Shown here one piece after another: positions 1-64,000 of a DNA stretch of 64,000 nt (the stretch's first letter is position 1; every line of letters begins with the position of its first letter). The notes beneath the pieces were generated by a model. That model had not been told where the DNA came from. It worked only from the letters and a program-made list of their open reading frames with translations, and did no database searches. Position numbers and translations under genes: made by a program. Source of the stretch: Oceanicoccus sagamiensis (GTDB lineage Bacteria; Pseudomonadota; Gammaproteobacteria; Pseudomonadales; Dasaniaceae); the NCBI RefSeq assembly GCF_002117105.1, contig NZ_CP019343.1:3410001-3474000 (forward strand), read 5' to 3'.

Positions 1-1
1 T

Positions 2-1066
2 CAACAGGCGCAAGTGCCTGAAATTGGTTGGGATGATGTGCAGCCTGTAGATGCTATTGGCTTGGAAGTGGGTTATCGATTAATTCCTATGGTTGATAAA
101 GCGCAGGGTGGGGAGCTACTCAGCCGAATTAAAGGTATTCGTAAAAAGCTGTCGCAGGAAGTGGGTTTTTTAATTCCTTCGGTGCATATTCGCGACAATC
201 TGGATTTAACCCCAACGGCTTACCGGATTACCTTAACGGGTGTTACTGCCGGTGAGGCAGAAATTTATCCCGACCGTGACTTGGCGATTAACCCGGGGCA
301 GGTATTTGGCAAATTGGATGGTATTCCAACCGTCGATCCGGCGTTCGGTTTAGAAGCCCTTTGGATTGACCCCTCGCAAAAAGATCAGGCCCAGACCTTG
401 GGTTATACCGTGGTCGATGCCAGTACGGTGGTGGCCACCCATATTAACCAGCTGCTACTCAAACACACCCATGAATTACTGGGCCACGATGAAGTGCAGC
501 AGATGCTGGATATGCTGGCCAAGCATTCACCCAAGTTAGTGGAGCAGCTGGCGCCGGAAATCGTGCCGATGAATGTCTTGCTGGGGGTAATGAAGAACTT
601 GCTGATGGAGCAGGTGCCCATTCGGGATTTAAGAACGATTGCTGCCGCGGTCTCGGCCAATGTAAATCTCAGTCAAGATCTTGGCGCTTTAACCGGTGCG
701 GTGCGGGTGGCTTTGCGTCGCAGTATTGTACAAAACATCTATGGAAACGACGCGGTACTGCCGGCTATAGCACTGGATCCATCAATGGAACAGTTATTGC
801 TTAAGTCAGTACATCAGGCGCAACAAAACGGGATTACTGACGATATTATTTTAGAGCCGGGGCTGGCGGAGAAGTTACAGACCGCACTGGCTGAAGCCTC
901 GCAAAAGCAAGAGATGGCGGGCAAGCCTTCGGTGTTATTGGTATCGGCACCTCTGCGCCATGTATTGGTTAAGTTTATTCGTTACAGCGCGGTTGACATG
1001 CAGGTGTTGTCTTATGCAGAAATACCGGATGACAAACAAATTACTATAGAAAGTACGGTTGGCTAA
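2..1066 (+). CDS. flhA: FlhA, flagellar type III export gate (3' part only)
   Basis: This is the C-terminal cytoplasmic half of FlhA, the export-gate protein of the flagellar type III secretion system, which docks chaperone-substrate complexes below the inner-membrane channel. The reading frame is open from the first bases of the window, so the N-terminal membrane half lies upstream; about 354 of the usual roughly 700 residues are present. The end carries the typical FlhA tail motif SAPLRHVLVKF followed by RYSAVDMQVLSYAEIP. It is followed after 30 bp by flhF, the usual flhA-flhF-fleN-fliA order of polar flagellates. Confidence 0.95.
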   Translation, partial: QQAQVPEIGWDDVQPVDAIGLEVGYRLIPMVDKAQGGELLSRIKGIRKKLSQEVGFLIPSVHIRDNLDLTPTAYRITLTGVTAGEAEIYPDRDLAINPGQVFGKLDGIPTVDPAFGLEALWIDPSQKDQAQTLGYTVVDASTVVATHINQLLLKHTHELLGHDEVQQMLDMLAKHSPKLVEQLAPEIVPMNVLLGVMKNLLMEQVPIRDLRTIAAAVSANVNLSQDLGALTGAVRVALRRSIVQNIYGNDAVLPAIALDPSMEQLLLKSVHQAQQNGITDDIILEPGLAEKLQTALAEASQKQEMAGKPSVLLVSAPLRHVLVKFIRYSAVDMQVLSYAEIPDDKQITIESTVG

Positions 1067-1096
1067 CAACAGTGGGTTAAGAAGGGGTCTTAAACA

Positions 1097-2575
1097 ATGC
1101 AAGTGAAACGTTTTGTCGCAGCCAATATGCGTCTGGCGCTGAATATGGTGCGGGAAGAAATGGGCCCTGAAGCCGTGATCTTATCCAATAAACGGGTGCC
1201 GGATGGGGTGGAAATTTTAACCGCTATTGACTCTGCGGATATCGCTCCCTCGCAGTCGTCAGAGTCAGCCACTGCTGCCAATCCTTTTCAGCAAGCGCAG
1301 GACTATCGGCCACAACAAGCTAAGCCGACAGAGCAAAAACCCAGCAAGTTAGAGATTGAAGTCGAGCGTATGCAAAACGAAGCCAAGGCGCGGGCAGAAG
1401 CTTTAGCGGCAACCTTGTCGGAGAAAAACCGTGAGATGCTAGCGCAGGCGATTAACACCGATCAAATTCCAGAGGCTGCACTTGATGAGGTCGGCCAGAC
1501 GAGTGAGTCATCTTCGTTTGAGCAAATGATGTCGCAGGCGGTGGACGAACAAATTAAAACCCCTGAAGAAACCGCCCAGCCAAATTTCTCGCAAGCCTCC
1601 TCGGTCAATACGGCTGAGCAAGATCCACAGTTGGTGCAGATGCGTCAGGAACTGCAGTCCATGCGCGACCTGTTGGAACAGCAATTATCCTCTATGGCCT
1701 GGGGGCAGTTTAATCAGCAAAATCCGCAGCAGGCGAGTTTGTGGAAACGCTTAAAACGTATGGGGGTTGGCGCTGTGCTCGCCGATCAATTACTGGCCAA
1801 GCAGACCCGTATTGGCAGCGAGGGTGATAGCGGCGGTGTCTGGCAGTCGATGATGACCGACCTGTGCCAGCAACTACCCACGGTAGATAATGACTTAATC
1901 AGCGACGGCGGTGTTTTTGCCTTTGTTGGGCCGACAGGTGCCGGTAAAACCACCACCATTGGTAAACTGGCCGCCCGGTATGTGCTGGAAAACGGGGCTG
2001 ATGATGTTGCTCTGGTAACCACTGATACTATGCGTATTGCCGCCCATGAACAGCTGCGTACATTTGGTCGTATCTTAAATGTGCCGGTGAGTATCGTCGA
2101 TAAAAATAATAGTCTGGAACGTGTCTTGTATTCATTGCGCCACAAAGCTCTGGTACTGGTGGATACCGCCGGTCTGAACCGCCAGGATGCACGGCTAAAA
2201 CCGCAGCTAGCCAGCCTGAATGAAATTGGCCAGCGCTTAAAAACCGTGCTGGTGATTCCTACCACCAGTCAGGCCGAAGTGATTAAAGCGGCTTACCATA
2301 CTTATAAAACCGATAACCTCAGCAGCTGTGTACTGACCAAACTGGATGAAACCGCCAATTTAGGTGAGTCATTAAATCTGGCTATTGATAAATCCTTGCC
2401 GGTCGCCTATAGCACCCATGGGCAGGGCATTCCTGATGATATTACGGTCGCTAACCCAAGCAGCCTGGTACGTTCAGCCATTGAGTTGGCCAAGCATATC
2501 AGCACCGATGATGAGGCCATGGCCGATGAAATGTCAGCCTTATCGAAAAACCAGGCGCTGATGGCGACCAGCTAG
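1097..2575 (+). CDS. flhF: FlhF, SRP-type GTPase for polar flagellum placement
   Basis: FlhF is an SRP54/FtsY-like GTPase that marks the cell pole for flagellum assembly. The protein (492 residues) has a B-domain start (MQVKRFVAANMRLALNMVREE), a long charged and Gln/Glu-rich linker to about residue 220, and then the NG domain. The P-loop GPTGAGKTTTIGK is near residues 278-290, DTAGL with the G3 function near 356, and the G4 motif TKLDE in the C-terminal third. It sits between flhA and the MinD-like fleN, its usual antagonist partner in flagellar number control. Confidence 0.95.
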   Translation: MQVKRFVAANMRLALNMVREEMGPEAVILSNKRVPDGVEILTAIDSADIAPSQSSESATAANPFQQAQDYRPQQAKPTEQKPSKLEIEVERMQNEAKARAEALAATLSEKNREMLAQAINTDQIPEAALDEVGQTSESSSFEQMMSQAVDEQIKTPEETAQPNFSQASSVNTAEQDPQLVQMRQELQSMRDLLEQQLSSMAWGQFNQQNPQQASLWKRLKRMGVGAVLADQLLAKQTRIGSEGDSGGVWQSMMTDLCQQLPTVDNDLISDGGVFAFVGPTGAGKTTTIGKLAARYVLENGADDVALVTTDTMRIAAHEQLRTFGRILNVPVSIVDKNNSLERVLYSLRHKALVLVDTAGLNRQDARLKPQLASLNEIGQRLKTVLVIPTTSQAEVIKAAYHTYKTDNLSSCVLTKLDETANLGESLNLAIDKSLPVAYSTHGQGIPDDITVANPSSLVRSAIELAKHISTDDEAMADEMSALSKNQALMATS

Positions 2576-2795
2576 CGCAGTGCACGAATTCGGCGGTAAA
2601 CGCTGGGCTACTGGAGTTTTGCAGCCTTAGCAGCTATAAACACAGTGGCAAACCTAAAAAAGCTTTAAATATCAGCTTATTGGGCAAGACTTTTGTATAG
2701 ATGCAGCGCTGTTGGTGTACAATGCGACAAACTAGCGATGCTAGGACTGATACAAGCAGTAGCTATAAAAATATAAATAGGAGCAGGTTCAGGCG

Positions 2796-3623
2796 ATGAG
2801 TAGTACTCACCCCGTACAAGTAATTGCTGTTACCGGTGGTAAGGGGGGCGTTGGTAAATCCAATGTCTCTATTAACTTAAGTGTCTGTCTGGCAGGAATG
2901 GGACGTCGCGTCGCCTTGCTGGATGCGGATTTAGGTTTGGCCAATATCGATGTATTGCTGGGTTTACGTCCCAAGCGCAACCTTGAAGATGTACTGGCTG
3001 GCGAGTGTTCCTTAACCGATATTATGCTCACCGGCCCCGGTGGTATTCGTATTATTCCCGCTTCTTCCGGTACTCAGCGTATGACCATGCTGGGTTCTAT
3101 GGAGCATGCCGGCCTGATCCATGCCTTTAGTGAAATCAGCGAACAAATCGATGTGTTAGTTATCGACACCGCGGCGGGTATTTCCGACTCGGTCATCAGC
3201 TTTGTTCGCGCCTCACAAGAGGTGTTAGTGGTGGTCTGTGATGAGCCTTCATCGATCACCGATGCCTACGCTCTGATTAAATTACTCAATAAAGACTATG
3301 GCGTTGACCGTTTTCGGGTGATCGCCAATATGACACGTTCGACCCAGGAAGGTCGTAATCTCTATAATAAGCTCACTCAGGTCACCGATCGCTTTCTCGA
3401 TGTGACACTGCAATATGTGGGTAATATCCCTTTTGACGAATCGGTGCGCAAGGCAGTACAACGCCAGCGTCCAGTCGTTGAACTCTCTCCTCGTAGCAAG
3501 GCTGCTCTAGCGTATAAACAATTAGCAGAAAAAGTTGATCTTTGGCCTTTGCCCTCTACGCCGCGTGGACATTTAGAATTCTTCGTGGAGCGTTTAGTGC
3601 AGGGTGTTTCCGGGCAGCAATAA
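2796..3623 (+). CDS. fleN: FleN/FlhG, MinD-like ATPase controlling flagellar number
   Basis: This MinD/ParA-family ATPase restrains flagellar number by acting with FlhF and, in pseudomonads, by antagonising the regulator FleQ. The deviant Walker A motif GGKGGVGKSN is at residues 14-23, followed by the family LLDADLGLANIDVLLG segment and VIDTAAGIS. Length (275 residues) is normal. It starts after a 220-bp gap in which I see no convincing promoter (a TACAAT at 2718 has no matching -35). The stop codon TAA overlaps the ATG I chose for fliA (TAATG), which suggests translational coupling. Confidence 0.95.
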   Translation: MSSTHPVQVIAVTGGKGGVGKSNVSINLSVCLAGMGRRVALLDADLGLANIDVLLGLRPKRNLEDVLAGECSLTDIMLTGPGGIRIIPASSGTQRMTMLGSMEHAGLIHAFSEISEQIDVLVIDTAAGISDSVISFVRASQEVLVVVCDEPSSITDAYALIKLLNKDYGVDRFRVIANMTRSTQEGRNLYNKLTQVTDRFLDVTLQYVGNIPFDESVRKAVQRQRPVVELSPRSKAALAYKQLAEKVDLWPLPSTPRGHLEFFVERLVQGVSGQQ

Positions 3624-4375
3624 TGCCGTTGTCTGAAGGGCTCGCCATGTATAGCACAGTTGAAAAATCCTCCATGGATGATGTTGTTGAACAATACGGA
3701 CCACTGGTCAAACGTATTGCCCATCATCTATTGGCGCGTATGCCCGCAAGTGTTCAGGTTGAAGACCTTATTCAGGCTGGCTTAATTGGCCTGTTAGAAG
3801 CCGCCCGTAACTACGATGCCTCCAAAGGCGCCAGCTTTGAAACCTATGCCGGTATTCGTATCCGTGGCTCGATGATCGACGATGTTCGACGCGGAGATTG
3901 GGCGCCGCGCTCAGTGCACCGCAACTCCCGTCGCGTCTCTGAAGCCCTGCGCAATGTGGAGACCCGGCTGGGCCGTGATGCCAGCGACCAGGAAGTGGCC
4001 GCCGAGCTGGATATCCCGATAGAAGATTACTACCACATGTTACAGGACTCAGCCTCCAGCAAGCTATTTAGCTATGACGAGCTGATCAGTGGTGATGACC
4101 GCCCTGAGGAACAGCTGCCCAGCGCCACCGCCAACCCCTTGGAGGGTATCGAAAGTGACGCGATGCGCCAGGGTTTGGCCAAGGCCATCGGCACCTTGCC
4201 GGAGCGGGAGCGGCTGGTATTGGCCCTGTACTACGATGAAGAACTGAATTTAAAAGAAATTGGCCATGTTTTGGGGGTAAGTGAGTCCAGAGTGAGCCAA
4301 ATTCATAGCCAGGCGGCCCTGCGCCTGCGCAGCAGAATGGTCGATTGGCAGCAATCCCCGACTGCAACGGCCTAA
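3623..4375 (+). CDS. fliA: FliA, flagellar sigma-28 factor
   Basis: Sigma factor for late flagellar and chemotaxis genes. Region 2 (LVKRIAHHLLARMP, VEDLIQAGLIGLLEAA) and region 4 (LPERERLVLALYYDEELNLKEIG, SESRVSQIHSQA) are clear. The frame is open further upstream inside fleN, but family members begin just before MYS, so I start at the ATG overlapping the fleN stop, giving 250 residues; the in-frame ATG at 3647 is the other candidate. A sigma28 promoter sits only 40-70 bp after the stop, ahead of cheY. Confidence 0.93.
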   Translation: MPLSEGLAMYSTVEKSSMDDVVEQYGPLVKRIAHHLLARMPASVQVEDLIQAGLIGLLEAARNYDASKGASFETYAGIRIRGSMIDDVRRGDWAPRSVHRNSRRVSEALRNVETRLGRDASDQEVAAELDIPIEDYYHMLQDSASSKLFSYDELISGDDRPEEQLPSATANPLEGIESDAMRQGLAKAIGTLPERERLVLALYYDEELNLKEIGHVLGVSESRVSQIHSQAALRLRSRMVDWQQSPTATA

Positions 4376-4417
4376 GTGGATTCAAGAGCCGATTTAAAAT
4401 TCCCGACACCCAATCTA

Positions 4418-4444
4418 TACAGTTTTCCGGCCATTGGCCGATAA
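4418..4444 (+). promoter_or_regulatory. Sigma-28 (FliA) promoter upstream of cheY
   Basis: TACAGTTT at 4418-4425 matches the sigma28 -35 consensus TAAAGTTT at 7 of 8 positions. After exactly 11 bp it is followed by a perfect GCCGATAA -10 element at 4437-4444. Predicted transcription start is near 4451, leaving a leader of about 150 bases before cheY. It would put the cheY-cheZ-cheA-cheB-motCD block under the FliA protein encoded immediately upstream. Confidence 0.85.
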
Positions 4445-4602
4445 GCTTTAAGTTGGTGAGATAAATACATAATTTTTCTATGAAAATCGCAATAAAAGTT
4501 GCGATAAAGTCGCCAGAATACTGGATACCCCAAGATCTGGGGCTAGACTAACTAAGTAGTGAAATTTGTACAGCAGAGCCAAATATAACGCTGGAGGTAG
4601 CT

Positions 4603-4989
4603 TTGGACAAAGATATGAAAATTCTTATTGTTGATGACTTTTCAACAATGAGGCGAATCATCAAAAACTTATTGCGTGATTTGGGGTTCACCAACACCTC
4701 AGAAGCCGACGATGGCCAGACCGCATTACCGATGTTGCAAAACGGCAATTTCGACTTTCTGGTGACCGACTGGAATATGCCGGGAATGACGGGTATTGAA
4801 CTACTCAAGGCCGTCCGTGCCGATGACCGCTTAAAAGATATGCCTATTTTGATGGTTACCGCAGAAGCCAAGCGTGACCAGATCGTAGAGGCCGCACAAG
4901 CGGGCGTTAATGGTTATGTGGTGAAGCCCTTCACCGCGGCAGTTCTGAAAGAAAAGATCGAGAAAATCTTTGAGCGAGTTGATGGCTAG
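4603..4989 (+). CDS. cheY: CheY, chemotaxis response regulator
   Basis: Single-domain receiver that carries the chemotaxis signal from CheA to the flagellar switch. Acidic pocket D11-D12, phosphoacceptor D56 ([11 protein letters not shown]), switch T86 and K108 are all present. The start appears to be TTG at 4603: GGAGGT at 4593-4598 is well spaced for it and too far from the ATG at 4615. The resulting N-terminus (MDKDMKIL) also resembles Vibrio CheY. Followed after 52 bp by cheZ. Preceded by a sigma28 promoter. Confidence 0.95.
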
Positions 4990-5041
4990 CCCAGCCCGCT
5001 AGACCACTCCAAAAGCCACTGACGCAAGGTATAACTACTCC

Positions 5042-5851
5042 ATGTTGGGACAAGATCAAAGCAATCCGCCTGATGAAATGTGGGATGAGCTCAAAGGCCG
5101 TGCCCGTACTCTTATCGAAAAGCTGGAATCCGGTGACTTACCCGGTGCCACCACCGCGATTGAAGAGCTAAACGAAGCCCGTGACCGCAGCATCTACCGT
5201 GAAGTCGGCAAACTAACCCGTGGCCTGCACGATGCCATTGTCAATTTTGATATCGGTGAGCCCTCCACCAGTAATGCTGATGGCGATACCGAAGAGTCAC
5301 AAATGGCCAATGCTCAGGATCGCCTGGATTATGTGATTAATCTAACGCAGAGTTCTGCCGATAAGACTATGGACATGGTAGAAGAGGGTATCCCTCTGGC
5401 TACCGAGATGGGCGAAAAAGCGGTGTCCCTGCGTGAAGATTGGGGCCGTTTAGTGAAAGGTGAGATGAATGAGGAAGAGCTTCAGGACCTCTATCACCGT
5501 ATCGACCAGTATTTAGCGCTGACCGGTGATAGCTCCAGTCAGCTCAGTGAAAAATTAAATACCATCTTGCTGGCGCAGGACTTTCAGGATCTAACCGGTC
5601 AGGTGATCAAGAAAGTGATTAGCCTGGTGCAGGATGTTGAAGTGCGTCTGGTAGAGCTGATGCGGGTGGCTGGTCAAGTTGAAGAACTGACCGGCATCGT
5701 GCGCAGCGCTGAAGAAATAGCCGCTGACGGCGCAGTGCCAGAAGGGCTGGACTCTGAGGCCGAAGGGCCGCAGCTGAATGCCGATAAGCGCGATGATGTG
5801 GTTTCCGGGCAGGATGATGTTGATGACCTGCTATCAAGTTTGGGCTTCTAA
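5042..5851 (+). CDS. cheZ: CheZ, CheY-phosphate phosphatase
   Basis: Dephosphorylates CheY-P to end the motor-reversal signal. The catalytic segment LAQDFQDLTGQVIKK is intact, with D183 and Q187 corresponding to the family's acid and catalytic Gln. The extreme C-terminus DDLLSSLGF is the conserved CheY-binding tail. The 269-residue length is a little longer than the enteric protein because of an acidic linker before the tail. It lies between cheY and cheA, as in other polar flagellates. Confidence 0.94.
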   Translation: MLGQDQSNPPDEMWDELKGRARTLIEKLESGDLPGATTAIEELNEARDRSIYREVGKLTRGLHDAIVNFDIGEPSTSNADGDTEESQMANAQDRLDYVINLTQSSADKTMDMVEEGIPLATEMGEKAVSLREDWGRLVKGEMNEEELQDLYHRIDQYLALTGDSSSQLSEKLNTILLAQDFQDLTGQVIKKVISLVQDVEVRLVELMRVAGQVEELTGIVRSAEEIAADGAVPEGLDSEAEGPQLNADKRDDVVSGQDDVDDLLSSLGF

Positions 5852-5909
5852 CAAGAGTCTCAACCTACTATTTTAAATACGAAACATTTGGTTTGCTGGG
5901 GAGTAGTGA

Positions 5910-8174
5910 ATGTTCGGTGAAGACGAAGAGATACTTCAGGATTTCCTGGTTGAGGCCGGGGAAATTTTGGAGCAATTGTCTGAACAGTTGGTTGACCTGG
6001 AACAGCGTCCCGACGACGTTGATCTTCTCAATGCCATTTTCCGTGGCTTTCATACGGTTAAGGGTGGCGCCGGTTTCCTACAGCTCAATTCCCTGGTGGA
6101 CTGTTGTCACGTTACCGAAAACCTGTTTGATATTCTCCGTAACGGCCAGCGCAGTGTTACCCCTGAACTGATGGATGTGGTGCTGCAGGCGTTAGACGCT
6201 GTTAACGCTATGTTTGAACAGGTGCAAGGTGGTGAAGACCCCGAAGCCGCCGACCCCGCATTACTAGCCAGCCTTGAAGCTTTGGTTAAAGGCGATGATG
6301 CTGCAGCCGCAGCACCGGCTGCTGCCCCCGCAGCTGCTGAGCCTGAGGGTGATATCACCGATGCTGAATTTGAACAATTTTTAAGTGCTATTGCCGAGCC
6401 CGGTGAGGGTGAGGCGCCAGCATCAGCGGCTGCACCAGCACCAGCACCGGCCGCCGCAGCCAGCGACGGTGACGAAATCACCGATGATGAGTTTGAATCG
6501 CTACTCGACGAAATACATGGCAAGGGTAAGCATGGTGGCACTCCCGCCGAGGCTGCCGCCGCTCCAGCACCGGCGGCTGCTCCAGCTGCCGCGGCTGAGA
6601 ATAGCGATAGTGATGAAATCACTGATGACGAATTTGAAGCCTTGCTGAACGACTTACATGGCGGCGCCGCTCCCGGCTCCTCCAAGGCCAGTGAATTTGC
6701 TGCCGCCAAACAAGGTTCAGTGGCTCCAACCCCAGCTGCTGGTGGGGCTGGTGGTGGCGACCTTATTGATGATAATGAATTTGAAGCGCTGCTAGATCAG
6801 CTACATGGCAAGGGTCAGGGCCCAACGGTTGCCGCCTCAGGTGCTGCGGCTCCAGAACAAGCTGCGGCAGCAACACCGCCACCTGCGGCTAAAAAGCCGG
6901 CGCCTGCAACAAAACCCCCGGCAGAGAAAAAAGCCCCAGCGGCCAAAGCCCCTGCCGAGAAAAAAGCTGCTCCAGCGAAAAAGGCCGCCTCAAAAGATGG
7001 AGCCCCCGCCGCAGAAGCCACGGTCCGAGTGGATACCCAGCGTCTTGATGACATTATGAATATGGTGGGTGAGCTGGTACTGGTGCGTAACCGTCTGGTT
7101 CGTCTGGGTGCGAAAAGCGGCGATGAAGTCATGACCAAAGCGGTTTCCAACCTCGATGTTGTAACCGCTGATTTGCAAACGGCAGTCATGAAAACCCGTA
7201 TGCAACCGATCAAAAAAGTCTTTGGTCGTTTTCCTCGCGTGGTCAGGGATTTGGCCCGTAACCTGAAAAAAGAAATTACCCTTGAATTAGAAGGGGAAGA
7301 GACTGATCTGGATAAAAACCTGGTTGAGGCGCTGGCCGATCCGCTGGTTCACCTGGTTAGGAACTCCGTCGATCACGGTATTGAAATGCCGGATGATCGT
7401 GAGAGTGCTGGCAAGCCACGAGTGGGCAAAATTGTATTGGCAGCGGAGCAGGAAGGGGACCATATCTTACTGTCTATCACTGATGATGGCGGCGGTATGG
7501 ACCCGAATATGCTACGCCAAAAGGCTATAGAAAAAGGCCTTTTTGACGAAGATGCCGCAGCCCGTTTAAGCGATAGCGAATGTTTTAATATTATCTTTAT
7601 GCCCGGTTTTTCCACCAAAACCGAAATCTCCGATGTCTCTGGACGAGGCGTGGGGATGGATGTAGTAAAAACCAAAATCACCCAATTAAACGGCTCGGTT
7701 GAAATTACCTCGAAAGTGGGTGAGGGCACCCGTTTAGAAATTAAAGTGCCATTAACTCTGGCGATTATGCCGACCTTAATGGTGATGTTAGGTGATCAAA
7801 CCTTCGCTTTCCCACTGGTCAGCGTCAACGAAATTTTCCATATGGATCTGACTCGCACCAATGTGGTGGACGGTCAGGAAGTGGTGACGGTCAGGGACAA
7901 AGCACTGCCGCTATTTTATTTGAAGCAATGGCTGGTTGATGGCGCTCATGCTACTGAGCCTGCCGAAAGCGCCCATGTGGTTATTGTGACGGTGGGCACA
8001 CATCGAGTCGGTTTTGTGGTTGACCAATTGATTGGTCAGGAAGAAGTGGTTATCAAACCTCTGGGTAAAATGTTGCAAGGTACGCCGGGCATGGCGGGTG
8101 CAACCATTACTGGTGATGGTCGTATTGCGTTGATTCTTGATGTGCCGAGTATGCTAAAACGCTATGCAGGCTAG
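5910..8174 (+). CDS. cheA: CheA, chemotaxis histidine kinase
   Basis: Kinase of the chemoreceptor array. Order: Hpt domain with phospho-His H48 (FRGFHTVKGGAGF), a very long Ala/Pro-rich linker (about residues 130-370), dimerisation helix pair beginning VDTQRLDDIMNMVGELV, HATPase (NSVDHGIE, DDGGGMD, GRGVGMD) and the C-terminal CheW-like domain. The linker holds four copies of an acidic motif of the form DEITDDEFEALL..LHG, two followed by GKG. The linker's Pro/Ala/Lys segment just before the dimerisation helices is low complexity. At 754 residues it is longer than enteric CheA (about 650). Confidence 0.96.
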   Translation: MFGEDEEILQDFLVEAGEILEQLSEQLVDLEQRPDDVDLLNAIFRGFHTVKGGAGFLQLNSLVDCCHVTENLFDILRNGQRSVTPELMDVVLQALDAVNAMFEQVQGGEDPEAADPALLASLEALVKGDDAAAAAPAAAPAAAEPEGDITDAEFEQFLSAIAEPGEGEAPASAAAPAPAPAAAASDGDEITDDEFESLLDEIHGKGKHGGTPAEAAAAPAPAAAPAAAAENSDSDEITDDEFEALLNDLHGGAAPGSSKASEFAAAKQGSVAPTPAAGGAGGGDLIDDNEFEALLDQLHGKGQGPTVAASGAAAPEQAAAATPPPAAKKPAPATKPPAEKKAPAAKAPAEKKAAPAKKAASKDGAPAAEATVRVDTQRLDDIMNMVGELVLVRNRLVRLGAKSGDEVMTKAVSNLDVVTADLQTAVMKTRMQPIKKVFGRFPRVVRDLARNLKKEITLELEGEETDLDKNLVEALADPLVHLVRNSVDHGIEMPDDRESAGKPRVGKIVLAAEQEGDHILLSITDDGGGMDPNMLRQKAIEKGLFDEDAAARLSDSECFNIIFMPGFSTKTEISDVSGRGVGMDVVKTKITQLNGSVEITSKVGEGTRLEIKVPLTLAIMPTLMVMLGDQTFAFPLVSVNEIFHMDLTRTNVVDGQEVVTVRDKALPLFYLKQWLVDGAHATEPAESAHVVIVTVGTHRVGFVVDQLIGQEEVVIKPLGKMLQGTPGMAGATITGDGRIALILDVPSMLKRYAG

Positions 8175-8205
8175 ATCATTTAACAGTTGAGTTAAGAGGT
8201 AAGGA

Positions 8206-9306
8206 ATGACGGTTTCCGTCTTAGTGGTTGATGACTCCGGATTTTTTCGCCGCAGACTGGGTGAGATGATCAATGGGTTTGACGGTTTAAAAGTTGTTGG
8301 CGCCGCCAGCAATGGCCGTGAAGCGATAGATATGGTTTTAAAACTAAAACCTGATGTCGTGACTATGGATTACGAAATGCCGGTGATGGATGGTATTACC
8401 GCCGTACGGCATATTATGGAGCAGTGCCCAACCCCCATCTTAATGTTCTCATCCCTAACCTATGAAGGTGCCAGGGTTACATTGGATTCCTTAGAGGCCG
8501 GCGCAGTTGATTACCTGCCCAAAAATTTTGAAGAAATCTCTAAAAGCTCGGCGGTACTCAAGAAAAAATTAGCGGAAAGAATTTTAACAGTAGCCGGTGC
8601 TGGTAAGGGCAATGCCTTAAAAAGCTCGATGGCCCCTGCACCAGCTGCTAAAACCGCTGCACCGGCTCCAGCCCCGTCACCAACACCCGCGACAGCGGCT
8701 AAACCGGCAGCCCCTGCAAGACCCGTATCCCCCAGAAATCGGCGACAGGATTTTGAGTTGGTAGCGATAGGGACTTCGACCGGTGGCCCCGTTGCCTTAC
8801 AAAATGTATTAACCCAGTTGCCGGCAAGTTTTCAGTTGCCCATTGTGTTGATTCAGCATATGCCTTCAACCTTTACCGCAGCCTTTGCGGAGCGCTTAAA
8901 TTCACTGTGCAAAATCAGTGTTGTCGAAGCCAAAGACGGCGACACCTTGCGTCCCGGTGTTGCTTTGTTGGCTCCCGGTGGCAAGCAGATGATGATTGGC
9001 AAAGGCGGCAGAATAAAAGTTTTACCCGGTGATGAGCGGTTAAATTATAAACCCTGTGTCGATGTTACTTTTGGGTCGGCGGCCAATGCCTTTAGCAATA
9101 AAGTACTGGCTATTGTATTAACCGGAATGGGTTCTGACGGTTGTGAAGGCGCAAAATTATTAAAACAAAAAGGCGCAAAAGTTTGGGCGCAAGATGAACA
9201 AACGTCGGTTATTTACGGTATGCCGATGGCAGTTGCCAAAGCCAATCTTACCGATGAGGTGCTGCCTCTGTCCAAGATTGGCCAGCGCCTTAGTGAAATA
9301 GGTTAG
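8206..9306 (+). CDS. cheB: CheB, receptor methylesterase/deamidase
   Basis: Receiver domain with phosphoacceptor D55 (VTMDYEMPVMDG), an Ala/Pro linker (about residues 145-180), and the methylesterase domain with nucleophile Ser in GTSTGGP, His in IQHMP and Asp in GMGSDG. It removes methyl groups from chemoreceptors as the adaptation step. It has the normal length for a one-receiver CheB. No cheR is present in this window. It follows cheA after 31 bp and precedes the stator genes by 9 bp. Confidence 0.95.
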   Translation: MTVSVLVVDDSGFFRRRLGEMINGFDGLKVVGAASNGREAIDMVLKLKPDVVTMDYEMPVMDGITAVRHIMEQCPTPILMFSSLTYEGARVTLDSLEAGAVDYLPKNFEEISKSSAVLKKKLAERILTVAGAGKGNALKSSMAPAPAAKTAAPAPAPSPTPATAAKPAAPARPVSPRNRRQDFELVAIGTSTGGPVALQNVLTQLPASFQLPIVLIQHMPSTFTAAFAERLNSLCKISVVEAKDGDTLRPGVALLAPGGKQMMIGKGGRIKVLPGDERLNYKPCVDVTFGSAANAFSNKVLAIVLTGMGSDGCEGAKLLKQKGAKVWAQDEQTSVIYGMPMAVAKANLTDEVLPLSKIGQRLSEIG

Positions 9307-9315
9307 GGTGCCGTT

Positions 9316-10059
9316 ATGGATATCCTAAGTATTATTGGTGTTATTCTCGGCTTTGCGGCCATTATTGGTGGCAACTATCTGGAGGGTGGCACCATCGCTG
9401 CCCTGATTAATGTACCCGCGGCCATTATTGTTATTGGTGGTACTCTGGGGGCGGCCATGCTGCAAACACCCTGGACGGGTTTAAAATTAGCCGTCAATCG
9501 CCTGTCATGGGTATTTTCTCCACCGACATTGGCCTTTAATCAAGGTATCGATAAAGTTGTGCGTTGGGCTATCGCTGCTCGCAAAGAGGGCTTGTTAGGT
9601 CTGGAAGCGATTTCAGAAATGGAAAGCGACTTTTTTGCTCGCAAAGGCCTGCAACTGCTCGTTGATGGTAGTGAGCCAGAAAATATTCGTAGCATTATGG
9701 AAGTTGAATCCCTGCTATTAGAGCAGCGCGATGTGGATGCGGCTAAATTTTATGAAAGCATGGGAGGCTATGCGCCTACCATTGGTATTATTGGTGCGGT
9801 AATGGGTTTGATTCAGGTGATGAGCAACCTGTCGGACCCCAGCAAATTAGGTTCCGGTATTGCTATTGCTTTTGTCGCTACCATTTATGGGGTTGGCTTT
9901 GCGAATTTATTACTGCTGCCGATTGCCAGCAAGTTGCGCAACCTCGCCAGAATGGATGCGCAGTTCCGTGACCTGATTATTGAAGGCATTATCTCCATAG
10001 CCGAAGGTGAAAACCCAAGAGCGATTGAGCTTAAGCTCAACGGTTTTCTGCATCGTTAG
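9316..10059 (+). CDS. motC: MotC, MotA-family flagellar stator protein
   Basis: MotA/PomA-type subunit of the ion-driven stator. Four membrane segments are visible: two near the N-terminus (residues 4-50, with GGNYLEGG between) and two in the C-terminal half (YAPTIGIIGAVMGLIQVM and IAIAFVATIYGVGFANLLLLPIAS). The charged cytoplasmic loop lies between them. Paired with the next gene and placed after cheB, it corresponds to the MotC/MotD pair of pseudomonads rather than to MotA/MotB. Confidence 0.92.
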   Translation: MDILSIIGVILGFAAIIGGNYLEGGTIAALINVPAAIIVIGGTLGAAMLQTPWTGLKLAVNRLSWVFSPPTLAFNQGIDKVVRWAIAARKEGLLGLEAISEMESDFFARKGLQLLVDGSEPENIRSIMEVESLLLEQRDVDAAKFYESMGGYAPTIGIIGAVMGLIQVMSNLSDPSKLGSGIAIAFVATIYGVGFANLLLLPIASKLRNLARMDAQFRDLIIEGIISIAEGENPRAIELKLNGFLHR

Positions 10060-10067
10060 GAGGGCCA

Positions 10068-11114
10068 GTGGCACGTCGCCGGATAGTTGAAGAACCTGTA
10101 AGTCACGAACGTTGGCTAGTATCCTACGCCGACTTTATCACCCTATTGTTTGCTTTTTTTGTGGTGATGTATTCCATCTCGCAAGTGAATGATGGGAAAT
10201 ATAAAGTGCTATCCAGTACTTTGTCAGAAGTCTTTACCACCACTCAAGTAGTCTCCACCAATAATCCGGAGCGTACCCTTGATCCTTTTCAGGTTGGCGA
10301 AATCGTCAAGTCCAATCCGCAAAGTTTTATTGAAATGGAGATGGGCAATGCCCTGATTGAAAACCAATCCGAGAGTAATGAGGAGGGCAGGGACTCGCAA
10401 CCGATTGAAGGGGGCTTTCCCTCAGAGTTTGAACAAATCAATGTGCAAATTGACCAGGCCTTTGGTGATTTAATTCGCGATGAAAAAATTACCATCCGCG
10501 GCAATGAAGAATGGTTAGAAGTCGAACTAAAGTCCTCCCTATTATTTTCCAGTGGTGATGCCACTTTAAGTACGCCGGCATTGGAATTGCTAGGCAGTAT
10601 TGCCGAGATACTAAAAGGGCAGAGCAGCCCCATTAGAGTAGAAGGCTTTACCGATAACCAGGCGATTAATACACCGCGCTTTCCCTCCAACTGGGAGCTG
10701 TCCACCGCCAGGGCTTCCTCCGTCGTTCAGTTATTTATTGAAGAGGGCGTTGATCCCGGCCGCCTTGCTGCTATCGGTTATGGTGAGTTTCAACCGGTCA
10801 GTGATAATGACACCGCACAGGGGCGTGCAGAAAATCGGCGGGTGGTGTTAATGATTTCCAAAACCAATGAATTGCGGCCGGAATTAAGAACCGTAACCTC
10901 CACTGAAGACTTATTAAAACGCTCTGAGCAGGAAGCGGCATCGGCGGCAGCCAATACGGGTATCGAGATTATTATCCCGGGTGTTAATAACCCAGAACAA
11001 ACAGCAGAACCAGCTGTTGCAGCACCGCCCGCTGATCCGCTGCAAGGGGTAAGAACCATTGAGCTGGATGATGGTGGACTATTGTTTACCAATGATGCGC
11101 CAAGAGATGAGTAA
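10068..11114 (+). CDS. motD: MotD, MotB-family flagellar stator protein
   Basis: Partner of MotC that anchors the stator to peptidoglycan. The single N-terminal membrane helix carries the ion-binding Asp D22 (SYADFITLLFAFFVVM). The OmpA-like domain follows (VEGFTDNQAINTPRFPSNWELSTARA, then ENRRVVLMI). The start is GTG, 3 bases after AGGAGGG, a strong ribosome site only 8 bp behind motC. The last 60 residues are a low-complexity tail rich in Pro, Ala and acidic residues. Confidence 0.92.
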   Translation: MARRRIVEEPVSHERWLVSYADFITLLFAFFVVMYSISQVNDGKYKVLSSTLSEVFTTTQVVSTNNPERTLDPFQVGEIVKSNPQSFIEMEMGNALIENQSESNEEGRDSQPIEGGFPSEFEQINVQIDQAFGDLIRDEKITIRGNEEWLEVELKSSLLFSSGDATLSTPALELLGSIAEILKGQSSPIRVEGFTDNQAINTPRFPSNWELSTARASSVVQLFIEEGVDPGRLAAIGYGEFQPVSDNDTAQGRAENRRVVLMISKTNELRPELRTVTSTEDLLKRSEQEAASAAANTGIEIIIPGVNNPEQTAEPAVAAPPADPLQGVRTIELDDGGLLFTNDAPRDE

Positions 11115-11169
11115 GCAAACTATCGTTCCCACCTTTGCAGATTTTAGCGTAGGTGTTTTAAGCCCGATA

Positions 11170-11239
11170 GTAGGGTGGATTATAATCCACCAAGCCCAGC
11201 CCAGAGCCGCTATAAATGGTGGATTATAATCCACCCTAC
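11170..11239. repeat. Paired palindromic intergenic element, copy 1
   Basis: Two 22-bp arms at 11170-11191 and 11218-11239 are exact reverse complements. Each begins or ends with GTAGGGTGG and contains the perfect 18-bp palindrome GGTGGATTATAATCCACC. The spacer is 26 bp. The DNA can therefore form either two small hairpins or one long 22-bp hairpin. It fills part of the 301-bp gap between motD and parC, both on the + strand; I see no other clear element in the rest of that gap. Four more copies occur in this window. Confidence 0.93.
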
Positions 11240-11415
11240 GACTTGAGCTGATCTTAAGTATTTCTCTTACAGCAATGCGGCTGGGTGAGAATGACAGATT
11301 AACGTGTGGCGGGAATACAGCATAGGTTCCGATGGCAAGGAATTTGCTTTATCCTAGGCAACACTAAGCTCGTGTTTATTAATGACGGGTATTTGACAGC
11401 GATCAGGGGATCTAC

Positions 11416-12198
11416 ATGCGCGTTTGGGCAGTGGCAAATCAAAAAGGAGGCGTGGGTAAAACCACTTCGGCTGTGACCTTGGGTGGTCTATTGGCTGATC
11501 AGGGACATAGGGTATTGCTACTTGATCTTGACCCTCACGGCTCTATGACCAGTTATTTTGGTTATGACCCCGACAGCCTGCAAAAAAGCAGCTTTAACCT
11601 GTTTACCGATGATGAGCTGACTGTGGCTGATATCGATAGCCTGCTATTAACCACACCCGCCGAGAACCTGACGCTGTTGCCCTCCAGTATGGCCCTGGCC
11701 ACCGTTGAACGCCGTGCTGCCGCTGAAGGCATGGGCTTGAAAGTTGCCAAGGCACTGGCGCTGGTCTGGGATAGCTATGATTATGTGTTGATTGATAGCC
11801 CACCAGTACTGGGTGCATTAATGATTAATGCGCTGGCCGCCAGCGAGCGTTTATTGGTTCCGGTACAGACCGAATTCCTGGCCTTAAAGGGCCTGGAGCG
11901 GATGATTCGCACCATTACCATGGTGACCCGTTCACTGAAAAAAGAACTGAACTATTTGGTGGTTCCCACCATGTTTGACCGTCGTACCCAGGCTTCCGTC
12001 AAATCCCTGCGCACTATGCGTAATACCTATACCGATACTATCTGGGCTTCTATGATCCCGGTAGATACCCGCTTTAGGGATGCCAGCCGTGAAGGGCAGA
12101 CCCCTTCCCAGTATGACCCTCAATCCCGTGGTGTTACTGCGTACAAAGCCCTGCTAAAATTCCTGTTAGCACAACAGGAGCAACGCCTGCGCGCCTAA
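11416..12198 (+). CDS. parC: ParC, ParA-like ATPase for polar chemotaxis arrays
   Basis: ParA/Soj-family ATPase with deviant Walker A KGGVGKTT near residue 10-17, LLDLDPHGSMTSYFG and IDSPP. In Vibrio and relatives, a ParA-like protein in this position between motD and a CheW-domain gene (ParC) recruits chemotaxis arrays to the cell pole and is not the chromosome-partition ParA. The next gene, 30 bp downstream, encodes the matching ParP-type partner, which supports that role. No parB-like gene or parS sites are nearby. Function assigned by family and gene order. Confidence 0.85.
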   Translation: MRVWAVANQKGGVGKTTSAVTLGGLLADQGHRVLLLDLDPHGSMTSYFGYDPDSLQKSSFNLFTDDELTVADIDSLLLTTPAENLTLLPSSMALATVERRAAAEGMGLKVAKALALVWDSYDYVLIDSPPVLGALMINALAASERLLVPVQTEFLALKGLERMIRTITMVTRSLKKELNYLVVPTMFDRRTQASVKSLRTMRNTYTDTIWASMIPVDTRFRDASREGQTPSQYDPQSRGVTAYKALLKFLLAQQEQRLRA

Positions 12199-12228
12199 TT
12201 TGGGGCCAGTTGGCGTATAATCACCGTT

Positions 12229-13284
12229 ATGAGCAATCCTCCCGATAACAATGACAGCGAACAGGAGTCTGTGCAGGACTATCTGGACCTGTTATTAATG
12301 TCGGCCACGGAAAAACCCGAGACTCAGATAGAGGCGGTTGCCACGGATGTAGTTGCCAACAATGTCACCCCTTTTACCGGTTCCTCCCGCAGACCCAGAA
12401 CCTCCTCGGTTCACTCCCTTAATAGCAACCCCGGAGCAGCACCGGAGCGTCGGCGATATACGGCGGACACCGATAATAAGCCCTATGCAGAGCCGGCCCA
12501 GCCTTTTACCCTAAAAGCACGGCTACCCCAGGTCCAGCCTGAGGTAAAAGTCGAGCCGCCCCCACCGGTTGAGGTGATAGAGCCGGTTGAACCCCAGAGT
12601 GAGGTCAAAGTTGAGGCCAAAGTTGAGGCGAGGGTTGAGGCGAGGGTTGAGGCGAGGGTTGAACCCAAAGCTGACGCCAAGGCAGACCTCCCCCTGAACG
12701 TTGAGCCACCCGCTCCAGCTCCAGAGATAGCCACGCCCGCTCAAGAAGTAGAAGAACAAACGGTAATAGCGGAACAGGCTGTTGCAGCTACGCCACCGGT
12801 TACCGAGTGGAGCAATGGTCGACCCAGCTGGGCTCAGGAGCGTTTTGAGTGCCTGTTGTTTAAGGTCGGCGGCCTGACTCTGGCTGTCCCTCTGGTAGAG
12901 CTGGGTAGCATTTACCCGATTAACGATGAGATTACGCCATTATTCGGCCAAATAGACTGGTTTATGGGTTTGCTGCCGATTAAAGAAGGCAATCTGCGAG
13001 CTATCGATACCCCCAAGGTGGTCATGCCAGAGCGCTATACCGAGGGTATGCAGGACAACTTCCAATACCTTATCTCAATTAATGCTATGGATTGGGGGCT
13101 GGCGGTCGATACAGTGTCTAACGCTATAGTGTTGGAGCCGGAAGATGTGCGCTGGCGCAGTGAGCGCAGTAAGCGCCCATGGCTGGCGGGTACAGTGATC
13201 GAGCATATGTGTGCGTTGATGGATGTCAGTCAATTGGCGGCCATGTTTGAGGCGGAAGAGGCTAACAACAAAGCTCGGCGCTAG
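12229..13284 (+). CDS. parP: ParP-like CheW-domain protein
   Basis: C-terminal CheW-like domain (from about residue 200: ERFECLLFKVGGLTLAVPL to the end) preceded by a long disordered N-terminus rich in Pro, Glu and Val. ParP of Vibrio couples the ParC ATPase to CheA and receptors and keeps arrays at the pole; the fused disordered N-terminus plus CheW-type array-integration domain and the parC neighbour fit that protein. The disordered region contains tandem V-E-A-R repeats encoded by 12-bp units. A TATAAT only 8 bp before the start codon is probably chance. Confidence 0.82.
   Translation: MSNPPDNNDSEQESVQDYLDLLLMSATEKPETQIEAVATDVVANNVTPFTGSSRRPRTSSVHSLNSNPGAAPERRRYTADTDNKPYAEPAQPFTLKARLPQVQPEVKVEPPPPVEVIEPVEPQSEVKVEAKVEARVEARVEARVEPKADAKADLPLNVEPPAPAPEIATPAQEVEEQTVIAEQAVAATPPVTEWSNGRPSWAQERFECLLFKVGGLTLAVPLVELGSIYPINDEITPLFGQIDWFMGLLPIKEGNLRAIDTPKVVMPERYTEGMQDNFQYLISINAMDWGLAVDTVSNAIVLEPEDVRWRSERSKRPWLAGTVIEHMCALMDVSQLAAMFEAEEANNKARR
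12610..12669 (+). repeat. In-frame 12-bp tandem repeat inside parP
   Basis: Three perfect copies of GTTGAGGCGAGG (12622-12657) are flanked by one degenerate copy on each side, giving five four-residue units read as VEAK, VEAR, VEAR, VEAR, VEPK. The unit length is a multiple of three, so gain or loss of units would keep the frame and only change linker length. Confidence 0.9.
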
Positions 13285-13314
13285 TGCCCGCTGTATAAAC
13301 AGAACGACAAAGGC

Positions 13315-13330
13315 TGGCACAGATAGTGCA
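13315..13330 (+). promoter_or_regulatory. Candidate sigma-54 promoter upstream of cheW
   Basis: TGGCAC at 13315-13320 and GTGCA at 13326-13330 give the GG-N10-GC invariant of -24/-12 promoters with one mismatch to TGGCAC-N5-TTGCA. It lies 91 bp before the cheW start codon, in the 136-bp gap after parP. Sigma54 drives many polar flagellar genes in this group, so the location is sensible, but the assignment is from pattern alone. Confidence 0.45.
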
Positions 13331-13420
13331 ATGTTCTATAGTAATGGGACGGCAATGATTAATTATTGACGCCCATGCCGCTATGGTTAGCGGCGGGGTA
13401 CACCTTAAAGGTAACGATAT

Positions 13421-13900
13421 ATGTCCACAAATACAGCCAAGAATGCTGATGACCCAATGTTGCAGTGGGTAACCTTCCGTTTAGAGGGAGAAACCTACGG
13501 CATCAATGTTATGCAGGTACAAGAAGTCCTGCGTTATACCGAAATTGCGCCGGTGCCTGGCGCCCCTGCTTATGTGTTGGGCATTATCAACCTGCGGGGT
13601 AATGTGGTTACCGTTATTGATACCCGCCATCGTTTTGGCTTGCCAACGACTGAGGTCACGGACCAAACGCGTATTGTCATTATCGAAGCAGATAACCATG
13701 TGGTCGGTATACTGGTCGATGCGGTGGCTGAGGTGGTTTACCTGCGTCAATCCGAAATCGAAACCGCTCCGAATGTGGGTAACGATGAAAGCGCCCGTTT
13801 TATTCAGGGTGTCTGTAACAAAAACAATGAACTGTTGATCCTGGTAGAGTTGGACAAACTGCTTACCGATCAGGAGTGGTCAGAAATAGAAGAGTTTTAA
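13421..13900 (+). CDS. cheW: CheW, chemotaxis coupling protein
   Basis: Single CheW domain of 159 residues linking receptors to CheA. Typical segments are present: WVTFRLEGETYGINVMQVQEVLRY, VPGAPAYVLGIINLRGNVVTVID and the C-terminal LLILVELDKLL. It follows the ParP-like gene, which has its own CheW domain, so the locus encodes two CheW-type proteins plus the CheW-like end of CheA. It ends 1 bp before the next gene. Confidence 0.95.
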   Translation: MSTNTAKNADDPMLQWVTFRLEGETYGINVMQVQEVLRYTEIAPVPGAPAYVLGIINLRGNVVTVIDTRHRFGLPTTEVTDQTRIVIIEADNHVVGILVDAVAEVVYLRQSEIETAPNVGNDESARFIQGVCNKNNELLILVELDKLLTDQEWSEIEEF

Positions 13901-13901
13901 C

Positions 13902-14285
13902 ATGATTATGTCGCTTTGGATTGTATTGGTTGTCTGCTGTATTGCCTTAGTGGCAGTGGCAAGCTATGCGGTCCAGTTAAACAAGCGCCTGAGTCAGGTT
14001 GAGCAGCAGGCAGAAAAAGACATCCTGTCACTGACCCATGAAGTTGCAGCGGTTAATAGCGCGGCGATGGGGGTGGGTCAACGCTTAATCAGTGTTGAGA
14101 AAAAGCTTAAGCTGTCAATCGAAAAGCAGCAGCAAATGGCCATGAGTAATATTGAGTCCATGCCCTATAGCCAGGCAGTATCATCAGCCAGTAATGGTTC
14201 TAACGCCAATGAGTTGATTGATCGCTATGGTCTTCCTGAGGCGGAAGCCGATCTTCTTACTTTGCTAAAATCAGCGGCAAAGTAA
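13902..14285 (+). CDS. DUF2802-type membrane-anchored protein
   Basis: Small protein of 127 residues with one N-terminal membrane helix (about residues 4-24), a coiled-coil stretch (NKRLSQVEQQAEKDILSLTHEVAAV) and a C-terminal helix-turn region ending LIDRYGLPEAEADLLTLL. This matches the DUF2802 family that closes the che operon after cheW in pseudomonads. Its function is not known. The start may be the second ATG, two codons later. The C-terminal segment resembles a short DNA-binding-like helix pair, but this is not proof of DNA binding. Confidence 0.8.
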   Translation: MIMSLWIVLVVCCIALVAVASYAVQLNKRLSQVEQQAEKDILSLTHEVAAVNSAAMGVGQRLISVEKKLKLSIEKQQQMAMSNIESMPYSQAVSSASNGSNANELIDRYGLPEAEADLLTLLKSAAK

Positions 14286-14293
14286 CCCTTCCT

Positions 14294-14349
14294 TTCTAGC
14301 GGCAGCCTTCTAGCGACAACTTTCCAACGACAACTTTCCTGCTACAAGA
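14294..14349. repeat. Short 14-bp tandem repeats
   Basis: Four imperfect copies of a 14-bp unit follow one another directly (14294, 14308, 14322, 14336), consensus TTCTAGCGACAACT. The last copy is the most diverged. They lie just after the che operon and before the lipoprotein gene. I see no open reading frame or promoter in them. Confidence 0.75.
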
Positions 14350-14487
14350 AACTCTCGTCTTTTTTACTATCCCCTTTTGCGACAAACCCTGTTTATACCC
14401 AAAATGTTACTAGCAGGGGTGGGGTTTTACCTTCGATAAGTGTCTTACCTATATAAGCTTCAATAATTGGGGTAGGGGCGCGATAGG

Positions 14488-15066
14488 GTGAAGAGGTATT
14501 TCTTCTATATCTTACTTTGTCTGATGTTTGTATCAGGCTGTGCTGTCGAACCCGAGGAGGGCTCGGTTCCAGGGGCAGCGGGTGTGGCTGTTTTCTGCGA
14601 TTCAATAGGATTTAGTCATGGCAAGGTGACGGGGTGGCCGGAGCATTTAAAAACCTTAATTGATGATAAGGTTTGGCATGATTGTCGGCCGAGCTGGACG
14701 CTGCAGGATTATAATGTTGAGCAAACGATAATTGATTCAGGGCTGGCCAATAACTACCAGTATGGAGTACTCGCGCTAGGCTTTAATGACCTCTTTCATG
14801 GGGCCTTTCTGGGGGATGTGCTGGATTTATATGAGTCTACACTGGATATTATTGCATTCCATGGTTTAGAGCCTGTCTGTATGACTTATTCCTATAATAC
14901 CGTATTTACAACGCTGGCTAATCCGCTTAACGAGGGTATTGTTTTTATCTGTGAACAGCGCGGTTTAAAAATAATCGCTAATACCGATAGGCTGTTGGAT
15001 GGGCTGCACCCTGATAATTTAGGCAGTATGGAGATTGCTGAGAACGCCTGGAGAGTGCTTTATTAA
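14488..15066 (+). CDS. Predicted SGNH/GDSL-type hydrolase lipoprotein
   Basis: Begins with a lipoprotein signal (hydrophobic core, lipobox VSGC with C18), so the product should be attached to a membrane. SGNH-family blocks are visible: CDSI near the start of the mature part (nucleophile candidate S39), LGFND as the Asn block, and DGLHPDN near the C-terminus for the Asp/His pair. The second residue of the GDS block is Cys-Asp-Ser rather than Gly-Asp-Ser. Substrate unknown. Start is GTG; no better start exists. The stop codon overlaps the stop of the opposite-strand gene (TTAA shared). It interrupts an otherwise purely flagellar neighbourhood. Confidence 0.7.
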   Translation: MKRYFFYILLCLMFVSGCAVEPEEGSVPGAAGVAVFCDSIGFSHGKVTGWPEHLKTLIDDKVWHDCRPSWTLQDYNVEQTIIDSGLANNYQYGVLALGFNDLFHGAFLGDVLDLYESTLDIIAFHGLEPVCMTYSYNTVFTTLANPLNEGIVFICEQRGLKIIANTDRLLDGLHPDNLGSMEIAENAWRVLY

Positions 15067-15374
15067 GTGCTAACCGATTCTGTTATTGGGTCCCATCCCT
15101 CGGGAAACTTGCCTTGAATTTGATAGGCAAAGGCAATGACCTGAGCAATACAGAGGTAAAGTGTCTCAGGAATTTCTTCGCCAACACCAATATCCATCAG
15201 TAGCTTAAGCAGTGCCTCATTTTCAAATAATGGAATGCCATGCTGTCGAGCAATTTCAATAATTTCTTCAGCCAGCTCTCCGCTGGCGGCAGCGGAAACA
15301 GTGGGGGCGTTCTTGCCATCATACTGTAAGGCCGCCGCCTTTCTTTCTTTATGACCGGGTTCAAATTCACTCAT
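15063..15374 (-). CDS. FlhB C-terminal-domain-like protein (FlhB2)
   Basis: A 103-residue protein resembling only the cytoplasmic C-terminal domain of FlhB/EscU export-switch proteins (AAALQYDGKNAPTVSAAASGELAEEIIEIARQ, then LFENEALLKLL and the closing IPE.LY..IAQVIAFAY). The NPTH autocleavage motif is replaced by NAPT, so self-cleavage is not expected. Such stand-alone proteins are known in several flagellates and may act as an accessory in export. It overlaps the end of the upstream FliK-like gene by 4 bp, so the two are probably co-translated. Confidence 0.85.
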   Translation of the reverse strand: MSEFEPGHKERKAAALQYDGKNAPTVSAAASGELAEEIIEIARQHGIPLFENEALLKLLMDIGVGEEIPETLYLCIAQVIAFAYQIQGKFPEGWDPITESVST

Positions 15375-17101
15375 GTTCGCACATCCACTAATTGCTTATA
15401 GATCGGTAAATTATTTTTCGGTGGCAGCCCCAGTTGGCAATCGACCTGTTTAACGGTCACGCCCACTTTTTCCAGACTTTTGCTTAAGCTTGTAATCTGT
15501 TGCTGTACTTCCCGGTGGGTGTTTTCGTATTGTGACCACACCACTGCCGATACAGATGTGTCGATAATTTTAAGCTGCACATTCATTCTACCCAGCGCAT
15601 GAAGATCGAAGGCCAGCATCACAGTCCATTGCTTGGTGCCATCGGCAGTGCCGCCTTGTTCTTCGCCTTCTATCAAATGCTGGTCAATACGCAGTTCAAG
15701 ACTATCAATATTTTTGCCATGGACGATAGGGAGTTCCATGGTCCAGCTATTAACCGGGGCCTGACCGTCCGGGGTGTTGGCTTGTCTGGCGGCAAGGCTT
15801 TCCAGTTGGTTAAGTTGCGTGCGTGCCAAGCTGGCCAGTAATTGATTGCTGAGCTGTCTAAGTAATATATCCACATTTTTTTCTGCACTGGCCTGACTCG
15901 TGCTGGCTGGAATCGGGATATCAGCGGTCAAAGACGGTGCTGCGGCAGGGCTATAGGTTAGCGGATTTTTACCCTCATCGGAGCCCGTAGTGGCGATATT
16001 AATTAGTGGGCTTGGTGTGGTGCTGGTCGGGTTTGGGGGGGAGGTGGCAGTGCTTTTATCGACCTGGGCGACCAGCCGTTGCAATAGTGCTTTAGTATCC
16101 TGACTTATCGGGCTGCCGCTAGTGCTGCCCAGTCGTGTCGTCTCTGTATTAGTGTTGGCAGTTTTTGCCGGTTGCTGCGCCAGCTTGGCCTCAAAGAAAA
16201 TACCATTATTATTTAGCGCCTGCTGCAAAGGTTTGGCTTGTTGCGCCTGTTGTGAGGTTGGAAATTGCTGCAATAGCGTATTCAGGTTTTGCAGGAGCTC
16301 TTTGGGAATTTGCTGCGGCGGTTGCTGCACAATCTGTTGTATTAGCGGCAATAAATTTTTAAGGGGTTGCTGCTGCGGCAGGGCTTGTCTTAAGCCTTGT
16401 TCTATCGCGGGGCGATTATTCAAAGGCCCGGCTTCGGTTTTAACCGTATTATTAACTACCGGTGTATTGATTGCCGCTTTTCTGGCGCTGCCATCAACCG
16501 CGGGGTTTGTCAGTGATGGGCTTAGGGTGGTTTTACTGGCAGTGCTGGTGGGTGCTGCTTGCGCTTGTATCTGTGTCTGTCCCGGCGCCGCTGATTGCGC
16601 CAATGTTTGGCTTGGGTTGGGGCTGGCAATCGTTAAAATGGTCGCCAGATTATTTTGCGCCACGCTGAGCTGAATTTTGCTACCGTTTGGAATCGGTACT
16701 CTGGTTAGCAGTTCAAAGGATTGATTATTGGCGCTGATTTTTACCTTAAACTGTTGCTCGCTGTTATTGGTCGCGTGATTGGTAGGCGGGGCAGGTTTTA
16801 ACAGTTCAGCATTTACAGCGGGTTTACCGGTTAAGGTGTTGGCGTTAGTCGCCTGGCTGGATATGACCACCGCCTCAAGAATGCCCGCTTTTGCCGCAGC
16901 CGCCAGATTGCCACCCGACGTCGGTTTCAGGGGGATAAGCTGATTGATTAGTGAATCAACAGTTACGGCCATAGTTGCTGGGTTTGCTGTCGCCCTTTGC
17001 GACGCTGAGTTAAGCATGGCTTCCACCACCGCTGGGGATAATTGTGGAAGTATCTGCTGAACCAGAGCACCCACTGCCGCGTTTACTGATGAAACGCTCA
17101 T
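15371..17101 (-). CDS. FliK-like flagellar hook-length control protein
   Basis: 576 residues: a long low-complexity N-terminal and central region rich in Gln, Pro, Thr and Asn, then a compact FliK-type C-terminal domain (WTMELPIVHGKNIDSLELRIDQH, TVMLAFDLHALGRMNVQLKI, closing with a SLEKVGVTVKQVDCQLG segment). FliK proteins act as a molecular ruler and switch export specificity with FlhB; here the next gene encodes an FlhB-C-like protein, which supports a functional pair. Pseudomonads have a similar gene at the same place before ccmA. Confidence 0.82.
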   Translation of the reverse strand: MSVSSVNAAVGALVQQILPQLSPAVVEAMLNSASQRATANPATMAVTVDSLINQLIPLKPTSGGNLAAAAKAGILEAVVISSQATNANTLTGKPAVNAELLKPAPPTNHATNNSEQQFKVKISANNQSFELLTRVPIPNGSKIQLSVAQNNLATILTIASPNPSQTLAQSAAPGQTQIQAQAAPTSTASKTTLSPSLTNPAVDGSARKAAINTPVVNNTVKTEAGPLNNRPAIEQGLRQALPQQQPLKNLLPLIQQIVQQPPQQIPKELLQNLNTLLQQFPTSQQAQQAKPLQQALNNNGIFFEAKLAQQPAKTANTNTETTRLGSTSGSPISQDTKALLQRLVAQVDKSTATSPPNPTSTTPSPLINIATTGSDEGKNPLTYSPAAAPSLTADIPIPASTSQASAEKNVDILLRQLSNQLLASLARTQLNQLESLAARQANTPDGQAPVNSWTMELPIVHGKNIDSLELRIDQHLIEGEEQGGTADGTKQWTVMLAFDLHALGRMNVQLKIIDTSVSAVVWSQYENTHREVQQQITSLSKSLEKVGVTVKQVDCQLGLPPKNNLPIYKQLVDVRT

Positions 17102-17280
17102 AGGGATACCCTGATGATTGTGTATATAATAGCTGTCTTGAACGCAGATAACAGGCGCAGGCTGTTATCTTTAGCGAATGAGGGTATATAGAAGGCTACT
17201 TTCATTGTTACTATAGCGGCCGAGATAACAATAACTTGCAGGTAATTTTACCGAATCACCACAATTTGAGCTGAAACGCC

Positions 17281-17925
17281 TTGAGCCCGTCATTACCTCC
17301 TTTACTAACCACTGATCACCTCTGCTGCGAACGCGATAGCCGAGTGTTGGTGGATAACTTAAACCTGAGCATTGAGCCGGGCCGTATCTATCAGGTCGAA
17401 GGGCCTAACGGTAGCGGTAAAACTACGTTGCTGCGGGTGCTATGTGGCCTGTCTTTCCGTTATAGCGGTGAGATATGCTGGCAGGGACAGCCGGTTGCTA
17501 AAGTAAAGTCCGCCTATCATTCTCAGCTACTGTATCTGGGCCATAACTCCGGTGTTAAAGCTGCCTTAAGCCCCCGTGAAAATCTGCAATGGCATGCTGC
17601 CCTGATAGGGCTCAAAGCAGAGCAGGCCACCAAGGCCATAATGGCGGCCTTGGATAAGGTGGGTTTATATGGCTATGAAGATGCCGCCTGTTTTACTTTA
17701 TCGGCCGGGCAGCAGCGCCGGGTTGGTTTGGCGCGCTTGTTTTTAGGGGATGCTGCTCTATGGATATTGGATGAACCGTTTACCGCGATTGATAAACAAG
17801 GTGTGGCTGAATTGGAATCCTGGATTGCCGACTATGCCGCCAATGGCGGCACGGTGATTTTAACCACGCACCACGAGCTGACATTGGATGCCTCGGTCCA
17901 GCGTATTCGCCTGGGAGGCCAGTAA
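17281..17925 (+). CDS. ccmA: CcmA, heme exporter ATPase
   Basis: ABC ATPase of the CcmAB(CD) complex that works with CcmC in releasing holo-CcmE during cytochrome c maturation. Walker A GPNGSGKTT at residues 41-49, signature LSAGQQRRVGLARL, Walker B LWILDEPF. Start is TTG, with only a weak upstream ribosome site; no ATG or GTG start keeps the family N-terminus. The stop overlaps the ccmB start (TAATG). 214 residues is normal for the family. Confidence 0.94.
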   Translation: MSPSLPPLLTTDHLCCERDSRVLVDNLNLSIEPGRIYQVEGPNGSGKTTLLRVLCGLSFRYSGEICWQGQPVAKVKSAYHSQLLYLGHNSGVKAALSPRENLQWHAALIGLKAEQATKAIMAALDKVGLYGYEDAACFTLSAGQQRRVGLARLFLGDAALWILDEPFTAIDKQGVAELESWIADYAANGGTVILTTHHELTLDASVQRIRLGGQ

Positions 17926-18617
17926 TGGATTATCAAGCCCCCTCATTGGCAGCTACCTTTCTCGCCACCCTAAAGCGGGATTTACTGCTGGCCTTCCGTC
18001 GCCGCAGTGATTTTATGAATCCATTGGTGTTCTTTTTAATGGTGTGTTCGCTATTTCCTTTGGGTATAGGACCGGACCCGAAGCAGTTGGCGGTATTGGC
18101 ACCGGGGATTTTATGGGTGGTCGCCCTGTTAGCTTGCTTGCTATCCAGCGATACCTTATTTCGCAGTGACTATGATGATGGCAGTTTGGAGTTAATGCTG
18201 ATTAGTCCGGTGTCTTTATATATACAAGTGACGGCCAAAACAGTGGCGCATTGGTTGTTAACCGGTTTCCCCTTAACCTTATTATCCCCGGTGCTGGGGC
18301 TGTTATTACAGTTGCCGTTTACCGGTATGGCAGCCTTAATGATGGCCATGGCCATGGGCACAGCAAGTTTAAGTTTTATTGGTGCGATTGGTGCCGGTTT
18401 AACCGTGGGTTTACGTAAAGGGGGCTTATTGTTGTCGCTCATTATCTTGCCGCTCTATATACCGGTACTGATTTTTGGCGTGAGTAGCGTCAAAGCGGCA
18501 GTGGATGGTTTTGACTATATGGGGCAGCTAGCCATTTTGGGGGCGTTTTTGGCACTGGCAGTAACGCTGGCACCCCTGGCTATAGCCGCCAGCGTTAGAA
18601 TTAGTGCCGATAACTAA
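17925..18617 (+). CDS. ccmB: CcmB, heme exporter membrane protein
   Basis: Integral membrane permease partner of CcmA, 230 residues with about six hydrophobic segments. Family motifs LLLAFRRRSDFMNPLVFFLMVCSLFPLGIG near the N-terminus and LFRSDYDDGSLELMLISP in the centre are present. Translationally coupled to ccmA. It is separated from ccmC by 341 bp that contain an opposite-strand small gene and a regulatory site, unlike the tight spacing seen in the rest of the locus. Confidence 0.94.
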   Translation: MDYQAPSLAATFLATLKRDLLLAFRRRSDFMNPLVFFLMVCSLFPLGIGPDPKQLAVLAPGILWVVALLACLLSSDTLFRSDYDDGSLELMLISPVSLYIQVTAKTVAHWLLTGFPLTLLSPVLGLLLQLPFTGMAALMMAMAMGTASLSFIGAIGAGLTVGLRKGGLLLSLIILPLYIPVLIFGVSSVKAAVDGFDYMGQLAILGAFLALAVTLAPLAIAASVRISADN

Positions 18618-18623
18618 ACACAC

Positions 18624-18737
18624 TTAAGTAATGATACTAACGGCAATCAGTAACCCTGCGGTAACGCCTAGTAGCCCAGCAACTACCATGGCAACGCGTT
18701 TCCAAGTGGTGGCATCGTCAATAGTATGGTCGGTCAT
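18624..18737 (-). CDS. 37-residue single-pass membrane protein (uncharacterised)
   Basis: A short gene with a strong ribosome site (AGGAGA about 6 bases before ATG). The product starts MTDHTIDDATTWKRVA and then is a single hydrophobic helix to the end (about residues 15-37), a typical small inner-membrane protein with acidic N-terminus and a Trp-Lys-Arg at the membrane edge. It converges on ccmB, 7 bp apart. An FNR/Anr-like site lies 62 bp upstream of its start codon, so control by oxygen is likely. I do not recognise the family; a role as a small subunit or accessory of a cytochrome system is only a guess from position. Confidence 0.65.
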   Translation of the reverse strand: MTDHTIDDATTWKRVAMVVAGLLGVTAGLLIAVSIIT

Positions 18738-18798
18738 CGTGTTCTCCTGAATTTTATAATGATGGGTATAAGCCTACTAACTGTAAGGTTTAGCGACA

Positions 18799-18812
18799 TT
18801 GATGCAGGTCAA
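18799..18812. promoter_or_regulatory. FNR/Anr-like binding site
   Basis: TTGATGCAGGTCAA matches the FNR/Anr consensus TTGAT-N4-ATCAA at 9 of 10 defined bases; the GTCAA half is common in pseudomonad Anr sites. It lies in the ccmB-ccmC gap, 62 bp upstream of the - strand small membrane protein and about 150 bp upstream of ccmC. A weak -10 (TATACC on the - strand, 18765-18770) puts it roughly 47 bp before the likely start of the small gene's transcript. Confidence 0.6.
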
Positions 18813-18958
18813 CAAACCGCTTGTGTGTATTCGCCGATCAAAATGGCTTAATAATCAAGCTATTGGCTATCGGCTGTGGTGGTTTCTTGTATAATGTCGG
18901 ACGGTTAAATCACCGTCATTGTTAACGGATAGCTATAAAGCGGGCAGATATAAATAGT

Positions 18959-19702
18959 ATGTGGACTTTTTTCCATAAAATGGGCTCACCGCGCTGGTTT
19001 TACCAAATCAGCGGTCAATGGCTGCCATGGATTGCCATCTTATCGTTTGGCTTATTACTGGTCGGCACGGTTTGGGGCTTGGCCTATGCACCCGCCGACT
19101 TCAGGCAGGGCAATAGTTACCGCATTATCTATGTGCATGTGCCGTCATCCGCGATAGCGCTGGCCGGTTATATGTTAATGGCCTTTGCTGCGGCAATCAG
19201 CCTGATCTGGAAAATGAAGCTGGCTGAAGTGGTGATGAAATGCGCAGCACCCATTGGCGCCGGTATGGCCTTTATTTCGCTGATTAGCGGCGCCCTTTGG
19301 GGTAAACCTACCTGGGGAACCTACTGGGTATGGGATGCGCGGCTGACGTCAATGCTTATTCTGTTCTTTTTATACTTAGGTGTTATCGCCCTCTACGAAG
19401 CCTTTGAAGATAATGTTTCCGCCAGCAAAGCCTGTGCGGTATTAAGTTTGGTTGGGACGGTGAACATTCCTATAATCTACTGGTCAGTAGAGTGGTGGAA
19501 TAGCCTGCACCAGCCCGCTACGTTAAAGCTGACAGAAGAGTCCACCATGCACTCGGATATGTTGCAGCCCTTATTAATTATGATTGCGGGTTTCTATTGT
19601 TTTTATACCTTGCTGCTGCTGATGCATAGTCGCAGTGAAATTCTGGTACGAGAGCGTAATACCAAGTGGGTAAAAGAACTGGTTGCCAAGAGGTTAGCTT
19701 AA
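18959..19702 (+). CDS. ccmC: CcmC, heme handling protein
   Basis: Delivers heme to CcmE. The tryptophan-rich periplasmic loop is present as WGTYWVWDARLTS, and conserved His residues flank it (YVHVPSS and the SLHQPA loop). Six membrane segments fit the 247-residue length. A TATAAT at 18890-18895 upstream may be its -10 element, giving ccmCDEFGHI a start separate from ccmAB, though no good -35 is visible. Ends 1 bp before ccmD. Confidence 0.95.
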   Translation: MWTFFHKMGSPRWFYQISGQWLPWIAILSFGLLLVGTVWGLAYAPADFRQGNSYRIIYVHVPSSAIALAGYMLMAFAAAISLIWKMKLAEVVMKCAAPIGAGMAFISLISGALWGKPTWGTYWVWDARLTSMLILFFLYLGVIALYEAFEDNVSASKACAVLSLVGTVNIPIIYWSVEWWNSLHQPATLKLTEESTMHSDMLQPLLIMIAGFYCFYTLLLLMHSRSEILVRERNTKWVKELVAKRLA

Positions 19703-19703
19703 T

Positions 19704-19898
19704 ATGCAGTTTGATAGTTTGGCCGCGTTTATGTCGATGGAAGGCCACGGTATTTTTGTCTGGTCGGTCTATGCCATAGCCTTTGTGGTACTGGCCACTT
19801 TATTCCTTGTCCCCCTACGTAAAAATCGTCAATTTTTTACCGAACAAGCCATGCTGGCCAAACGTGAGCAGCGTATTCAGCAACAGGCAGAGGGTTAA
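19704..19898 (+). CDS. ccmD: CcmD, heme exporter small subunit
   Basis: A 64-residue protein with one membrane helix (about residues 16-38: FVWSVYAIAFVVLATLFLVPL) and a charged C-terminal tail, as in CcmD. It stabilises the CcmABC-CcmE complex. It begins with the family FAAFMSMEGHG motif. Lies 1 bp after ccmC and 2 bp before ccmE. Confidence 0.92.
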   Translation: MQFDSLAAFMSMEGHGIFVWSVYAIAFVVLATLFLVPLRKNRQFFTEQAMLAKREQRIQQQAEG

Positions 19899-19900
19899 TA

Positions 19901-20368
19901 ATGGCGATGCACCCAGTTAGAAAACAGCGTTTGATTATTGTGTTGTTTATTGTTTTTGGCACAGCTATCGCTGTGGCTCTGGCCAGTTTTGCGCTACGTG
20001 AAAATATTAATCTGTTTTATCCCCCGGCAGATATTGCCGCGGGTAAAGCCCCAGTAGGTAAAGCTATTCGAGCCGGTGGTATGGTGCTAGAAGGTAGTAT
20101 TAAGCGCGACAGCCAAAGCTTGCGGGTCGATTTTATTGTGACTGATTACGAAGCACAGGTACCCGTTGTGTATACCGGTATCCTGCCAGACCTGTTTGAT
20201 GAAGGGCAGGGCGTGGTTGCCATGGGGATGCTGGATAACAACGGTGTCTTTCAGGCCACTGAAGTACTGGCCAAACACGATGAAAATTATATGCCCCCGG
20301 AAGTGCAATCCGCATTAGACTCGGCGGCAGAATCCAGTGATAAGACCGGTAACAAACCGGCCTATTAA
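19901..20368 (+). CDS. ccmE: CcmE, periplasmic heme chaperone
   Basis: N-terminal anchor (RLIIVLFIVFGTAIAVALASFAL) and an OB-fold periplasmic domain that carries heme covalently on a conserved His. That His is present in EVLAKHDENYMPPEV, including the tyrosine four residues later. 155 residues is the normal length. Heme arrives from CcmC and passes to CcmF. Confidence 0.95.
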   Translation: MAMHPVRKQRLIIVLFIVFGTAIAVALASFALRENINLFYPPADIAAGKAPVGKAIRAGGMVLEGSIKRDSQSLRVDFIVTDYEAQVPVVYTGILPDLFDEGQGVVAMGMLDNNGVFQATEVLAKHDENYMPPEVQSALDSAAESSDKTGNKPAY

Positions 20369-20389
20369 ACTCAATAACGAGATGCTTGA

Positions 20390-22377
20390 ATGATTCCTGA
20401 ATACGGACATTTTGCTTTAATCCTTGCCCTTTGTTTGGCTCTTTTACAATCCGGCGTGCCGCTATGGGGGGCTTTGACCGGCAACCAGTATATGATGGCG
20501 CTAAGTCGTTCGCTGGCTGCGGGGCAATTTACTTTTATTGCGATTGCTTTTGCGGTGTTGAGCTTTCTATTTTTGCAAGATGACTTTACCGTTAAAGTGG
20601 TAGCGGCCCATTCCAATAGCCAGTTACCCTGGATGTATAAACTCAGTGCAGTATGGGGCAACCACGAAGGTTCGCTACTGCTTTGGGTGTTGATTCTTTC
20701 TATGTGGAGTTTGGCCGTGGCGATCTTTAGTCGCCAGTTGCCGGTAGATATGCTGGCCCGAGTGCTGTCCGTTATGGGCATGATCTCTGTGGGCTTTCTT
20801 TTGTTTAGTTTGTTGACCTCCAACCCTTTTGATCGCCATCTGCCCAACTCACCAATGGATGGCAGTGATTTGAACCCCTTGCTGCAAGACTTTGGCTTAA
20901 TCGTACATCCGCCCATGTTGTACTTTGGTTATGTGGGTTTTTCGGTGGCCTTTGCCTTTGCCATTGCGGCCTTAAGCAGTGGTCGTTTAGACGCAGCCTG
21001 GGCTCGCTGGTCACGTCCCTGGACTAATATAGCCTGGGCCTTTTTAACCATTGGTATTGCCCTTGGCAGTTGGTGGGCCTATTACGAATTAGGTTGGGGC
21101 GGTTGGTGGTTTTGGGACCCGGTGGAAAATGCCTCCTTTATGCCCTGGTTGGTGGGTACAGCTTTAATCCATTCGTTGTCGGTAACCGAAAAGCGCGGTG
21201 TCTTTAAAAGCTGGACCGTACTGCTGGCGATTTTTGCTTTTTCTTTAAGTCTGTTGGGTACCTTTCTGGTGCGCTCCGGTGTGCTGACCTCAGTGCATTC
21301 GTTTGCTGCTGATCCAGAGAGGGGCTTATTTATTCTGGGCTTTTTGGCGTTGGTTGTTGGGGGTCATTAACCTTATATGCCTTTAGAGCGCCCACCGTAT
21401 CCAGTAAAAGTCACTATGAGTGGCTGTCCCGTGAAATGTTATTGCTGGTCAATAATGTGGTCTTTTTGGCGGCCTTGCTGACGGTGTTATTTGGTACCTT
21501 GTTCCCATTGATTATGGATGGTTTGGGCTTTGGTAAATACTCCGTAGGCCCGCCGTATTTTAATGCGGTATTTGTGCCATTGATGGCTATCCTGATGGTG
21601 TTTATGGGCATAGGCCCTAGCGCTCATTGGAAAAAAACCAAAGCGTCTTATTTAAAAGCCCGGCTATCGATAGCGGCGGCGGCCAGTGTTGTAGTGGGGG
21701 TCTTATTCCCGCTGCTTTATGGTGAGGACTATAATATCGCCTCGGCATTGGCGGTGTGTTTTTCGGCCTGGGTTATCCTGTCGATCTTTGCTGATCTAAA
21801 AGATAAGCTGCGCAATGCATCGAGCCTGTCAGCCGGTCTATCTCGCTTGGGTCGTGCTTACTACGGCATGGTGATTGCCCATATAGGTTTTGCTGTTTGC
21901 GCGTTGGGGGTCTGCCTCACCAGTCAGTATAATTTGGAGCGTGACCTGCGTATGGTGCCCGGTGATGAAGTCACTCTGGCGGGTTACCAGTTTCAATTTC
22001 AAGGCACACGTACCATCGAAGGCCCTAACTATAAAGGCGATGAAGGTGTGATTACGGTCAGTGTTGACGGTAAAACCATTGCCACACTTAACCCGCAAAA
22101 ACGCAGCTATAACGCCCAGCAAGGTCAGGTTATGACTGAGGCGGATATCGAGAATGGTTTCTTTCGCGATCTCTATGTGGCGCTGGGTGAGCCTCTGGGT
22201 GAAGGTGCCTGGGCGGTTCGTGTTCATTACAAACCCTTTGTTCGCTGGATGTGGCTTGGCGCTATCTTGATGGGCTTTGGGGGCACATTGGCAGCGGCGG
22301 ATAAGCGTTATCGTTTAAAGGTTAAGGACGATAAACCGGCAGTTAGTCCAGCTTCCTCCAGTGTGAAGGTGGCTTAA
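20390..22377 (+). pseudogene. ccmF: CcmF, cytochrome c heme lyase, split by a frameshift
   Basis: Two adjoining frames (20390-21370 and 21436-22377) are the N- and C-terminal halves of one CcmF. The first half has the WWD loop [19 protein letters not shown] and stops at TAA shortly after LALVVGGH. Adding one G to the G5 run at 21359-21363 makes the frame continue as [14 protein letters not shown] and on through LSREMLLLVNNV into the second half, giving about 662 residues, the usual CcmF length. Nothing else in the gene looks decayed, and the rest of the ccm locus is intact, so a sequencing error or a very recent mutation is likely. Confidence 0.9.
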
Positions 22378-22381
22378 GCCT

Positions 22382-22954
22382 ATGCAGCGTTTTAAATTAT
22401 TTTTACCGTTGATTGCCTTTGTTGTAGTGGCTTTGTTTTTTTATATTATGGTCAGCCGGATTGGCGACGGAGAATATAATCCACAGGACTTGCCCTCGGC
22501 CTTGGTGAACAAGTCATTTCCCGCCTTTAATTTGGCGCAATTGGAAGACCCTTCGGTTCAGCTTCAGCAGCGTGATTTGGTGGGCAAGATTGCCCTGATT
22601 AATGTGTGGGCGACCTGGTGTCCTTCCTGTCATGTCGAACATGGCTATTTAAATTATCTGGCGACGGAAAAGGGTATCACTATTTACGGTGTTAACTACA
22701 AGGATAAGGCCCCGGCCGCGCTGCGCTGGTTGCAAGATAAAGGCAACCCTTATCGCTTAAATATCTTTGACCCCATGGGGCGCCTTGGTTTGGATATGGG
22801 GGTGACCGGTGCGCCGGAAACCTATGTGATCGATCATCGCGGCTTTGTGCGTATGCGCTTTCAGGGGCCTATTAATGAAACTGTCTGGCAGGAAAAATTC
22901 CAACCCTTAATGGAACAGTTAGAGTCTGAGCAACAAGCGCAGGGGGGTGTGTAG
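22382..22954 (+). CDS. ccmG: CcmG/DsbE, thioredoxin-like reductant for apocytochrome c
   Basis: Membrane-anchored periplasmic thioredoxin with an N-terminal helix and the active site WATWCPSCH (CPSC). The GAPETYVIDHRG segment typical of CcmG follows. It keeps the heme-binding Cys pair of apocytochrome c reduced, upstream of CcmH. 190 residues. Starts 4 bp after ccmF and ends 1 bp before the preferred ccmH start. Confidence 0.95.
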   Translation: MQRFKLFLPLIAFVVVALFFYIMVSRIGDGEYNPQDLPSALVNKSFPAFNLAQLEDPSVQLQQRDLVGKIALINVWATWCPSCHVEHGYLNYLATEKGITIYGVNYKDKAPAALRWLQDKGNPYRLNIFDPMGRLGLDMGVTGAPETYVIDHRGFVRMRFQGPINETVWQEKFQPLMEQLESEQQAQGGV

Positions 22955-22955
22955 C

Positions 22956-23447
22956 ATGAAATATCTGCTATTATTGCTGTGTTTAATTTCTCCTTTTGCC
23001 ACGGCTGTGGTTGAAACCTATGAGTTTGGGAATGAAGTTAACCGTGAGCGCTATCACCAGTTTATTGATGAGCTGCGCTGCCCCAAATGCCAAAACCAAA
23101 ATTTAGATGGCTCTAATGCTCCTATCGCCAAAGATTTGCGCCGCGAATTGCACCGCTTATTAGAAGATGGGCAATCCGATGCGCAGATTGTTGAGTTTAT
23201 GGTTGAGCGCTACGGGGAGTTTGTATTGTATCGCCCCCGATTTAATGCCGAGACCGCGGTGCTTTGGTTGGCGCCAGGTATTTTTTTACTAATCGGTATT
23301 GTTGTGATGGTGATGGTGTTTAAGCGTCAAAAGTCTGCGCCATCTGTATCCAATACCGACAGTGCCAGTCTTGATACTGATGAGCAACAACGACTACAAG
23401 ATTTATTAGCGGCGGCTGATAATAATAAGGATAAACCCAATGCCTGA
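22956..23447 (+). CDS. ccmH: CcmH, cytochrome c maturation thiol oxidoreductase
   Basis: Has a signal peptide, the redox motif LRCPKCQNQNLDGSNAPIA and a C-terminal membrane helix (LWLAPGIFLLIGIVVMVMVF). I start at ATG 22956; an in-frame GTG at 22947 would overlap the ccmG stop and add only three residues ahead of the signal peptide. It is the short (N-terminal-domain) CcmH; the TPR part of the enteric CcmH is a separate gene here (ccmI). Overlaps ccmI by 8 bp. Confidence 0.94.
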   Translation: MKYLLLLLCLISPFATAVVETYEFGNEVNRERYHQFIDELRCPKCQNQNLDGSNAPIAKDLRRELHRLLEDGQSDAQIVEFMVERYGEFVLYRPRFNAETAVLWLAPGIFLLIGIVVMVMVFKRQKSAPSVSNTDSASLDTDEQQRLQDLLAAADNNKDKPNA

Positions 23448-24687
23448 GTTTTTACTGGTATCGCTACTGCTGGCAGCCCTGGCGGCACTGTTTGTATTAA
23501 CACCGCTTATGTTAAATCGCAGTGTGCAAAGTGGTGAGCGCAAAGAGGTTAACGTTGCTCTGTTTAAGGACCGTTTGCAGGAGTTGGAAAAAGATCACCG
23601 TGAAGCGGTGATTACTGAAGAAGAATTCCAGACACTAAAAACTGAGCTGGAGCGGCGTTTACTGGATGATGCTGAGGCGGGTAGTGCCGAGGTTGCTATA
23701 TCGAGTGCCAGGCCAGCAACCTCTGTGCTGGTTTTATTGGCTTTATCCATTCCCGTTGCAGGTCTTTTGATTTATCAGCAAACCGGCGCCAAAGCCGACT
23801 GGGAAATTACCCAAACACTTAAACAAACCCGGCAAAAGGCCGCAGCTGGTCAAAGCACTGAGCAGGACGTTACCCAATTGGTGAACCAGCTCAATGAGCG
23901 TTTAGATCAACGCCCGGAAGACCCGCATTATTTGATGTTGGTGGGCAGAACTCAGATGGAGTTAGGTAACTATCCAGCGGCGACGGATGCCTATCAACGT
24001 TTATCTCTGGTCTACCCTGAAGACCCCTCAGTGTTGGCTCAATATGCCCAAGCCCTTTATCTGTCATCAGGTCGTATGCTAACGGATAAGGTTAGAGCCC
24101 TTGCCGATAAGGCCCTTAGCCTTAACCCACAACAGCCCACGGTGTTGGGCATGATGGGGATTGCCTATTTTGAAGAGGGTGATTTCCAGCAGGCGATTAA
24201 TTACTGGGAGCGGTTGTTGCCCATGCTGGGGCCGGTATCACCCAATCGCCAGATGATTACCGCGGGTATCGAGCAGGCTAAAGAATTATTGCGCGAGAGC
24301 GGTGTTGAAGTGGCGGAAACGCCAGCGCCGGTTGAGCAGGGTGCTGTTAGTTTGCAGGTTAATGTGGCGATAGGTGGCAGTATTCAGGTCGATAGCGGTG
24401 CTTCGGTATTTGTCTTTGCCCGAGCGGTAGGCGGCCCGCGCATGCCTTTGGCGGTGGCCAGAATGACGGTGGCTGATTTGCCCGCCACGATTACACTGGA
24501 TGATTCCATGGCTATGGCCCCAGGCTTTAAATTGTCCGGTTTTGAGCAGGTGGAGTTGGTGGCGCGGATTTCTAAAAACGGGATTGCCAACCGAGGTCCA
24601 GGGGATATTGAAGGCTTATTCGGCCCAGTTAATACCGCTTCCCCGGCTGATAATTTAACCTTGACCATCAACCAGCTGGTCAAATAG
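23440..24687 (+). CDS. ccmI: CcmI, apocytochrome c chaperone with TPR domain
   Basis: Two membrane helices near the N-terminus (residues 3-24 and about 92-110) separated by a charged coiled-coil loop (FKDRLQELEKDHREAVITEEEF), then TPR repeats (YLMLVGRTQMELGNYPAATDAYQRL, LGMMGIAYFEEGDFQQAINYWERL) and a beta-rich C-terminal domain (AIGGSIQVDSGASVFVFARA). It presents apocytochrome c to the lyase. 415 residues. Last gene of the ccm cluster. Confidence 0.93.
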   Translation: MPEFLLVSLLLAALAALFVLTPLMLNRSVQSGERKEVNVALFKDRLQELEKDHREAVITEEEFQTLKTELERRLLDDAEAGSAEVAISSARPATSVLVLLALSIPVAGLLIYQQTGAKADWEITQTLKQTRQKAAAGQSTEQDVTQLVNQLNERLDQRPEDPHYLMLVGRTQMELGNYPAATDAYQRLSLVYPEDPSVLAQYAQALYLSSGRMLTDKVRALADKALSLNPQQPTVLGMMGIAYFEEGDFQQAINYWERLLPMLGPVSPNRQMITAGIEQAKELLRESGVEVAETPAPVEQGAVSLQVNVAIGGSIQVDSGASVFVFARAVGGPRMPLAVARMTVADLPATITLDDSMAMAPGFKLSGFEQVELVARISKNGIANRGPGDIEGLFGPVNTASPADNLTLTINQLVK

Positions 24688-24703
24688 CCCCCACCTGCCA
24701 ACA

Positions 24704-24774
24704 GTAGGGTCGATTATAATCCGCCAAGCTCAGCCATAAGCCTGTCATGACCGGTGGATAGTAATCCACCCTGC
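24704..24774. repeat. Paired palindromic intergenic element, copy 2 (degenerate)
   Basis: Left arm 24704-24725 and right arm 24753-24774 with a 27-bp spacer. Both arms carry substitutions: the left reads GTAGGGTCGATTATAATCC, the right GGTGGATAGTAATCCACC and ends CTGC rather than CTAC. The spacer begins AAGCTCAGCC, close to AAGCCCAGCC in copy 1, so the spacers of these two share ancestry. Lies between ccmI and smc, both + strand. The remaining 190 bp before smc contain only an imperfect hairpin around TAGAAT/ATTCTA. Confidence 0.85.
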
Positions 24775-24965
24775 AGAGTAGAAATCCTCGTCGTCAGTGG
24801 CCACAAAAAAAATCCAAAAAAGCATTCAATCGGCGTAGTCCTTCCCCGTTAAAAGCTATACACTACGTCGAGTTTTTTGGGGAATTGGCGGCGTGGATTC
24901 AGCGCCTGTCATAGAATGATTTATTCTAATAAATACAAATACTTATCTATTAAAGTTAAAGTAGA

Positions 24966-27900
24966 ATGCGACTAAAAAGTATCAAGCTGGCAGGGTTTAA
25001 ATCCTTTGTCGACCCGACCAATGTGTCATTTCCATCCAATCTTGGCTGTGTAGTCGGCCCTAACGGCTGTGGTAAATCGAATATTATCGATGCGGTGCGT
25101 TGGGTAATGGGTGAGAGTTCCGCTAAAAACCTGCGTGGCGAAAATATGACCGACGTTATTTTTAACGGCTCGGTTAACCGTCAACCCGTCGGTCAGGCTT
25201 CCATCGAATTGGTCTTTGATAATAGCGACGGCACTGTCGGTGGCGAGTACGCCCGTTTTGCTGAAATTGCCATTCGCCGTAAAGTGACCCGCGAAGCCAT
25301 TTCCGAATACTACCTGAACGGCACCAAGTGTCGCCGCCGGGATATTACCGATATCTTCCTGGGTACCGGCTTGGGGCCGCGCTCCTATGCGATTATCGAG
25401 CAGGGCATGATTTCCCGTTTGATTGAATCCAAGCCAGAAGAACTGCGGGTTTTTATTGAAGAAGCTGCGGGTATCTCCAAATACAAAGAGCGTCGTCGCG
25501 AAACTGAAAACCGTATGCGCCGCACCTTGGAAAACCTTGAGCGACTCACGGATTTGCGGGACGAGCTAGAGCGTCAATTACAGCATCTTCAGCGTCAGGC
25601 CCAGGCCGCCGAGCGCTATACCGAACTGAAAAAAGAAGAGCGCTTACTAAAAGCCCAATTGCAGGCCTTGCAGTGGAAAGGACTGGATGTTCAGGTCAAA
25701 GGCTACGAGCAAAGTATCCGCGATCTGGAAGTTAAGTTGGAAGCGGTGATTGCCGAGCAGCGTGCCGTGGATGCCGATATTGAGAAGTTCCGCGATGTTC
25801 ATACCGATTTAATGGACAGGTTTAACGAAGTACAGGCCCGTTTTTATGGGGTGGGTGCTGAGATTGCACGGGCTGAACAGTCTATCCAGCATCAGCAGGA
25901 GCGCAGTCGCCAGCTAAAAGAAGATTTACAGCAGACCGAGCGCAGCTATCAGGAGTCCAAAGAGCATTTGGTCACCGACTCTGAGAAGCAGGAGCGCTGG
26001 AGTGCGGAGATTGAAGAGATTCAACCGGAGCTGGAATTGGCTCAGGGCTCTGAAGAAGAAACCGCAGCGACGCTATTGGCTGCTGAAGAAGCAATGCAGG
26101 AATGGCAGCAGCAGTGGGACGACTTTAACCAGAAAGCACTGGAGCCACGCCAAAAAGCGGAAGTACAGCAGTCCCGTATCCAGCATTTAGAGCAGGCCTT
26201 GCAACGGATTCAGCAGCGTATTGAGAAGCTGGAAGAAGAGAAGGCCGGTCTGAGTGCCGGTCCGGTTGAAGAAGAAATTGAATTGTTGAGCGAACAGTTG
26301 GCCGAAGCAGAGCTTCATGCCGAAGAGCAGCAACAAAAGCTGGATGATCAGTCCGAACAAATTAACCACCACCGCGAGAAAAACACGTCTCTGGGCGATG
26401 AGTTGGATAAAGCCCGCAGTGAGCTGCAAAGCAAGCGCGGTCGCCATGCTTCTTTAGAAGCCTTACAGCAAGCTGCGCTAGGTCGCCAACAAGGGGCTAT
26501 CAGTGATTGGCTGCAATCCAATGCGCTGGATGGCAATGCCCGTTTAGCGGAAAACCTGAAAGTGGCCAGTGGCTGGGAGAAGGCTGTTGAAACGGTTTTG
26601 GGTGATCATTTACAGGCCGTTTGCGTTGAGGGTATTGATGCGGTTGCCGAACTGGCTGGAAAGCTGGAGCAGGGCAGTATTACCTTATTAGATAACAGTG
26701 GTGCTGCTTTTGCCGGTAGTGATATCGCTGATACTTTGGCCAGCAAAATTGAAAGCGGCCAGCAGGCGCAGGGTTTATTGGCGGGTATTTATACCGCTGC
26801 TGATCTAAGTCAGGCTTTGGCCCTGCGTTCACAATTAGCCGCCAATGAATCGGTAGTGACTGCTGATGGTTTATGGATTGGCTCTAACTGGTTGCGTGTT
26901 GCCAAAGACTCTGATGAGCAGGCCGGTGTGCTTCAGCGTCAGCAAGAACTGGAAGAACTAACCGCTAGTATCGCTGAGATAGAAGAGCGGGTAGAAACTC
27001 TGGATGAGTCTTTATCAGCAGGCCGTCAGGCGCTGCGAGACCTTGAGGCTCAGCGTGAAGAATTACAGCGCACGGTACAGTCGCAAAATAGCAAGCACAA
27101 TGAATTACGCTCAGACTTAAGCGCCAAGCAGGTACGGGTAGAGCAAATCAGCTCACGCCGCGATCGCCTCAATACAGAAATCGATGAAAGCCGTGAGCAG
27201 TTCCAGCTCGAACAGGAAAGCCTGGGCGAAGCGCGGATGATTTTGTCGGAAGCTATTGAGGGGATGGAAGAGGATTCTAATCAGCGCGAGACTTTATTGG
27301 CCAGACGCGATGAGTGCCGCAAGGTTTTAGATCAGGCTCGCCAAAGCGCTCGTCATGATAAAGATTCAGCACACCAGTTAGCGATGCGCTATCAGTCGCT
27401 GCGTGCACAGCTGGATTCAATGAGCCAAAATATTGAGCGTACTCGCAATCAGGTGCAACAACTGGAAGGCCGTCGTACTACCTTGCAAGAGGGAATTGCC
27501 GGTGCTGATGAACCTATAGAAGAAATGAAGCTTGAGTTGGAAACTCAGCTTGAAGCACGTTTGGTGATTGAAGAAGAATTATCCGAAGCGCGCCGTGGTG
27601 TTGATGACGTTGAACACAAAATGCGTGAATCAGAAGGTAAGCGCAGCGGTATTGAAGCCCGAGCCCAAACTGTTCGCAGTGAGTTGGAAAGAGGCCGGGT
27701 TGAAGTGCAAGGCTTGCAAGTTCGTCGCCGTGCACTGGAAGAGCAGTTGATTGAAACACAGTACGATCTTGAAACCGTATTGGAAAATCTGCCCGAAGGT
27801 GCCGAAGAAAAAATCTGGAATGACAATCTGGAGAGTATTGCCCGGCGTGTCGCCCGCCTTGGTGCGATTAACCTGGCAGCGATTGATGAGTATAAGTCGC

Positions 27901-28472
27901 AGTCCGAGCGCAAAACCTATTTGGATGCTCAAAACGACGATTTGGAAGAAGCTTTATCGACGTTGGAAAATGCTATCCATAAAATTGATAAAGAAACCCG
28001 TCAGCGTTTTAAAGATACCTTTGAGCAGGTTAATAGCAGCTTGCAGGAGTTGTTCCCGAAAGTCTTTGGTGGCGGTACCGCCTACCTTGAGATGACCGGC
28101 GATGATTTGCTGGATACCGGTATTGCGATTATGGCGCGGCCACCGGGCAAGCGTAACAGTACCATCCATTTATTGTCCGGTGGTGAAAAAGCGCTAACGG
28201 CTATCGCTCTGGTATTTTCTATCTTCCGCCTTAACCCAGCCCCGTTCTGTATGTTGGATGAGGTTGATGCGCCGTTGGATGATGCCAATGTGGGCCGCTA
28301 TGCTCGCCTGGTTAAAGAAATGTCCAAGCAGGTACAGTTTATTTATATCACCCACAATAAGATCGCCATGGAAATGGCGGACCAGTTATTGGGGGTTACC
28401 ATGCACGAGCCGGGTGTCTCGCGTCTGGTAACAGTTGATGTCGATGAAGCGGCTGAGCTGGCGGCCTTATAA
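24966..28472 (+). CDS. smc: SMC, chromosome condensation ATPase
   Basis: Full-length SMC of 1168 residues. Walker A GPNGCGKSN at residues 31-39; two long coiled-coil arms (about 170-500 and 660-1000) flank a hinge domain; the C-terminal head carries the signature LSGGEKALTAIALVFS near residue 1069 and Walker B MLDEVDAPLDD near 1097. It organises and segregates the chromosome with ScpA and ScpB, which are not in this window. Alone in its transcription interval before zipA. Confidence 0.97.
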   Translation: MRLKSIKLAGFKSFVDPTNVSFPSNLGCVVGPNGCGKSNIIDAVRWVMGESSAKNLRGENMTDVIFNGSVNRQPVGQASIELVFDNSDGTVGGEYARFAEIAIRRKVTREAISEYYLNGTKCRRRDITDIFLGTGLGPRSYAIIEQGMISRLIESKPEELRVFIEEAAGISKYKERRRETENRMRRTLENLERLTDLRDELERQLQHLQRQAQAAERYTELKKEERLLKAQLQALQWKGLDVQVKGYEQSIRDLEVKLEAVIAEQRAVDADIEKFRDVHTDLMDRFNEVQARFYGVGAEIARAEQSIQHQQERSRQLKEDLQQTERSYQESKEHLVTDSEKQERWSAEIEEIQPELELAQGSEEETAATLLAAEEAMQEWQQQWDDFNQKALEPRQKAEVQQSRIQHLEQALQRIQQRIEKLEEEKAGLSAGPVEEEIELLSEQLAEAELHAEEQQQKLDDQSEQINHHREKNTSLGDELDKARSELQSKRGRHASLEALQQAALGRQQGAISDWLQSNALDGNARLAENLKVASGWEKAVETVLGDHLQAVCVEGIDAVAELAGKLEQGSITLLDNSGAAFAGSDIADTLASKIESGQQAQGLLAGIYTAADLSQALALRSQLAANESVVTADGLWIGSNWLRVAKDSDEQAGVLQRQQELEELTASIAEIEERVETLDESLSAGRQALRDLEAQREELQRTVQSQNSKHNELRSDLSAKQVRVEQISSRRDRLNTEIDESREQFQLEQESLGEARMILSEAIEGMEEDSNQRETLLARRDECRKVLDQARQSARHDKDSAHQLAMRYQSLRAQLDSMSQNIERTRNQVQQLEGRRTTLQEGIAGADEPIEEMKLELETQLEARLVIEEELSEARRGVDDVEHKMRESEGKRSGIEARAQTVRSELERGRVEVQGLQVRRRALEEQLIETQYDLETVLENLPEGAEEKIWNDNLESIARRVARLGAINLAAIDEYKSQSERKTYLDAQNDDLEEALSTLENAIHKIDKETRQRFKDTFEQVNSSLQELFPKVFGGGTAYLEMTGDDLLDTGIAIMARPPGKRNSTIHLLSGGEKALTAIALVFSIFRLNPAPFCMLDEVDAPLDDANVGRYARLVKEMSKQVQFIYITHNKIAMEMADQLLGVTMHEPGVSRLVTVDVDEAAELAAL

Positions 28473-28537
28473 GGCTGGCAATGAACTAACGGAATAACTT
28501 GAACTCTTAATGTCAGCTTCCTATTTAACGTCCGGAG

Positions 28538-28567
28538 TTGACAATAGAGAATCTGGATTAATAATAA
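28538..28567 (+). promoter_or_regulatory. Candidate sigma-70 promoter upstream of zipA
   Basis: A perfect TTGACA at 28538-28543 is followed after 17-18 bp by AT-rich ATAATA/TAATAA, a weak -10. It lies about 75 bp before zipA. A nine-codon ATG frame at 28579-28608 lies downstream of it, too short to call a gene. Confidence 0.4.
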
Positions 28568-28617
28568 GAAGAACAACTATGTTCAACCCAACAAAGCAAA
28601 AAGGTTAACAGGCTGCG

Positions 28618-31853
<3,236 letters not shown>

Positions 31854-31927
31854 GTCAGACTAACCTCAGCGGCAATGACGCTGGATAAAAATGGACTAGA
31901 ACGCATAAATGGACTAGATAAGTACCT

Positions 31928-32542
31928 ATGAAATTTATCTCACATCCTTTACTCGCCTTATTGGCTGTTATCCTGTTAACCACAGGCTGCACGGTCTCCC
32001 CACCAAAAAATCAGGACAATCTCTGTGAGATTTTTCGGGAGAAAGATGACTGGTACGATGCTGCTGCGGATGCGCGGGATAATTGGAATTCGCCGATCCC
32101 GGTGATGATGGCGATTATGCATCAGGAATCACGGTTTAAACAAAAGGCCAAACCACCGCGTACCAAAATCCTGGGTTTTATTCCCGGCCCCAGACCTTCG
32201 AGCGCTTATGGTTATTCGCAAGCTAAAGATGGCACCTGGGATTGGTATATGCGCAGCAGTGGCAACTACGGTGCGGACAGGGATGACTTTGACGATGCGA
32301 TTGACTTTGTCGGCTGGTATAACCATACCAGCCGTAAAAAATCCTATATCAAACCTAATGACACCTATAACCTGTATTTGGCTTATCACGAGGGGCATGG
32401 GGGGTTTAATCGCCGTACCTTTAAAAAGAAGCCCTGGTTAACCAAGGTGGCGAAAAAAGTATCAGCACGTTCCCGTCGTTATGCGTCCCAGTTGGCCAAG
32501 TGCGAAGAAGAATTAAAAGGGCCCTGGTGGCAATTCTGGTAG
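31928..32542 (+). CDS. Lytic-transglycosylase-like (SLT fold) lipoprotein
   Basis: Signal ends in lipobox TTGC, so the mature protein begins at a lipidated Cys near residue 21. The catalytic-Glu motif of SLT lysozyme-like enzymes is visible as MAIMHQESRF, followed by SAYGYSQAKDGTWDWY and a NLYLAYHEGHGG segment. This should cut peptidoglycan glycan strands, or bind them, at the outer-membrane face. 204 residues. A similar gene follows ligA in related genomes, though I cannot name it. Confidence 0.8.
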   Translation: MKFISHPLLALLAVILLTTGCTVSPPKNQDNLCEIFREKDDWYDAAADARDNWNSPIPVMMAIMHQESRFKQKAKPPRTKILGFIPGPRPSSAYGYSQAKDGTWDWYMRSSGNYGADRDDFDDAIDFVGWYNHTSRKKSYIKPNDTYNLYLAYHEGHGGFNRRTFKKKPWLTKVAKKVSARSRRYASQLAKCEEELKGPWWQFW

Positions 32543-32643
32543 AGCGGTTGCTGCCTTATAATCCATAGCTTCCATGTGGGTATGCGGCTGATAGTTGTCG
32601 GTTGGATAGTGGCTTAGGAAGATGCATGAAATTCCCTTCTGTG

Positions 32644-32666
32644 AAATGCCTAAATGCGGCATTTTT
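32644..32666 (+). terminator. Rho-independent terminator after the SLT lipoprotein gene
   Basis: AAATGCC and GGCATTT form a 7-bp stem around a 7-base loop and are followed by T residues. It lies about 100 bp after the stop codon. The stem is modest, so efficiency may be moderate. A second small hairpin (CAGCC/GGCTG) follows at about 32678. Confidence 0.55.
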
Positions 32667-32840
32667 CCTAATAAAATCAGCCAATAAGGGCTGAATTCCC
32701 TCACAGTCTGTGGTTTAATTGCGGGGTTTGTCTGGCCCACTTTCGCGGGCGGAATAAAAACACCAAAAGAGGGTGGTAAACACCCCTAAAATAAATGGCC
32801 TTGAGCGGGTCATTTGCTAATTATTATCGGGAATGTAGTT

Positions 32841-34640
32841 TTGAAACCAACAGATATTAAAGATCCTGAGTACTTCCACAAGGTGGTGGATTGCCAGTAT
32901 GCCTGTCCAGCGCATACACCTGTACCGGAATATATTCGTTTAATCGCAGCCGGTCGTTATACCGATGCCTATATGGTGAACTGGGAATCCAATGTGTTTC
33001 CTGGCGTACTGGGTAGAACCTGTGACCGTCCTTGTGAGCCAGCCTGTCGCCGTGGTCGCGTTGAGGAACAGCCTGTGGCGATTTGTCGTTTGAAGCGTGT
33101 TGCCGCTGATAACAAAGACGATGCCGATGTCGATGCGCAAATGCCGGAAATCCCCAGCACTAAAAACGGTAAGCGCGTTGCGTTGATCGGTGGTGGTCCT
33201 GCCTCGTTAACAGTAGCCCGTGATTTGATGCCACTGGGTTATTCAATCGACCTGTACGATGACCAACCACTGGGTGGCGGTTTTATGCGCAGCCAGATTC
33301 CTTCCTTCCGTTTGCCTGAAACGGTACTGAATCAGGAAGTTAATTATATTCTTGATATGGGTGTGGTCACACAGTTCAACACCTATGTGGATAGCTTAAA
33401 AAGCATTCTCGATAAAAACTACGACGCGGTCTTTGTTGGTACCGGTGCTCCTCGTGGTCGCGATTTGAATATCCCTGGTCGTGAAGAGGGCAGCGATAAT
33501 ATTCATATCGGTATTGATTGGTTATCCAGCGTTGCTTTTGAACACCGTGAAAAAATCGGCAAGAAAGTGATTGTGTTAGGTGGTGGTAACACCGCGATGG
33601 ATTGCTGTCGTACATCACTGCGTCTAGGTGCGCAAGACGTAAAAGTGGTTGTGCGTAGCCCCAAAACAGAAATGAAAGCTTCCCCTTGGGAAATTGAAGA
33701 TGCCGAGCGTGAAGGTATCCCCATGTTTGAAAACCATGTGCCATTAGAATTTGTGGTTGAAGATGGCAAACTGGTGGGTATGAAGTTTGATAAAGTTCGC
33801 GCTGAGTACGATGACAACGGCAAGCGTTCTTTGGTATCGCTAGGTGAAGCGCCAGAGCTGATTGAATGTGATGATGTATGTATCGCTATCGGTCAGGATA
33901 ATGCCTTCCCGTGGATTGAGCGTGACCTGGGTCTGGAGTTTGGTAAGTGGGATATGCCTGTTGTTGATACCGACACTTTCCAGTCTACCAATGAAAAAGT
34001 TTTCTTCGGTGGTGATGCGGCCTTTGGTCCTGAAAATGTTATCACTGCGGTAGCCCACGGCCACCAGGCGGCGGTTTCGATTGATTTATTCCTTAACGGC
34101 AAAAGTGTGGCCGATCGTTTGGCGCCGGGTACTAATCTGGTTAGCCAGAAAATGGGTATCCACGAATGGAGCTACGATAGCGGCGTTGTTGATGATGTGC
34201 GCTATGCGGTGCCTCATGCTGAAGTGCAGTTATCCTTAACTGACCGTAAAATGGAAGTGGAATTAGGCTTTGACGCCGACACCGGTTTTGCTGAAGCCCA
34301 GCGCTGCTTAAACTGCGATGCACAAACCGTGTTCACCGAATCCAAATGTATTGAGTGTGATGCCTGTGTGGATATTTGCCCTACAGACTGTATTACCTTT
34401 ACTGCACCTGCTGAAGAAGCCGAGTTGCGTGAACGCTTAACGGCTCCTGCTAACAACCTTGCACAGGACCTTTATATTTCTACCGATCAGCTGCCTACCA
34501 AGCGCATTATGGTGAAGGACGAAAATGTTTGCCTGCACTGTGGTTTATGTGCCGAGCGCTGCCCAACCGCAGCCTGGGATATGCAGAAGTTTATGTATGA
34601 AGTAACGAAGGCCGGTAATGAAGGCGGAGTAGTATCATGA
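32841..34640 (+). CDS. GltD-like FAD/NAD(P) oxidoreductase with ferredoxin domain
   Basis: Flavoprotein of about 600 residues resembling the small subunit of glutamate synthase, with an added C-terminal 2x[4Fe-4S] ferredoxin. N-terminal iron-sulfur Cys (CQYACPAHTP, CDRPCEPACRRG), FAD site IGGGPASLTVARDL, NAD(P) site LGGGNTAMDCC, then CIECDACVDICPTDC and CLHCGLCAERCPTA. It should pass electrons between ferredoxin-type centres and NAD(P). I take TTG at 32841 (LKPTDIKDPEYFHK); a TTG at 32814 would add nine residues. Its stop overlaps the start of the oxidoreductase alpha gene, so the three proteins are likely one complex. Confidence 0.85.
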   Translation: MKPTDIKDPEYFHKVVDCQYACPAHTPVPEYIRLIAAGRYTDAYMVNWESNVFPGVLGRTCDRPCEPACRRGRVEEQPVAICRLKRVAADNKDDADVDAQMPEIPSTKNGKRVALIGGGPASLTVARDLMPLGYSIDLYDDQPLGGGFMRSQIPSFRLPETVLNQEVNYILDMGVVTQFNTYVDSLKSILDKNYDAVFVGTGAPRGRDLNIPGREEGSDNIHIGIDWLSSVAFEHREKIGKKVIVLGGGNTAMDCCRTSLRLGAQDVKVVVRSPKTEMKASPWEIEDAEREGIPMFENHVPLEFVVEDGKLVGMKFDKVRAEYDDNGKRSLVSLGEAPELIECDDVCIAIGQDNAFPWIERDLGLEFGKWDMPVVDTDTFQSTNEKVFFGGDAAFGPENVITAVAHGHQAAVSIDLFLNGKSVADRLAPGTNLVSQKMGIHEWSYDSGVVDDVRYAVPHAEVQLSLTDRKMEVELGFDADTGFAEAQRCLNCDAQTVFTESKCIECDACVDICPTDCITFTAPAEEAELRERLTAPANNLAQDLYISTDQLPTKRIMVKDENVCLHCGLCAERCPTAAWDMQKFMYEVTKAGNEGGVVS

Positions 34641-36493
34641 GTAAAGTAGACAACATCACCTCCGTCAACGACCTGGTTATCAAGTTTGCCAACGTTAACG
34701 GTACCGGTTCAGCCAGTGCGAACAATATGTTTGCTAAAGCGATTTTCCGGATGGGCTTGTCAGTCAGCCCAAAAAATATTTTTCCCTCCAATATTCAGGG
34801 TCTTCCGACCTGGTATGAAGTGCGCGTTAGCGACAAGGGTTATCTGGGTCGCCGTGGCGGTATCGATATTATGGTCTGTGTTAACCCACAGAGCATGGCC
34901 AAAGATATTCAGGAAGTCTCACCCGGCGGCTATTTTATCTATGATAATACCAAGCCTCTGGATCTACGTTTGTTGCGCAACGATATTACCTTTATCGGTT
35001 TGCCGCTGACCAAAATCTGTCTGGATGAATATAAAGATGCCCGTCAGCGTCAGCTATTTAAAAACGTTATCTACGTGGGTGCGCTGGCTGCATTAATCAA
35101 TATCGAGTTCGACGTACTGACCGGTTTGATTGCCGACCAGTTTAAAGGCAAAGAAAAATTAATTGCTCCTAATATTCACGCGATGGAGTTAGGCTTTCAG
35201 TATGCTCAGGAAAATATCCAGTGCCCATTGGGTGTGACGCTGGAACGCCGCGATAATCTTGGTGAGAAAATCCTGATTGATGGAAATACGGCCTGTGGTC
35301 TGGGTGCTGTCTATGGCGGTGCTACCATGGCAGGGTGGTATCCCATCACGCCATCAACCTCGGTGGTTGAAGGCTTTGAGAAATACTGTAAGCGCCTGCG
35401 GATTGATCCTGGCACCGGCAAGAAAAACTACGCCATTGTACAGGCCGAAGATGAGTTGGCGGCCATTGGTATGGTTATTGGTGCTAACTGGAATGGTGCG
35501 CGTGCCTTTACGGCAACCTCCGGTCCCGGTATTTCACTGATGAGTGAGTTTTTAGGCTTGGCTTATTTTGCTGAGATACCCACGGTATTGATTGATGTGC
35601 AGCGCAGTGGCCCTTCGACGGGTATGCCTACGCGTACACAGCAGTCTGATGTTATGGCCTGTGCTTATGCATCACACGGTGATACCAAGCATGTGTTGGT
35701 GTTCCCATCAACGCCAAAAGAATGTTTCGATATGACCGCTGAAGCCTTTGATCTGGCTGACCATCTACAGACGCCGATTATTATGCTGACCGATTTGGAC
35801 TTGGGCATGAATGACAATATGTCTGATCCTTTAGAGTGGGATGACAAGCGCGAATATAACCGCGGTAAAGTCTTTAATGCTGAACAGTTGGAAGAAATGT
35901 CCGAGAAGTTTGGTCGTTATCTGGATGTTGATGGCGACGGTATTCCTTACCGGACTTATCCGGGTACTCATCCCACTAAAGGGTCTTTCTTTACCCGAGG
36001 TACTTCCCGTGATGAATATGCGGTTTATACCGAAGATGGCAGCGAATATGTGAAAAATATGGAGCGCTTGCTGCATAAGTGGGAAACGGCCAAAGGTCTT
36101 GTTCCCAAGCCTGAAATTATAAATTGTGAAGGCGGTAGCAGTGTCGGTATTCTGCATTTTGGTACCAGTGCTGATGCGACGAGGGAAGCCTCTGACTATC
36201 TGGCAGAAAGCGGTATCACTGTTGATACTTGTCGTATTCGAGCTTTCCCTTTTAATCAGGAGATTGAAGACTTTGTTGCCAATCACGAAACGGTATTTGT
36301 GGTTGAGCAAAACCGCGATGCGCAGATGCGTTCGCTGCTGGTAAATGATTGTGATATCGACCCCAAGCATTTAATTCCGGTACTGAATTACGACGGTATG
36401 CCCATTACGGCCCGTTATATTCAGGAGAAAGTCGAAAGTCATATCAGTGGCGCCAAGGTTACTCCCTTGCGTTCAAAAACTAATAAAAAGTAG
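34637..36493 (+). CDS. 2-oxoacid:acceptor oxidoreductase, gamma-alpha fusion subunit
   Basis: 618 residues. The N-terminal 190 residues form the gamma domain (FANVNGTGSASANNMFAKAIF), the rest the alpha (pyrimidine/transketolase-like) domain with GNTACGLGAVYGGATMAGWYPITPSTS and ATSGPGISLMSEFLGLAYFAEIP. With the beta subunit it oxidatively decarboxylates a 2-oxoacid to acyl-CoA. The fusion and partner set resemble the 2-oxoglutarate enzyme of Azoarcus/Thauera (KorABC type), which uses a flavoprotein subunit to reduce NADP. Substrate cannot be fixed from sequence. Confidence 0.88.
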   Translation: MSKVDNITSVNDLVIKFANVNGTGSASANNMFAKAIFRMGLSVSPKNIFPSNIQGLPTWYEVRVSDKGYLGRRGGIDIMVCVNPQSMAKDIQEVSPGGYFIYDNTKPLDLRLLRNDITFIGLPLTKICLDEYKDARQRQLFKNVIYVGALAALINIEFDVLTGLIADQFKGKEKLIAPNIHAMELGFQYAQENIQCPLGVTLERRDNLGEKILIDGNTACGLGAVYGGATMAGWYPITPSTSVVEGFEKYCKRLRIDPGTGKKNYAIVQAEDELAAIGMVIGANWNGARAFTATSGPGISLMSEFLGLAYFAEIPTVLIDVQRSGPSTGMPTRTQQSDVMACAYASHGDTKHVLVFPSTPKECFDMTAEAFDLADHLQTPIIMLTDLDLGMNDNMSDPLEWDDKREYNRGKVFNAEQLEEMSEKFGRYLDVDGDGIPYRTYPGTHPTKGSFFTRGTSRDEYAVYTEDGSEYVKNMERLLHKWETAKGLVPKPEIINCEGGSSVGILHFGTSADATREASDYLAESGITVDTCRIRAFPFNQEIEDFVANHETVFVVEQNRDAQMRSLLVNDCDIDPKHLIPVLNYDGMPITARYIQEKVESHISGAKVTPLRSKTNKK

Positions 36494-36504
36494 GGTGATC
36501 TAAA

Positions 36505-37557
36505 GTGAGTTATTTAAAGCCAAGTTTCCGTCACCCAGAGTTACCTGTTAACGATTTGGGTTACACCAAGAAAAATTACGAAGGGGCTATTTCAACCTTA
36601 TGTGCAGGTTGTGGTCACGATTCAATTAGTGGTGCTATTGTGCAGGCCATTTTTGAATTGTCGATTGCGCCTCATAATGTGGCCAAAATGTCCGGTATTG
36701 GTTGTTCTTCCAAAACACCCACTTACTTTCTCGGCAATTCACACGGATTTAACTCCGTTCACGGTCGTATGCCTTCGGTTGCCACCGGTGCGAATATGGC
36801 CAACCGGGATATGATTTATGTCGGTGTATCCGGTGATGGTGATACCGCCTCTATCGGTATGGGGCAGTTTACCCATGCTGTACGCCGTAACTTAAATATG
36901 ATGTATATCGTTGAGAATAACGGTTGCTACGGCCTGACCAAAGGTCAGGACTCGGCAACGTCTGATATAGGTTCCAAGAGCAAAAAAGGCGAGCCTAACC
37001 CCTTTGAGCCGATTGATCTTGCCAGTATGGCGTTGCAGTTGGGAGCAACCTTTGTCGCCAGAAGTTTCTCTGGTGATAAAGAGCAGTTGGTACCGTTAAT
37101 TAAAGCCGCTATTTCTCATCAGGGTTTTGCTTTTATTGATGTGGTTTCTCCTTGTGTTACCTTTAACAACAATCCGGGCTCTACTAAAGGTTACGAGCAT
37201 GTGCGTGATCATTTGGCAGCAACCGGCACCGTTGATTTTGTGCCCATGAAAGAAGAGATTACTACCAGCTATCACCCGGGCACTTCTCAGGAAGTGACTT
37301 TGCATGATGGTTCGGTCGTGCATTTGCATAAAGCCGATGATAAGTTGGATATTCACAGTCGTCGTTCTGCATTGGGTTTAATTAAGGACTATAAGGCCAA
37401 TGATCAGATTCTAACGGGTTTGTTATATATGGACCCTGATTCAAGGGAGCTTCATGAAACCATTGAGACTTCTAATAAGGCTCTTCGTTCTTTGGGTGAA
37501 GCTGATCTTTGTCCGGGTAATAATGTATTGAAGAACATTAACGAGAGCCTTCGTTAA
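36505..37557 (+). CDS. 2-oxoacid:acceptor oxidoreductase, beta subunit
   Basis: TPP-binding subunit, 350 residues. CAGCGHDS near the N-terminus and further Cys in GIGCSSKTP and SPCVTFNNN supply the four ligands of one [4Fe-4S] cluster; GDGD in VGVSGDGDTASIGMGQ and the following NNGCYGLTKGQ bind TPP-Mg. Start is GTG, 12 bp after the alpha gene. A strong terminator follows 10 bp after the stop and closes the operon. Confidence 0.92.
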   Translation: MSYLKPSFRHPELPVNDLGYTKKNYEGAISTLCAGCGHDSISGAIVQAIFELSIAPHNVAKMSGIGCSSKTPTYFLGNSHGFNSVHGRMPSVATGANMANRDMIYVGVSGDGDTASIGMGQFTHAVRRNLNMMYIVENNGCYGLTKGQDSATSDIGSKSKKGEPNPFEPIDLASMALQLGATFVARSFSGDKEQLVPLIKAAISHQGFAFIDVVSPCVTFNNNPGSTKGYEHVRDHLAATGTVDFVPMKEEITTSYHPGTSQEVTLHDGSVVHLHKADDKLDIHSRRSALGLIKDYKANDQILTGLLYMDPDSRELHETIETSNKALRSLGEADLCPGNNVLKNINESLR

Positions 37558-37567
37558 TACTTTTCAA

Positions 37568-37607
37568 GCCATAAAAAAACCGCTTTTTTAAGCGGTTTTT
37601 TTATGGC
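37568..37607. terminator. Bidirectional Rho-independent terminator after the oxidoreductase operon
   Basis: A perfect 18-bp stem (37568-37585 with 37590-37607) around a 4-base loop. It includes A7 on the left and T7 on the right, so it can end transcription from both sides. It closes the three-gene oxidoreductase operon. Confidence 0.9.
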
Positions 37608-37652
37608 CGTTATTCCCGCAAACAAGGTGAGTTGCGCAGCAAGACAGGGCGA

Positions 37653-37721
37653 GTAGGGTGGATTATAATCCACCAGGCCCTGTTTCTGGCTCTCGAGCCG
37701 GTGGATTATAATCCACCCTAC
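37653..37721. repeat. Paired palindromic intergenic element, copy 3
   Basis: Perfect arms at 37653-37674 and 37700-37721 (22 bp each, mutual reverse complements) with a 25-bp spacer. It sits between the + strand oxidoreductase operon, already closed by its own terminator, and the - strand glyoxalase-like gene, so it is not needed as a terminator for the former. Confidence 0.93.
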
Positions 37722-37751
37722 GGGGCGTTTAGGTGGGAATGAAAGTGCTTA

Positions 37752-38192
37752 TTACCACTCGCCAATATTGTCCATTGATACCCAGGGCTCAGTTGGTTCC
37801 AGCGAACCACCTTCTTGCAGCAGCTCAATAGAAATATTATCCGGCGAGCGTACAAAAGCCATATGACCGCAACGTGGTGGGCGGTTAATCGTAACTCCTG
37901 CATCCATGAGTTTTTGGCAGGCCTCATAGATATTCTTAACTCTAAATGCCAGATGACCAAAGTTGCGGCCACCGTCATAGCTATTATCATCCCAGTTATG
38001 GGTGAGTTCGATAGCGGGGGATTTATGTTGTTCAAAAGTTTCAACATCCTCTGGCGCGCAAAGAAAGATTAAACTAAAGCGGCCGGCTTCATTATCCCAG
38101 CGAGCAACTTCTACCAGACCTAGATGATCACAGTAGAATGCTAGTGATTGTTCGAGGTTACTGACTCTTACCATGGTGTGTAAGTAGCGCAT
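37752..38192 (-). CDS. Glyoxalase I-like VOC-fold metalloenzyme
   Basis: 146-residue vicinal-oxygen-chelate protein. The four expected metal ligands are visible: His in LHTMVRV, Glu in AIELTHNW, His in NFGHLAF and Glu in ISIELLQ. This is the lactoylglutathione lyase pattern, so detoxification of methylglyoxal with glutathione is likely. The C-terminal tail (after ELLQEGG) is about ten residues longer than usual. It is transcribed alone toward copy 3 of the palindromic element. Confidence 0.88.
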   Translation of the reverse strand: MRYLHTMVRVSNLEQSLAFYCDHLGLVEVARWDNEAGRFSLIFLCAPEDVETFEQHKSPAIELTHNWDDNSYDGGRNFGHLAFRVKNIYEACQKLMDAGVTINRPPRCGHMAFVRSPDNISIELLQEGGSLEPTEPWVSMDNIGEW

Positions 38193-38240
38193 TATTGTTC
38201 TCCAGATATTCAGGCTTGGGATGATTATATGTCACCCAAT

Positions 38241-38267
38241 AAAAAAGGCCCATCGGGGCCTTTTTTT
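38241..38267 (-). terminator. Rho-independent terminator of the coiled-coil gene
   Basis: A6-GGCCC-ATC-GGGGCC-T7. Read on the - strand it follows the coiled-coil gene by 12 bp. The flanking A and T runs make it usable in both directions. Confidence 0.85.
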
Positions 38268-38279
38268 GAAGAGAGTTAC

Positions 38280-38828
38280 TTAGGCTTCAGCTAACTCTTT
38301 TTCTTCCACCTTTTCCGCTTCTTCAGCAGGCTTGAGTGTTTCAATTTCTTTCTCAAGGTTAGCAATCGTGTTTTGGTACTCGTAGCTTTCCTGCTTGTAT
38401 TCTTTATTACTCTTGCTTAGCAGGTCATTGGCTTTACGCTGCTCTTCCAGCTTTTTCTTGGTTTCAACCAGGTTCTTCTTAAGCTTTTTGGCATCCAGTT
38501 GCTTAAGTTCTTTGACTTCTGACTTAAGGGTGCCTAATTCTTTCTGTGCAGCTTTATTCTTAGCTCGCAAAGCGTCGAACTCATTTTTGATGTTCTCAGA
38601 GCGATTGCTTAGCTCGCGGTTTTCCTGCTCAAGGCGTTTAATATCAGTGCCGCCACTTTTCAGCTCGTTAATTTCAGCGGCTTGCTGGGCAATAGTCGCC
38701 TGTAACTTGGCTTTAGCTTCCAACTGCTCTTCGGTTTTATACCGCTCAGCGGTCAGTTTCTTTTCGTACTGGGCCTTAAGATTGTTCTCAAGATTAATCA
38801 ATGCTTCTAGTTGTTCGGCTGACGCCAC
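38280..38828 (-). CDS. Predicted all-coiled-coil protein
   Basis: 182 residues, almost entirely charged heptad-type helix rich in Lys, Glu, Leu and Gln from about residue 5 to 165, then an acidic tail (PAEEAEKVEEKELAEA). No signal peptide or membrane helix is present. I do not recognise a named family. It has its own terminator and a 174-bp space separates it from the hydratase gene upstream on the same strand. A structural or scaffolding role is an inference from composition only. Confidence 0.7.
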   Translation of the reverse strand: MASAEQLEALINLENNLKAQYEKKLTAERYKTEEQLEAKAKLQATIAQQAAEINELKSGGTDIKRLEQENRELSNRSENIKNEFDALRAKNKAAQKELGTLKSEVKELKQLDAKKLKKNLVETKKKLEEQRKANDLLSKSNKEYKQESYEYQNTIANLEKEIETLKPAEEAEKVEEKELAEA

Positions 38829-38953
38829 GGTAGGTACCTCGGTATATCAACAGGTTCAAAATCAGGTGCGAGAAAGTGCTTTGGCCTTTGGGGTGTATTC
38901 CAGACTAGACCAGCTACTGCGCTCTTTTACGGCGGCGAAGTATACATGAAATG

Positions 38954-38986
38954 CTTTCAGATGGCTAGATATTAGCCATCTGAAAG
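38954..38986. other. Perfect 14-bp-stem hairpin
   Basis: CTTTCAGATGGCTA (38954-38967) and its exact complement (38973-38986) enclose a 5-base loop. It lies 16 bp after the - strand hydratase stop. No T run follows on either strand, so it is not a standard intrinsic terminator; it may protect the mRNA 3' end or work with Rho. Confidence 0.7.
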
Positions 38987-39002
38987 GGCAGGAGGGGCGG
39001 TA

Positions 39003-39791
39003 TTAATTACCTTTAAATTCAGGTGCTCGTTTCTCACTAAAAGCATTGATGCCTTCGTTACCATCATGGATGGTGGTCATGGAGGCGATAAAGTTAGCTT
39101 CCATATCCAGTTGTGTTTCAAAGCCGTTGCTAAAGGTGGTCATAAGCAGCTTTTTAACCGCTCCAAAGGCCTGGGTGGGGCCGTTAGCCAGTTGTTTGGC
39201 CAGTGCTTCTGCTTCTGCCTGAAGTTCATCGTTAGGCACAACACGGTTGATAGCGCCCCAATCCAGAGCCTCCTGAGCGCTTAATACCCGATTGGTAATC
39301 ATTAGTTCCTGGGTCTTGCGCATGCCGATCAGACGGGGCAGGTAATAAGAGGAGCTACCATCAGGGGTTAGGCCAGCGGCGGTATAAGCCATAGTAAATT
39401 TGGCCGACTCGGCTGCCAAGACTAAATCCCCGGCTACCGCCAGGCTAAAGCCGGCACCAGCGGCGGTGCCATTGACCGCAACCACCACGGGGGCATTATT
39501 ACGGGCCAGACGTGATAGGGCGCCATGCAGGTAAAAGGTGATCTCTTTAAGCAGTGCGCTGCGGCTATCAGCCCCCGCCATGCTCTTTAAATCACCACCG
39601 GCGCAGAATAGCTTGCCGCTGCCAGTAATCAATACAGCCCTGATAGAGGGGTCATCATCAATCGCATTGGCCGCCTGCATCATTTCTTTTGCCAGTTGTA
39701 AGTTGATACCATTGGCGGCATCGGGACGGTTTAGGGTGATTTTGGCTACGCCGTCGTTTTTTTCGAATAATAGTGCTTCAAAGTCAGCCAT
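39003..39791 (-). CDS. Enoyl-CoA hydratase/isomerase family protein
   Basis: 262-residue crotonase-fold protein. The oxyanion-hole segments are visible as LFCAGGDLKSM and AVNGTAAGAGFSLAVAGDLVLAA. The catalytic position reads LTPDGSSSYYLPRLIG, with Asp rather than the hydratase Glu, which fits isomerase (PaaG-like) members better than true hydratases. It acts on CoA esters in fatty-acid or aromatic breakdown. It diverges from the glycosyltransferase gene 77 bp away. Confidence 0.88.
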   Translation of the reverse strand: MADFEALLFEKNDGVAKITLNRPDAANGINLQLAKEMMQAANAIDDDPSIRAVLITGSGKLFCAGGDLKSMAGADSRSALLKEITFYLHGALSRLARNNAPVVVAVNGTAAGAGFSLAVAGDLVLAAESAKFTMAYTAAGLTPDGSSSYYLPRLIGMRKTQELMITNRVLSAQEALDWGAINRVVPNDELQAEAEALAKQLANGPTQAFGAVKKLLMTTFSNGFETQLDMEANFIASMTTIHDGNEGINAFSEKRAPEFKGN

Positions 39792-39868
39792 GGTAAATCC
39801 TGTTTTTATGCGTTTATTAACGGTATTTATGAGTCAGGTTAATTGAAAAAAGAGTGCGCAGAGCTTAA

Positions 39869-40987
39869 ATGAAAATCTTGTTGTTGTCAGCCTATGATGC
39901 GGCCAGTCATCGGCATTGGTGTGAGGTACTGGAGCAGCACTTTGACCAGGATCAGTGGACAGTGCTGCGCTTGCCGGCCCGGTATTTTAGCTGGCGTGTG
40001 CGCGGTAATAGCTTAAGCTGGGCCTTTAGCGAACGCGATATTCTGTCACAGGAGTATGATTTGCTGATAGCCACCTCGATGGTGGATCTGTCCTCCCTGC
40101 GCGGCTTTGTTCCCTCGTTAGCCAGTATTCCCACCCTGGTATATTTCCATGAAAACCAGTTTGCCTATCCTGCCAGCCAACAACAGCACAGCTCGATAGA
40201 GCCACAGATATTAAATCTCTATACCGCTCTGGCGGCGGATAGGGTGGTCTTTAATAGTGACTATAATCGGCAGACTTTTTTATCCGGGGTAGGGGCCTTA
40301 TTAAAAAAAATGCCGGATCAGGTACCTCCGGGCCTGATGGAGCGCCTTGCACCTATCAGTGATATTTTGCCAGTGCCGCTACGTTTCCCCGAGCTTAAGG
40401 CTGCACGGGATATCAAGGCTCCCTTGCAGGTGTTATGGAATCACCGCTGGGAGTACGACAAAGCCCCTGAGCGTTTGTTTGCGGCGATTAAGCGTGTGTT
40501 AGGTGCCGGTGTAAAGATAGAGCTGCATATTGTTGGTCAGCAATTCAGGCAGTTACCTCCGGTGTTTGCCGAGATGGAAGCTTATCTTCGCGAGTCTTAT
40601 CCCGGGGCCCTTAAGCATTGGGGTTTTATCGAGGATAGTGCGGCGTACCAGCAGCTGTTATCAAGCTGTGATATCGCACTCTCGACCGCATTGCATGATT
40701 TTCAGGGGATGGCGGTATTGGAGGCAGTAGCTGCTGGCTGTATTCCTTTGCTACCCAATCGGCTTTGCTATAGCGAGTGGTTTGCTGACACCTATTTATA
40801 CCCTGGTTTAGAGGATGTCGAGCAGGAAGCTGATGCCTTGGCCAGTCAACTTAGCGAACTGGCCCGGTTAAAAGAGATTGCTCAGCTACCCAGTGCGCCG
40901 TCGGTTGAAAGGTTTTCCATCGCCTGTCTTGGTCAGCAGTATTCACAAGCTTTTGCCGAAACTATCCATAGCCATGCCAATCTGTAA
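39869..40987 (+). CDS. tRNA-queuosine mannosyltransferase-like (DUF3524) glycosyltransferase
   Basis: 372-residue GT4-type glycosyltransferase with the DUF3524 N-terminal domain (LLLSAYDAASHRHWCEVL, LPARYFSWRVRGNSL, VYFHENQFAYP). The animal homologue (GTDC1/QTMAN) puts mannose on queuosine 34 of cytoplasmic tRNA-Asp. Bacterial members are widespread but I know of no settled function. The C-terminal half has the usual sugar-nucleotide part (LWNHRWEYDKAPE, FQGMAVLEAVAAGCIPLLPN). Codirectional with trpS, 63 bp upstream. Confidence 0.82.
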   Translation: MKILLLSAYDAASHRHWCEVLEQHFDQDQWTVLRLPARYFSWRVRGNSLSWAFSERDILSQEYDLLIATSMVDLSSLRGFVPSLASIPTLVYFHENQFAYPASQQQHSSIEPQILNLYTALAADRVVFNSDYNRQTFLSGVGALLKKMPDQVPPGLMERLAPISDILPVPLRFPELKAARDIKAPLQVLWNHRWEYDKAPERLFAAIKRVLGAGVKIELHIVGQQFRQLPPVFAEMEAYLRESYPGALKHWGFIEDSAAYQQLLSSCDIALSTALHDFQGMAVLEAVAAGCIPLLPNRLCYSEWFADTYLYPGLEDVEQEADALASQLSELARLKEIAQLPSAPSVERFSIACLGQQYSQAFAETIHSHANL

Positions 40988-41050
40988 ACAGTATTATAAG
41001 CGCGCTTTGACTAAGCCCTTTTATAAACCCCAAATGATGTTGTTATTGTT

Positions 41051-42061
41051 ATGACTAAAGAACGTGTATTAACCGGTATCACCACCACAGGTACGCCTCA
41101 CCTGGGTAACTATGTGGGCGCTATTAAACCGGCTATTGAAGCCAGCAAACACAGTGATATTGATTCCTTCTTTTTCCTGGCGGATTACCACGCTTTAATT
41201 AAATGTCATGACCCTGCACAGGTCAGACAATCCACCAAGGAAATTGCAGCCACTTGGTTGGCGCTGGGTTTGGATACCGATAACAGCACTTTTTACCGTC
41301 AGTCAGATGTGCCGGAAATTACCGAGCTAAGCTGGATTTTAACCTGTATGACGGCCAAGGGTTTAATGAACCGCGCCCATGCCTATAAAGCGGCGGCACA
41401 AGCCAATATCGACGAAGGTGAAGATGCTGATAAGGCGATCACCATGGGTTTATTTAGTTACCCGGTGTTAATGGCTGCGGATATTTTAATGTTTAACGGT
41501 AAAAAAATTCCTGTTGGCAAAGACCAGATTCAGCACGTAGAAATGGCCCGTGATATTGCCCAGCGTTTTAATCATCACTTTGACGATTTGTTCGTCTTGC
41601 CCGAAGCTGATGTTGGTGACGATGTTGCTGTGCTCAATGGCCTTGATGGCCGCAAAATGAGTAAAAGCTATAACAATACTATCCCGTTGTTTTTGACTGA
41701 GAAAAAACTGCAAAAGCATATCAATAAAATCAAAACCAATTTGCTAGAGCCGGGTGAGCCCAAAGACACCGAAGATTCTACCGTATTCCAAATTTGGCAG
41801 GCCTTTGCTAATGAAGAGCAAACCCAGTATATGCGTGACCAGTTTGCTAACGGTATTGCCTGGGGGCAGGCCAAAAAAGAGTTGTTTGCTTTGATTAATG
41901 AAGAGGTTGGCCCGGCCCGCGAACGTTATGAAGAGCTGATGGCCGACGGTGATTTTATTGAGCAGGAGTTGCAGAAGGGGGGCGAAAAAGCCCGTGAGTA
42001 TGCTTCAGCCTTGTTAAAGAAAGTACGCACAGCGGTAGGTATAGCGCCCATCCTAAAATAA
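41051..42061 (+). CDS. trpS: Tryptophanyl-tRNA synthetase
   Basis: Class I synthetase of 336 residues. The HIGH-type motif is [11 protein letters not shown] near residues 11-19 and the KMSKS loop is [12 protein letters not shown] near residue 200. It charges tRNA-Trp. Length and motifs are normal. It runs into copy 4 of the palindromic element, which lies between its stop and the convergent SDR gene. Confidence 0.96.
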
Positions 42062-42092
42062 ACCGCTACTCCTCCGGAGAGGAGCTGCGGTT

Positions 42093-42155
42093 GTAGGGTG
42101 GATTAAAATCCACCTCTTCGATGCCGGTTTCTTGGTGGATTATAATCCACCCTAC
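42093..42155. repeat. Paired palindromic intergenic element, copy 4
   Basis: Left arm 42093-42114 (one change, ATTAAAAT in the core) and perfect right arm 42134-42155; 19-bp spacer, the shortest in the window. It lies between convergent trpS and SDR genes. The right arm carries the TAG stop of the SDR gene (42152-42154 on the - strand). Confidence 0.93.
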
Positions 42156-43153
42156 GCTTGTGTCAGTTCTTCTGAAGTCGTCCACAATTTGGCAGCCAAA
42201 TCCTTATCTAGCATATAAGGCCCTTCAGGTGTTACCGGATTACAATCTTCAAAGTAATTGCCCGATACTTTCTCTAAAGCAGGGTTAGTGGCTACATAAC
42301 AAGACGTGGCGGCACCGGCTTCAACCGACTTCATAAAGGTCCAACCTATTAAGCTGGCGGCAATACGCTTCCATGCCGGAAAGTGACGACCAAGATTCGT
42401 ATTAATAATACCTGGGTGAATAGAGTTTGCGGTAGCGGTTGTATTGGCAAGCTTATCTGATAACGACAGGGCAAACAGCGAGTTGGCCAGTTTGGATTGG
42501 CCATAAGCTTTCATTGGCTCATAACCTTTGCTGCCATCCAGATTATCAAATACGATACCCCCTTCAGGTGCCCACTGGTAACCCATGCTGCTAACAATCA
42601 CAATACGTCCCTGTTCAGCTGCTGTTACCTGATCCAGTAATTCGTTGGTAAACAGGAAGTGACCAAGGTGGTTGACGGCAAATTGCTTTTCTACACCATT
42701 GACCAACTCCAGTTCAGGCAGCTCCATAATACCCGCATTACAGATCAGCATGTCAATGGTGGGGCTGATTGCTTTAATGGCTTTGGCACAGCTTCTGACA
42801 GAGGCGTGGTCTGTTAGCTCCATCACCACAGGGGTGGCCTTCCCTTGCTCGATACTGGCACAGGCCTTCTCGGCTTTTTCCAGTGTTCTTGCAGTGCAAA
42901 TAACATGGGCGCCACGCAAGGCAAGCACACGCATCGTTTCATAGCCCAGACCGGAATTACCGCCAGTAACCACAGCGACTTTACCGGTCAGGTCAATACC
43001 TTCAGTGACTTCTTCAGCAGTGGATTCGGCGCCAAATTTTCCCATTGGCGGGTTGGCGGTTTGCGCAAGCAGCTGCGGGGCTAAAGCCGTGGCTAAAACA
43101 GCGGTGGTGGAATGTTGAACAAACTGGCGGCGATTAATGTTTTTATAGGGCAT
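42152..43153 (-). CDS. Tat-exported short-chain dehydrogenase/reductase
   Basis: SDR with Rossmann motif TGGNSGLGYE, NAG (ICNAGIME), catalytic Ser in VSSMGYQ and YGQSK. The N-terminus has a twin-arginine-like signal (NRRQFVQHS then a hydrophobic stretch to LLAQ), so it may act outside the cytoplasm, which is unusual for an NAD(P) enzyme of this class. I start at ATG 43153 because a terminator lies inside the longer frame upstream. Substrate unknown; it resembles retinol/light-dependent protochlorophyllide-type SDRs by order of motifs only. Its stop codon is in palindromic element copy 4. Confidence 0.78.
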   Translation of the reverse strand: MPYKNINRRQFVQHSTTAVLATALAPQLLAQTANPPMGKFGAESTAEEVTEGIDLTGKVAVVTGGNSGLGYETMRVLALRGAHVICTARTLEKAEKACASIEQGKATPVVMELTDHASVRSCAKAIKAISPTIDMLICNAGIMELPELELVNGVEKQFAVNHLGHFLFTNELLDQVTAAEQGRIVIVSSMGYQWAPEGGIVFDNLDGSKGYEPMKAYGQSKLANSLFALSLSDKLANTTATANSIHPGIINTNLGRHFPAWKRIAASLIGWTFMKSVEAGAATSCYVATNPALEKVSGNYFEDCNPVTPEGPYMLDKDLAAKLWTTSEELTQA

Positions 43154-43238
43154 AGTCAGGTTCTTCGCAGGTGGATTTAAAGGAATAACATTTAAGACAC
43201 TTACGATTCTATTCCAGAAATGGATGTTTTGCAGGTAT

Positions 43239-43264
43239 AAAAAAACCGCCTTAAAAAGGCGGTT
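43239..43264 (-). terminator. Rho-independent terminator of the TonB-receptor gene
   Basis: AACCGCC and GGCGGTT form the stem, with T7 on the - strand after the hairpin. It lies about 130 bp past the receptor gene end and upstream of the SDR gene, so the two are separately transcribed. A second hairpin without a T run (GGCAGCCC/GGGCTGCC) lies at 43337-43360. Confidence 0.82.
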
Positions 43265-43396
43265 GGCTTTTACTCGAGGGGAGAGCAAAAGCAGGGGAGC
43301 TGTGAAAACGCTATAACTTGAATATAACAGTGATTGGGCAGCCCGCCAGAATGGGCTGCCTATCTTGTGGATTGGCTCACAAAGTGGCGGTGATAA

Positions 43397-45483
43397 TCAG
43401 AATTGGATAGCAATATCGGCGTAATAAGAGCGCGGCTCACCAATAAAATACCGATCACCCGAGAAGGAAGAGAAGTCCGCCCGCTCGGCATAGTCCTCAT
43501 CGGTCAGATTATTGACCCTGATACCAACACTAATATTACTATTGAGCTGCTGGCGCAGTCTTAAATGATAAAGGTCATGGCCTTCATAGCTATGCAGATT
43601 ATCAATATCGGTGTAGTACTTGCCCATCGATACCCACTCCAGTTCCGCCCGGGTAGTGTCGGTGGGCTGCCAGCCCAACTGAACCGTGCTCATTCTGCGC
43701 GGCGCCGTATCAACATCGTTGCCGTCCAGATTGATAGCGTCATCCGAACCAAACAAACTGACATCGCTGGTATATTCATGACGGGCAAAGGTCCCGGAGG
43801 CACGAATATCCCACTGCTGGCCTAGCTGCCAGGACAGGTCGTACTCCACTCCCATATGCTCTGTCTGGCCATCATCGATATTCAGGCGATCAGAGGACTG
43901 GAAAATCACATTGGTCTTTTTCATATAGAAACTGGTCAGGCTGTACTGCACTGTATCGTGGCTGCCCCGCAGACCCCATTCAATACTATTGATTTCTTCC
44001 GAGTCTAAATCCGCCTCCATTTGGCCATTCTGTAAACGGTACATCTCAGTGGCCTGTGGCGCTCTAAAGCCATGGGCAAAACGGATATAGCTGTTAAGTT
44101 GCTCGCTAAACTGATGGTTGATACTGGCATTGGCGGAGATATTATCAAAGTCATCTTTGCTATCTTCAGGGCGGGTATAGCGGCAACCCTCGGCGCCGGA
44201 GCGGCTATTAATACATACCGAACCGTCTTCAGCGGTATTGCCCGCTATCATCTGGTTGTCATAGTCGTATTCTAAAAACTCATAGCGACCACCCAGTGAC
44301 GCCACCGTATTGGAGGTAAGACTGTAATCGGCATTGATAAACGCAGCCAGCATCATCGCTTCCACCTCATAGTCATACTGTTTGCCCGCCGGGAAGGAGG
44401 AAAAGCCGCCTTCCTGTGACTGCTTGAGATAAGCATCGGTAAACTCCGCATCAAAGCCCTGACGCAGGCTGAGACCATTGCTGGTCTGTCGCTGGTAGCT
44501 GCTCTGCACACCGGCACTCTTTTGGCCATTGTCTTCCAGTGGTGTGCCGGGTAAAAAGTGCATCAAAAATTCCATATCGGTATAGCGGGCATAGGGTGTG
44601 ATAATAAAAGAGCCGCCATTATTGAGTGATTTTTCGATACGGCTTTGCAGGCGTACGGACTGGCTATCGCGGTAGGCTTCGGGGTTGGGGTTTTCCCGGC
44701 GGCGGTCGCTCTCTTTGTAGGCCTCTTCACCTTCAACATAGCCCGCAGTTTCCTGATTCAGATTGCTGACACTTAACAGCGTATTGATAGCAAGATTGTC
44801 CGCGGTGTAATCATGGCGCGCAGTCATCTTCTGCTGGTCAAAACCGGAGTCATCTTTATAGCCGCCATCGTGGGCGCCATTAAGGTTAATGCGGTAGCCA
44901 TGTTGGCCGTCATTATCGCTCTGGCTGAACTTAAGACGGTAGTAGTCATTGGAGCCCGCTTCGAGATTGAGCTGTTGTTGGTCGGCAGCGGAGGGCTGGC
45001 TGATCACATTGATAACGCCATGCAGGGCATCGGAGCCGTGGGAAACGGTGCCGGGCCGCGCAGTACTTCTATGCGTTGGGCTTGCTCGGTATTGATATCA
45101 AACAGTTGGTTCACATTACAAAAGCCGGTAGCGCGCACCGGTACGCCATCTTCGGCCACGGTAAAGGCACCGCAGCTGCCAGCACCGGTTAATACCGGTG
45201 AGCGAATGGCGGTCAGGTGTTCCTGACCATTGCCGCGGCTAATCCAGACACCGGGGACTCTGGCCAATGCTTCGCTGATATGGATGGCCGAGATTTGTTC
45301 CAGCTCCTGTTCTGAAATAAGCGATAAGCTGGCGGCACTATCGGCGAGTGATTGTTCAGTTCGGGTGGCGGTGACGACCGTGGTCTCCATCGCATCGTTG
45401 CTGGCTGCTTGGATTTGCAGGGGTAGGGCGATGGAAGCTAATAAGGTGGTGATTAGGGCCGAGCGAATATCAATGATAGGCAT
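43397..45483 (-). pseudogene. TonB-dependent outer-membrane receptor, split by a frameshift
   Basis: The first frame (45004-45483) holds the signal peptide and plug (ETTVVTATRTEQSL, EALARVPGVWISRGNG, RIEVLRGP) and then loses the family sequence. The second (43397-45007) begins at the plug end (VISQPSAADQQQ) and runs through the 22-strand barrel to a terminal aromatic (ADIAIQF). Adding one G at 45051-45055 restores RGPGTVSHGSDALHGVINV and joins both, for about 695 residues. Substrate is not evident; no Fur box is visible upstream. Everything else in the gene looks functional. Confidence 0.88.
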
Positions 45484-45793
45484 AAAGAATAAGGCTTTTA
45501 TTAGTTAAAAAAGTTAGCGGCGCGCATTATAGCGAATGCAATGTTTAATGTTTACGGTAAAAAAGGGCTAATTGTGTAAATTCGCGGCTATTTTATCGCC
45601 TGACCAGTTTGAAGGCTGTTAGTGCGGGCTAATTCACAGCTAATAATTTGAATCTATTAGTTTTTTAATCTAAGTTTAAGGGTTATTAATGGGTGGTTTA
45701 ATCGGCCCAAATCAGGGGGTTTAGTGCAGTTGACTGAAGGGTTTTAGTGGCAGCACTGTGATTCTTTACAGATAAAATAATAAGGGTATAAAC
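45484..45793. other. Divergent intergenic region, no gene seen
   Basis: 310 bp, AT-rich, between the receptor gene (leftward) and the GGDEF gene (rightward). It must hold both promoters, but I see no convincing -35/-10 pair, no Fur box and no hairpin. AATAAGGG at 45779 is a plausible ribosome site for the GGDEF gene. Confidence 0.6.
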
Positions 45794-46699
45794 ATGTCGT
45801 CTGATAAGCCAACGCTTTTGGTTATTGGTTCTAATGCTGTGATGGAGTCAGCTCTCTGTCAGCATTTGCAGTCAACACTCTCGCTGGCTTATGCCGCCAA
45901 TGCCGATCAGGTGATTGATGTCACCACAGATGACGAAGGCATTGACCTGTTATTGTTTGATGTTGATAGCCTGGGTGAAAGCGCCCATGAAACCTGCCTG
46001 TGGCTAAAGACCGATAATGAGACCAAGCATCTACCGGTTATAGTGATCATGTCTGATACCCAGCAGGCGTCCAAGTGGCTAAATATTGGGGCTGTTGATG
46101 TTATTAACCCTGACAGCCCGGTTGAGGTGGTTGAACGGCGCTTAAATACGCTGCTAGAACTGCAACATAAAACCCATTTACTGAGTGACATTGCCTCCCT
46201 TGACCCGCTAACGGCCCTGGCCAGCAAGCAGCGTTTAGATGAGTATCTGGATATTGAATGGCGTCGCAGCTTACGCGAGTTTTATCCGCTGTCGCTAATC
46301 AGTATCGATATTGATTTATTTACCGGCTTTAACGACCAGAATGGTTTGGGTAGCGGTGACGACGCTTTAAGACGTATTGCCAGAGCTTTGGAGGGCAGCA
46401 GCAACCGAGCGGCGGATATGGTGTCCCGCTATCAGAGTGACCAGTTTGTGGTATTGCTGCCGACTATTGAGTTGGAGAATGCTCTGGTCGTGGCTGAACG
46501 GATGGTGGCGGCGGTAGAAGCCTTGGCGATTCCCAATCAGGCGTCAACCATTGCAGATATATTAACGGTCAGTGCCGGTGTGGCGACGATCGAGCCATCC
46601 CGTGATAAGCGTTATGAAGATTTGATGGATGAAGCGCAGGAAATGCTTTATCGCTCGCAGCAAGAGGGCGGCAATCAGGCACAAGGTGTCTCCCTGTAG
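45794..46699 (+). CDS. Degenerate GGDEF protein with receiver-like domain
   Basis: N-terminal receiver-like domain of about 120 residues (LLLFDVDSLG at the phospho-Asp position) and a C-terminal GGDEF domain. The active-site motif is QSDQF at residues 214-218, so GTP binding and cyclisation are unlikely. The inhibitory site RAAD at residues 205-208, five residues before the motif, is intact, as in proteins that sense c-di-GMP instead of making it. The neighbouring IDIDLFTGFNDQNG and VSAGVA segments are normal for the fold. The TAG stop is supplied by palindromic element copy 5. Confidence 0.85.
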   Translation: MSSDKPTLLVIGSNAVMESALCQHLQSTLSLAYAANADQVIDVTTDDEGIDLLLFDVDSLGESAHETCLWLKTDNETKHLPVIVIMSDTQQASKWLNIGAVDVINPDSPVEVVERRLNTLLELQHKTHLLSDIASLDPLTALASKQRLDEYLDIEWRRSLREFYPLSLISIDIDLFTGFNDQNGLGSGDDALRRIARALEGSSNRAADMVSRYQSDQFVVLLPTIELENALVVAERMVAAVEALAIPNQASTIADILTVSAGVATIEPSRDKRYEDLMDEAQEMLYRSQQEGGNQAQGVSL

Positions 46700-46785
46700 G
46701 GTGGATTACAATCCACCACCCGTCTCCCAAAACATGCCCTGCCGAATAAGTGATAGCTTGAATGGTGGATTATAATCCACCCTAC
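46696..46785. repeat. Paired palindromic intergenic element, copy 5
   Basis: Left arm 46696-46717 (one change, ATTACAAT core) and perfect right arm 46764-46785, with a 46-bp spacer, the longest in the window. Both neighbours end inside it: the GGDEF gene's TAG is at 46697-46699 and the yjbQ gene's TAG at 46782-46784 on the other strand. The element fills the whole convergent interval. Confidence 0.93.
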
Positions 46786-47186
46786 GCTATATGTATTATC
46801 ACATTGCGCTGCCCGCGATAGTGGCGGTGCTCCCACAAGTAAATACCTTGCCAGGTTCCCAGTGCCAACTGCCCTTCGATAATCGGTATCGACAGGCTGG
46901 TGGCGGTTAATGCCGATTTAATATGGGCTGGCATATCGTCAGGGCCTTCCAGAGTATGGGTATACAGCGGGTCATTTTCCGGCACTAAGCGGTTGAGCCA
47001 ATTTTCCAGATCATGCTGCGCCGAGGGGTCATAATTTTCCTGCACTAACAGACTGGCTGAGGTGTGCTGGATAAACAGAGTGCATAGCCCCTCGGTGAGG
47101 TTTGAAGCCGCTACCTGTTGTTGCACTTGAGCGGTAAAGGCTAACAAGCCTTGTTGGCGGACATCAATAGACAGTGTTGTGACCAT
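46782..47186 (-). CDS. yjbQ: YjbQ family protein (UPF0047)
   Basis: Small protein of 134 residues of the YjbQ family, often listed as a secondary thiamine-phosphate synthase by activity. Family motifs: LCTLFIQHTSASLLVQENYDP, the GPDDMPAHIK His segment, and LGTWQGIYLWEHR. It starts immediately after the stop of the channel gene (TAG then ATG with no gap), so it is co-transcribed with it. True physiological role unclear. Confidence 0.9.
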   Translation of the reverse strand: MVTTLSIDVRQQGLLAFTAQVQQQVAASNLTEGLCTLFIQHTSASLLVQENYDPSAQHDLENWLNRLVPENDPLYTHTLEGPDDMPAHIKSALTATSLSIPIIEGQLALGTWQGIYLWEHRHYRGQRNVIIHIA

Positions 47187-48071
47187 CTATAAAGCCTTAT
47201 TATCAGAGGTGCTGTTAGAGGCTGGGTCGACGATAGGGTTGCTGCGCTGGTATTTTAATTCGGTGCCACAAAAGCGGCAATATTCAGCATCGGCTTCATG
47301 GCCAAATCTTTCACAGTTGCTGCATCGTATCACCGTTCTTTCTCGCTGCATTTCACTGATCAATTCCGCACTGATAATCCCGGTGGGTACCGCAATAATG
47401 GCATAGCCTGTCAGCATGGCGAGAGCAGCAATGGCCTGACCAAAAATGGTATGGGGTGTGATATCACCGTAGCCCACGGTGGTAACCGTAACGATAGCCC
47501 AATAAATACTGCGGGGGATACTGGTAAAACCGTAAATAGGCCCTTCGATGATATACATCAGCGAGCCAAAAATGGTGACCAGAATCAACACAAAAAATAG
47601 AAAGATAAAAATTTTCCGGCGTGCCATTAATAAAGAACGCAATAGGGCATTGGCCTCACCGCTGTACTGCAATAATTTCAGTACCCGAAAAATACGCATA
47701 ACCCGCAGCAAGCGAATCACCAGCAGTAAACTGGCGGAGGGGACAAACAGTGAAATATAGGTCGGCAAAATTGCCAGTAAATCGACAATGCCATAAAAGC
47801 TGGTGATATAGGCTTTGGGGTTGGGGGAGCAATAAATGCGGGCAATAAACTCCAGCGTAAATAGTAGGGTAAAGAACCACTCAATATAAAATAAATGCAT
47901 GGCATAGCGCAGTTGCCAGGCTTCTATCGAGTCGAGAATAACGGCGGTTACACTCAGCAGGATGGCGACAATCAGTATTAAGTCAAAGCGCTTACCGGCG
48001 GGCGTGTCGGTGCCGAAGATAATTCGGTAGAGTTTTTCTCGGAGGTTTTCTTTGCTGATCTCTGTTGTCAT
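47187..48071 (-). CDS. Voltage-gated potassium-channel-like protein
   Basis: Six-helix channel of 294 residues. The voltage-sensor-type S4 is Arg-rich (LLLVIRLLRVMRIFRVLKLL), and the pore carries the K+ filter TVGYGD near residue 200. A C-terminal zinc-ribbon-like CxxC...CxxC (CSNC, CRFC) is added, which is less usual for this family. It follows the PhoPQ-like pair by 22 bp, so its expression may be tied to that regulator. Confidence 0.88.
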   Translation of the reverse strand: MTTEISKENLREKLYRIIFGTDTPAGKRFDLILIVAILLSVTAVILDSIEAWQLRYAMHLFYIEWFFTLLFTLEFIARIYCSPNPKAYITSFYGIVDLLAILPTYISLFVPSASLLLVIRLLRVMRIFRVLKLLQYSGEANALLRSLLMARRKIFIFLFFVLILVTIFGSLMYIIEGPIYGFTSIPRSIYWAIVTVTTVGYGDITPHTIFGQAIAALAMLTGYAIIAVPTGIISAELISEMQRERTVIRCSNCERFGHEADAEYCRFCGTELKYQRSNPIVDPASNSTSDNKAL

Positions 48072-48093
48072 AACTGTGGGTATAGCTTTAGGG

Positions 48094-49422
48094 TTAGTGG
48101 GTATAAAACTCTAAGGCGAATAGGGCGCCGCCGTCAGGGGATTGTTCAATAATGAGCTTGCCCTGGTAGCTTTCAATAATATCATGGGCCACATTAAGGC
48201 CAATACCCTGACCGCTGTATTGCGTATCGGCACGCTGCCCTCTTTGGATCAGCTGCTCCCGTTGTTCGGGGGCAATACCTGCACCATCGTCATGTATCTC
48301 CAGTCGCAACCGTTTGTCGTTATTACTGGCGTTTATCTGGATCGTTTGTAGACAAGCTTTGCAGGCGTTATCCAGCAAATTACCTAACACTTCCATTAAA
48401 TCTCTGGGGTCGCCCTTAAACAAACAACCTTCACTAATATCAATGCTGAAGTTAATCTCTTTGTCGGCATAGACTTTATTCATCGCACTGACCAGCCGGT
48501 CGACGCATGTCTGTACTAAGACGCTCTCGCTTAACTCATGTTGGGTAGAGATCACCGCACGTTGTAATTGATGCTTAATGATTTCGTCCATGCGCTGTGT
48601 TTGTTCGGCAATCAGGGGGTTAGGTTGATGGGTTTCAAGTTCGGTTTGAATAACAGCCAGCGGAGTTTTTAAACTATGGGCAAGATCGGCGAGGGTGCTG
48701 TGGTAGCGTTCCCGTTGGCTGCGCTCATTTTTGATCAGGGTATTAAGGTTTTTGGTCACACCTTTTAATTCAACTGGGTAGCGGCCCTCGATGCGCTCTT
48801 TTAAGCCGCTTTCAATTTGCTTTAGATTGCGGGCCAGTTGCCGTAGGGGTTTGGTACCCCAGCGTAAGATAAGCATTAGCAAAGCAATCAAGACTAAGCC
48901 AATACCCATTAGCCATAGCCGCAGGTCCTGTTGAAAGTCCTCGATATTGGCCAGTGTGGGCCGGCTGTCTTCCATGACGGTAAAGGTGAATAGCTCGGGT
49001 TGATCAGCTTTCACTTCCCATCTAACTTTATAGTGGTATACAAAATAATCCGGGTAAACAATATATTCTGCTTTGCCGGCTTCGGTGATAGAGGATTCCA
49101 GTAATACTATATCTAGATCCAGTGTATGGGCAGAATAGGAGCTCCAATAAATCTTGCCCTGACTATCGCTGATATAGCCATACAATCCGGACTCAAAGTC
49201 ATCAAACCTGGCTTCTCTTAATTCGTCTGGCAGCTCAATCGCATTGTCACCAATAATGGCGGAGGAAAGCAGAATATTACTTTGTAAACGTAGTTGCTCC
49301 TTTTTAGCGGCGTAGACGTTTTCCAGTGATAGCTGGTTAATAATATAACCCAGCAAACCAAAGAAAAAACTCAGTGCTAAAAAGCTGGCAATAAAAACTC
49401 TACCAAATAATGTATTAGGCAC
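48094..49422 (-). CDS. PhoQ-like sensor histidine kinase
   Basis: 442 residues: TM1 about 8-28, a periplasmic sensor domain, TM2 about 167-187, HAMP-type linker and kinase domain. The H-box is LADLAHSLKTPLAVIQ with H249, followed by LGNLLDNACKA (N box) and DDGAGIAPE (G1). The SLADLAHSLKTPL-type H-box and the GRYPVEL segment just before it are characteristic of PhoQ. Mg2+ sensing would be the default hypothesis, but the periplasmic patch is not strongly acidic. Starts 5 bp after the response regulator. Confidence 0.88.
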   Translation of the reverse strand: MPNTLFGRVFIASFLALSFFFGLLGYIINQLSLENVYAAKKEQLRLQSNILLSSAIIGDNAIELPDELREARFDDFESGLYGYISDSQGKIYWSSYSAHTLDLDIVLLESSITEAGKAEYIVYPDYFVYHYKVRWEVKADQPELFTFTVMEDSRPTLANIEDFQQDLRLWLMGIGLVLIALLMLILRWGTKPLRQLARNLKQIESGLKERIEGRYPVELKGVTKNLNTLIKNERSQRERYHSTLADLAHSLKTPLAVIQTELETHQPNPLIAEQTQRMDEIIKHQLQRAVISTQHELSESVLVQTCVDRLVSAMNKVYADKEINFSIDISEGCLFKGDPRDLMEVLGNLLDNACKACLQTIQINASNNDKRLRLEIHDDGAGIAPEQREQLIQRGQRADTQYSGQGIGLNVAHDIIESYQGKLIIEQSPDGGALFALEFYTH

Positions 49423-49427
49423 TTTGG

Positions 49428-50129
49428 TTAATCCCCTGACGTTGAGTCTGGCGCAGTGCTGGCCAGAGTAAAGCGATAGCCTTGGCCGCGAACGGTGGCT
49501 ATGGGCTTTAAGCTATTTTGTGGGTCAATTTTTTTACGCAGGCGGCCAATAAATACTTCAATCACATTGCTATCCCGGTCGAAGTCCTGGCTATAGAGGT
49601 GCTCGGTGAGCTCGGTTTTAGAGACCACTTTACCGGCATGGTGAGCCAGATACTGTAAGGTATTATATTCATAGCTGGTTAAGGTCATGGCCTGACCATC
49701 AATAGCGGCTGTCTTTGCCGCCGTATCAATCGTCAGGGGGCCAAAGTTAAGCGTAGCTGTGGCTTTGCCTGCACTGCGTCTTAGCAGTGCATTAATACGG
49801 GCGCTGACTTCTTCAATATGAAAGGGTTTTACTACATAGTCGTCAGCACCCGCCTCCAGACCTTCGACTTTATCTTGCCAGTCGCTGCGGGCCGTTAGAA
49901 TCAGTACAGGAAAGGTCTTGCCCATTTGGCGCAGTGCCTTGATCAGTTCAATACCTGACACTTCAGGTAAGCCTAAGTCGATAATGGCCAAATCATAGGG
50001 GTATTCCTCCACCATATATAAGCCTTCCTTACCGTCCTGAGCGGTATCGGTGGCATAGCCATTTTGCTGCATGGATTCGGCGAGCTGCTGACGAATATTG
50101 GCTTCGTCTTCAACAATAAGGATACGCAT
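49428..50129 (-). CDS. PhoP-like OmpR-family response regulator
   Basis: 233 residues. Receiver with D8 and phospho-Asp D51 (LAIIDLGLPEVSG), then an OmpR/PhoB-type winged-helix domain (LTSYEYNTLQYLAHHAGKVVSKTEL, ending RGQGYRF). It pairs with the kinase gene directly downstream. No PhoP-type direct repeat (GGTTTA pairs) is obvious upstream of its start. Confidence 0.9.
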   Translation of the reverse strand: MRILIVEDEANIRQQLAESMQQNGYATDTAQDGKEGLYMVEEYPYDLAIIDLGLPEVSGIELIKALRQMGKTFPVLILTARSDWQDKVEGLEAGADDYVVKPFHIEEVSARINALLRRSAGKATATLNFGPLTIDTAAKTAAIDGQAMTLTSYEYNTLQYLAHHAGKVVSKTELTEHLYSQDFDRDSNVIEVFIGRLRKKIDPQNSLKPIATVRGQGYRFTLASTAPDSTSGD

Positions 50130-50217
50130 GGATGGAAAGAGCCTTTTACTGTGTTTTTATTAATAAGTGTGTATGAAGTGTAGCAGGGCAGGGGCTTTCA
50201 GGCGGTTTTCTACAGGC

Positions 50218-50251
50218 AAAAAAATACGGCAAACCATAAGGGTTGCCGTAT
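50218..50251 (-). terminator. Rho-independent terminator of the small secreted protein gene
   Basis: ATACGGCAA and TTGCCGTAT form the core of the stem, with a small bulge near the loop. On the - strand it is followed by a T7 tract. It lies 29 bp after the gene's stop. Confidence 0.82.
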
Positions 50252-50279
50252 TGTGAGGTTTGCGATTAGCTGAGAAAGA

Positions 50280-50555
50280 TTACTTACAGACTTTCTTGGC
50301 TGTTTTAATCTGCTTCTTGCTGCATACGTCTTGGCCGCCTTTACCAACGCACCATTTCTTACGGTTGTCCCAAGCACTGATATCAGCCGTGCTGCCGTTT
50401 GAGCATTTTACCTGATAGTGAGAATAGATCATGTCGTTTTCAACAACCACATCTTCAATATATTTGATACTGGTTGGTTTGGCTGCAAAAGCACCGGCAC
50501 TCAGGGTCAGGGCCGCAGTGGCTAGAATGATTTTTTTAATAGCAGTCATTTTCAT
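50280..50555 (-). CDS. Small secreted Cys-rich protein (uncharacterised)
   Basis: A 91-residue protein with a clear signal peptide (KKIILATAALTLSAGAFAA, cleavage after AFA). The mature part contains four Cys (KCSNGS, WCVGKG, DVCSKK, KVCK), enough for two disulfides, and is basic at the end. I start at the second ATG (MKMTAIKK), which has GGAG 8 bases upstream; the longer frame adds five residues. It has its own terminator and lies just upstream of the PhoP-like operon. No named family recognised. Confidence 0.78.
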   Translation of the reverse strand: MKMTAIKKIILATAALTLSAGAFAAKPTSIKYIEDVVVENDMIYSHYQVKCSNGSTADISAWDNRKKWCVGKGGQDVCSKKQIKTAKKVCK

Positions 50556-50717
50556 GAGGTAAAGCTCCAATGGTCGTTTTTTAATGATGTAGTCGTTTGA
50601 TTTGTAGTGATTATGGCAAGCTGAAACTGAACTGAAGCTGAATGGTATTCAGTAAATACGGTTTTTTATGGATATTGTTGTTAAAAAGCGGGTAGATAGG
50701 GTGAGTTTTGATCGAAT

Positions 50718-51206
50718 TTACGGGGTGTTGGCGCTGAGCTGGGCTATTTCTGCTTCGCTGGCGGCCTCATAGGACTCGGTCTGCTTTTCTTCTGTGAGAC
50801 GGCAGTGGTGGCAGGCCAGCGATTGCTGGGAGATTTTTGTCCAGCGCGGTGTTAAGGACCATAGGTGCCGACGGGAGCGGGTATAAAAATAGTCTCCCTG
50901 TTTACGTCCCTCCATGGATAAAAACTTAGATGTAAGCAAAAATGGCCGGGTAATCCGGGTAAGCCGGTCGCCACAGTGTTGGCAATAGCGGTGGCGATGA
51001 CCATCGATGATGTAGATCAAAATATAAGCAATCAATGCGGCTATCGAGATATAGTCCAGTACCGGTTGATCAATAGCACTAACAGCAAAATTGATGGCAC
51101 CCATAATGATGGTGAAAAATAGCAGTGTATAAACGCTTAACAGAAGGGTTTTCGGCAGCGGGCGTTCCAGGGAGGAAACACGGTTATAGGTTTCTAAATT
51201 ATCCAT
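50718..51206 (-). CDS. Membrane protein with zinc-ribbon-like Cys pairs (uncharacterised)
   Basis: 162 residues. Two membrane helices (about 23-43 and 50-66) are followed by CQHCGD and, further on, CHHCRL, a possible four-Cys zinc site in the cytoplasm or periplasm. The C-terminal tail is acidic and low complexity. I do not recognise the family. It is alone between the small secreted protein gene and the csrA region and points away from csrA. Confidence 0.7.
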   Translation of the reverse strand: MDNLETYNRVSSLERPLPKTLLLSVYTLLFFTIIMGAINFAVSAIDQPVLDYISIAALIAYILIYIIDGHRHRYCQHCGDRLTRITRPFLLTSKFLSMEGRKQGDYFYTRSRRHLWSLTPRWTKISQQSLACHHCRLTEEKQTESYEAASEAEIAQLSANTP

Positions 51207-51662
51207 CGATTATCAGTATTATCCGAGTCACTAAAGCATCCATCAAATAGCTGCCAGCTTACTACTACACCGTATAACACTGGCCGCTTTTGCCGTGAAA
51301 TGAGTATAGCATTAGGAATTAATGAGATGAAAATATCCTGTATATATACCTTATTATACTGATAAACATGAAATTCAATTTATCAATAGTACGATTAATC
51401 AGCCTATCTGGATGGATTGCTGCCAAATTGATAATTATCAAAGTTACCCATGTTTTCTATGACATATTCAGCCTAACAGAAAGGATAAATTACCTTAAAA
51501 GGCGGTCAATTATCCTTGGGTGCATCCTTCGCTGGATGCGAACAATTCGCATTTTAAAAATTATGTTGCATTGCCTGTTGTTAGCATGAAAGAATGGCGG
51601 CAAGTCGACTAGAAAGGCGACGTAGTTTTTAATGATGACAATATAACGGACCGAGAAACAAC
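51207..51662. other. csrA upstream region
   Basis: 456 bp without a convincing gene. The first half is AT-rich. Near its centre two hairpins overlap: GCATCC/GGATGC (51522-51539) and TGCGAA/TTCGCA (51537-51551), the second followed by T4. They share bases, so only one can form. A 73-codon frame at 51368-51589 has no ribosome site and no protein-like pattern. The csrA start has only a weak site (GGACCGAG), as is common where CsrA represses itself. Confidence 0.5.
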
Positions 51663-51866
51663 ATGTTAATTTTAACTCGTAGAATTGGTGAGAACCTTAT
51701 TATCGGTGATGATGTAACCATCTCGGTATTGGGTGTAAAAGGAAATCAAGTCAGAATCGGTATCGATGCGCCAAAAGAAGTTCAAGTTCATCGAGAAGAG
51801 ATCTATAACCGTATTCAGCTTGAGAAAAACAGTAGTGCCAAGGAAGAGGTTAACGGAAATTTCTAA
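51663..51866 (+). CDS. csrA: CsrA/RsmA, carbon storage RNA-binding regulator
   Basis: 67-residue post-transcriptional regulator that binds GGA in hairpin loops near ribosome sites. The family sequence is clear: [17 protein letters not shown], the [17 protein letters not shown] strand with the RNA-binding VHREEI, and a charged tail. It is expected to affect motility, biofilm and carbon genes, several of which are in this window. Confidence 0.96.
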
Positions 51867-52181
51867 GTAAATTTCTCTCTGACTACCACTGTTTTTGCCT
51901 GATTGCTGGCTCACTTGCCAGCTAATCTGCGCGCCTTTAAAGCTGAGGGCATATCCTGCTTAAACCGGCTTCGGCTTTGCCAATCGCCTGGCATAGCTTA
52001 CAACCACAGTCGGTTTTACCTACTTAGCTTGCCTTTACCTCTATGTTCTAGCCCCTGTATTGCTAGCCCTTATGTTGCTTTATTGCCTGGCTCCCTGTCA
52101 TGCCCCCGATTAGCATTTGCATATTTATTGGCTGGTGCCTAAGATTCGGCTAATACATTTTTATAGTCCTTTGAGCCCCCT
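51867..52181. other. Intergenic region between csrA and the OprP-like porin gene
   Basis: 315 bp with no supported gene. A 6-bp-stem hairpin GCTGGC/GCCAGC (51905-51922) follows csrA without a T run. CTGTCAT at 52095-52101 is one half of a Pho box, but the second half 11 bp later is not recognisable, so phosphate control of the porin is unproven. Confidence 0.55.
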
Positions 52182-53387
52182 ATGTTATCGACAATGTGGA
52201 GAGTCGTTTTACCACTCTTTCCCTATCTACTGCTATTGCTAGCGTCCCCGGTTTCTGCCGCCGGGTTTGAGTTTCCCGTCCGTTCCTTTTTGCAAGGCAA
52301 GCCGGTTACTTCTGATGATTTAGAGTATTCCATCCGGCTGGGGGGGCGTCTGCATGTCGATAGTAATAACCATGAGGGGGTTTTTAATAATGCGGGGGGC
52401 GGCGGCCATGATAGCGATATATTTATTCGTCGTGGGCGCTTAAGTATCAGCGGCTATGCGACCAGTGATTGGCAGTACCGCTTTCAGGCGGTACTGGAAA
52501 AAGATGCCGATAATGATGTGTCTGATGCCTATGTGATTTATAAGGGTTTTGGCCCTAAATTTTGGCTGCGGATTGGCAAGCAAAAAGAAGATCTGGGGCT
52601 GGAGTGGCTGACCAGTTCCAATACCATTACAACCATCGAGCGCTCGGCTGCAACCAGGGCTTTCTCTCATATTCGCAGTGAAGGGGTGACGGTAGTGGGG
52701 CGCCATAGGGATTTATCCTACAACATCGGTGTGCATAAAAATGACTATACCGAGAATACCAAGGCCGTACTAACGGGCCGTATGGTCAAGCGTATGATCA
52801 ATGAAGAGCGGGACGTTTTTCAGTTTGGTGGTGGTTTTAGTTACCGGGAAGGTAATCGCGGCAATATTAATATACGGCCTGAACAGCGGGAAATCGCAGC
52901 CATTGACCGTATTGATAGTGGCGATATTTCCTCTGATGAAGGCTGGGTGTTTAATATTGAATCCATGACTATTCAGGATAATTGGCATCTTAGCGGTGAG
53001 CTTTATTATGCCGAGTACCGTGGCAAGGAAACGGCGGCCCCTTGGGGCGGTTATGTGATGGCAGGTTACTTTTTAACGGGAGAGAAGCGGCTTTATGATG
53101 ATCTTCATGGCCGCTTTGCGGGTGTTACACCTAGTGGGGACAAGGGGGCTGTTGAGCTGTATTCGCGGCTGACCTGGCTTGATCTGGCTGATAATGGTCA
53201 GGGTAATAAGGCGTCTATTCTGACTACGGGTGTTAATTGGTATCTGGGCCCAAGGCTTCGCTTGATGCTAAATTATGTCCATGCCGAATATGACAAGCCG
53301 CCCGCAGGCTTGACCGATGATGGCGTCGGGTTGACGGGGGATACCAGCGGCGATGCGATCGCCGCCCGGTTACAGTTCTGGTATTAA
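52182..53387 (+). CDS. OprP/OprO-family outer-membrane porin
   Basis: 401 residues with a signal peptide (LFPYLLLLLASPVSA). Family features of the OprP (phosphate/polyphosphate) porins are present: IRLGGRLHVDSNNHEG, DIFIRRGRLSISGYATSDWQY, the FWLRIGKQKEDLGLEW segment and a C-terminal aromatic (ARLQFWY). The OprP basic ladder cannot be judged by eye. A phosphate role is only inferred from the family. Confidence 0.88.
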   Translation: MLSTMWRVVLPLFPYLLLLLASPVSAAGFEFPVRSFLQGKPVTSDDLEYSIRLGGRLHVDSNNHEGVFNNAGGGGHDSDIFIRRGRLSISGYATSDWQYRFQAVLEKDADNDVSDAYVIYKGFGPKFWLRIGKQKEDLGLEWLTSSNTITTIERSAATRAFSHIRSEGVTVVGRHRDLSYNIGVHKNDYTENTKAVLTGRMVKRMINEERDVFQFGGGFSYREGNRGNINIRPEQREIAAIDRIDSGDISSDEGWVFNIESMTIQDNWHLSGELYYAEYRGKETAAPWGGYVMAGYFLTGEKRLYDDLHGRFAGVTPSGDKGAVELYSRLTWLDLADNGQGNKASILTTGVNWYLGPRLRLMLNYVHAEYDKPPAGLTDDGVGLTGDTSGDAIAARLQFWY

Positions 53388-53391
53388 CCGC

Positions 53392-53961
53392 TTACTGGCA
53401 GGTAAATTGGTAGTGTAGATAAAAATCACTCTCTACCGGCACCGACCATTCTTTTTCTTTTGTCCAGCCTTGTGGGCAGTACTTGGCCATCTTTCTATGT
53501 AAAGCGTTCATCGCTGTGTAAGGTGTGTCACTAGTATTTTCACTATCACCGACGGCATAGCGCTGGCGAATTTCATAGCTTTGGCCTTTGTTGGCTGCTG
53601 CCTTTTCCGTATTGGGCTTTGCCGGTATTGTGGCTACCGCTTTAGGCGTTTCAGTAGCTTGCGCTTTAGGTTGAGTTGGAGTTTGTGATGTGGTTTGTGA
53701 TGTAGTTTGTGATGTGGTTTGTGATGTAGTTTCGCTGGTTGCTTCGGCTTCGTAAGTTTTAACCGTTTTATTACTGTCTCTACCGGGAAGAATTTCGCCG
53801 GTCTCTGTATTAAAGATTTTTATCGAGTCTTCTTTGGTTTTATGAAACGACTCAAAATCCAGTGTATCAGCGTCGTCAACATCAAAGGCATCGCCAGCCA
53901 TGGCTGTTGTGCTGAGTAGTGTGCTGACTAACAGACAAAGGCATCGTTGATAGTTATTCAT
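53392..53961 (-). CDS. Secreted protein with TSQT repeats (uncharacterised)
   Basis: About 189 residues with a signal peptide (CLCLLVSTLLSTTAMAGDA). A central low-complexity stretch has four TSQT units followed by Pro/Thr/Ala-rich sequence, and the C-terminal part is a small domain (YEIRQRYAVGDSENTSDTPY, YCPQGWTKEKEW, ending LHYQFTCQ) with two Cys. The start is one of ATG 53967 or 53961; TGGA favours 53961. No named family. It converges on the OprP-like porin, 4 bp apart. Confidence 0.72.
   Translation of the reverse strand: MNNYQRCLCLLVSTLLSTTAMAGDAFDVDDADTLDFESFHKTKEDSIKIFNTETGEILPGRDSNKTVKTYEAEATSETTSQTTSQTTSQTTSQTPTQPKAQATETPKAVATIPAKPNTEKAAANKGQSYEIRQRYAVGDSENTSDTPYTAMNALHRKMAKYCPQGWTKEKEWSVPVESDFYLHYQFTCQ
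53681..53728 (-). repeat. In-frame 12-bp tandem repeat (TSQT units)
   Basis: Four units of GTTTGTGATGTG/A on the + strand, alternating at the last base, so it can also be read as two 24-bp units. On the - strand they encode Thr-Ser-Gln-Thr. Degenerate edges continue on both sides. Copy-number change would keep the frame. Confidence 0.9.
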
Positions 53962-53995
53962 AGTCATTCCAATCAATTTTCTTTTAGGCTAAACG

Positions 53996-54029
53996 AAAAA
54001 AACGGAGAACACTAGTGTTCTCCGTTTTT
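53996..54029. terminator. Bidirectional Rho-independent terminator of the porin gene
   Basis: A7-ACGGAGAACAC and its complement form a perfect 12-bp inverted repeat with T5. On the - strand it follows the porin gene by 15 bp. Confidence 0.9.
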
Positions 54030-54044
54030 CAACACGGCTCTGAC

Positions 54045-55106
54045 TTAGAACTTGTGTTCAATGCCAAATAAGCCCATGGCGGTATATTCATAGTCGCCGG
54101 TCATACCAATAGACTGTTCCTGATCTACAGTTAGCTCAGAGTAGTATGAAAACAGTTTGGTGCGTTTGCTAAGCTTGTAATCCACGCCAATAGTGATTGC
54201 TGAGTTGTCTAATTCGTCAACACTGCCTTCATTAGTTGCTTCAACATACTGAGCTTTTAGTACGAACTTATCAAGTGTGTAAGCGGCACTGAGTACATAG
54301 CTGCTTTGCTCGTCGATATCCGTAGGGAAGTCGTTAAGAGCATCTATTAGTGGGGTGGCGCCTTTAATACCAGGTACGTTACCGCTGTCATCGCTATCGG
54401 ACAGTTCTGATTCCTGAATCAAGGCTCCCAGTTTAAGGTTGCCGAACTTATAAGAACCGCTTAAGCGCACGGTATCCACACCTTTAACATTGTCATCAAC
54501 TGCCAGAGCGGCGTATAAGTTATCAGCTTTAAAGGTCAGTGCTGCTGAGATCTGATCTGCGAAACCATCATCGTCATCATCGCCATCTCTGCCGCTATCC
54601 TGACCAGGCATCACACCGATAGTGGCAGCAAAGCCGCTCATATCTGGTGTCTTGTACATAATAATGTCGTTTTCACGACGCTCACCAGCAATGCTGTTGG
54701 CTATATCGCCATAGCGATAATCATTAAACACATCGACAGGTTTGGCAGACATCTTTAGTGGCGTATCGTGCTTACCGGCAACGACAGTACCCCAGTTACC
54801 TTGTAAACCGATATAAGAGTTACGCGCTTTGAACTCATCATCGCCTTCACCGTCAGGCTGAATTTCATATTCAAGCTTATAGATAACTTTTAAATCAGGG
54901 CTGATTTCTTCGCTGCCTTTAAAACCAATGCGAGAGGCAAATGTTTCAAGTTCCCAGTTGTCTTGCTCAGTGGTACCGGCTTTGTCTTGTTCCAGTTGAA
55001 CATAGCTAAGGTTGATTTTGCCGTAAGTCACAACATCGCCAGCATGGGCTGAAGAGGCCATAACAGTCGCAGCAGCAATTGCGGCAGGTAATAATTTGTA
55101 ATTCAT
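54045..55106 (-). CDS. Gram-negative general porin
   Basis: 353 residues with a cleaved signal (AAIAAATVMASSAHA) and classical trimeric-porin features: VTYGKINLSYVQ at the first strand, RIGFKGSEEISPDLKVIYKLEYE, NSYIGLQGNWGTVVAGKHDTPLK and the terminal GIEHKF. One loop carries the acidic run DGDDDDDG, and the loops in general are acidic, which fits a saline environment. The start is the ATG preceded by GGGAGA at good spacing. A nested inverted repeat about 90 bp upstream may be its operator. Confidence 0.9.
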   Translation of the reverse strand: MNYKLLPAAIAAATVMASSAHAGDVVTYGKINLSYVQLEQDKAGTTEQDNWELETFASRIGFKGSEEISPDLKVIYKLEYEIQPDGEGDDEFKARNSYIGLQGNWGTVVAGKHDTPLKMSAKPVDVFNDYRYGDIANSIAGERRENDIIMYKTPDMSGFAATIGVMPGQDSGRDGDDDDDGFADQISAALTFKADNLYAALAVDDNVKGVDTVRLSGSYKFGNLKLGALIQESELSDSDDSGNVPGIKGATPLIDALNDFPTDIDEQSSYVLSAAYTLDKFVLKAQYVEATNEGSVDELDNSAITIGVDYKLSKRTKLFSYYSELTVDQEQSIGMTGDYEYTAMGLFGIEHKF

Positions 55107-55197
55107 CAGGTTGTCTCCCAAAAGTTTGTTTTAGAGCGAGCACTTATCTCGCGCTATGCTCAACATCATTCCAAAACCGACACCCCTGTAGGCTTTG

Positions 55198-55252
55198 AAT
55201 ACGGCGATTGTGCAGCATAGATATTTCAGAAATATGACAGTTTCGCCGTATT
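55198..55252. promoter_or_regulatory. Nested inverted repeats upstream of the porin gene
   Basis: Outer arms AATACGGCGA (55198-55207) and TCGCCGTATT (55243-55252) are perfect complements. Inside lies a second palindrome ATATTTC-A-GAAATAT (55221-55235). They are 92-146 bp upstream of the porin start on the - strand. The rest of the 434-bp gap up to 55540 shows no gene. Confidence 0.6.
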
Positions 55253-55540
55253 TTGAAATCTTTATGAATATAGATGAAATATTGGCTTCATGTGTATTAT
55301 TTTATTGTTAATCAAGGGTTTAGCCTTGAAAATTGCTCTAGGCCGCTAAGGCTTAGGGTTTTGCTGTGGTGGAGATAGCGGTTTTGAGCCGTTGTTGCCG
55401 CTATAAATCATGCTTCTAACGGTAAAACTACGGCTTTAAGCGTTTGCTTCTGGTACTTAGGCTGTTTACAGTCTATGTTTTTGGGCAATACCTTATATTT
55501 TGTAAGACTTTTCCCCGCTTTAGGGGGTTGTGGAGACAGT

Positions 55541-56188
55541 GTGAGCCTTTTTTCAGATGTGGTTTTAGAGAATGCCGATGCTTTGTTATCGGCTTCAAAG
55601 AGTATCGATTTTCAAAAGATTCTGAGTCATGACTCCGCAGAGGTAGAAAAGTTAAAGGGGGCTCTGGCCTCCTTGCAGATTGATCGCAAACGCTCTGATG
55701 AATCTCTGGAGCAATATGCCAGTAAGCCAGCAGGGCCTTCTGGCTCCAATGAGAGCTTTGACTCGCTGGATGACTTACCACCGCTGGATGATATGGCTAT
55801 GGTGGGCTCTGACGAGTCAGTCGACCAAGCCGGGTTTGAAGCGCCGTTTAGTAACAAAGAGCAGATTATCGAGGCTCTGGCCGCCGAGGGTTTGGATGGC
55901 AGGGCAGGGATGGTCTATAACAGCTTTTCCGATTCCCGGACCTTGCCTTTTAGCCAGGCTCATCATCGCCGTGGTGTGCCCCAGTTTGATGTGGTGGTGG
56001 CGCCGGATTTTGCGCCGGTCTCAGGGATGCATGGTGTCTTTATTACCACGTCAGAAATTATGTCGATTATTTTGCCTTCTGATAATGCCAGTGCCGACTG
56101 GCAAATACTGAAAAGAAAGCGCTTTAGCAGCAGTGAGGAAATGATTGACTATCTATCGCTAATTTCCGCTGGTTTTGATTTGCCTTAA
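55541..56188 (+). CDS. Uncharacterised protein, 215 residues
   Basis: I start at GTG 55541, preceded by GGAGA, because the longer upstream frame has no ribosome site. The product has an N-terminal helical part (VVLENADALLSASKSIDFQKIL and a following Lys/Asp-rich helix), an acidic low-complexity linker (SLDDLPPLDDMAMVG), and a C-terminal half with mixed alpha/beta pattern (IIEALAAEGLDGRAGMVYN, FDVVVAPDFAPVSGMHGVF, MSIILPSDNASADWQIL). No signal peptide or membrane helix. I do not recognise it. Confidence 0.65.
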   Translation: MSLFSDVVLENADALLSASKSIDFQKILSHDSAEVEKLKGALASLQIDRKRSDESLEQYASKPAGPSGSNESFDSLDDLPPLDDMAMVGSDESVDQAGFEAPFSNKEQIIEALAAEGLDGRAGMVYNSFSDSRTLPFSQAHHRRGVPQFDVVVAPDFAPVSGMHGVFITTSEIMSIILPSDNASADWQILKRKRFSSSEEMIDYLSLISAGFDLP

Positions 56189-56195
56189 GGTTTTT

Positions 56196-56230
56196 TTGTC
56201 CACAGATGCTGTGGATAACTTCGTGGATAA
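56196..56230. promoter_or_regulatory. Cluster of three DnaA-box-like sites
   Basis: TTGTCCACA (56196-56204), TGTGGATAA (56210-56218, the exact complement of TTATCCACA) and CGTGGATAA (56222-56230, one mismatch) occur in 35 bp, followed by about 250 bp of AT-rich DNA without a gene. The first two boxes form an inverted repeat. dnaA, dnaN and gidA are not in this window, so it is probably not the main origin; a datA- or DARS-like DnaA-binding site is possible. Confidence 0.6.
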
Positions 56231-56505
56231 GATGTTCGGTTTGAGCTCTAGGTCACAACTGGCCGTGGGGTTTATAAATTGTATAAAAAACAATCATATA
56301 TGCTTAATTACTTTTATTTCAATAGCTTACGGCTTTTAGTTAAAGTGCTTTTTACAGAGTTGCAGGTTTTTTACTCCTTCCCAATAGAAAAAACAAGTGT
56401 GTGAATAAGTTTTTTTTAATCGAATAAAGTTTATCTTGCTGTCCAGGCCCAAAAATTAATCGCTTTGTGCTTTATCTATGCAGTGCTGCTTAAAAAACAT
56501 CGGCT

Positions 56506-56862
56506 TTAAGGCCCGGTATAAATACAGCCACTGGTGCAGGTTTCTTTGACTTCTAATTTGCTCAGCAACGGCAGGTCAGGTTTAAGCGCCTGCCAGATCC
56601 AGCGGCTGAGGTTTTCACTGGTGGGGTTTTCCAGACCGGGAATATCATTTAAGTAATAGTGGTCCAGTCGCTCAAGGATGGGCTTAAAGGCGACTTTCAG
56701 TTCATAGAAGTCCATTACCCAGCCCGTATCCGGGTCAACCGGCCCATCCACATAGATCCGCACATAAAAGGAGTGGCCGTGAAGCCTTGCACATTTATGC
56801 CCTTCGGGCACATTAGGCAGGCGGTGGGCAGCTTCAAAGGTAAATTCTTTATATATTTCCAT
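56506..56862 (-). CDS. queD: QueD, 6-carboxytetrahydropterin synthase
   Basis: 118-residue enzyme of the PTPS fold in the queuosine/7-deazaguanine pathway, converting dihydroneopterin triphosphate to 6-carboxytetrahydropterin. Zinc ligands His in FEAAHRL and the HGHSF pair are present, with the Cys-containing segment CARLHGHS just before. DFYELKVAF and [11 protein letters not shown] match the family. The start is the fourth codon of the open frame (ATG 56862); the first start is TTG. Confidence 0.92.
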
Positions 56863-57093
56863 GGCGACCAAAATAGAGTGGGTAGAGGCACAATTGCGCG
56901 CTAAGTGTAATCATCCTGTCTGGGGCTGTACAGCACTTGAGCATTTTCGTTCGAGGTAAAACGAATGACTTTTTAACAGGCTTAAATCGTGGCAGCCCGC
57001 GACGAAATTTTAGCCGCTGGGGCCTAAAAAGTGCCTATAAAACAATCGATTAGTCCTGATTTAAAAAAACTTTCAATTTTTCTATTTAGGGGT

Positions 57094-57121
57094 TTGACAA
57101 GAAAGTCCATTACTGTAGAAT
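57094..57121 (+). promoter_or_regulatory. Sigma-70 promoter of the tRNA-Val-tRNA-Asp operon
   Basis: TTGACA at 57094-57099, 16-bp spacer, TAGAAT at 57116-57121, followed by a GC-rich discriminator GCGCCC typical of stringently controlled stable-RNA promoters. Predicted start is about 57128, 13 bp before tRNA-Val. Confidence 0.88.
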
Positions 57122-57140
57122 GCGCCCACGTTTGAGAGCG

Positions 57141-57216
57141 GGGTGATTAGCTCAGCTGGGAGAGCATCGCCCTTACAAGGCGAGGGTCGGCGGTTCGATC
57201 CCGTCATCACCCACCA
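57141..57216 (+). tRNA. tRNA-Val (anticodon TAC)
   Basis: 76 bases with encoded CCA. Acceptor GGGTGAT pairs with ATCACCC, the D-loop reads AGCTCAGCTGGGAGAGC, the anticodon loop is CTTACAA giving TAC, and the T-loop is GGTTCGATCCC. Confidence 0.97.
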
Positions 57217-57293
57217 CTTTCGAATGGTATTTATGTCGTTTTGCTGCTTCAGCCCTGACAAGCTGAGTTATTAAAAGCAGCCACCGGTTATGC

Positions 57294-57370
57294 GGACCGG
57301 TAGTTCAGTTGGTTAGAATGCCGGCCTGTCACGCCGGAGGTCGCGAGTTCGAGTCTCGTCCGGTCCGCCA
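57294..57370 (+). tRNA. tRNA-Asp (anticodon GTC)
   Basis: 77 bases with encoded CCA. Acceptor GGACCGG pairs with CCGGTCC, discriminator G, and the anticodon loop is CTGTCAC giving GTC, one of the four queuosine-carrying tRNAs. Its 3' end is partly repeated about 227 bp downstream. Confidence 0.97.
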
Positions 57371-57393
57371 CTTATTAAATTTCCCCCTATCAG

Positions 57394-57415
57394 ACACCTC
57401 CCAGGTGTTTTTTTT
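57394..57415 (+). terminator. Rho-independent terminator of the tRNA operon
   Basis: ACACCT-CCC-AGGTGT followed by T8, 24 bp after tRNA-Asp. Confidence 0.85.
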
Positions 57416-57428
57416 CGCCCGAAATTTA

Positions 57429-57600
57429 GGACGAGGCTCGATGGCCAAAGCACTCGCGTTGCTCGCGGGCCACGCTGACTCTATAGCGAGTTCGACAAAT
57501 TGCGGCCAGGCAATTTGCACAAGGCGCTCAGCGATGCAGCCCCAAAAGGGCTATGAAAGGCCGTAGGCTTTAATTATTAATCTCGTCCAGTCCGCCACTT
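57429..57600. other. tRNA-Asp 3'-end duplication (attachment-site-like footprint)
   Basis: The last 17 bases of tRNA-Asp plus 3 bases past it (57354-57373) recur at 57581-57600 with one mismatch. A 13-bp inverted copy of the T-arm (GGACGAGGCTCGA, 12 of 13) sits between them at 57429-57441. The GC-rich segment between has no believable gene. This is what a tRNA-targeting integrase leaves, or the stub of a lost second tRNA-Asp. The rest of the gap to 58132 holds an IS3-type remnant and otherwise nothing I can identify. Confidence 0.6.
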
Positions 57601-57738
57601 TATTTCCCCTGGTATTAATTGCTTGGATTTATCTTCTTCATGCTTTGGGTATTGTTTCCCCATCATCTTTTCCATGTAACTCTGTTTTCGTTGTAAGTTC
57701 TTAGGGCTGGCCGCTTTAACTCCTGCTCTAGTCGGTTA

Positions 57739-57852
57739 TCGCTTGTGCAACCTTGATCGACTTAAATGCGCTCTGCTGTGATAGCTCAGACGTTTAGCAA
57801 TATCAGCAATGCTATACCCCCTTTCTACACCCTGATTGGCCGTTTCTCTTTT
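57739..57852 (-). pseudogene. Fragment of an IS3-type OrfA transposase
   Basis: A 38-codon open segment on the - strand, bounded by stops, reads KRETANQGVERGYSIADIAK and then RLS. That is close to the helix-turn-helix start of IS3-family OrfA proteins (..RETA...GYSI.DIAKRL..). After RLS the pattern is lost, as expected from a frameshift or decay. No OrfB and no clear terminal inverted repeats remain. It lies just after the tRNA-Asp footprint, which supports a decayed insertion zone. Confidence 0.5.
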
Positions 57853-58132
57853 CTATATAAGCGGTATCAATTGCCCGCATGATTGCGGAAATTCCGTATT
57901 GGAAAAGTTTCTAACAATAAAACTGTGTCACATTTTTACTGTGTTTTTCAAAAAAACACTGATGCTAAGGTGGGGATTTTATGTTCTCAAGTGTCTTACT
58001 ACACGAGGCTTGGCTGTAGCTTGCTTTTTATTGGGCGGCTCATCGCTACAGCGAGAAAATTTATATGAATTTCGGTTTTTTAATTTAAGTAGCCTCAAGT
58101 AATCCTTAAGTAAACCAGGTAGATGGAATGAC

Positions 58133-58684
58133 GTGGTAGTGAAAAAAAAACAATATGGTCTGAATCTTATTGAGCTGATGGCAGTAATGGTTGTTTTGGC
58201 CGTCATTATGAGCACTGGGGTTCCTGCACTGCAAAACACAATTGCTTCTACCGCTGTTAATGCGGAGGCTAGAAGTATCTACAAAAGTATCACCGCCGCT
58301 CGTAACGAAGCGATTAATAAAAATTCAGTCGTGACCCTCGCCAGAAAAGGTAGCTCAGCGAATAATTGGTCTGAAGGCTGGATCACTTATATTGACGCTG
58401 GACAAGAAGGTAATCAGGCGATTAATACGGCCGATGGTGATTTGTTGCTGAGTGACTTTACCGTGGCGCAAGATGCGGTAACGGTTTATACGAATGCGGC
58501 AGCCAATAATTGGATAACGTTTGATGCCGATGGACGCCTTGATGATAACCCCATAGAAATAGCGGTATGTAACCTTGACCGGGATAACGGCCTTGATGGC
58601 AGCATGATTGCCATTAGTCGGGCTGGTCGAGTGTCTATAAGCATCATCGATGCTGCTGACAAAACCAGCCAATGTAGCCCATAA
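58133..58684 (+). CDS. fimT: FimT/GspH-type minor pilin
   Basis: 183-residue type IV pilin-like protein. The prepilin peptidase site is KKKQYG/LNLIELMAV; the residue after the cut is Leu and the E5 position is conserved, followed by a hydrophobic helix. The start codon is GTG (a second GTG two codons later is possible). It heads the minor-pilin block that primes pilus assembly and displays PilY1 at the tip. The C-terminal half has the GspH beta pattern with one Cys. Confidence 0.88.
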   Translation: MVVKKKQYGLNLIELMAVMVVLAVIMSTGVPALQNTIASTAVNAEARSIYKSITAARNEAINKNSVVTLARKGSSANNWSEGWITYIDAGQEGNQAINTADGDLLLSDFTVAQDAVTVYTNAAANNWITFDADGRLDDNPIEIAVCNLDRDNGLDGSMIAISRAGRVSISIIDAADKTSQCSP

Positions 58685-58695
58685 GAGCAGAGATT

Positions 58696-59280
58696 ATGAT
58701 GCATAGACAATACGTGATCGGTTTTGCCTTGCTTGAAGTGGTTATCACCATGTTTGTAATGGCTGTGGGTTTATTAGGGATGGCAGCACTGCAATCGGCT
58801 TCAGTTAAAAATAGTCTGGACACCGGGGCACGGTCACAAATCACGTGGATGACGTCAGAAATTGTTGAACGCATCCGCTCCAACCCTGGTGCAAGTGGCA
58901 ATAGTTATTCGACCAATATGGTGCCTGCTAACTGTGCCGTGCCAGCCAAAGCTTGTGCTGATAATTATACGGGAAATGCCATCGGCAACCCATTAACCGG
59001 CGATGATACGTGTAGTGCTGACGAAGTCGCAAGCTATGATATTTGGGATACTTTTTGTGGCGTGGATGTTGGTGAGGGTGTGCTATCAGGTTCCTCTGAC
59101 CTACTGGAATTACAAAATCTTACTATTAGCTGTGATACCTGCGGCACTACCGTAATTGATTCAGATTACACCGTATCGATTTCATGGATATCTCAATCTA
59201 TTGCCGATGAGCAAAGTATGGATAGTGGTGAAATCAATACTCGAAAAGTTCGCACCATCTCGATGAAGGTTTACCCATAA
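58696..59280 (+). CDS. pilV: PilV minor pilin
   Basis: Type IV minor pilin of 194 residues with the cut site VIG/FALLEVVITMFVM (F at +1, E5 present). Its mature part has the PilV-type AVGLLGMAALQ helix and several Cys (NCAVPAKAC, ISCDTCG) for disulfides. Starts 11 bp after the preceding minor pilin and overlaps pilW by one base. Confidence 0.9.
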   Translation: MMHRQYVIGFALLEVVITMFVMAVGLLGMAALQSASVKNSLDTGARSQITWMTSEIVERIRSNPGASGNSYSTNMVPANCAVPAKACADNYTGNAIGNPLTGDDTCSADEVASYDIWDTFCGVDVGEGVLSGSSDLLELQNLTISCDTCGTTVIDSDYTVSISWISQSIADEQSMDSGEINTRKVRTISMKVYP

Positions 59281-60128
59281 TGAGTCTGCGGATATCACAG
59301 CAACGACAACAAGGCTTAACACTAATTGAGTTAATGATTTCTGTTGCATTAGCTTCAGTATTGATGGGGGCAGCCCTGCAATTTATTACTAGCACTCGGC
59401 AAGCTTATGAGTTGGCTAATGATATTTCCATGGTTCAGGAAAATGGCCGTATGGCATTGGACATTTTGACGAAAGATGTGCGTATGGCGGGCTCTCGCAA
59501 TCGATTGGTGGGGGATGGCATGGTGCCTGACTTCTTTTTCTCGACATATACCACGGACAGCTACACCCTTAATGCGAGCACGACAGCCAGCGCATTGCTC
59601 TCCAATACCAGCGACCGTATAGCCGTGGAATACGATCCCCCCGGTGATAATCCTCGTCCGGGTGATGAAAAGGCGATTTCCATAACGGAGAAAACTTGCC
59701 TGGGCACTGATATTGCTGCCGAGGAAAATATTATCGCCAATGTTTACACCGTAGAAGATCGCGATGACGACGGTGTTAATAGCCTCTATTGCCAAAGTTA
59801 TGATGTTACGGCAGCTAGCTGGTTGGATGGCGCTCCAGAGCCCCTGGTTGACGGCATCGATAATATGCAGGTGTTATATGGTATAGCGACCGACGTGGCG
59901 AACCCGGATAGTGTCACTATGTATGTTTCTGCAGACCGGGTTTCTTCCTGGTCGAATATACGCTCGGCACGTATTTCCCTGTTAGTAAGCAGTGGTATGG
60001 CTAGTGCTTTTGCCATCGACAAACTACGGCAGTATCAACTATTGGATAGTGGCCTGTTGAGCATAACGGATAGGCAGCCTCGACGAATTTATAGCACCAC
60101 CGTTCAATTTAATAATACAGAGTATTAA
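59280..60128 (+). CDS. pilW: PilW minor pilin
   Basis: 282 residues. Prepilin site QQRQQG/LTLIELMISVALASV with E5 present. PilW is the largest of the pseudopilins; the C-terminal beta domain (VDGIDNMQVLYG) is typical. With PilV and PilX it forms the tip-priming complex. Overlaps the pilV stop (ATAATG). Confidence 0.92.
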   Translation: MSLRISQQRQQGLTLIELMISVALASVLMGAALQFITSTRQAYELANDISMVQENGRMALDILTKDVRMAGSRNRLVGDGMVPDFFFSTYTTDSYTLNASTTASALLSNTSDRIAVEYDPPGDNPRPGDEKAISITEKTCLGTDIAAEENIIANVYTVEDRDDDGVNSLYCQSYDVTAASWLDGAPEPLVDGIDNMQVLYGIATDVANPDSVTMYVSADRVSSWSNIRSARISLLVSSGMASAFAIDKLRQYQLLDSGLLSITDRQPRRIYSTTVQFNNTEY

Positions 60129-60137
60129 GGCTTTACT

Positions 60138-60653
60138 ATGAGTACGAAATTAACGTCAAGTTATCGCAGGTCTCAAGGCGCCGTCTTGCTGGTGTGTTTG
60201 GTGCTACTGCTGGCCATGACATTAATCGGTGTGCAATCTATTGATTCTTCCCAGCTGCAATCACAAATGGCAAATAATAGCCTGCATAAACAGAACCAAT
60301 ATCACTGGTCTCTCAATGAATTAAGGGCCCAGGAAAAAGCGTTGGATAATCCCCTTTATATATCGGCAGTCACTGCCTCGACCCTTGAGGTTCCTGTGAG
60401 CCGTAGCATCAGTTCCTCTGACAGCCGAGGTCTGGTGTTGTCAGACAGCGATATGATTACGCGAAATACCGCGGACGCCTATACCCAATCAGGTGCTGTC
60501 GTTTTCTCTGGCGATTCTGTACCTCCGCCAGGTTACAGTCTCGGCACATATATTGGAAAAGATTATGAAATTAATATTGCTACAGCGATTAGCGACACAA
60601 GCTCCAAGTCTGATCAAACGCAAGGCTTAACACGCATAGCACCAAAAACCTAA
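60138..60653 (+). CDS. pilX: PilX minor pilin
   Basis: 171 residues. N-terminus YRRSQG/AVLLVCLVLLLAMTLIGVQSID; like other PilX proteins it lacks the usual Glu at position 5. The remainder is a small beta domain. It sits directly upstream of pilY1. Confidence 0.9.
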   Translation: MSTKLTSSYRRSQGAVLLVCLVLLLAMTLIGVQSIDSSQLQSQMANNSLHKQNQYHWSLNELRAQEKALDNPLYISAVTASTLEVPVSRSISSSDSRGLVLSDSDMITRNTADAYTQSGAVVFSGDSVPPPGYSLGTYIGKDYEINIATAISDTSSKSDQTQGLTRIAPKT

Positions 60654-60723
60654 GTCAATTGGAGTTAAATCGGCAATCACAATGATTGCTTGTCCCTACA
60701 AATTTGAGAGCATGGAATAGAAG

Positions 60724-63700
60724 ATGAGTAACTTGTTTAAGAGGCTGCTTTTACTGTTAATCCCCGGATTAATGTTTAGTCTGTCAGTAAAGGGAGATGA
60801 TACCGAAGTGTATGTCGATTTGGTGAATTTATCGGACGAAGAAATCGCTCCTAATATTATGTTAATTCTCGATAATTCGGGGAGTATGCGCGGTGGTGCG
60901 GGAGGGACGAGTAATTATAATTCCGATGTGAGTTATGCCGGCTCAGAAAATTACACGGGTGGTGCGGGAGATGATCAATATTACTATCTCTACAGGCGTT
61001 ATTCCGGCAGCTACAAGGTCTATGTCAATAAAGTTCATCAGAGTAATATAGATAGTAGTTGTACGACTGTTGCTACAGGCATTAGCCACCTCCAATACGT
61101 TCAGTATGATGCTGATGTTAGTGCTGGTGAAAACTGGCAAGCCATGTGTGATGACCGGGATGAACAGCGTGATTTAGCTGCCTGTCTATTTGACCCAAGC
61201 CCGACAGGGCATGCAGTGCAATGTCTTTCTTCTCCAGGTACTGAAACGGTCTGTAACAGGCATGGTGAAAATTGCCGGGAGCAAGAGATCGCTCCTGATG
61301 ATACCACTCATCTTTATTTCGTTAGTGCAAACCATCATAACTATCTGCAAAGCTATTACCGCATCAATGTCATGAAAAAAGCAGTAAAAGATATGATGGA
61401 TGACATTTATGTAAAAGGAGGATTAACCAAAGTGGCGTTGATGAATTTCAATGCTCAAAATGGCGGTAAAGTTATCCAGGAGTTTGTTGATGCTACTGAT
61501 CTTAGTCATTCCACATCGATAAAACAATCGGTCGACCTTATGGAGCCTGGTGGTTTTACGCCTCTCGCAGAGACCTTGTGGGAAGCGGGGAACTATTTTA
61601 GAGGCCTTGCTCCTGACTATAGTGGCAGTAATGCTGAATCACAGTCGGGAGGTCAATTTATTTCTCCTATTCAGTATGAATGCCAGAAAAACCACTTGGT
61701 GTTATTAACGGATGGTGCGCCGCGCAAAGATAATGAAAGTGATAGCAAAATTACAGCCATTACTCCTGTCAGTCGATCCATATACTCAGATTATGCGTGT
61801 GAAAGCCCGGACGATGGTGAAATAGCCTGTTTTCCTCGCATCGCTAACTGGCTTTATCACACCGATCACTCAACCGGAAGCGCTGGTGGTACCCATAGTT
61901 CGGGGGTTTCTGCTGGTGCCCGAAAAAATCTTCCTGGCACACAAAATATTACTGTTTACACGGTGGGTTTAGATCTGGACACCAAAGACCTGAAAGATGC
62001 CGCGTCTAACACTGATGGCAACGCGGCAACGAGTGAAAACTATTATTCTCCTTCTTCAGCCACTGATTTAAGTAGTGCGCTAACTTCCATTCTCGATCAG
62101 GTTGAATTTGAAACCGATACCTTTGTAGCGCCTGCTGTTGCAGTCAATGCTTACAATGGCTTGCAACACCGCGATGAGCTTTACTTCGCTTTATTTCAAC
62201 CAGGCAGTACGCCCCGTTGGACAGGCAATATTAAAAAGTACAAATTAGAGGACGGTATTCTTGTTGATGCCACAGGTAAGGCTGCAACGAATAGTGAGGG
62301 CTTTTTTTCTTCTGACTCTCTGAGTTTTTGGACTACGCCGACTAATTGGGGCAATACTGGAGATTCAAGTGATATTGCTCCAGACGGTGAAGTGATTAGT
62401 TATGGTGGCTTTGCTCACGAACTTGCCGCACCGGCTGCAAGAAATATTCTGACCTTTACCGGTACTCCGCCATCAATACCCAGTAGTGGTGGTGTTTTGC
62501 TCAATACCAGGTTACCTACACCAATAACGTCCAGTACTGCGGTAACCACAGAGCACCTTGGGCTGGGGGTTAGTAATACCGCCACAGAAAGTGAAGCGAC
62601 TGATGTTGTCAACTTTGCCTATGGTGGTGAGAAGGGCAATAGTACATCCAGTCATTATCTGGCGGATTTTATTCACAATCAGCCGACGGTTATTACCTAT
62701 CGTATTCTGGATGCAGACAGCAATAGTTTTGATGATACCCTTTTTGCCACTTCTAATATGGGGTTCTTTCACGCCATAGATGCAGACGATGGCAGCGAAG
62801 TCTTCAGCTATATACCCAAAGAGTTGCTGCCCAATCTCACTAGCTATTATCAGGATGCAGGCACCTTTAGCGACAAAGTGTATGGTCTTGATGCGCCAAT
62901 GACTGTTTGGCGCTACGACGAAGATAAGGATGGTGATGTGGTTACTGCTTCCGGGCTGGCTGATGGCAATGACCATGTTTATATTTATCAAGGTATGCGC
63001 CGTGGCGGAAAAACTTTATATGCTCTTGATGTTACGGTTAGAAATAGCCCAAGGTTATTGTGGCAAATTACCGGTGGTAGTGGTGGTACTAGTGGTTTTA
63101 AAGATCTTGGTTACACCTGGTCTGTGCCTCAGCGGGCAACTATTAGAACTTGGGGTTGTACGCCACCGTCCAGTGATAGCGAGGCATGTGATCGAGAAGT
63201 ATTATTTTTTGGTGGCGGCTATGACAACAAGCACGATACTGCGCCTGACTCGAGCCTTGATGAAGGCAGTGCCATCTTTATGGTAGACGCTAAAACCGGT
63301 GAGCTATTGTGGAGTGCTGGAAAAAGTGGCCATACCTTTACCTCCAATAAAATGAACAATAGTTTTACTGCCAATGTCACACCGGCAGATATTACCGGTG
63401 ATGGCTATGTTGATTTTATTTTTGCTGTAGATATTTTAGGCTCAGTCTGGCGCTTTGATGTTGATTTTGAAGCGACGGGGAAAAATACTTTTGCCAAAGG
63501 CGGTATTGTGGCAGAGCTGGGGGGGACGGGTGATGACTTAAGGCGTTTTTATAATGCGCCCGATGTGTCGTATCAGCGAGCGCGTGGAGAAGCTGCTTAT
63601 CTGAGTATTGCTATAGGCTCCGGTTACAGGGCGAGCCCAAGGGATGAAACCATTAACGACAGTTTGTTTGTGGTTTATGACGATCACGCGTTTACCACGC

Positions 63701-64000
63701 CAGACAATTACTCCTACACGGTTAATGTCAGCGACCTGGCCGCTATAAATACTAGCCAACTTACTGACAGAGCAGCAGCCAGCTTTACTAAAGGCTGGTA
63801 TTTTCCCCTTGATGCCAGTGAGGGTGAAAAAATATTATCAAAAACGGTGACATTCGATGATATTCTATTAGTCCCCACTTTTTTACCTAATGCCCATAGT
63901 TCCTGTGAAGGTAGTACAGGTATTGGCAGATATTATCTGATTGATTTGGTCCGGGGTAAAAGTGTTCTTAAAGATGATGCTGGTAATCTTCAGGTATTTT
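60724..64000 (+). CDS. pilY1: PilY1, pilus tip adhesin and assembly factor (5' part)
   Basis: Open from ATG 60724 to the window end (1092 codons and still open). Signal peptide (LLLLLIPGLMFSLS), a von Willebrand A-type MIDAS DNSGSM with D50, then the C-terminal beta-propeller domain with AIDADDGSEVFSYIPKELL and GMRRGGKTLYALDVT. Two calcium-loop-like patterns are visible: DEDKDGDVV and DITGDGYVDF (near residue 889). PilY1 controls pilus extension and surface attachment. The 3' end lies outside the window. Confidence 0.93.
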   Translation, partial: MSNLFKRLLLLLIPGLMFSLSVKGDDTEVYVDLVNLSDEEIAPNIMLILDNSGSMRGGAGGTSNYNSDVSYAGSENYTGGAGDDQYYYLYRRYSGSYKVYVNKVHQSNIDSSCTTVATGISHLQYVQYDADVSAGENWQAMCDDRDEQRDLAACLFDPSPTGHAVQCLSSPGTETVCNRHGENCREQEIAPDDTTHLYFVSANHHNYLQSYYRINVMKKAVKDMMDDIYVKGGLTKVALMNFNAQNGGKVIQEFVDATDLSHSTSIKQSVDLMEPGGFTPLAETLWEAGNYFRGLAPDYSGSNAESQSGGQFISPIQYECQKNHLVLLTDGAPRKDNESDSKITAITPVSRSIYSDYACESPDDGEIACFPRIANWLYHTDHSTGSAGGTHSSGVSAGARKNLPGTQNITVYTVGLDLDTKDLKDAASNTDGNAATSENYYSPSSATDLSSALTSILDQVEFETDTFVAPAVAVNAYNGLQHRDELYFALFQPGSTPRWTGNIKKYKLEDGILVDATGKAATNSEGFFSSDSLSFWTTPTNWGNTGDSSDIAPDGEVISYGGFAHELAAPAARNILTFTGTPPSIPSSGGVLLNTRLPTPITSSTAVTTEHLGLGVSNTATESEATDVVNFAYGGEKGNSTSSHYLADFIHNQPTVITYRILDADSNSFDDTLFATSNMGFFHAIDADDGSEVFSYIPKELLPNLTSYYQDAGTFSDKVYGLDAPMTVWRYDEDKDGDVVTASGLADGNDHVYIYQGMRRGGKTLYALDVTVRNSPRLLWQITGGSGGTSGFKDLGYTWSVPQRATIRTWGCTPPSSDSEACDREVLFFGGGYDNKHDTAPDSSLDEGSAIFMVDAKTGELLWSAGKSGHTFTSNKMNNSFTANVTPADITGDGYVDFIFAVDILGSVWRFDVDFEATGKNTFAKGGIVAELGGTGDDLRRFYNAPDVSYQRARGEAAYLSIAIGSGYRASPRDETINDSLFVVYDDHAFTTPDNYSYTVNVSDLAAINTSQLTDRAAASFTKGWYFPLDASEGEKILSKTVTFDDILLVPTFLPNAHSSCEGSTGIGRYYLIDLVRGKSVLKDDAGNLQVF

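Follow-up and report, generated by a model that had tools for sequence, protein, structure and literature searches.

The window analysed here, a stretch of 64,000 nucleotides (bases 3410001-3474000 of the 4,472,079-base single-contig genome of Oceanicoccus sagamiensis), carries five copies of a paired palindromic element in the gaps between genes, exactly where an earlier note on this DNA had placed them (Table 1). Ten matches to the 18-mer core of the element, with up to three mismatches allowed, occur in the window, and each is an arm of one of the five copies. Shuffled versions of the window contained a mean of 0.06 matches and ten were reached in none of 100 shuffles, so chance is excluded as the origin of these copies. 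The spacers between the arms span the 19 to 46 bp previously described, and those of copies 1 and 2, noted as related, both fall in one recurring class of 26-27 bp. The placement of three copies (3, 4 and 5) between convergent genes was likewise reproduced with home-made gene models. The description needs correction on two points. A perfect 18-bp palindrome had been ascribed to every arm; this holds for six of the ten, and the arms at 42097 and 46700 have one mismatch and both arms of copy 2 have two. The outer-end tag, given as uniform, deviates in copy 2, which has GTAGGGTCG and GCAGGGTGG.

Table 1. Repeat copies and repeat-derived stop codons, in window coordinates.
Feature	Position	Strand	Description
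REPIN copy 1	11170..11239	.	arms 11170-11191 (+) and 11218-11239 (-); 26-bp spacer, common class; gap between two + strand genes
REPIN copy 2, decayed	24704..24774	.	arms 24704-24725 (+) and 24753-24774 (-); 27-bp spacer, common class; gap between two + strand genes
REPIN copy 3	37653..37721	.	arms 37653-37674 (+) and 37700-37721 (-); 25-bp spacer; convergent gap
REPIN copy 4	42093..42155	.	arms 42093-42114 (+) and 42134-42155 (-); 19-bp spacer; convergent gap
REPIN copy 5	46696..46785	.	arms 46696-46717 (+) and 46764-46785 (-); atypical 46-bp spacer; convergent gap
TAG stop, SDR oxidoreductase gene	42152..42154	-	from GTAG of copy 4 right arm
TAG stop, GGDEF (diguanylate cyclase) gene	46697..46699	+	from GTAG of copy 5 left arm
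TAG stop, yjbQ-like gene	46782..46784	-	from GTAG of copy 5 right arm

Every copy, taken as single-stranded DNA, folds best into one long hairpin, one of the two foldings that had been proposed, with z-scores of -9.9, -1.8, -9.2, -7.1 and -5.9 for copies 1 to 5. The fold of copy 2 was equalled by 13 of 200 shuffles, and this copy is decayed. Copy 5 supplies the TAG stops of both convergent genes beside it from its two ends, its spacer matches no common class, and it may consist of two single repeats flanking leftover intergenic DNA. A search of the window with Rfam at gathering thresholds returned two tRNAs only, the element matching no curated RNA family.

Anatomy of the unit and the dimer

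The structure of the repeat was read from an 849-kb sample made up of the window and 40 further stretches of the genome, in which 170 units were found with at most two mismatches (a shuffled control of 10 of the 41 stretches gave 2 raw matches). The 22-nt unit consists of GTAG, the stem strand GGTGGAT, a T-NN-A apex and the complementary strand ATCCACC, so that the short palindrome carries an unpaired GTAG, or a close variant of it, at one foot only; all unit places among the matches listed, which are part of 321, are 22 bases long. The two middle bases vary in units with this stem (AT 66, AA 24, AC 23, GT 19 and GC 16 of the 170 units). Each of the eight outer stem pairs is Watson-Crick in 29-34 of 36 distinct sequences, with some compensated changes. 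The stem has no bulge, and two patterns for bulged REPs found no match in the sample.

Among 102 pairs of neighbouring units within 120 bp of each other, 69 are head-head (HH, GTAG outside), 23 tail-tail (TT, GTAG inside) and 10 in tandem (HT). The spacers of the HH pairs measure 18-28 bp in 66 of the 69 and belong mostly to two recurring types of about 20 and 26 bp, the latter occurring in both orientations. Like and unlike loops are combined within a dimer with no preference (17 of the 69 pairs have like loops, 18.9 being expected), and 11 of the 68 elements of the sample are single units.

Copy number and placement in the genome

A count over the complete sequence gave 326 exact 18-mers and no match to the reversed control pattern, and 235 HH pairs are found with a pattern allowing a gap of 10-40 bases. 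Some copies form tandem arrays, the two at contig positions 745634 (745634-746556, five copies) and 1374619 (1374619-1375254, seven copies) having periods of 213 and 96 bp. Further arrays of units or dimers were seen at 449810-450406 (115 bp), 662564-663443 (162 bp) and 865845-866308 (100 bp).

Gene models for the 849-kb sample came from a home-made caller. Overlap with a gene by more than 12 bp was seen for only 3 of the 68 elements, where random placement would give 57 (minimum 48 in 1000 placements). The earlier note had named few copies, or copies equally common inside genes, as evidence against a repeat family; here they are numerous and seldom lie inside genes, and the family is intergenic and genome-wide. 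Four elements sat at the edges of stretches, and the 61 that could be placed between genes lie in 33 same-direction, 19 convergent and 9 divergent gaps. Convergent gaps are enriched (19 of 61 against 33 of 322 other gaps of at least 60 bp, p 7e-5), a comparison biased by the element itself, which lengthens the gap it occupies.

The RAYT gene and its relatives

The search for a REP-type Y1 transposase gene with matching copies nearby, proposed together with the repeat, was successful. Pfam PF01797 (Y1_Tnp) has one match over its cut-off in the genome. The RAYT protein, of 172 residues, reaches 201 bits with NCBIfam NF047646 (REP-associated tyrosine transposase), whose cut-off is 80, and its residues 1-168 align with the structure of the E. 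coli TnpAREP (PDB 4ER8) at an E value of 9e-45. The protein contains the motifs DHLH (HUH) and YIFYNP, which align with 4ER8 and with the motifs given for subclass 2.2 in PMC6006769; by this likeness, the YIFYNP tyrosine is the putative catalytic residue. The gene sits outside the window and has REP units on either side, three downstream and four upstream; none is further off than 160 bp, and the nearest lies within 30 bp. Four of these seven units (locus L031, 1225-1276 and 1853-1925) have a variant stem, which reads GGTGGAATTTATTCCACC on the + strand and in which a base pair is swapped and complementarity is kept.

Three further matches to NF047646 in the genome are weaker than those listed, and a second, more distant Y1 enzyme may be present. 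NF047646 is over its cut-off in 59 of 194 genomes of the order, the present one included. Among the family members listed, two (G001, G002) have no match and three (G003, G008, G009) have matches below the cut-off only; the system was therefore probably acquired by the Oceanicoccus sagamiensis lineage, or lost by the others. As no other listed member of the family is over the cut-off, the link between this RAYT and its REP is supported by one genome.

The type of REP was set against RAYT phylogeny by reading the flanking repeats at the best 80 loci of a longer list and at 29 loci from the order, and a tree of 107 rows was built. REPs were detected with a home-made script that scores large loops as complex; a strict hairpin script, which misses bulged REPs, found repeated GTAG or GCAG hairpins at 17 of the best 80 loci. 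The RAYT of the present genome belongs to a 33-row clade (support 95/88), within which the tree does not fix its position. Flanking REPs were detected in 18 of the 33 rows, of which 17 are bulged and one, that of Oceanicoccus sagamiensis, is a perfect hairpin; in the other 15 the home-made script detected none. The relatives of highest identity (L073, L074, L076 and L077, the last from Methylomonas sp. LW13) have REPs of the form GTAG-GGTGGAT-AAGCGCAGCGC-ATCCACC or close variants, and therefore the lower stem is common to them and to the repeat described here, the bulge and the upper stem being what is missing. Across the whole tree 11 rows count as perfect and 54 as bulged or complex, with 42 left unscored, and the REP-type label needs five changes, so the shift to a perfect REP is not unique to this genome. 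The short-tailed rows L177-L179 and L181, which we infer to be group 3, stand apart from the RAYT of this genome with support of 100/100; the latter has the C-terminal tail and groups with the E. coli TnpAREP rather than with the short-tailed rows.

Likeness to known systems

The doubly palindromic pairing had been put forward as an unrecognised form, which it is not: it corresponds to the "HH dimer" of GTAG REPs (PMC3733652), to the BIME and to the REPIN (PMC3116915). The GTAG-REP HH dimers agree with the present element in the GTAG foot, a stem of 6-13 bp, a loop of 2-3 bases in many families, the GTAG-outside arrangement, spacers that belong to recurring types and measure 20-100 bp for the most part, grouping in tandem, a bias toward unidirectional or convergent gaps, the use of the TAG as a stop codon and the linkage to a RAYT in a REPtron (PMC3733652). 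The sequence family found here may or may not be among the 24 families of that paper. REPINs share with it the inverted-repeat doublet of REPs, the over-representation and the link to a RAYT, but the sequences of those of P. fluorescens differ (PMC3116915). The short REPs of Haemophilus influenzae, H. parasuis and Pseudomonas mendocina are also a GTAG followed by a short perfect hairpin, and those of Haemophilus begin GTAGGGTGG as here, although the inner stem and loop are others in both Haemophilus and P. mendocina (PMC2817692).

On the side of the enzyme the closest likeness is to the E. coli REPtron, of group 2 or subclass 2.2. The alignment with its RAYT includes the C-terminal tail, and the motifs DHLH, WE and YI-YNP of the subclass 2.2 TnpAREP are common to the RAYT of this genome (PMC6006769). 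A further point of likeness is that the high-identity relatives have a bulged REP of the AA/GC type, built on the lower stem also found here. The REP of E. coli is bulged, whereas that described here has neither bulge nor upper stem (PMC8266576, PMC6006769). The Marinomonas REPtron Mb, of group 3, has a short perfect hairpin as here, with a TTTA loop that resembles the T-NN-A apex, but its stem is of 5 bp and begins 2 bases from the GTAG, and the group 3 enzymes are without the C-terminal tail that the RAYT of this genome has (PMC8266576). A literature search for GTAGGGTGGATT returned no REP paper; by title, its matches concerned lilies and Cupriavidus sulfur metabolism. The REPtron is well formed; it and its REPIN population are of an ordinary kind and, as far as checked, make up a new sequence family. 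Two features go beyond the routine. The bulge and tip are absent here, in a RAYT clade whose other detected REPs are all bulged, short perfect REPs being known elsewhere, and the GTAG often provides a neighbouring gene with its TAG stop, in most cases at the place of the native stop.

Origin and spread of the repeat

We consider, with a probability of roughly 0.93, that the five copies are head-head dimers of GTAG REPs, that is REPINs, non-autonomous elements that would be moved in trans by the RAYT of the genome (a TnpAREP of the HUH/Y1 kind). By analogy with the TnpAREP enzymes of E. coli, Stenotrophomonas and Marinomonas, as presented in PMC8266576, the RAYT would bind the folded hairpin and the GTAG foot while the DNA is single-stranded, and would then cut nearby with the catalytic tyrosine and move or copy the dimer. 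Some dimers, together with flanking DNA, would expand into tandem arrays, and copies would settle mostly right behind gene ends, the site of least harm. Some copies may later have come to act as terminators or as structures at RNA 3' ends.

Recent spread is also indicated by the relatives. Another 26 genomes of the order, six of them of the same genus, contained no pair. Across 577 kb from four relatives there was one match with at most two mismatches, and it was non-palindromic, against 211 units in 1119 kb of the present genome. For 19 of 91 elements the matching gene ends could be located in relatives, and no unit lay within 600 bp of them. The convergent gene pair of copy 5, for instance, occurs without the element in G003, a member of the same genus, and in G001. 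This absence, with the near identity of the copies and their tandem arrays, weighs against the leading alternative, that the repeats are kept mainly as RNA hairpins which end or protect transcripts downstream of genes, their mobility being a thing of the past. That elements favor convergent gaps and positions close behind the 3' ends of genes agrees with that view (the enrichment of convergent gaps is also compatible with selection for a terminator role), as do the long hairpins, stable in four of the five copies of the window, but the elements between divergent genes do not, and on balance we regard it as unlikely, though not negligible. Less probable still is that the single 22-bp REP is the moving unit and that pairs arise by independent insertion or local duplication: the single units, and copy 5 with its long spacer and its arms at the ends of different genes, can be read in this way, but HH pairs predominate among neighbours and their spacers are narrowly confined in length and of recurring sequence classes. 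A DDE-type MITE without relation to the RAYT, which the inverted repeats at the outer ends might recall, is hardly credible given that both ends are hairpins in their own right, with the GTAG foot on one side only, that single, TT and HT arrangements exist and that units of this repeat flank the RAYT gene.

This genome combines a single strong RAYT and a single REP family with hundreds of nearly identical copies, and its relatives have empty sites, so that the choice of target can be read from the junctions. The RAYT clade also offers a natural contrast between a lower stem with a bulge, in the relatives, and the same stem without it, here.

Gene ends and junctions

That GTAG termini are a frequent source of TAG stops was noted earlier (PMC3733652). 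In the present genome an element was found within 60 bp of 49 gene 3' ends, and 13 of these ends use the TAG of its GTAG, three of them in the window. Seven such gene ends could be compared with four relatives, in 15 comparisons that are not independent. The proteins are of the same length within one codon in 13 of the 15, those of the present genome being 2 and 10 codons shorter in the others; an origin of the REP-supplied stops by truncation is disfavored by this agreement. The stop of the relative is TAG in 7 of the 15 comparisons (GTAG in 2), against 4 of 24 where the element lies further downstream (one row of which ran off its stretch), an excess with a one-sided p of 0.049 with that row and 0.058 without it, in comparisons that are not independent. 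At copy 5, the diguanylate cyclase gene of G003 has the same GTAG end and the same last five residues as its counterpart here, and in G001 the stop of this gene is TGA.

With REP-supplied stops mostly at the native position, and one relative having the GTAG without the element, these sequence comparisons hint that insertion may take place beside pre-existing TAG stops. The hint falls short of proof, because GTAG is absent at the stop in most relatives and all four of them have a yjbQ-like protein one residue longer than the one here. In IS200/IS605 elements, a target tetranucleotide is retained at the junction. A joint proposal would be that insertion occurs directly 3' of an existing GTAG or NTAG, that TAG stops serve as harmless landing pads and the GTAG foot is at least in part a retained target and not a sequence brought along by the element, and that a TnpAREP of the group 2 type no longer depends on the stem bulge, which the E. 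coli enzyme needs; as a whole this is speculative and, in our judgment, improbable.

Likeness between copies ends at the GTAG, and 101 of 104 outer 12-base flanks are distinct. No fixed cleavage dinucleotide (CT or CA) was seen near the outer end, where only a preference for C before the GTAG appears. In the 849-kb sample, C stands directly before the GTAG at 51 of 104 outer ends (p 5e-8), and few ends have a G at any of the three preceding positions (10, 12 and 9 of 104).
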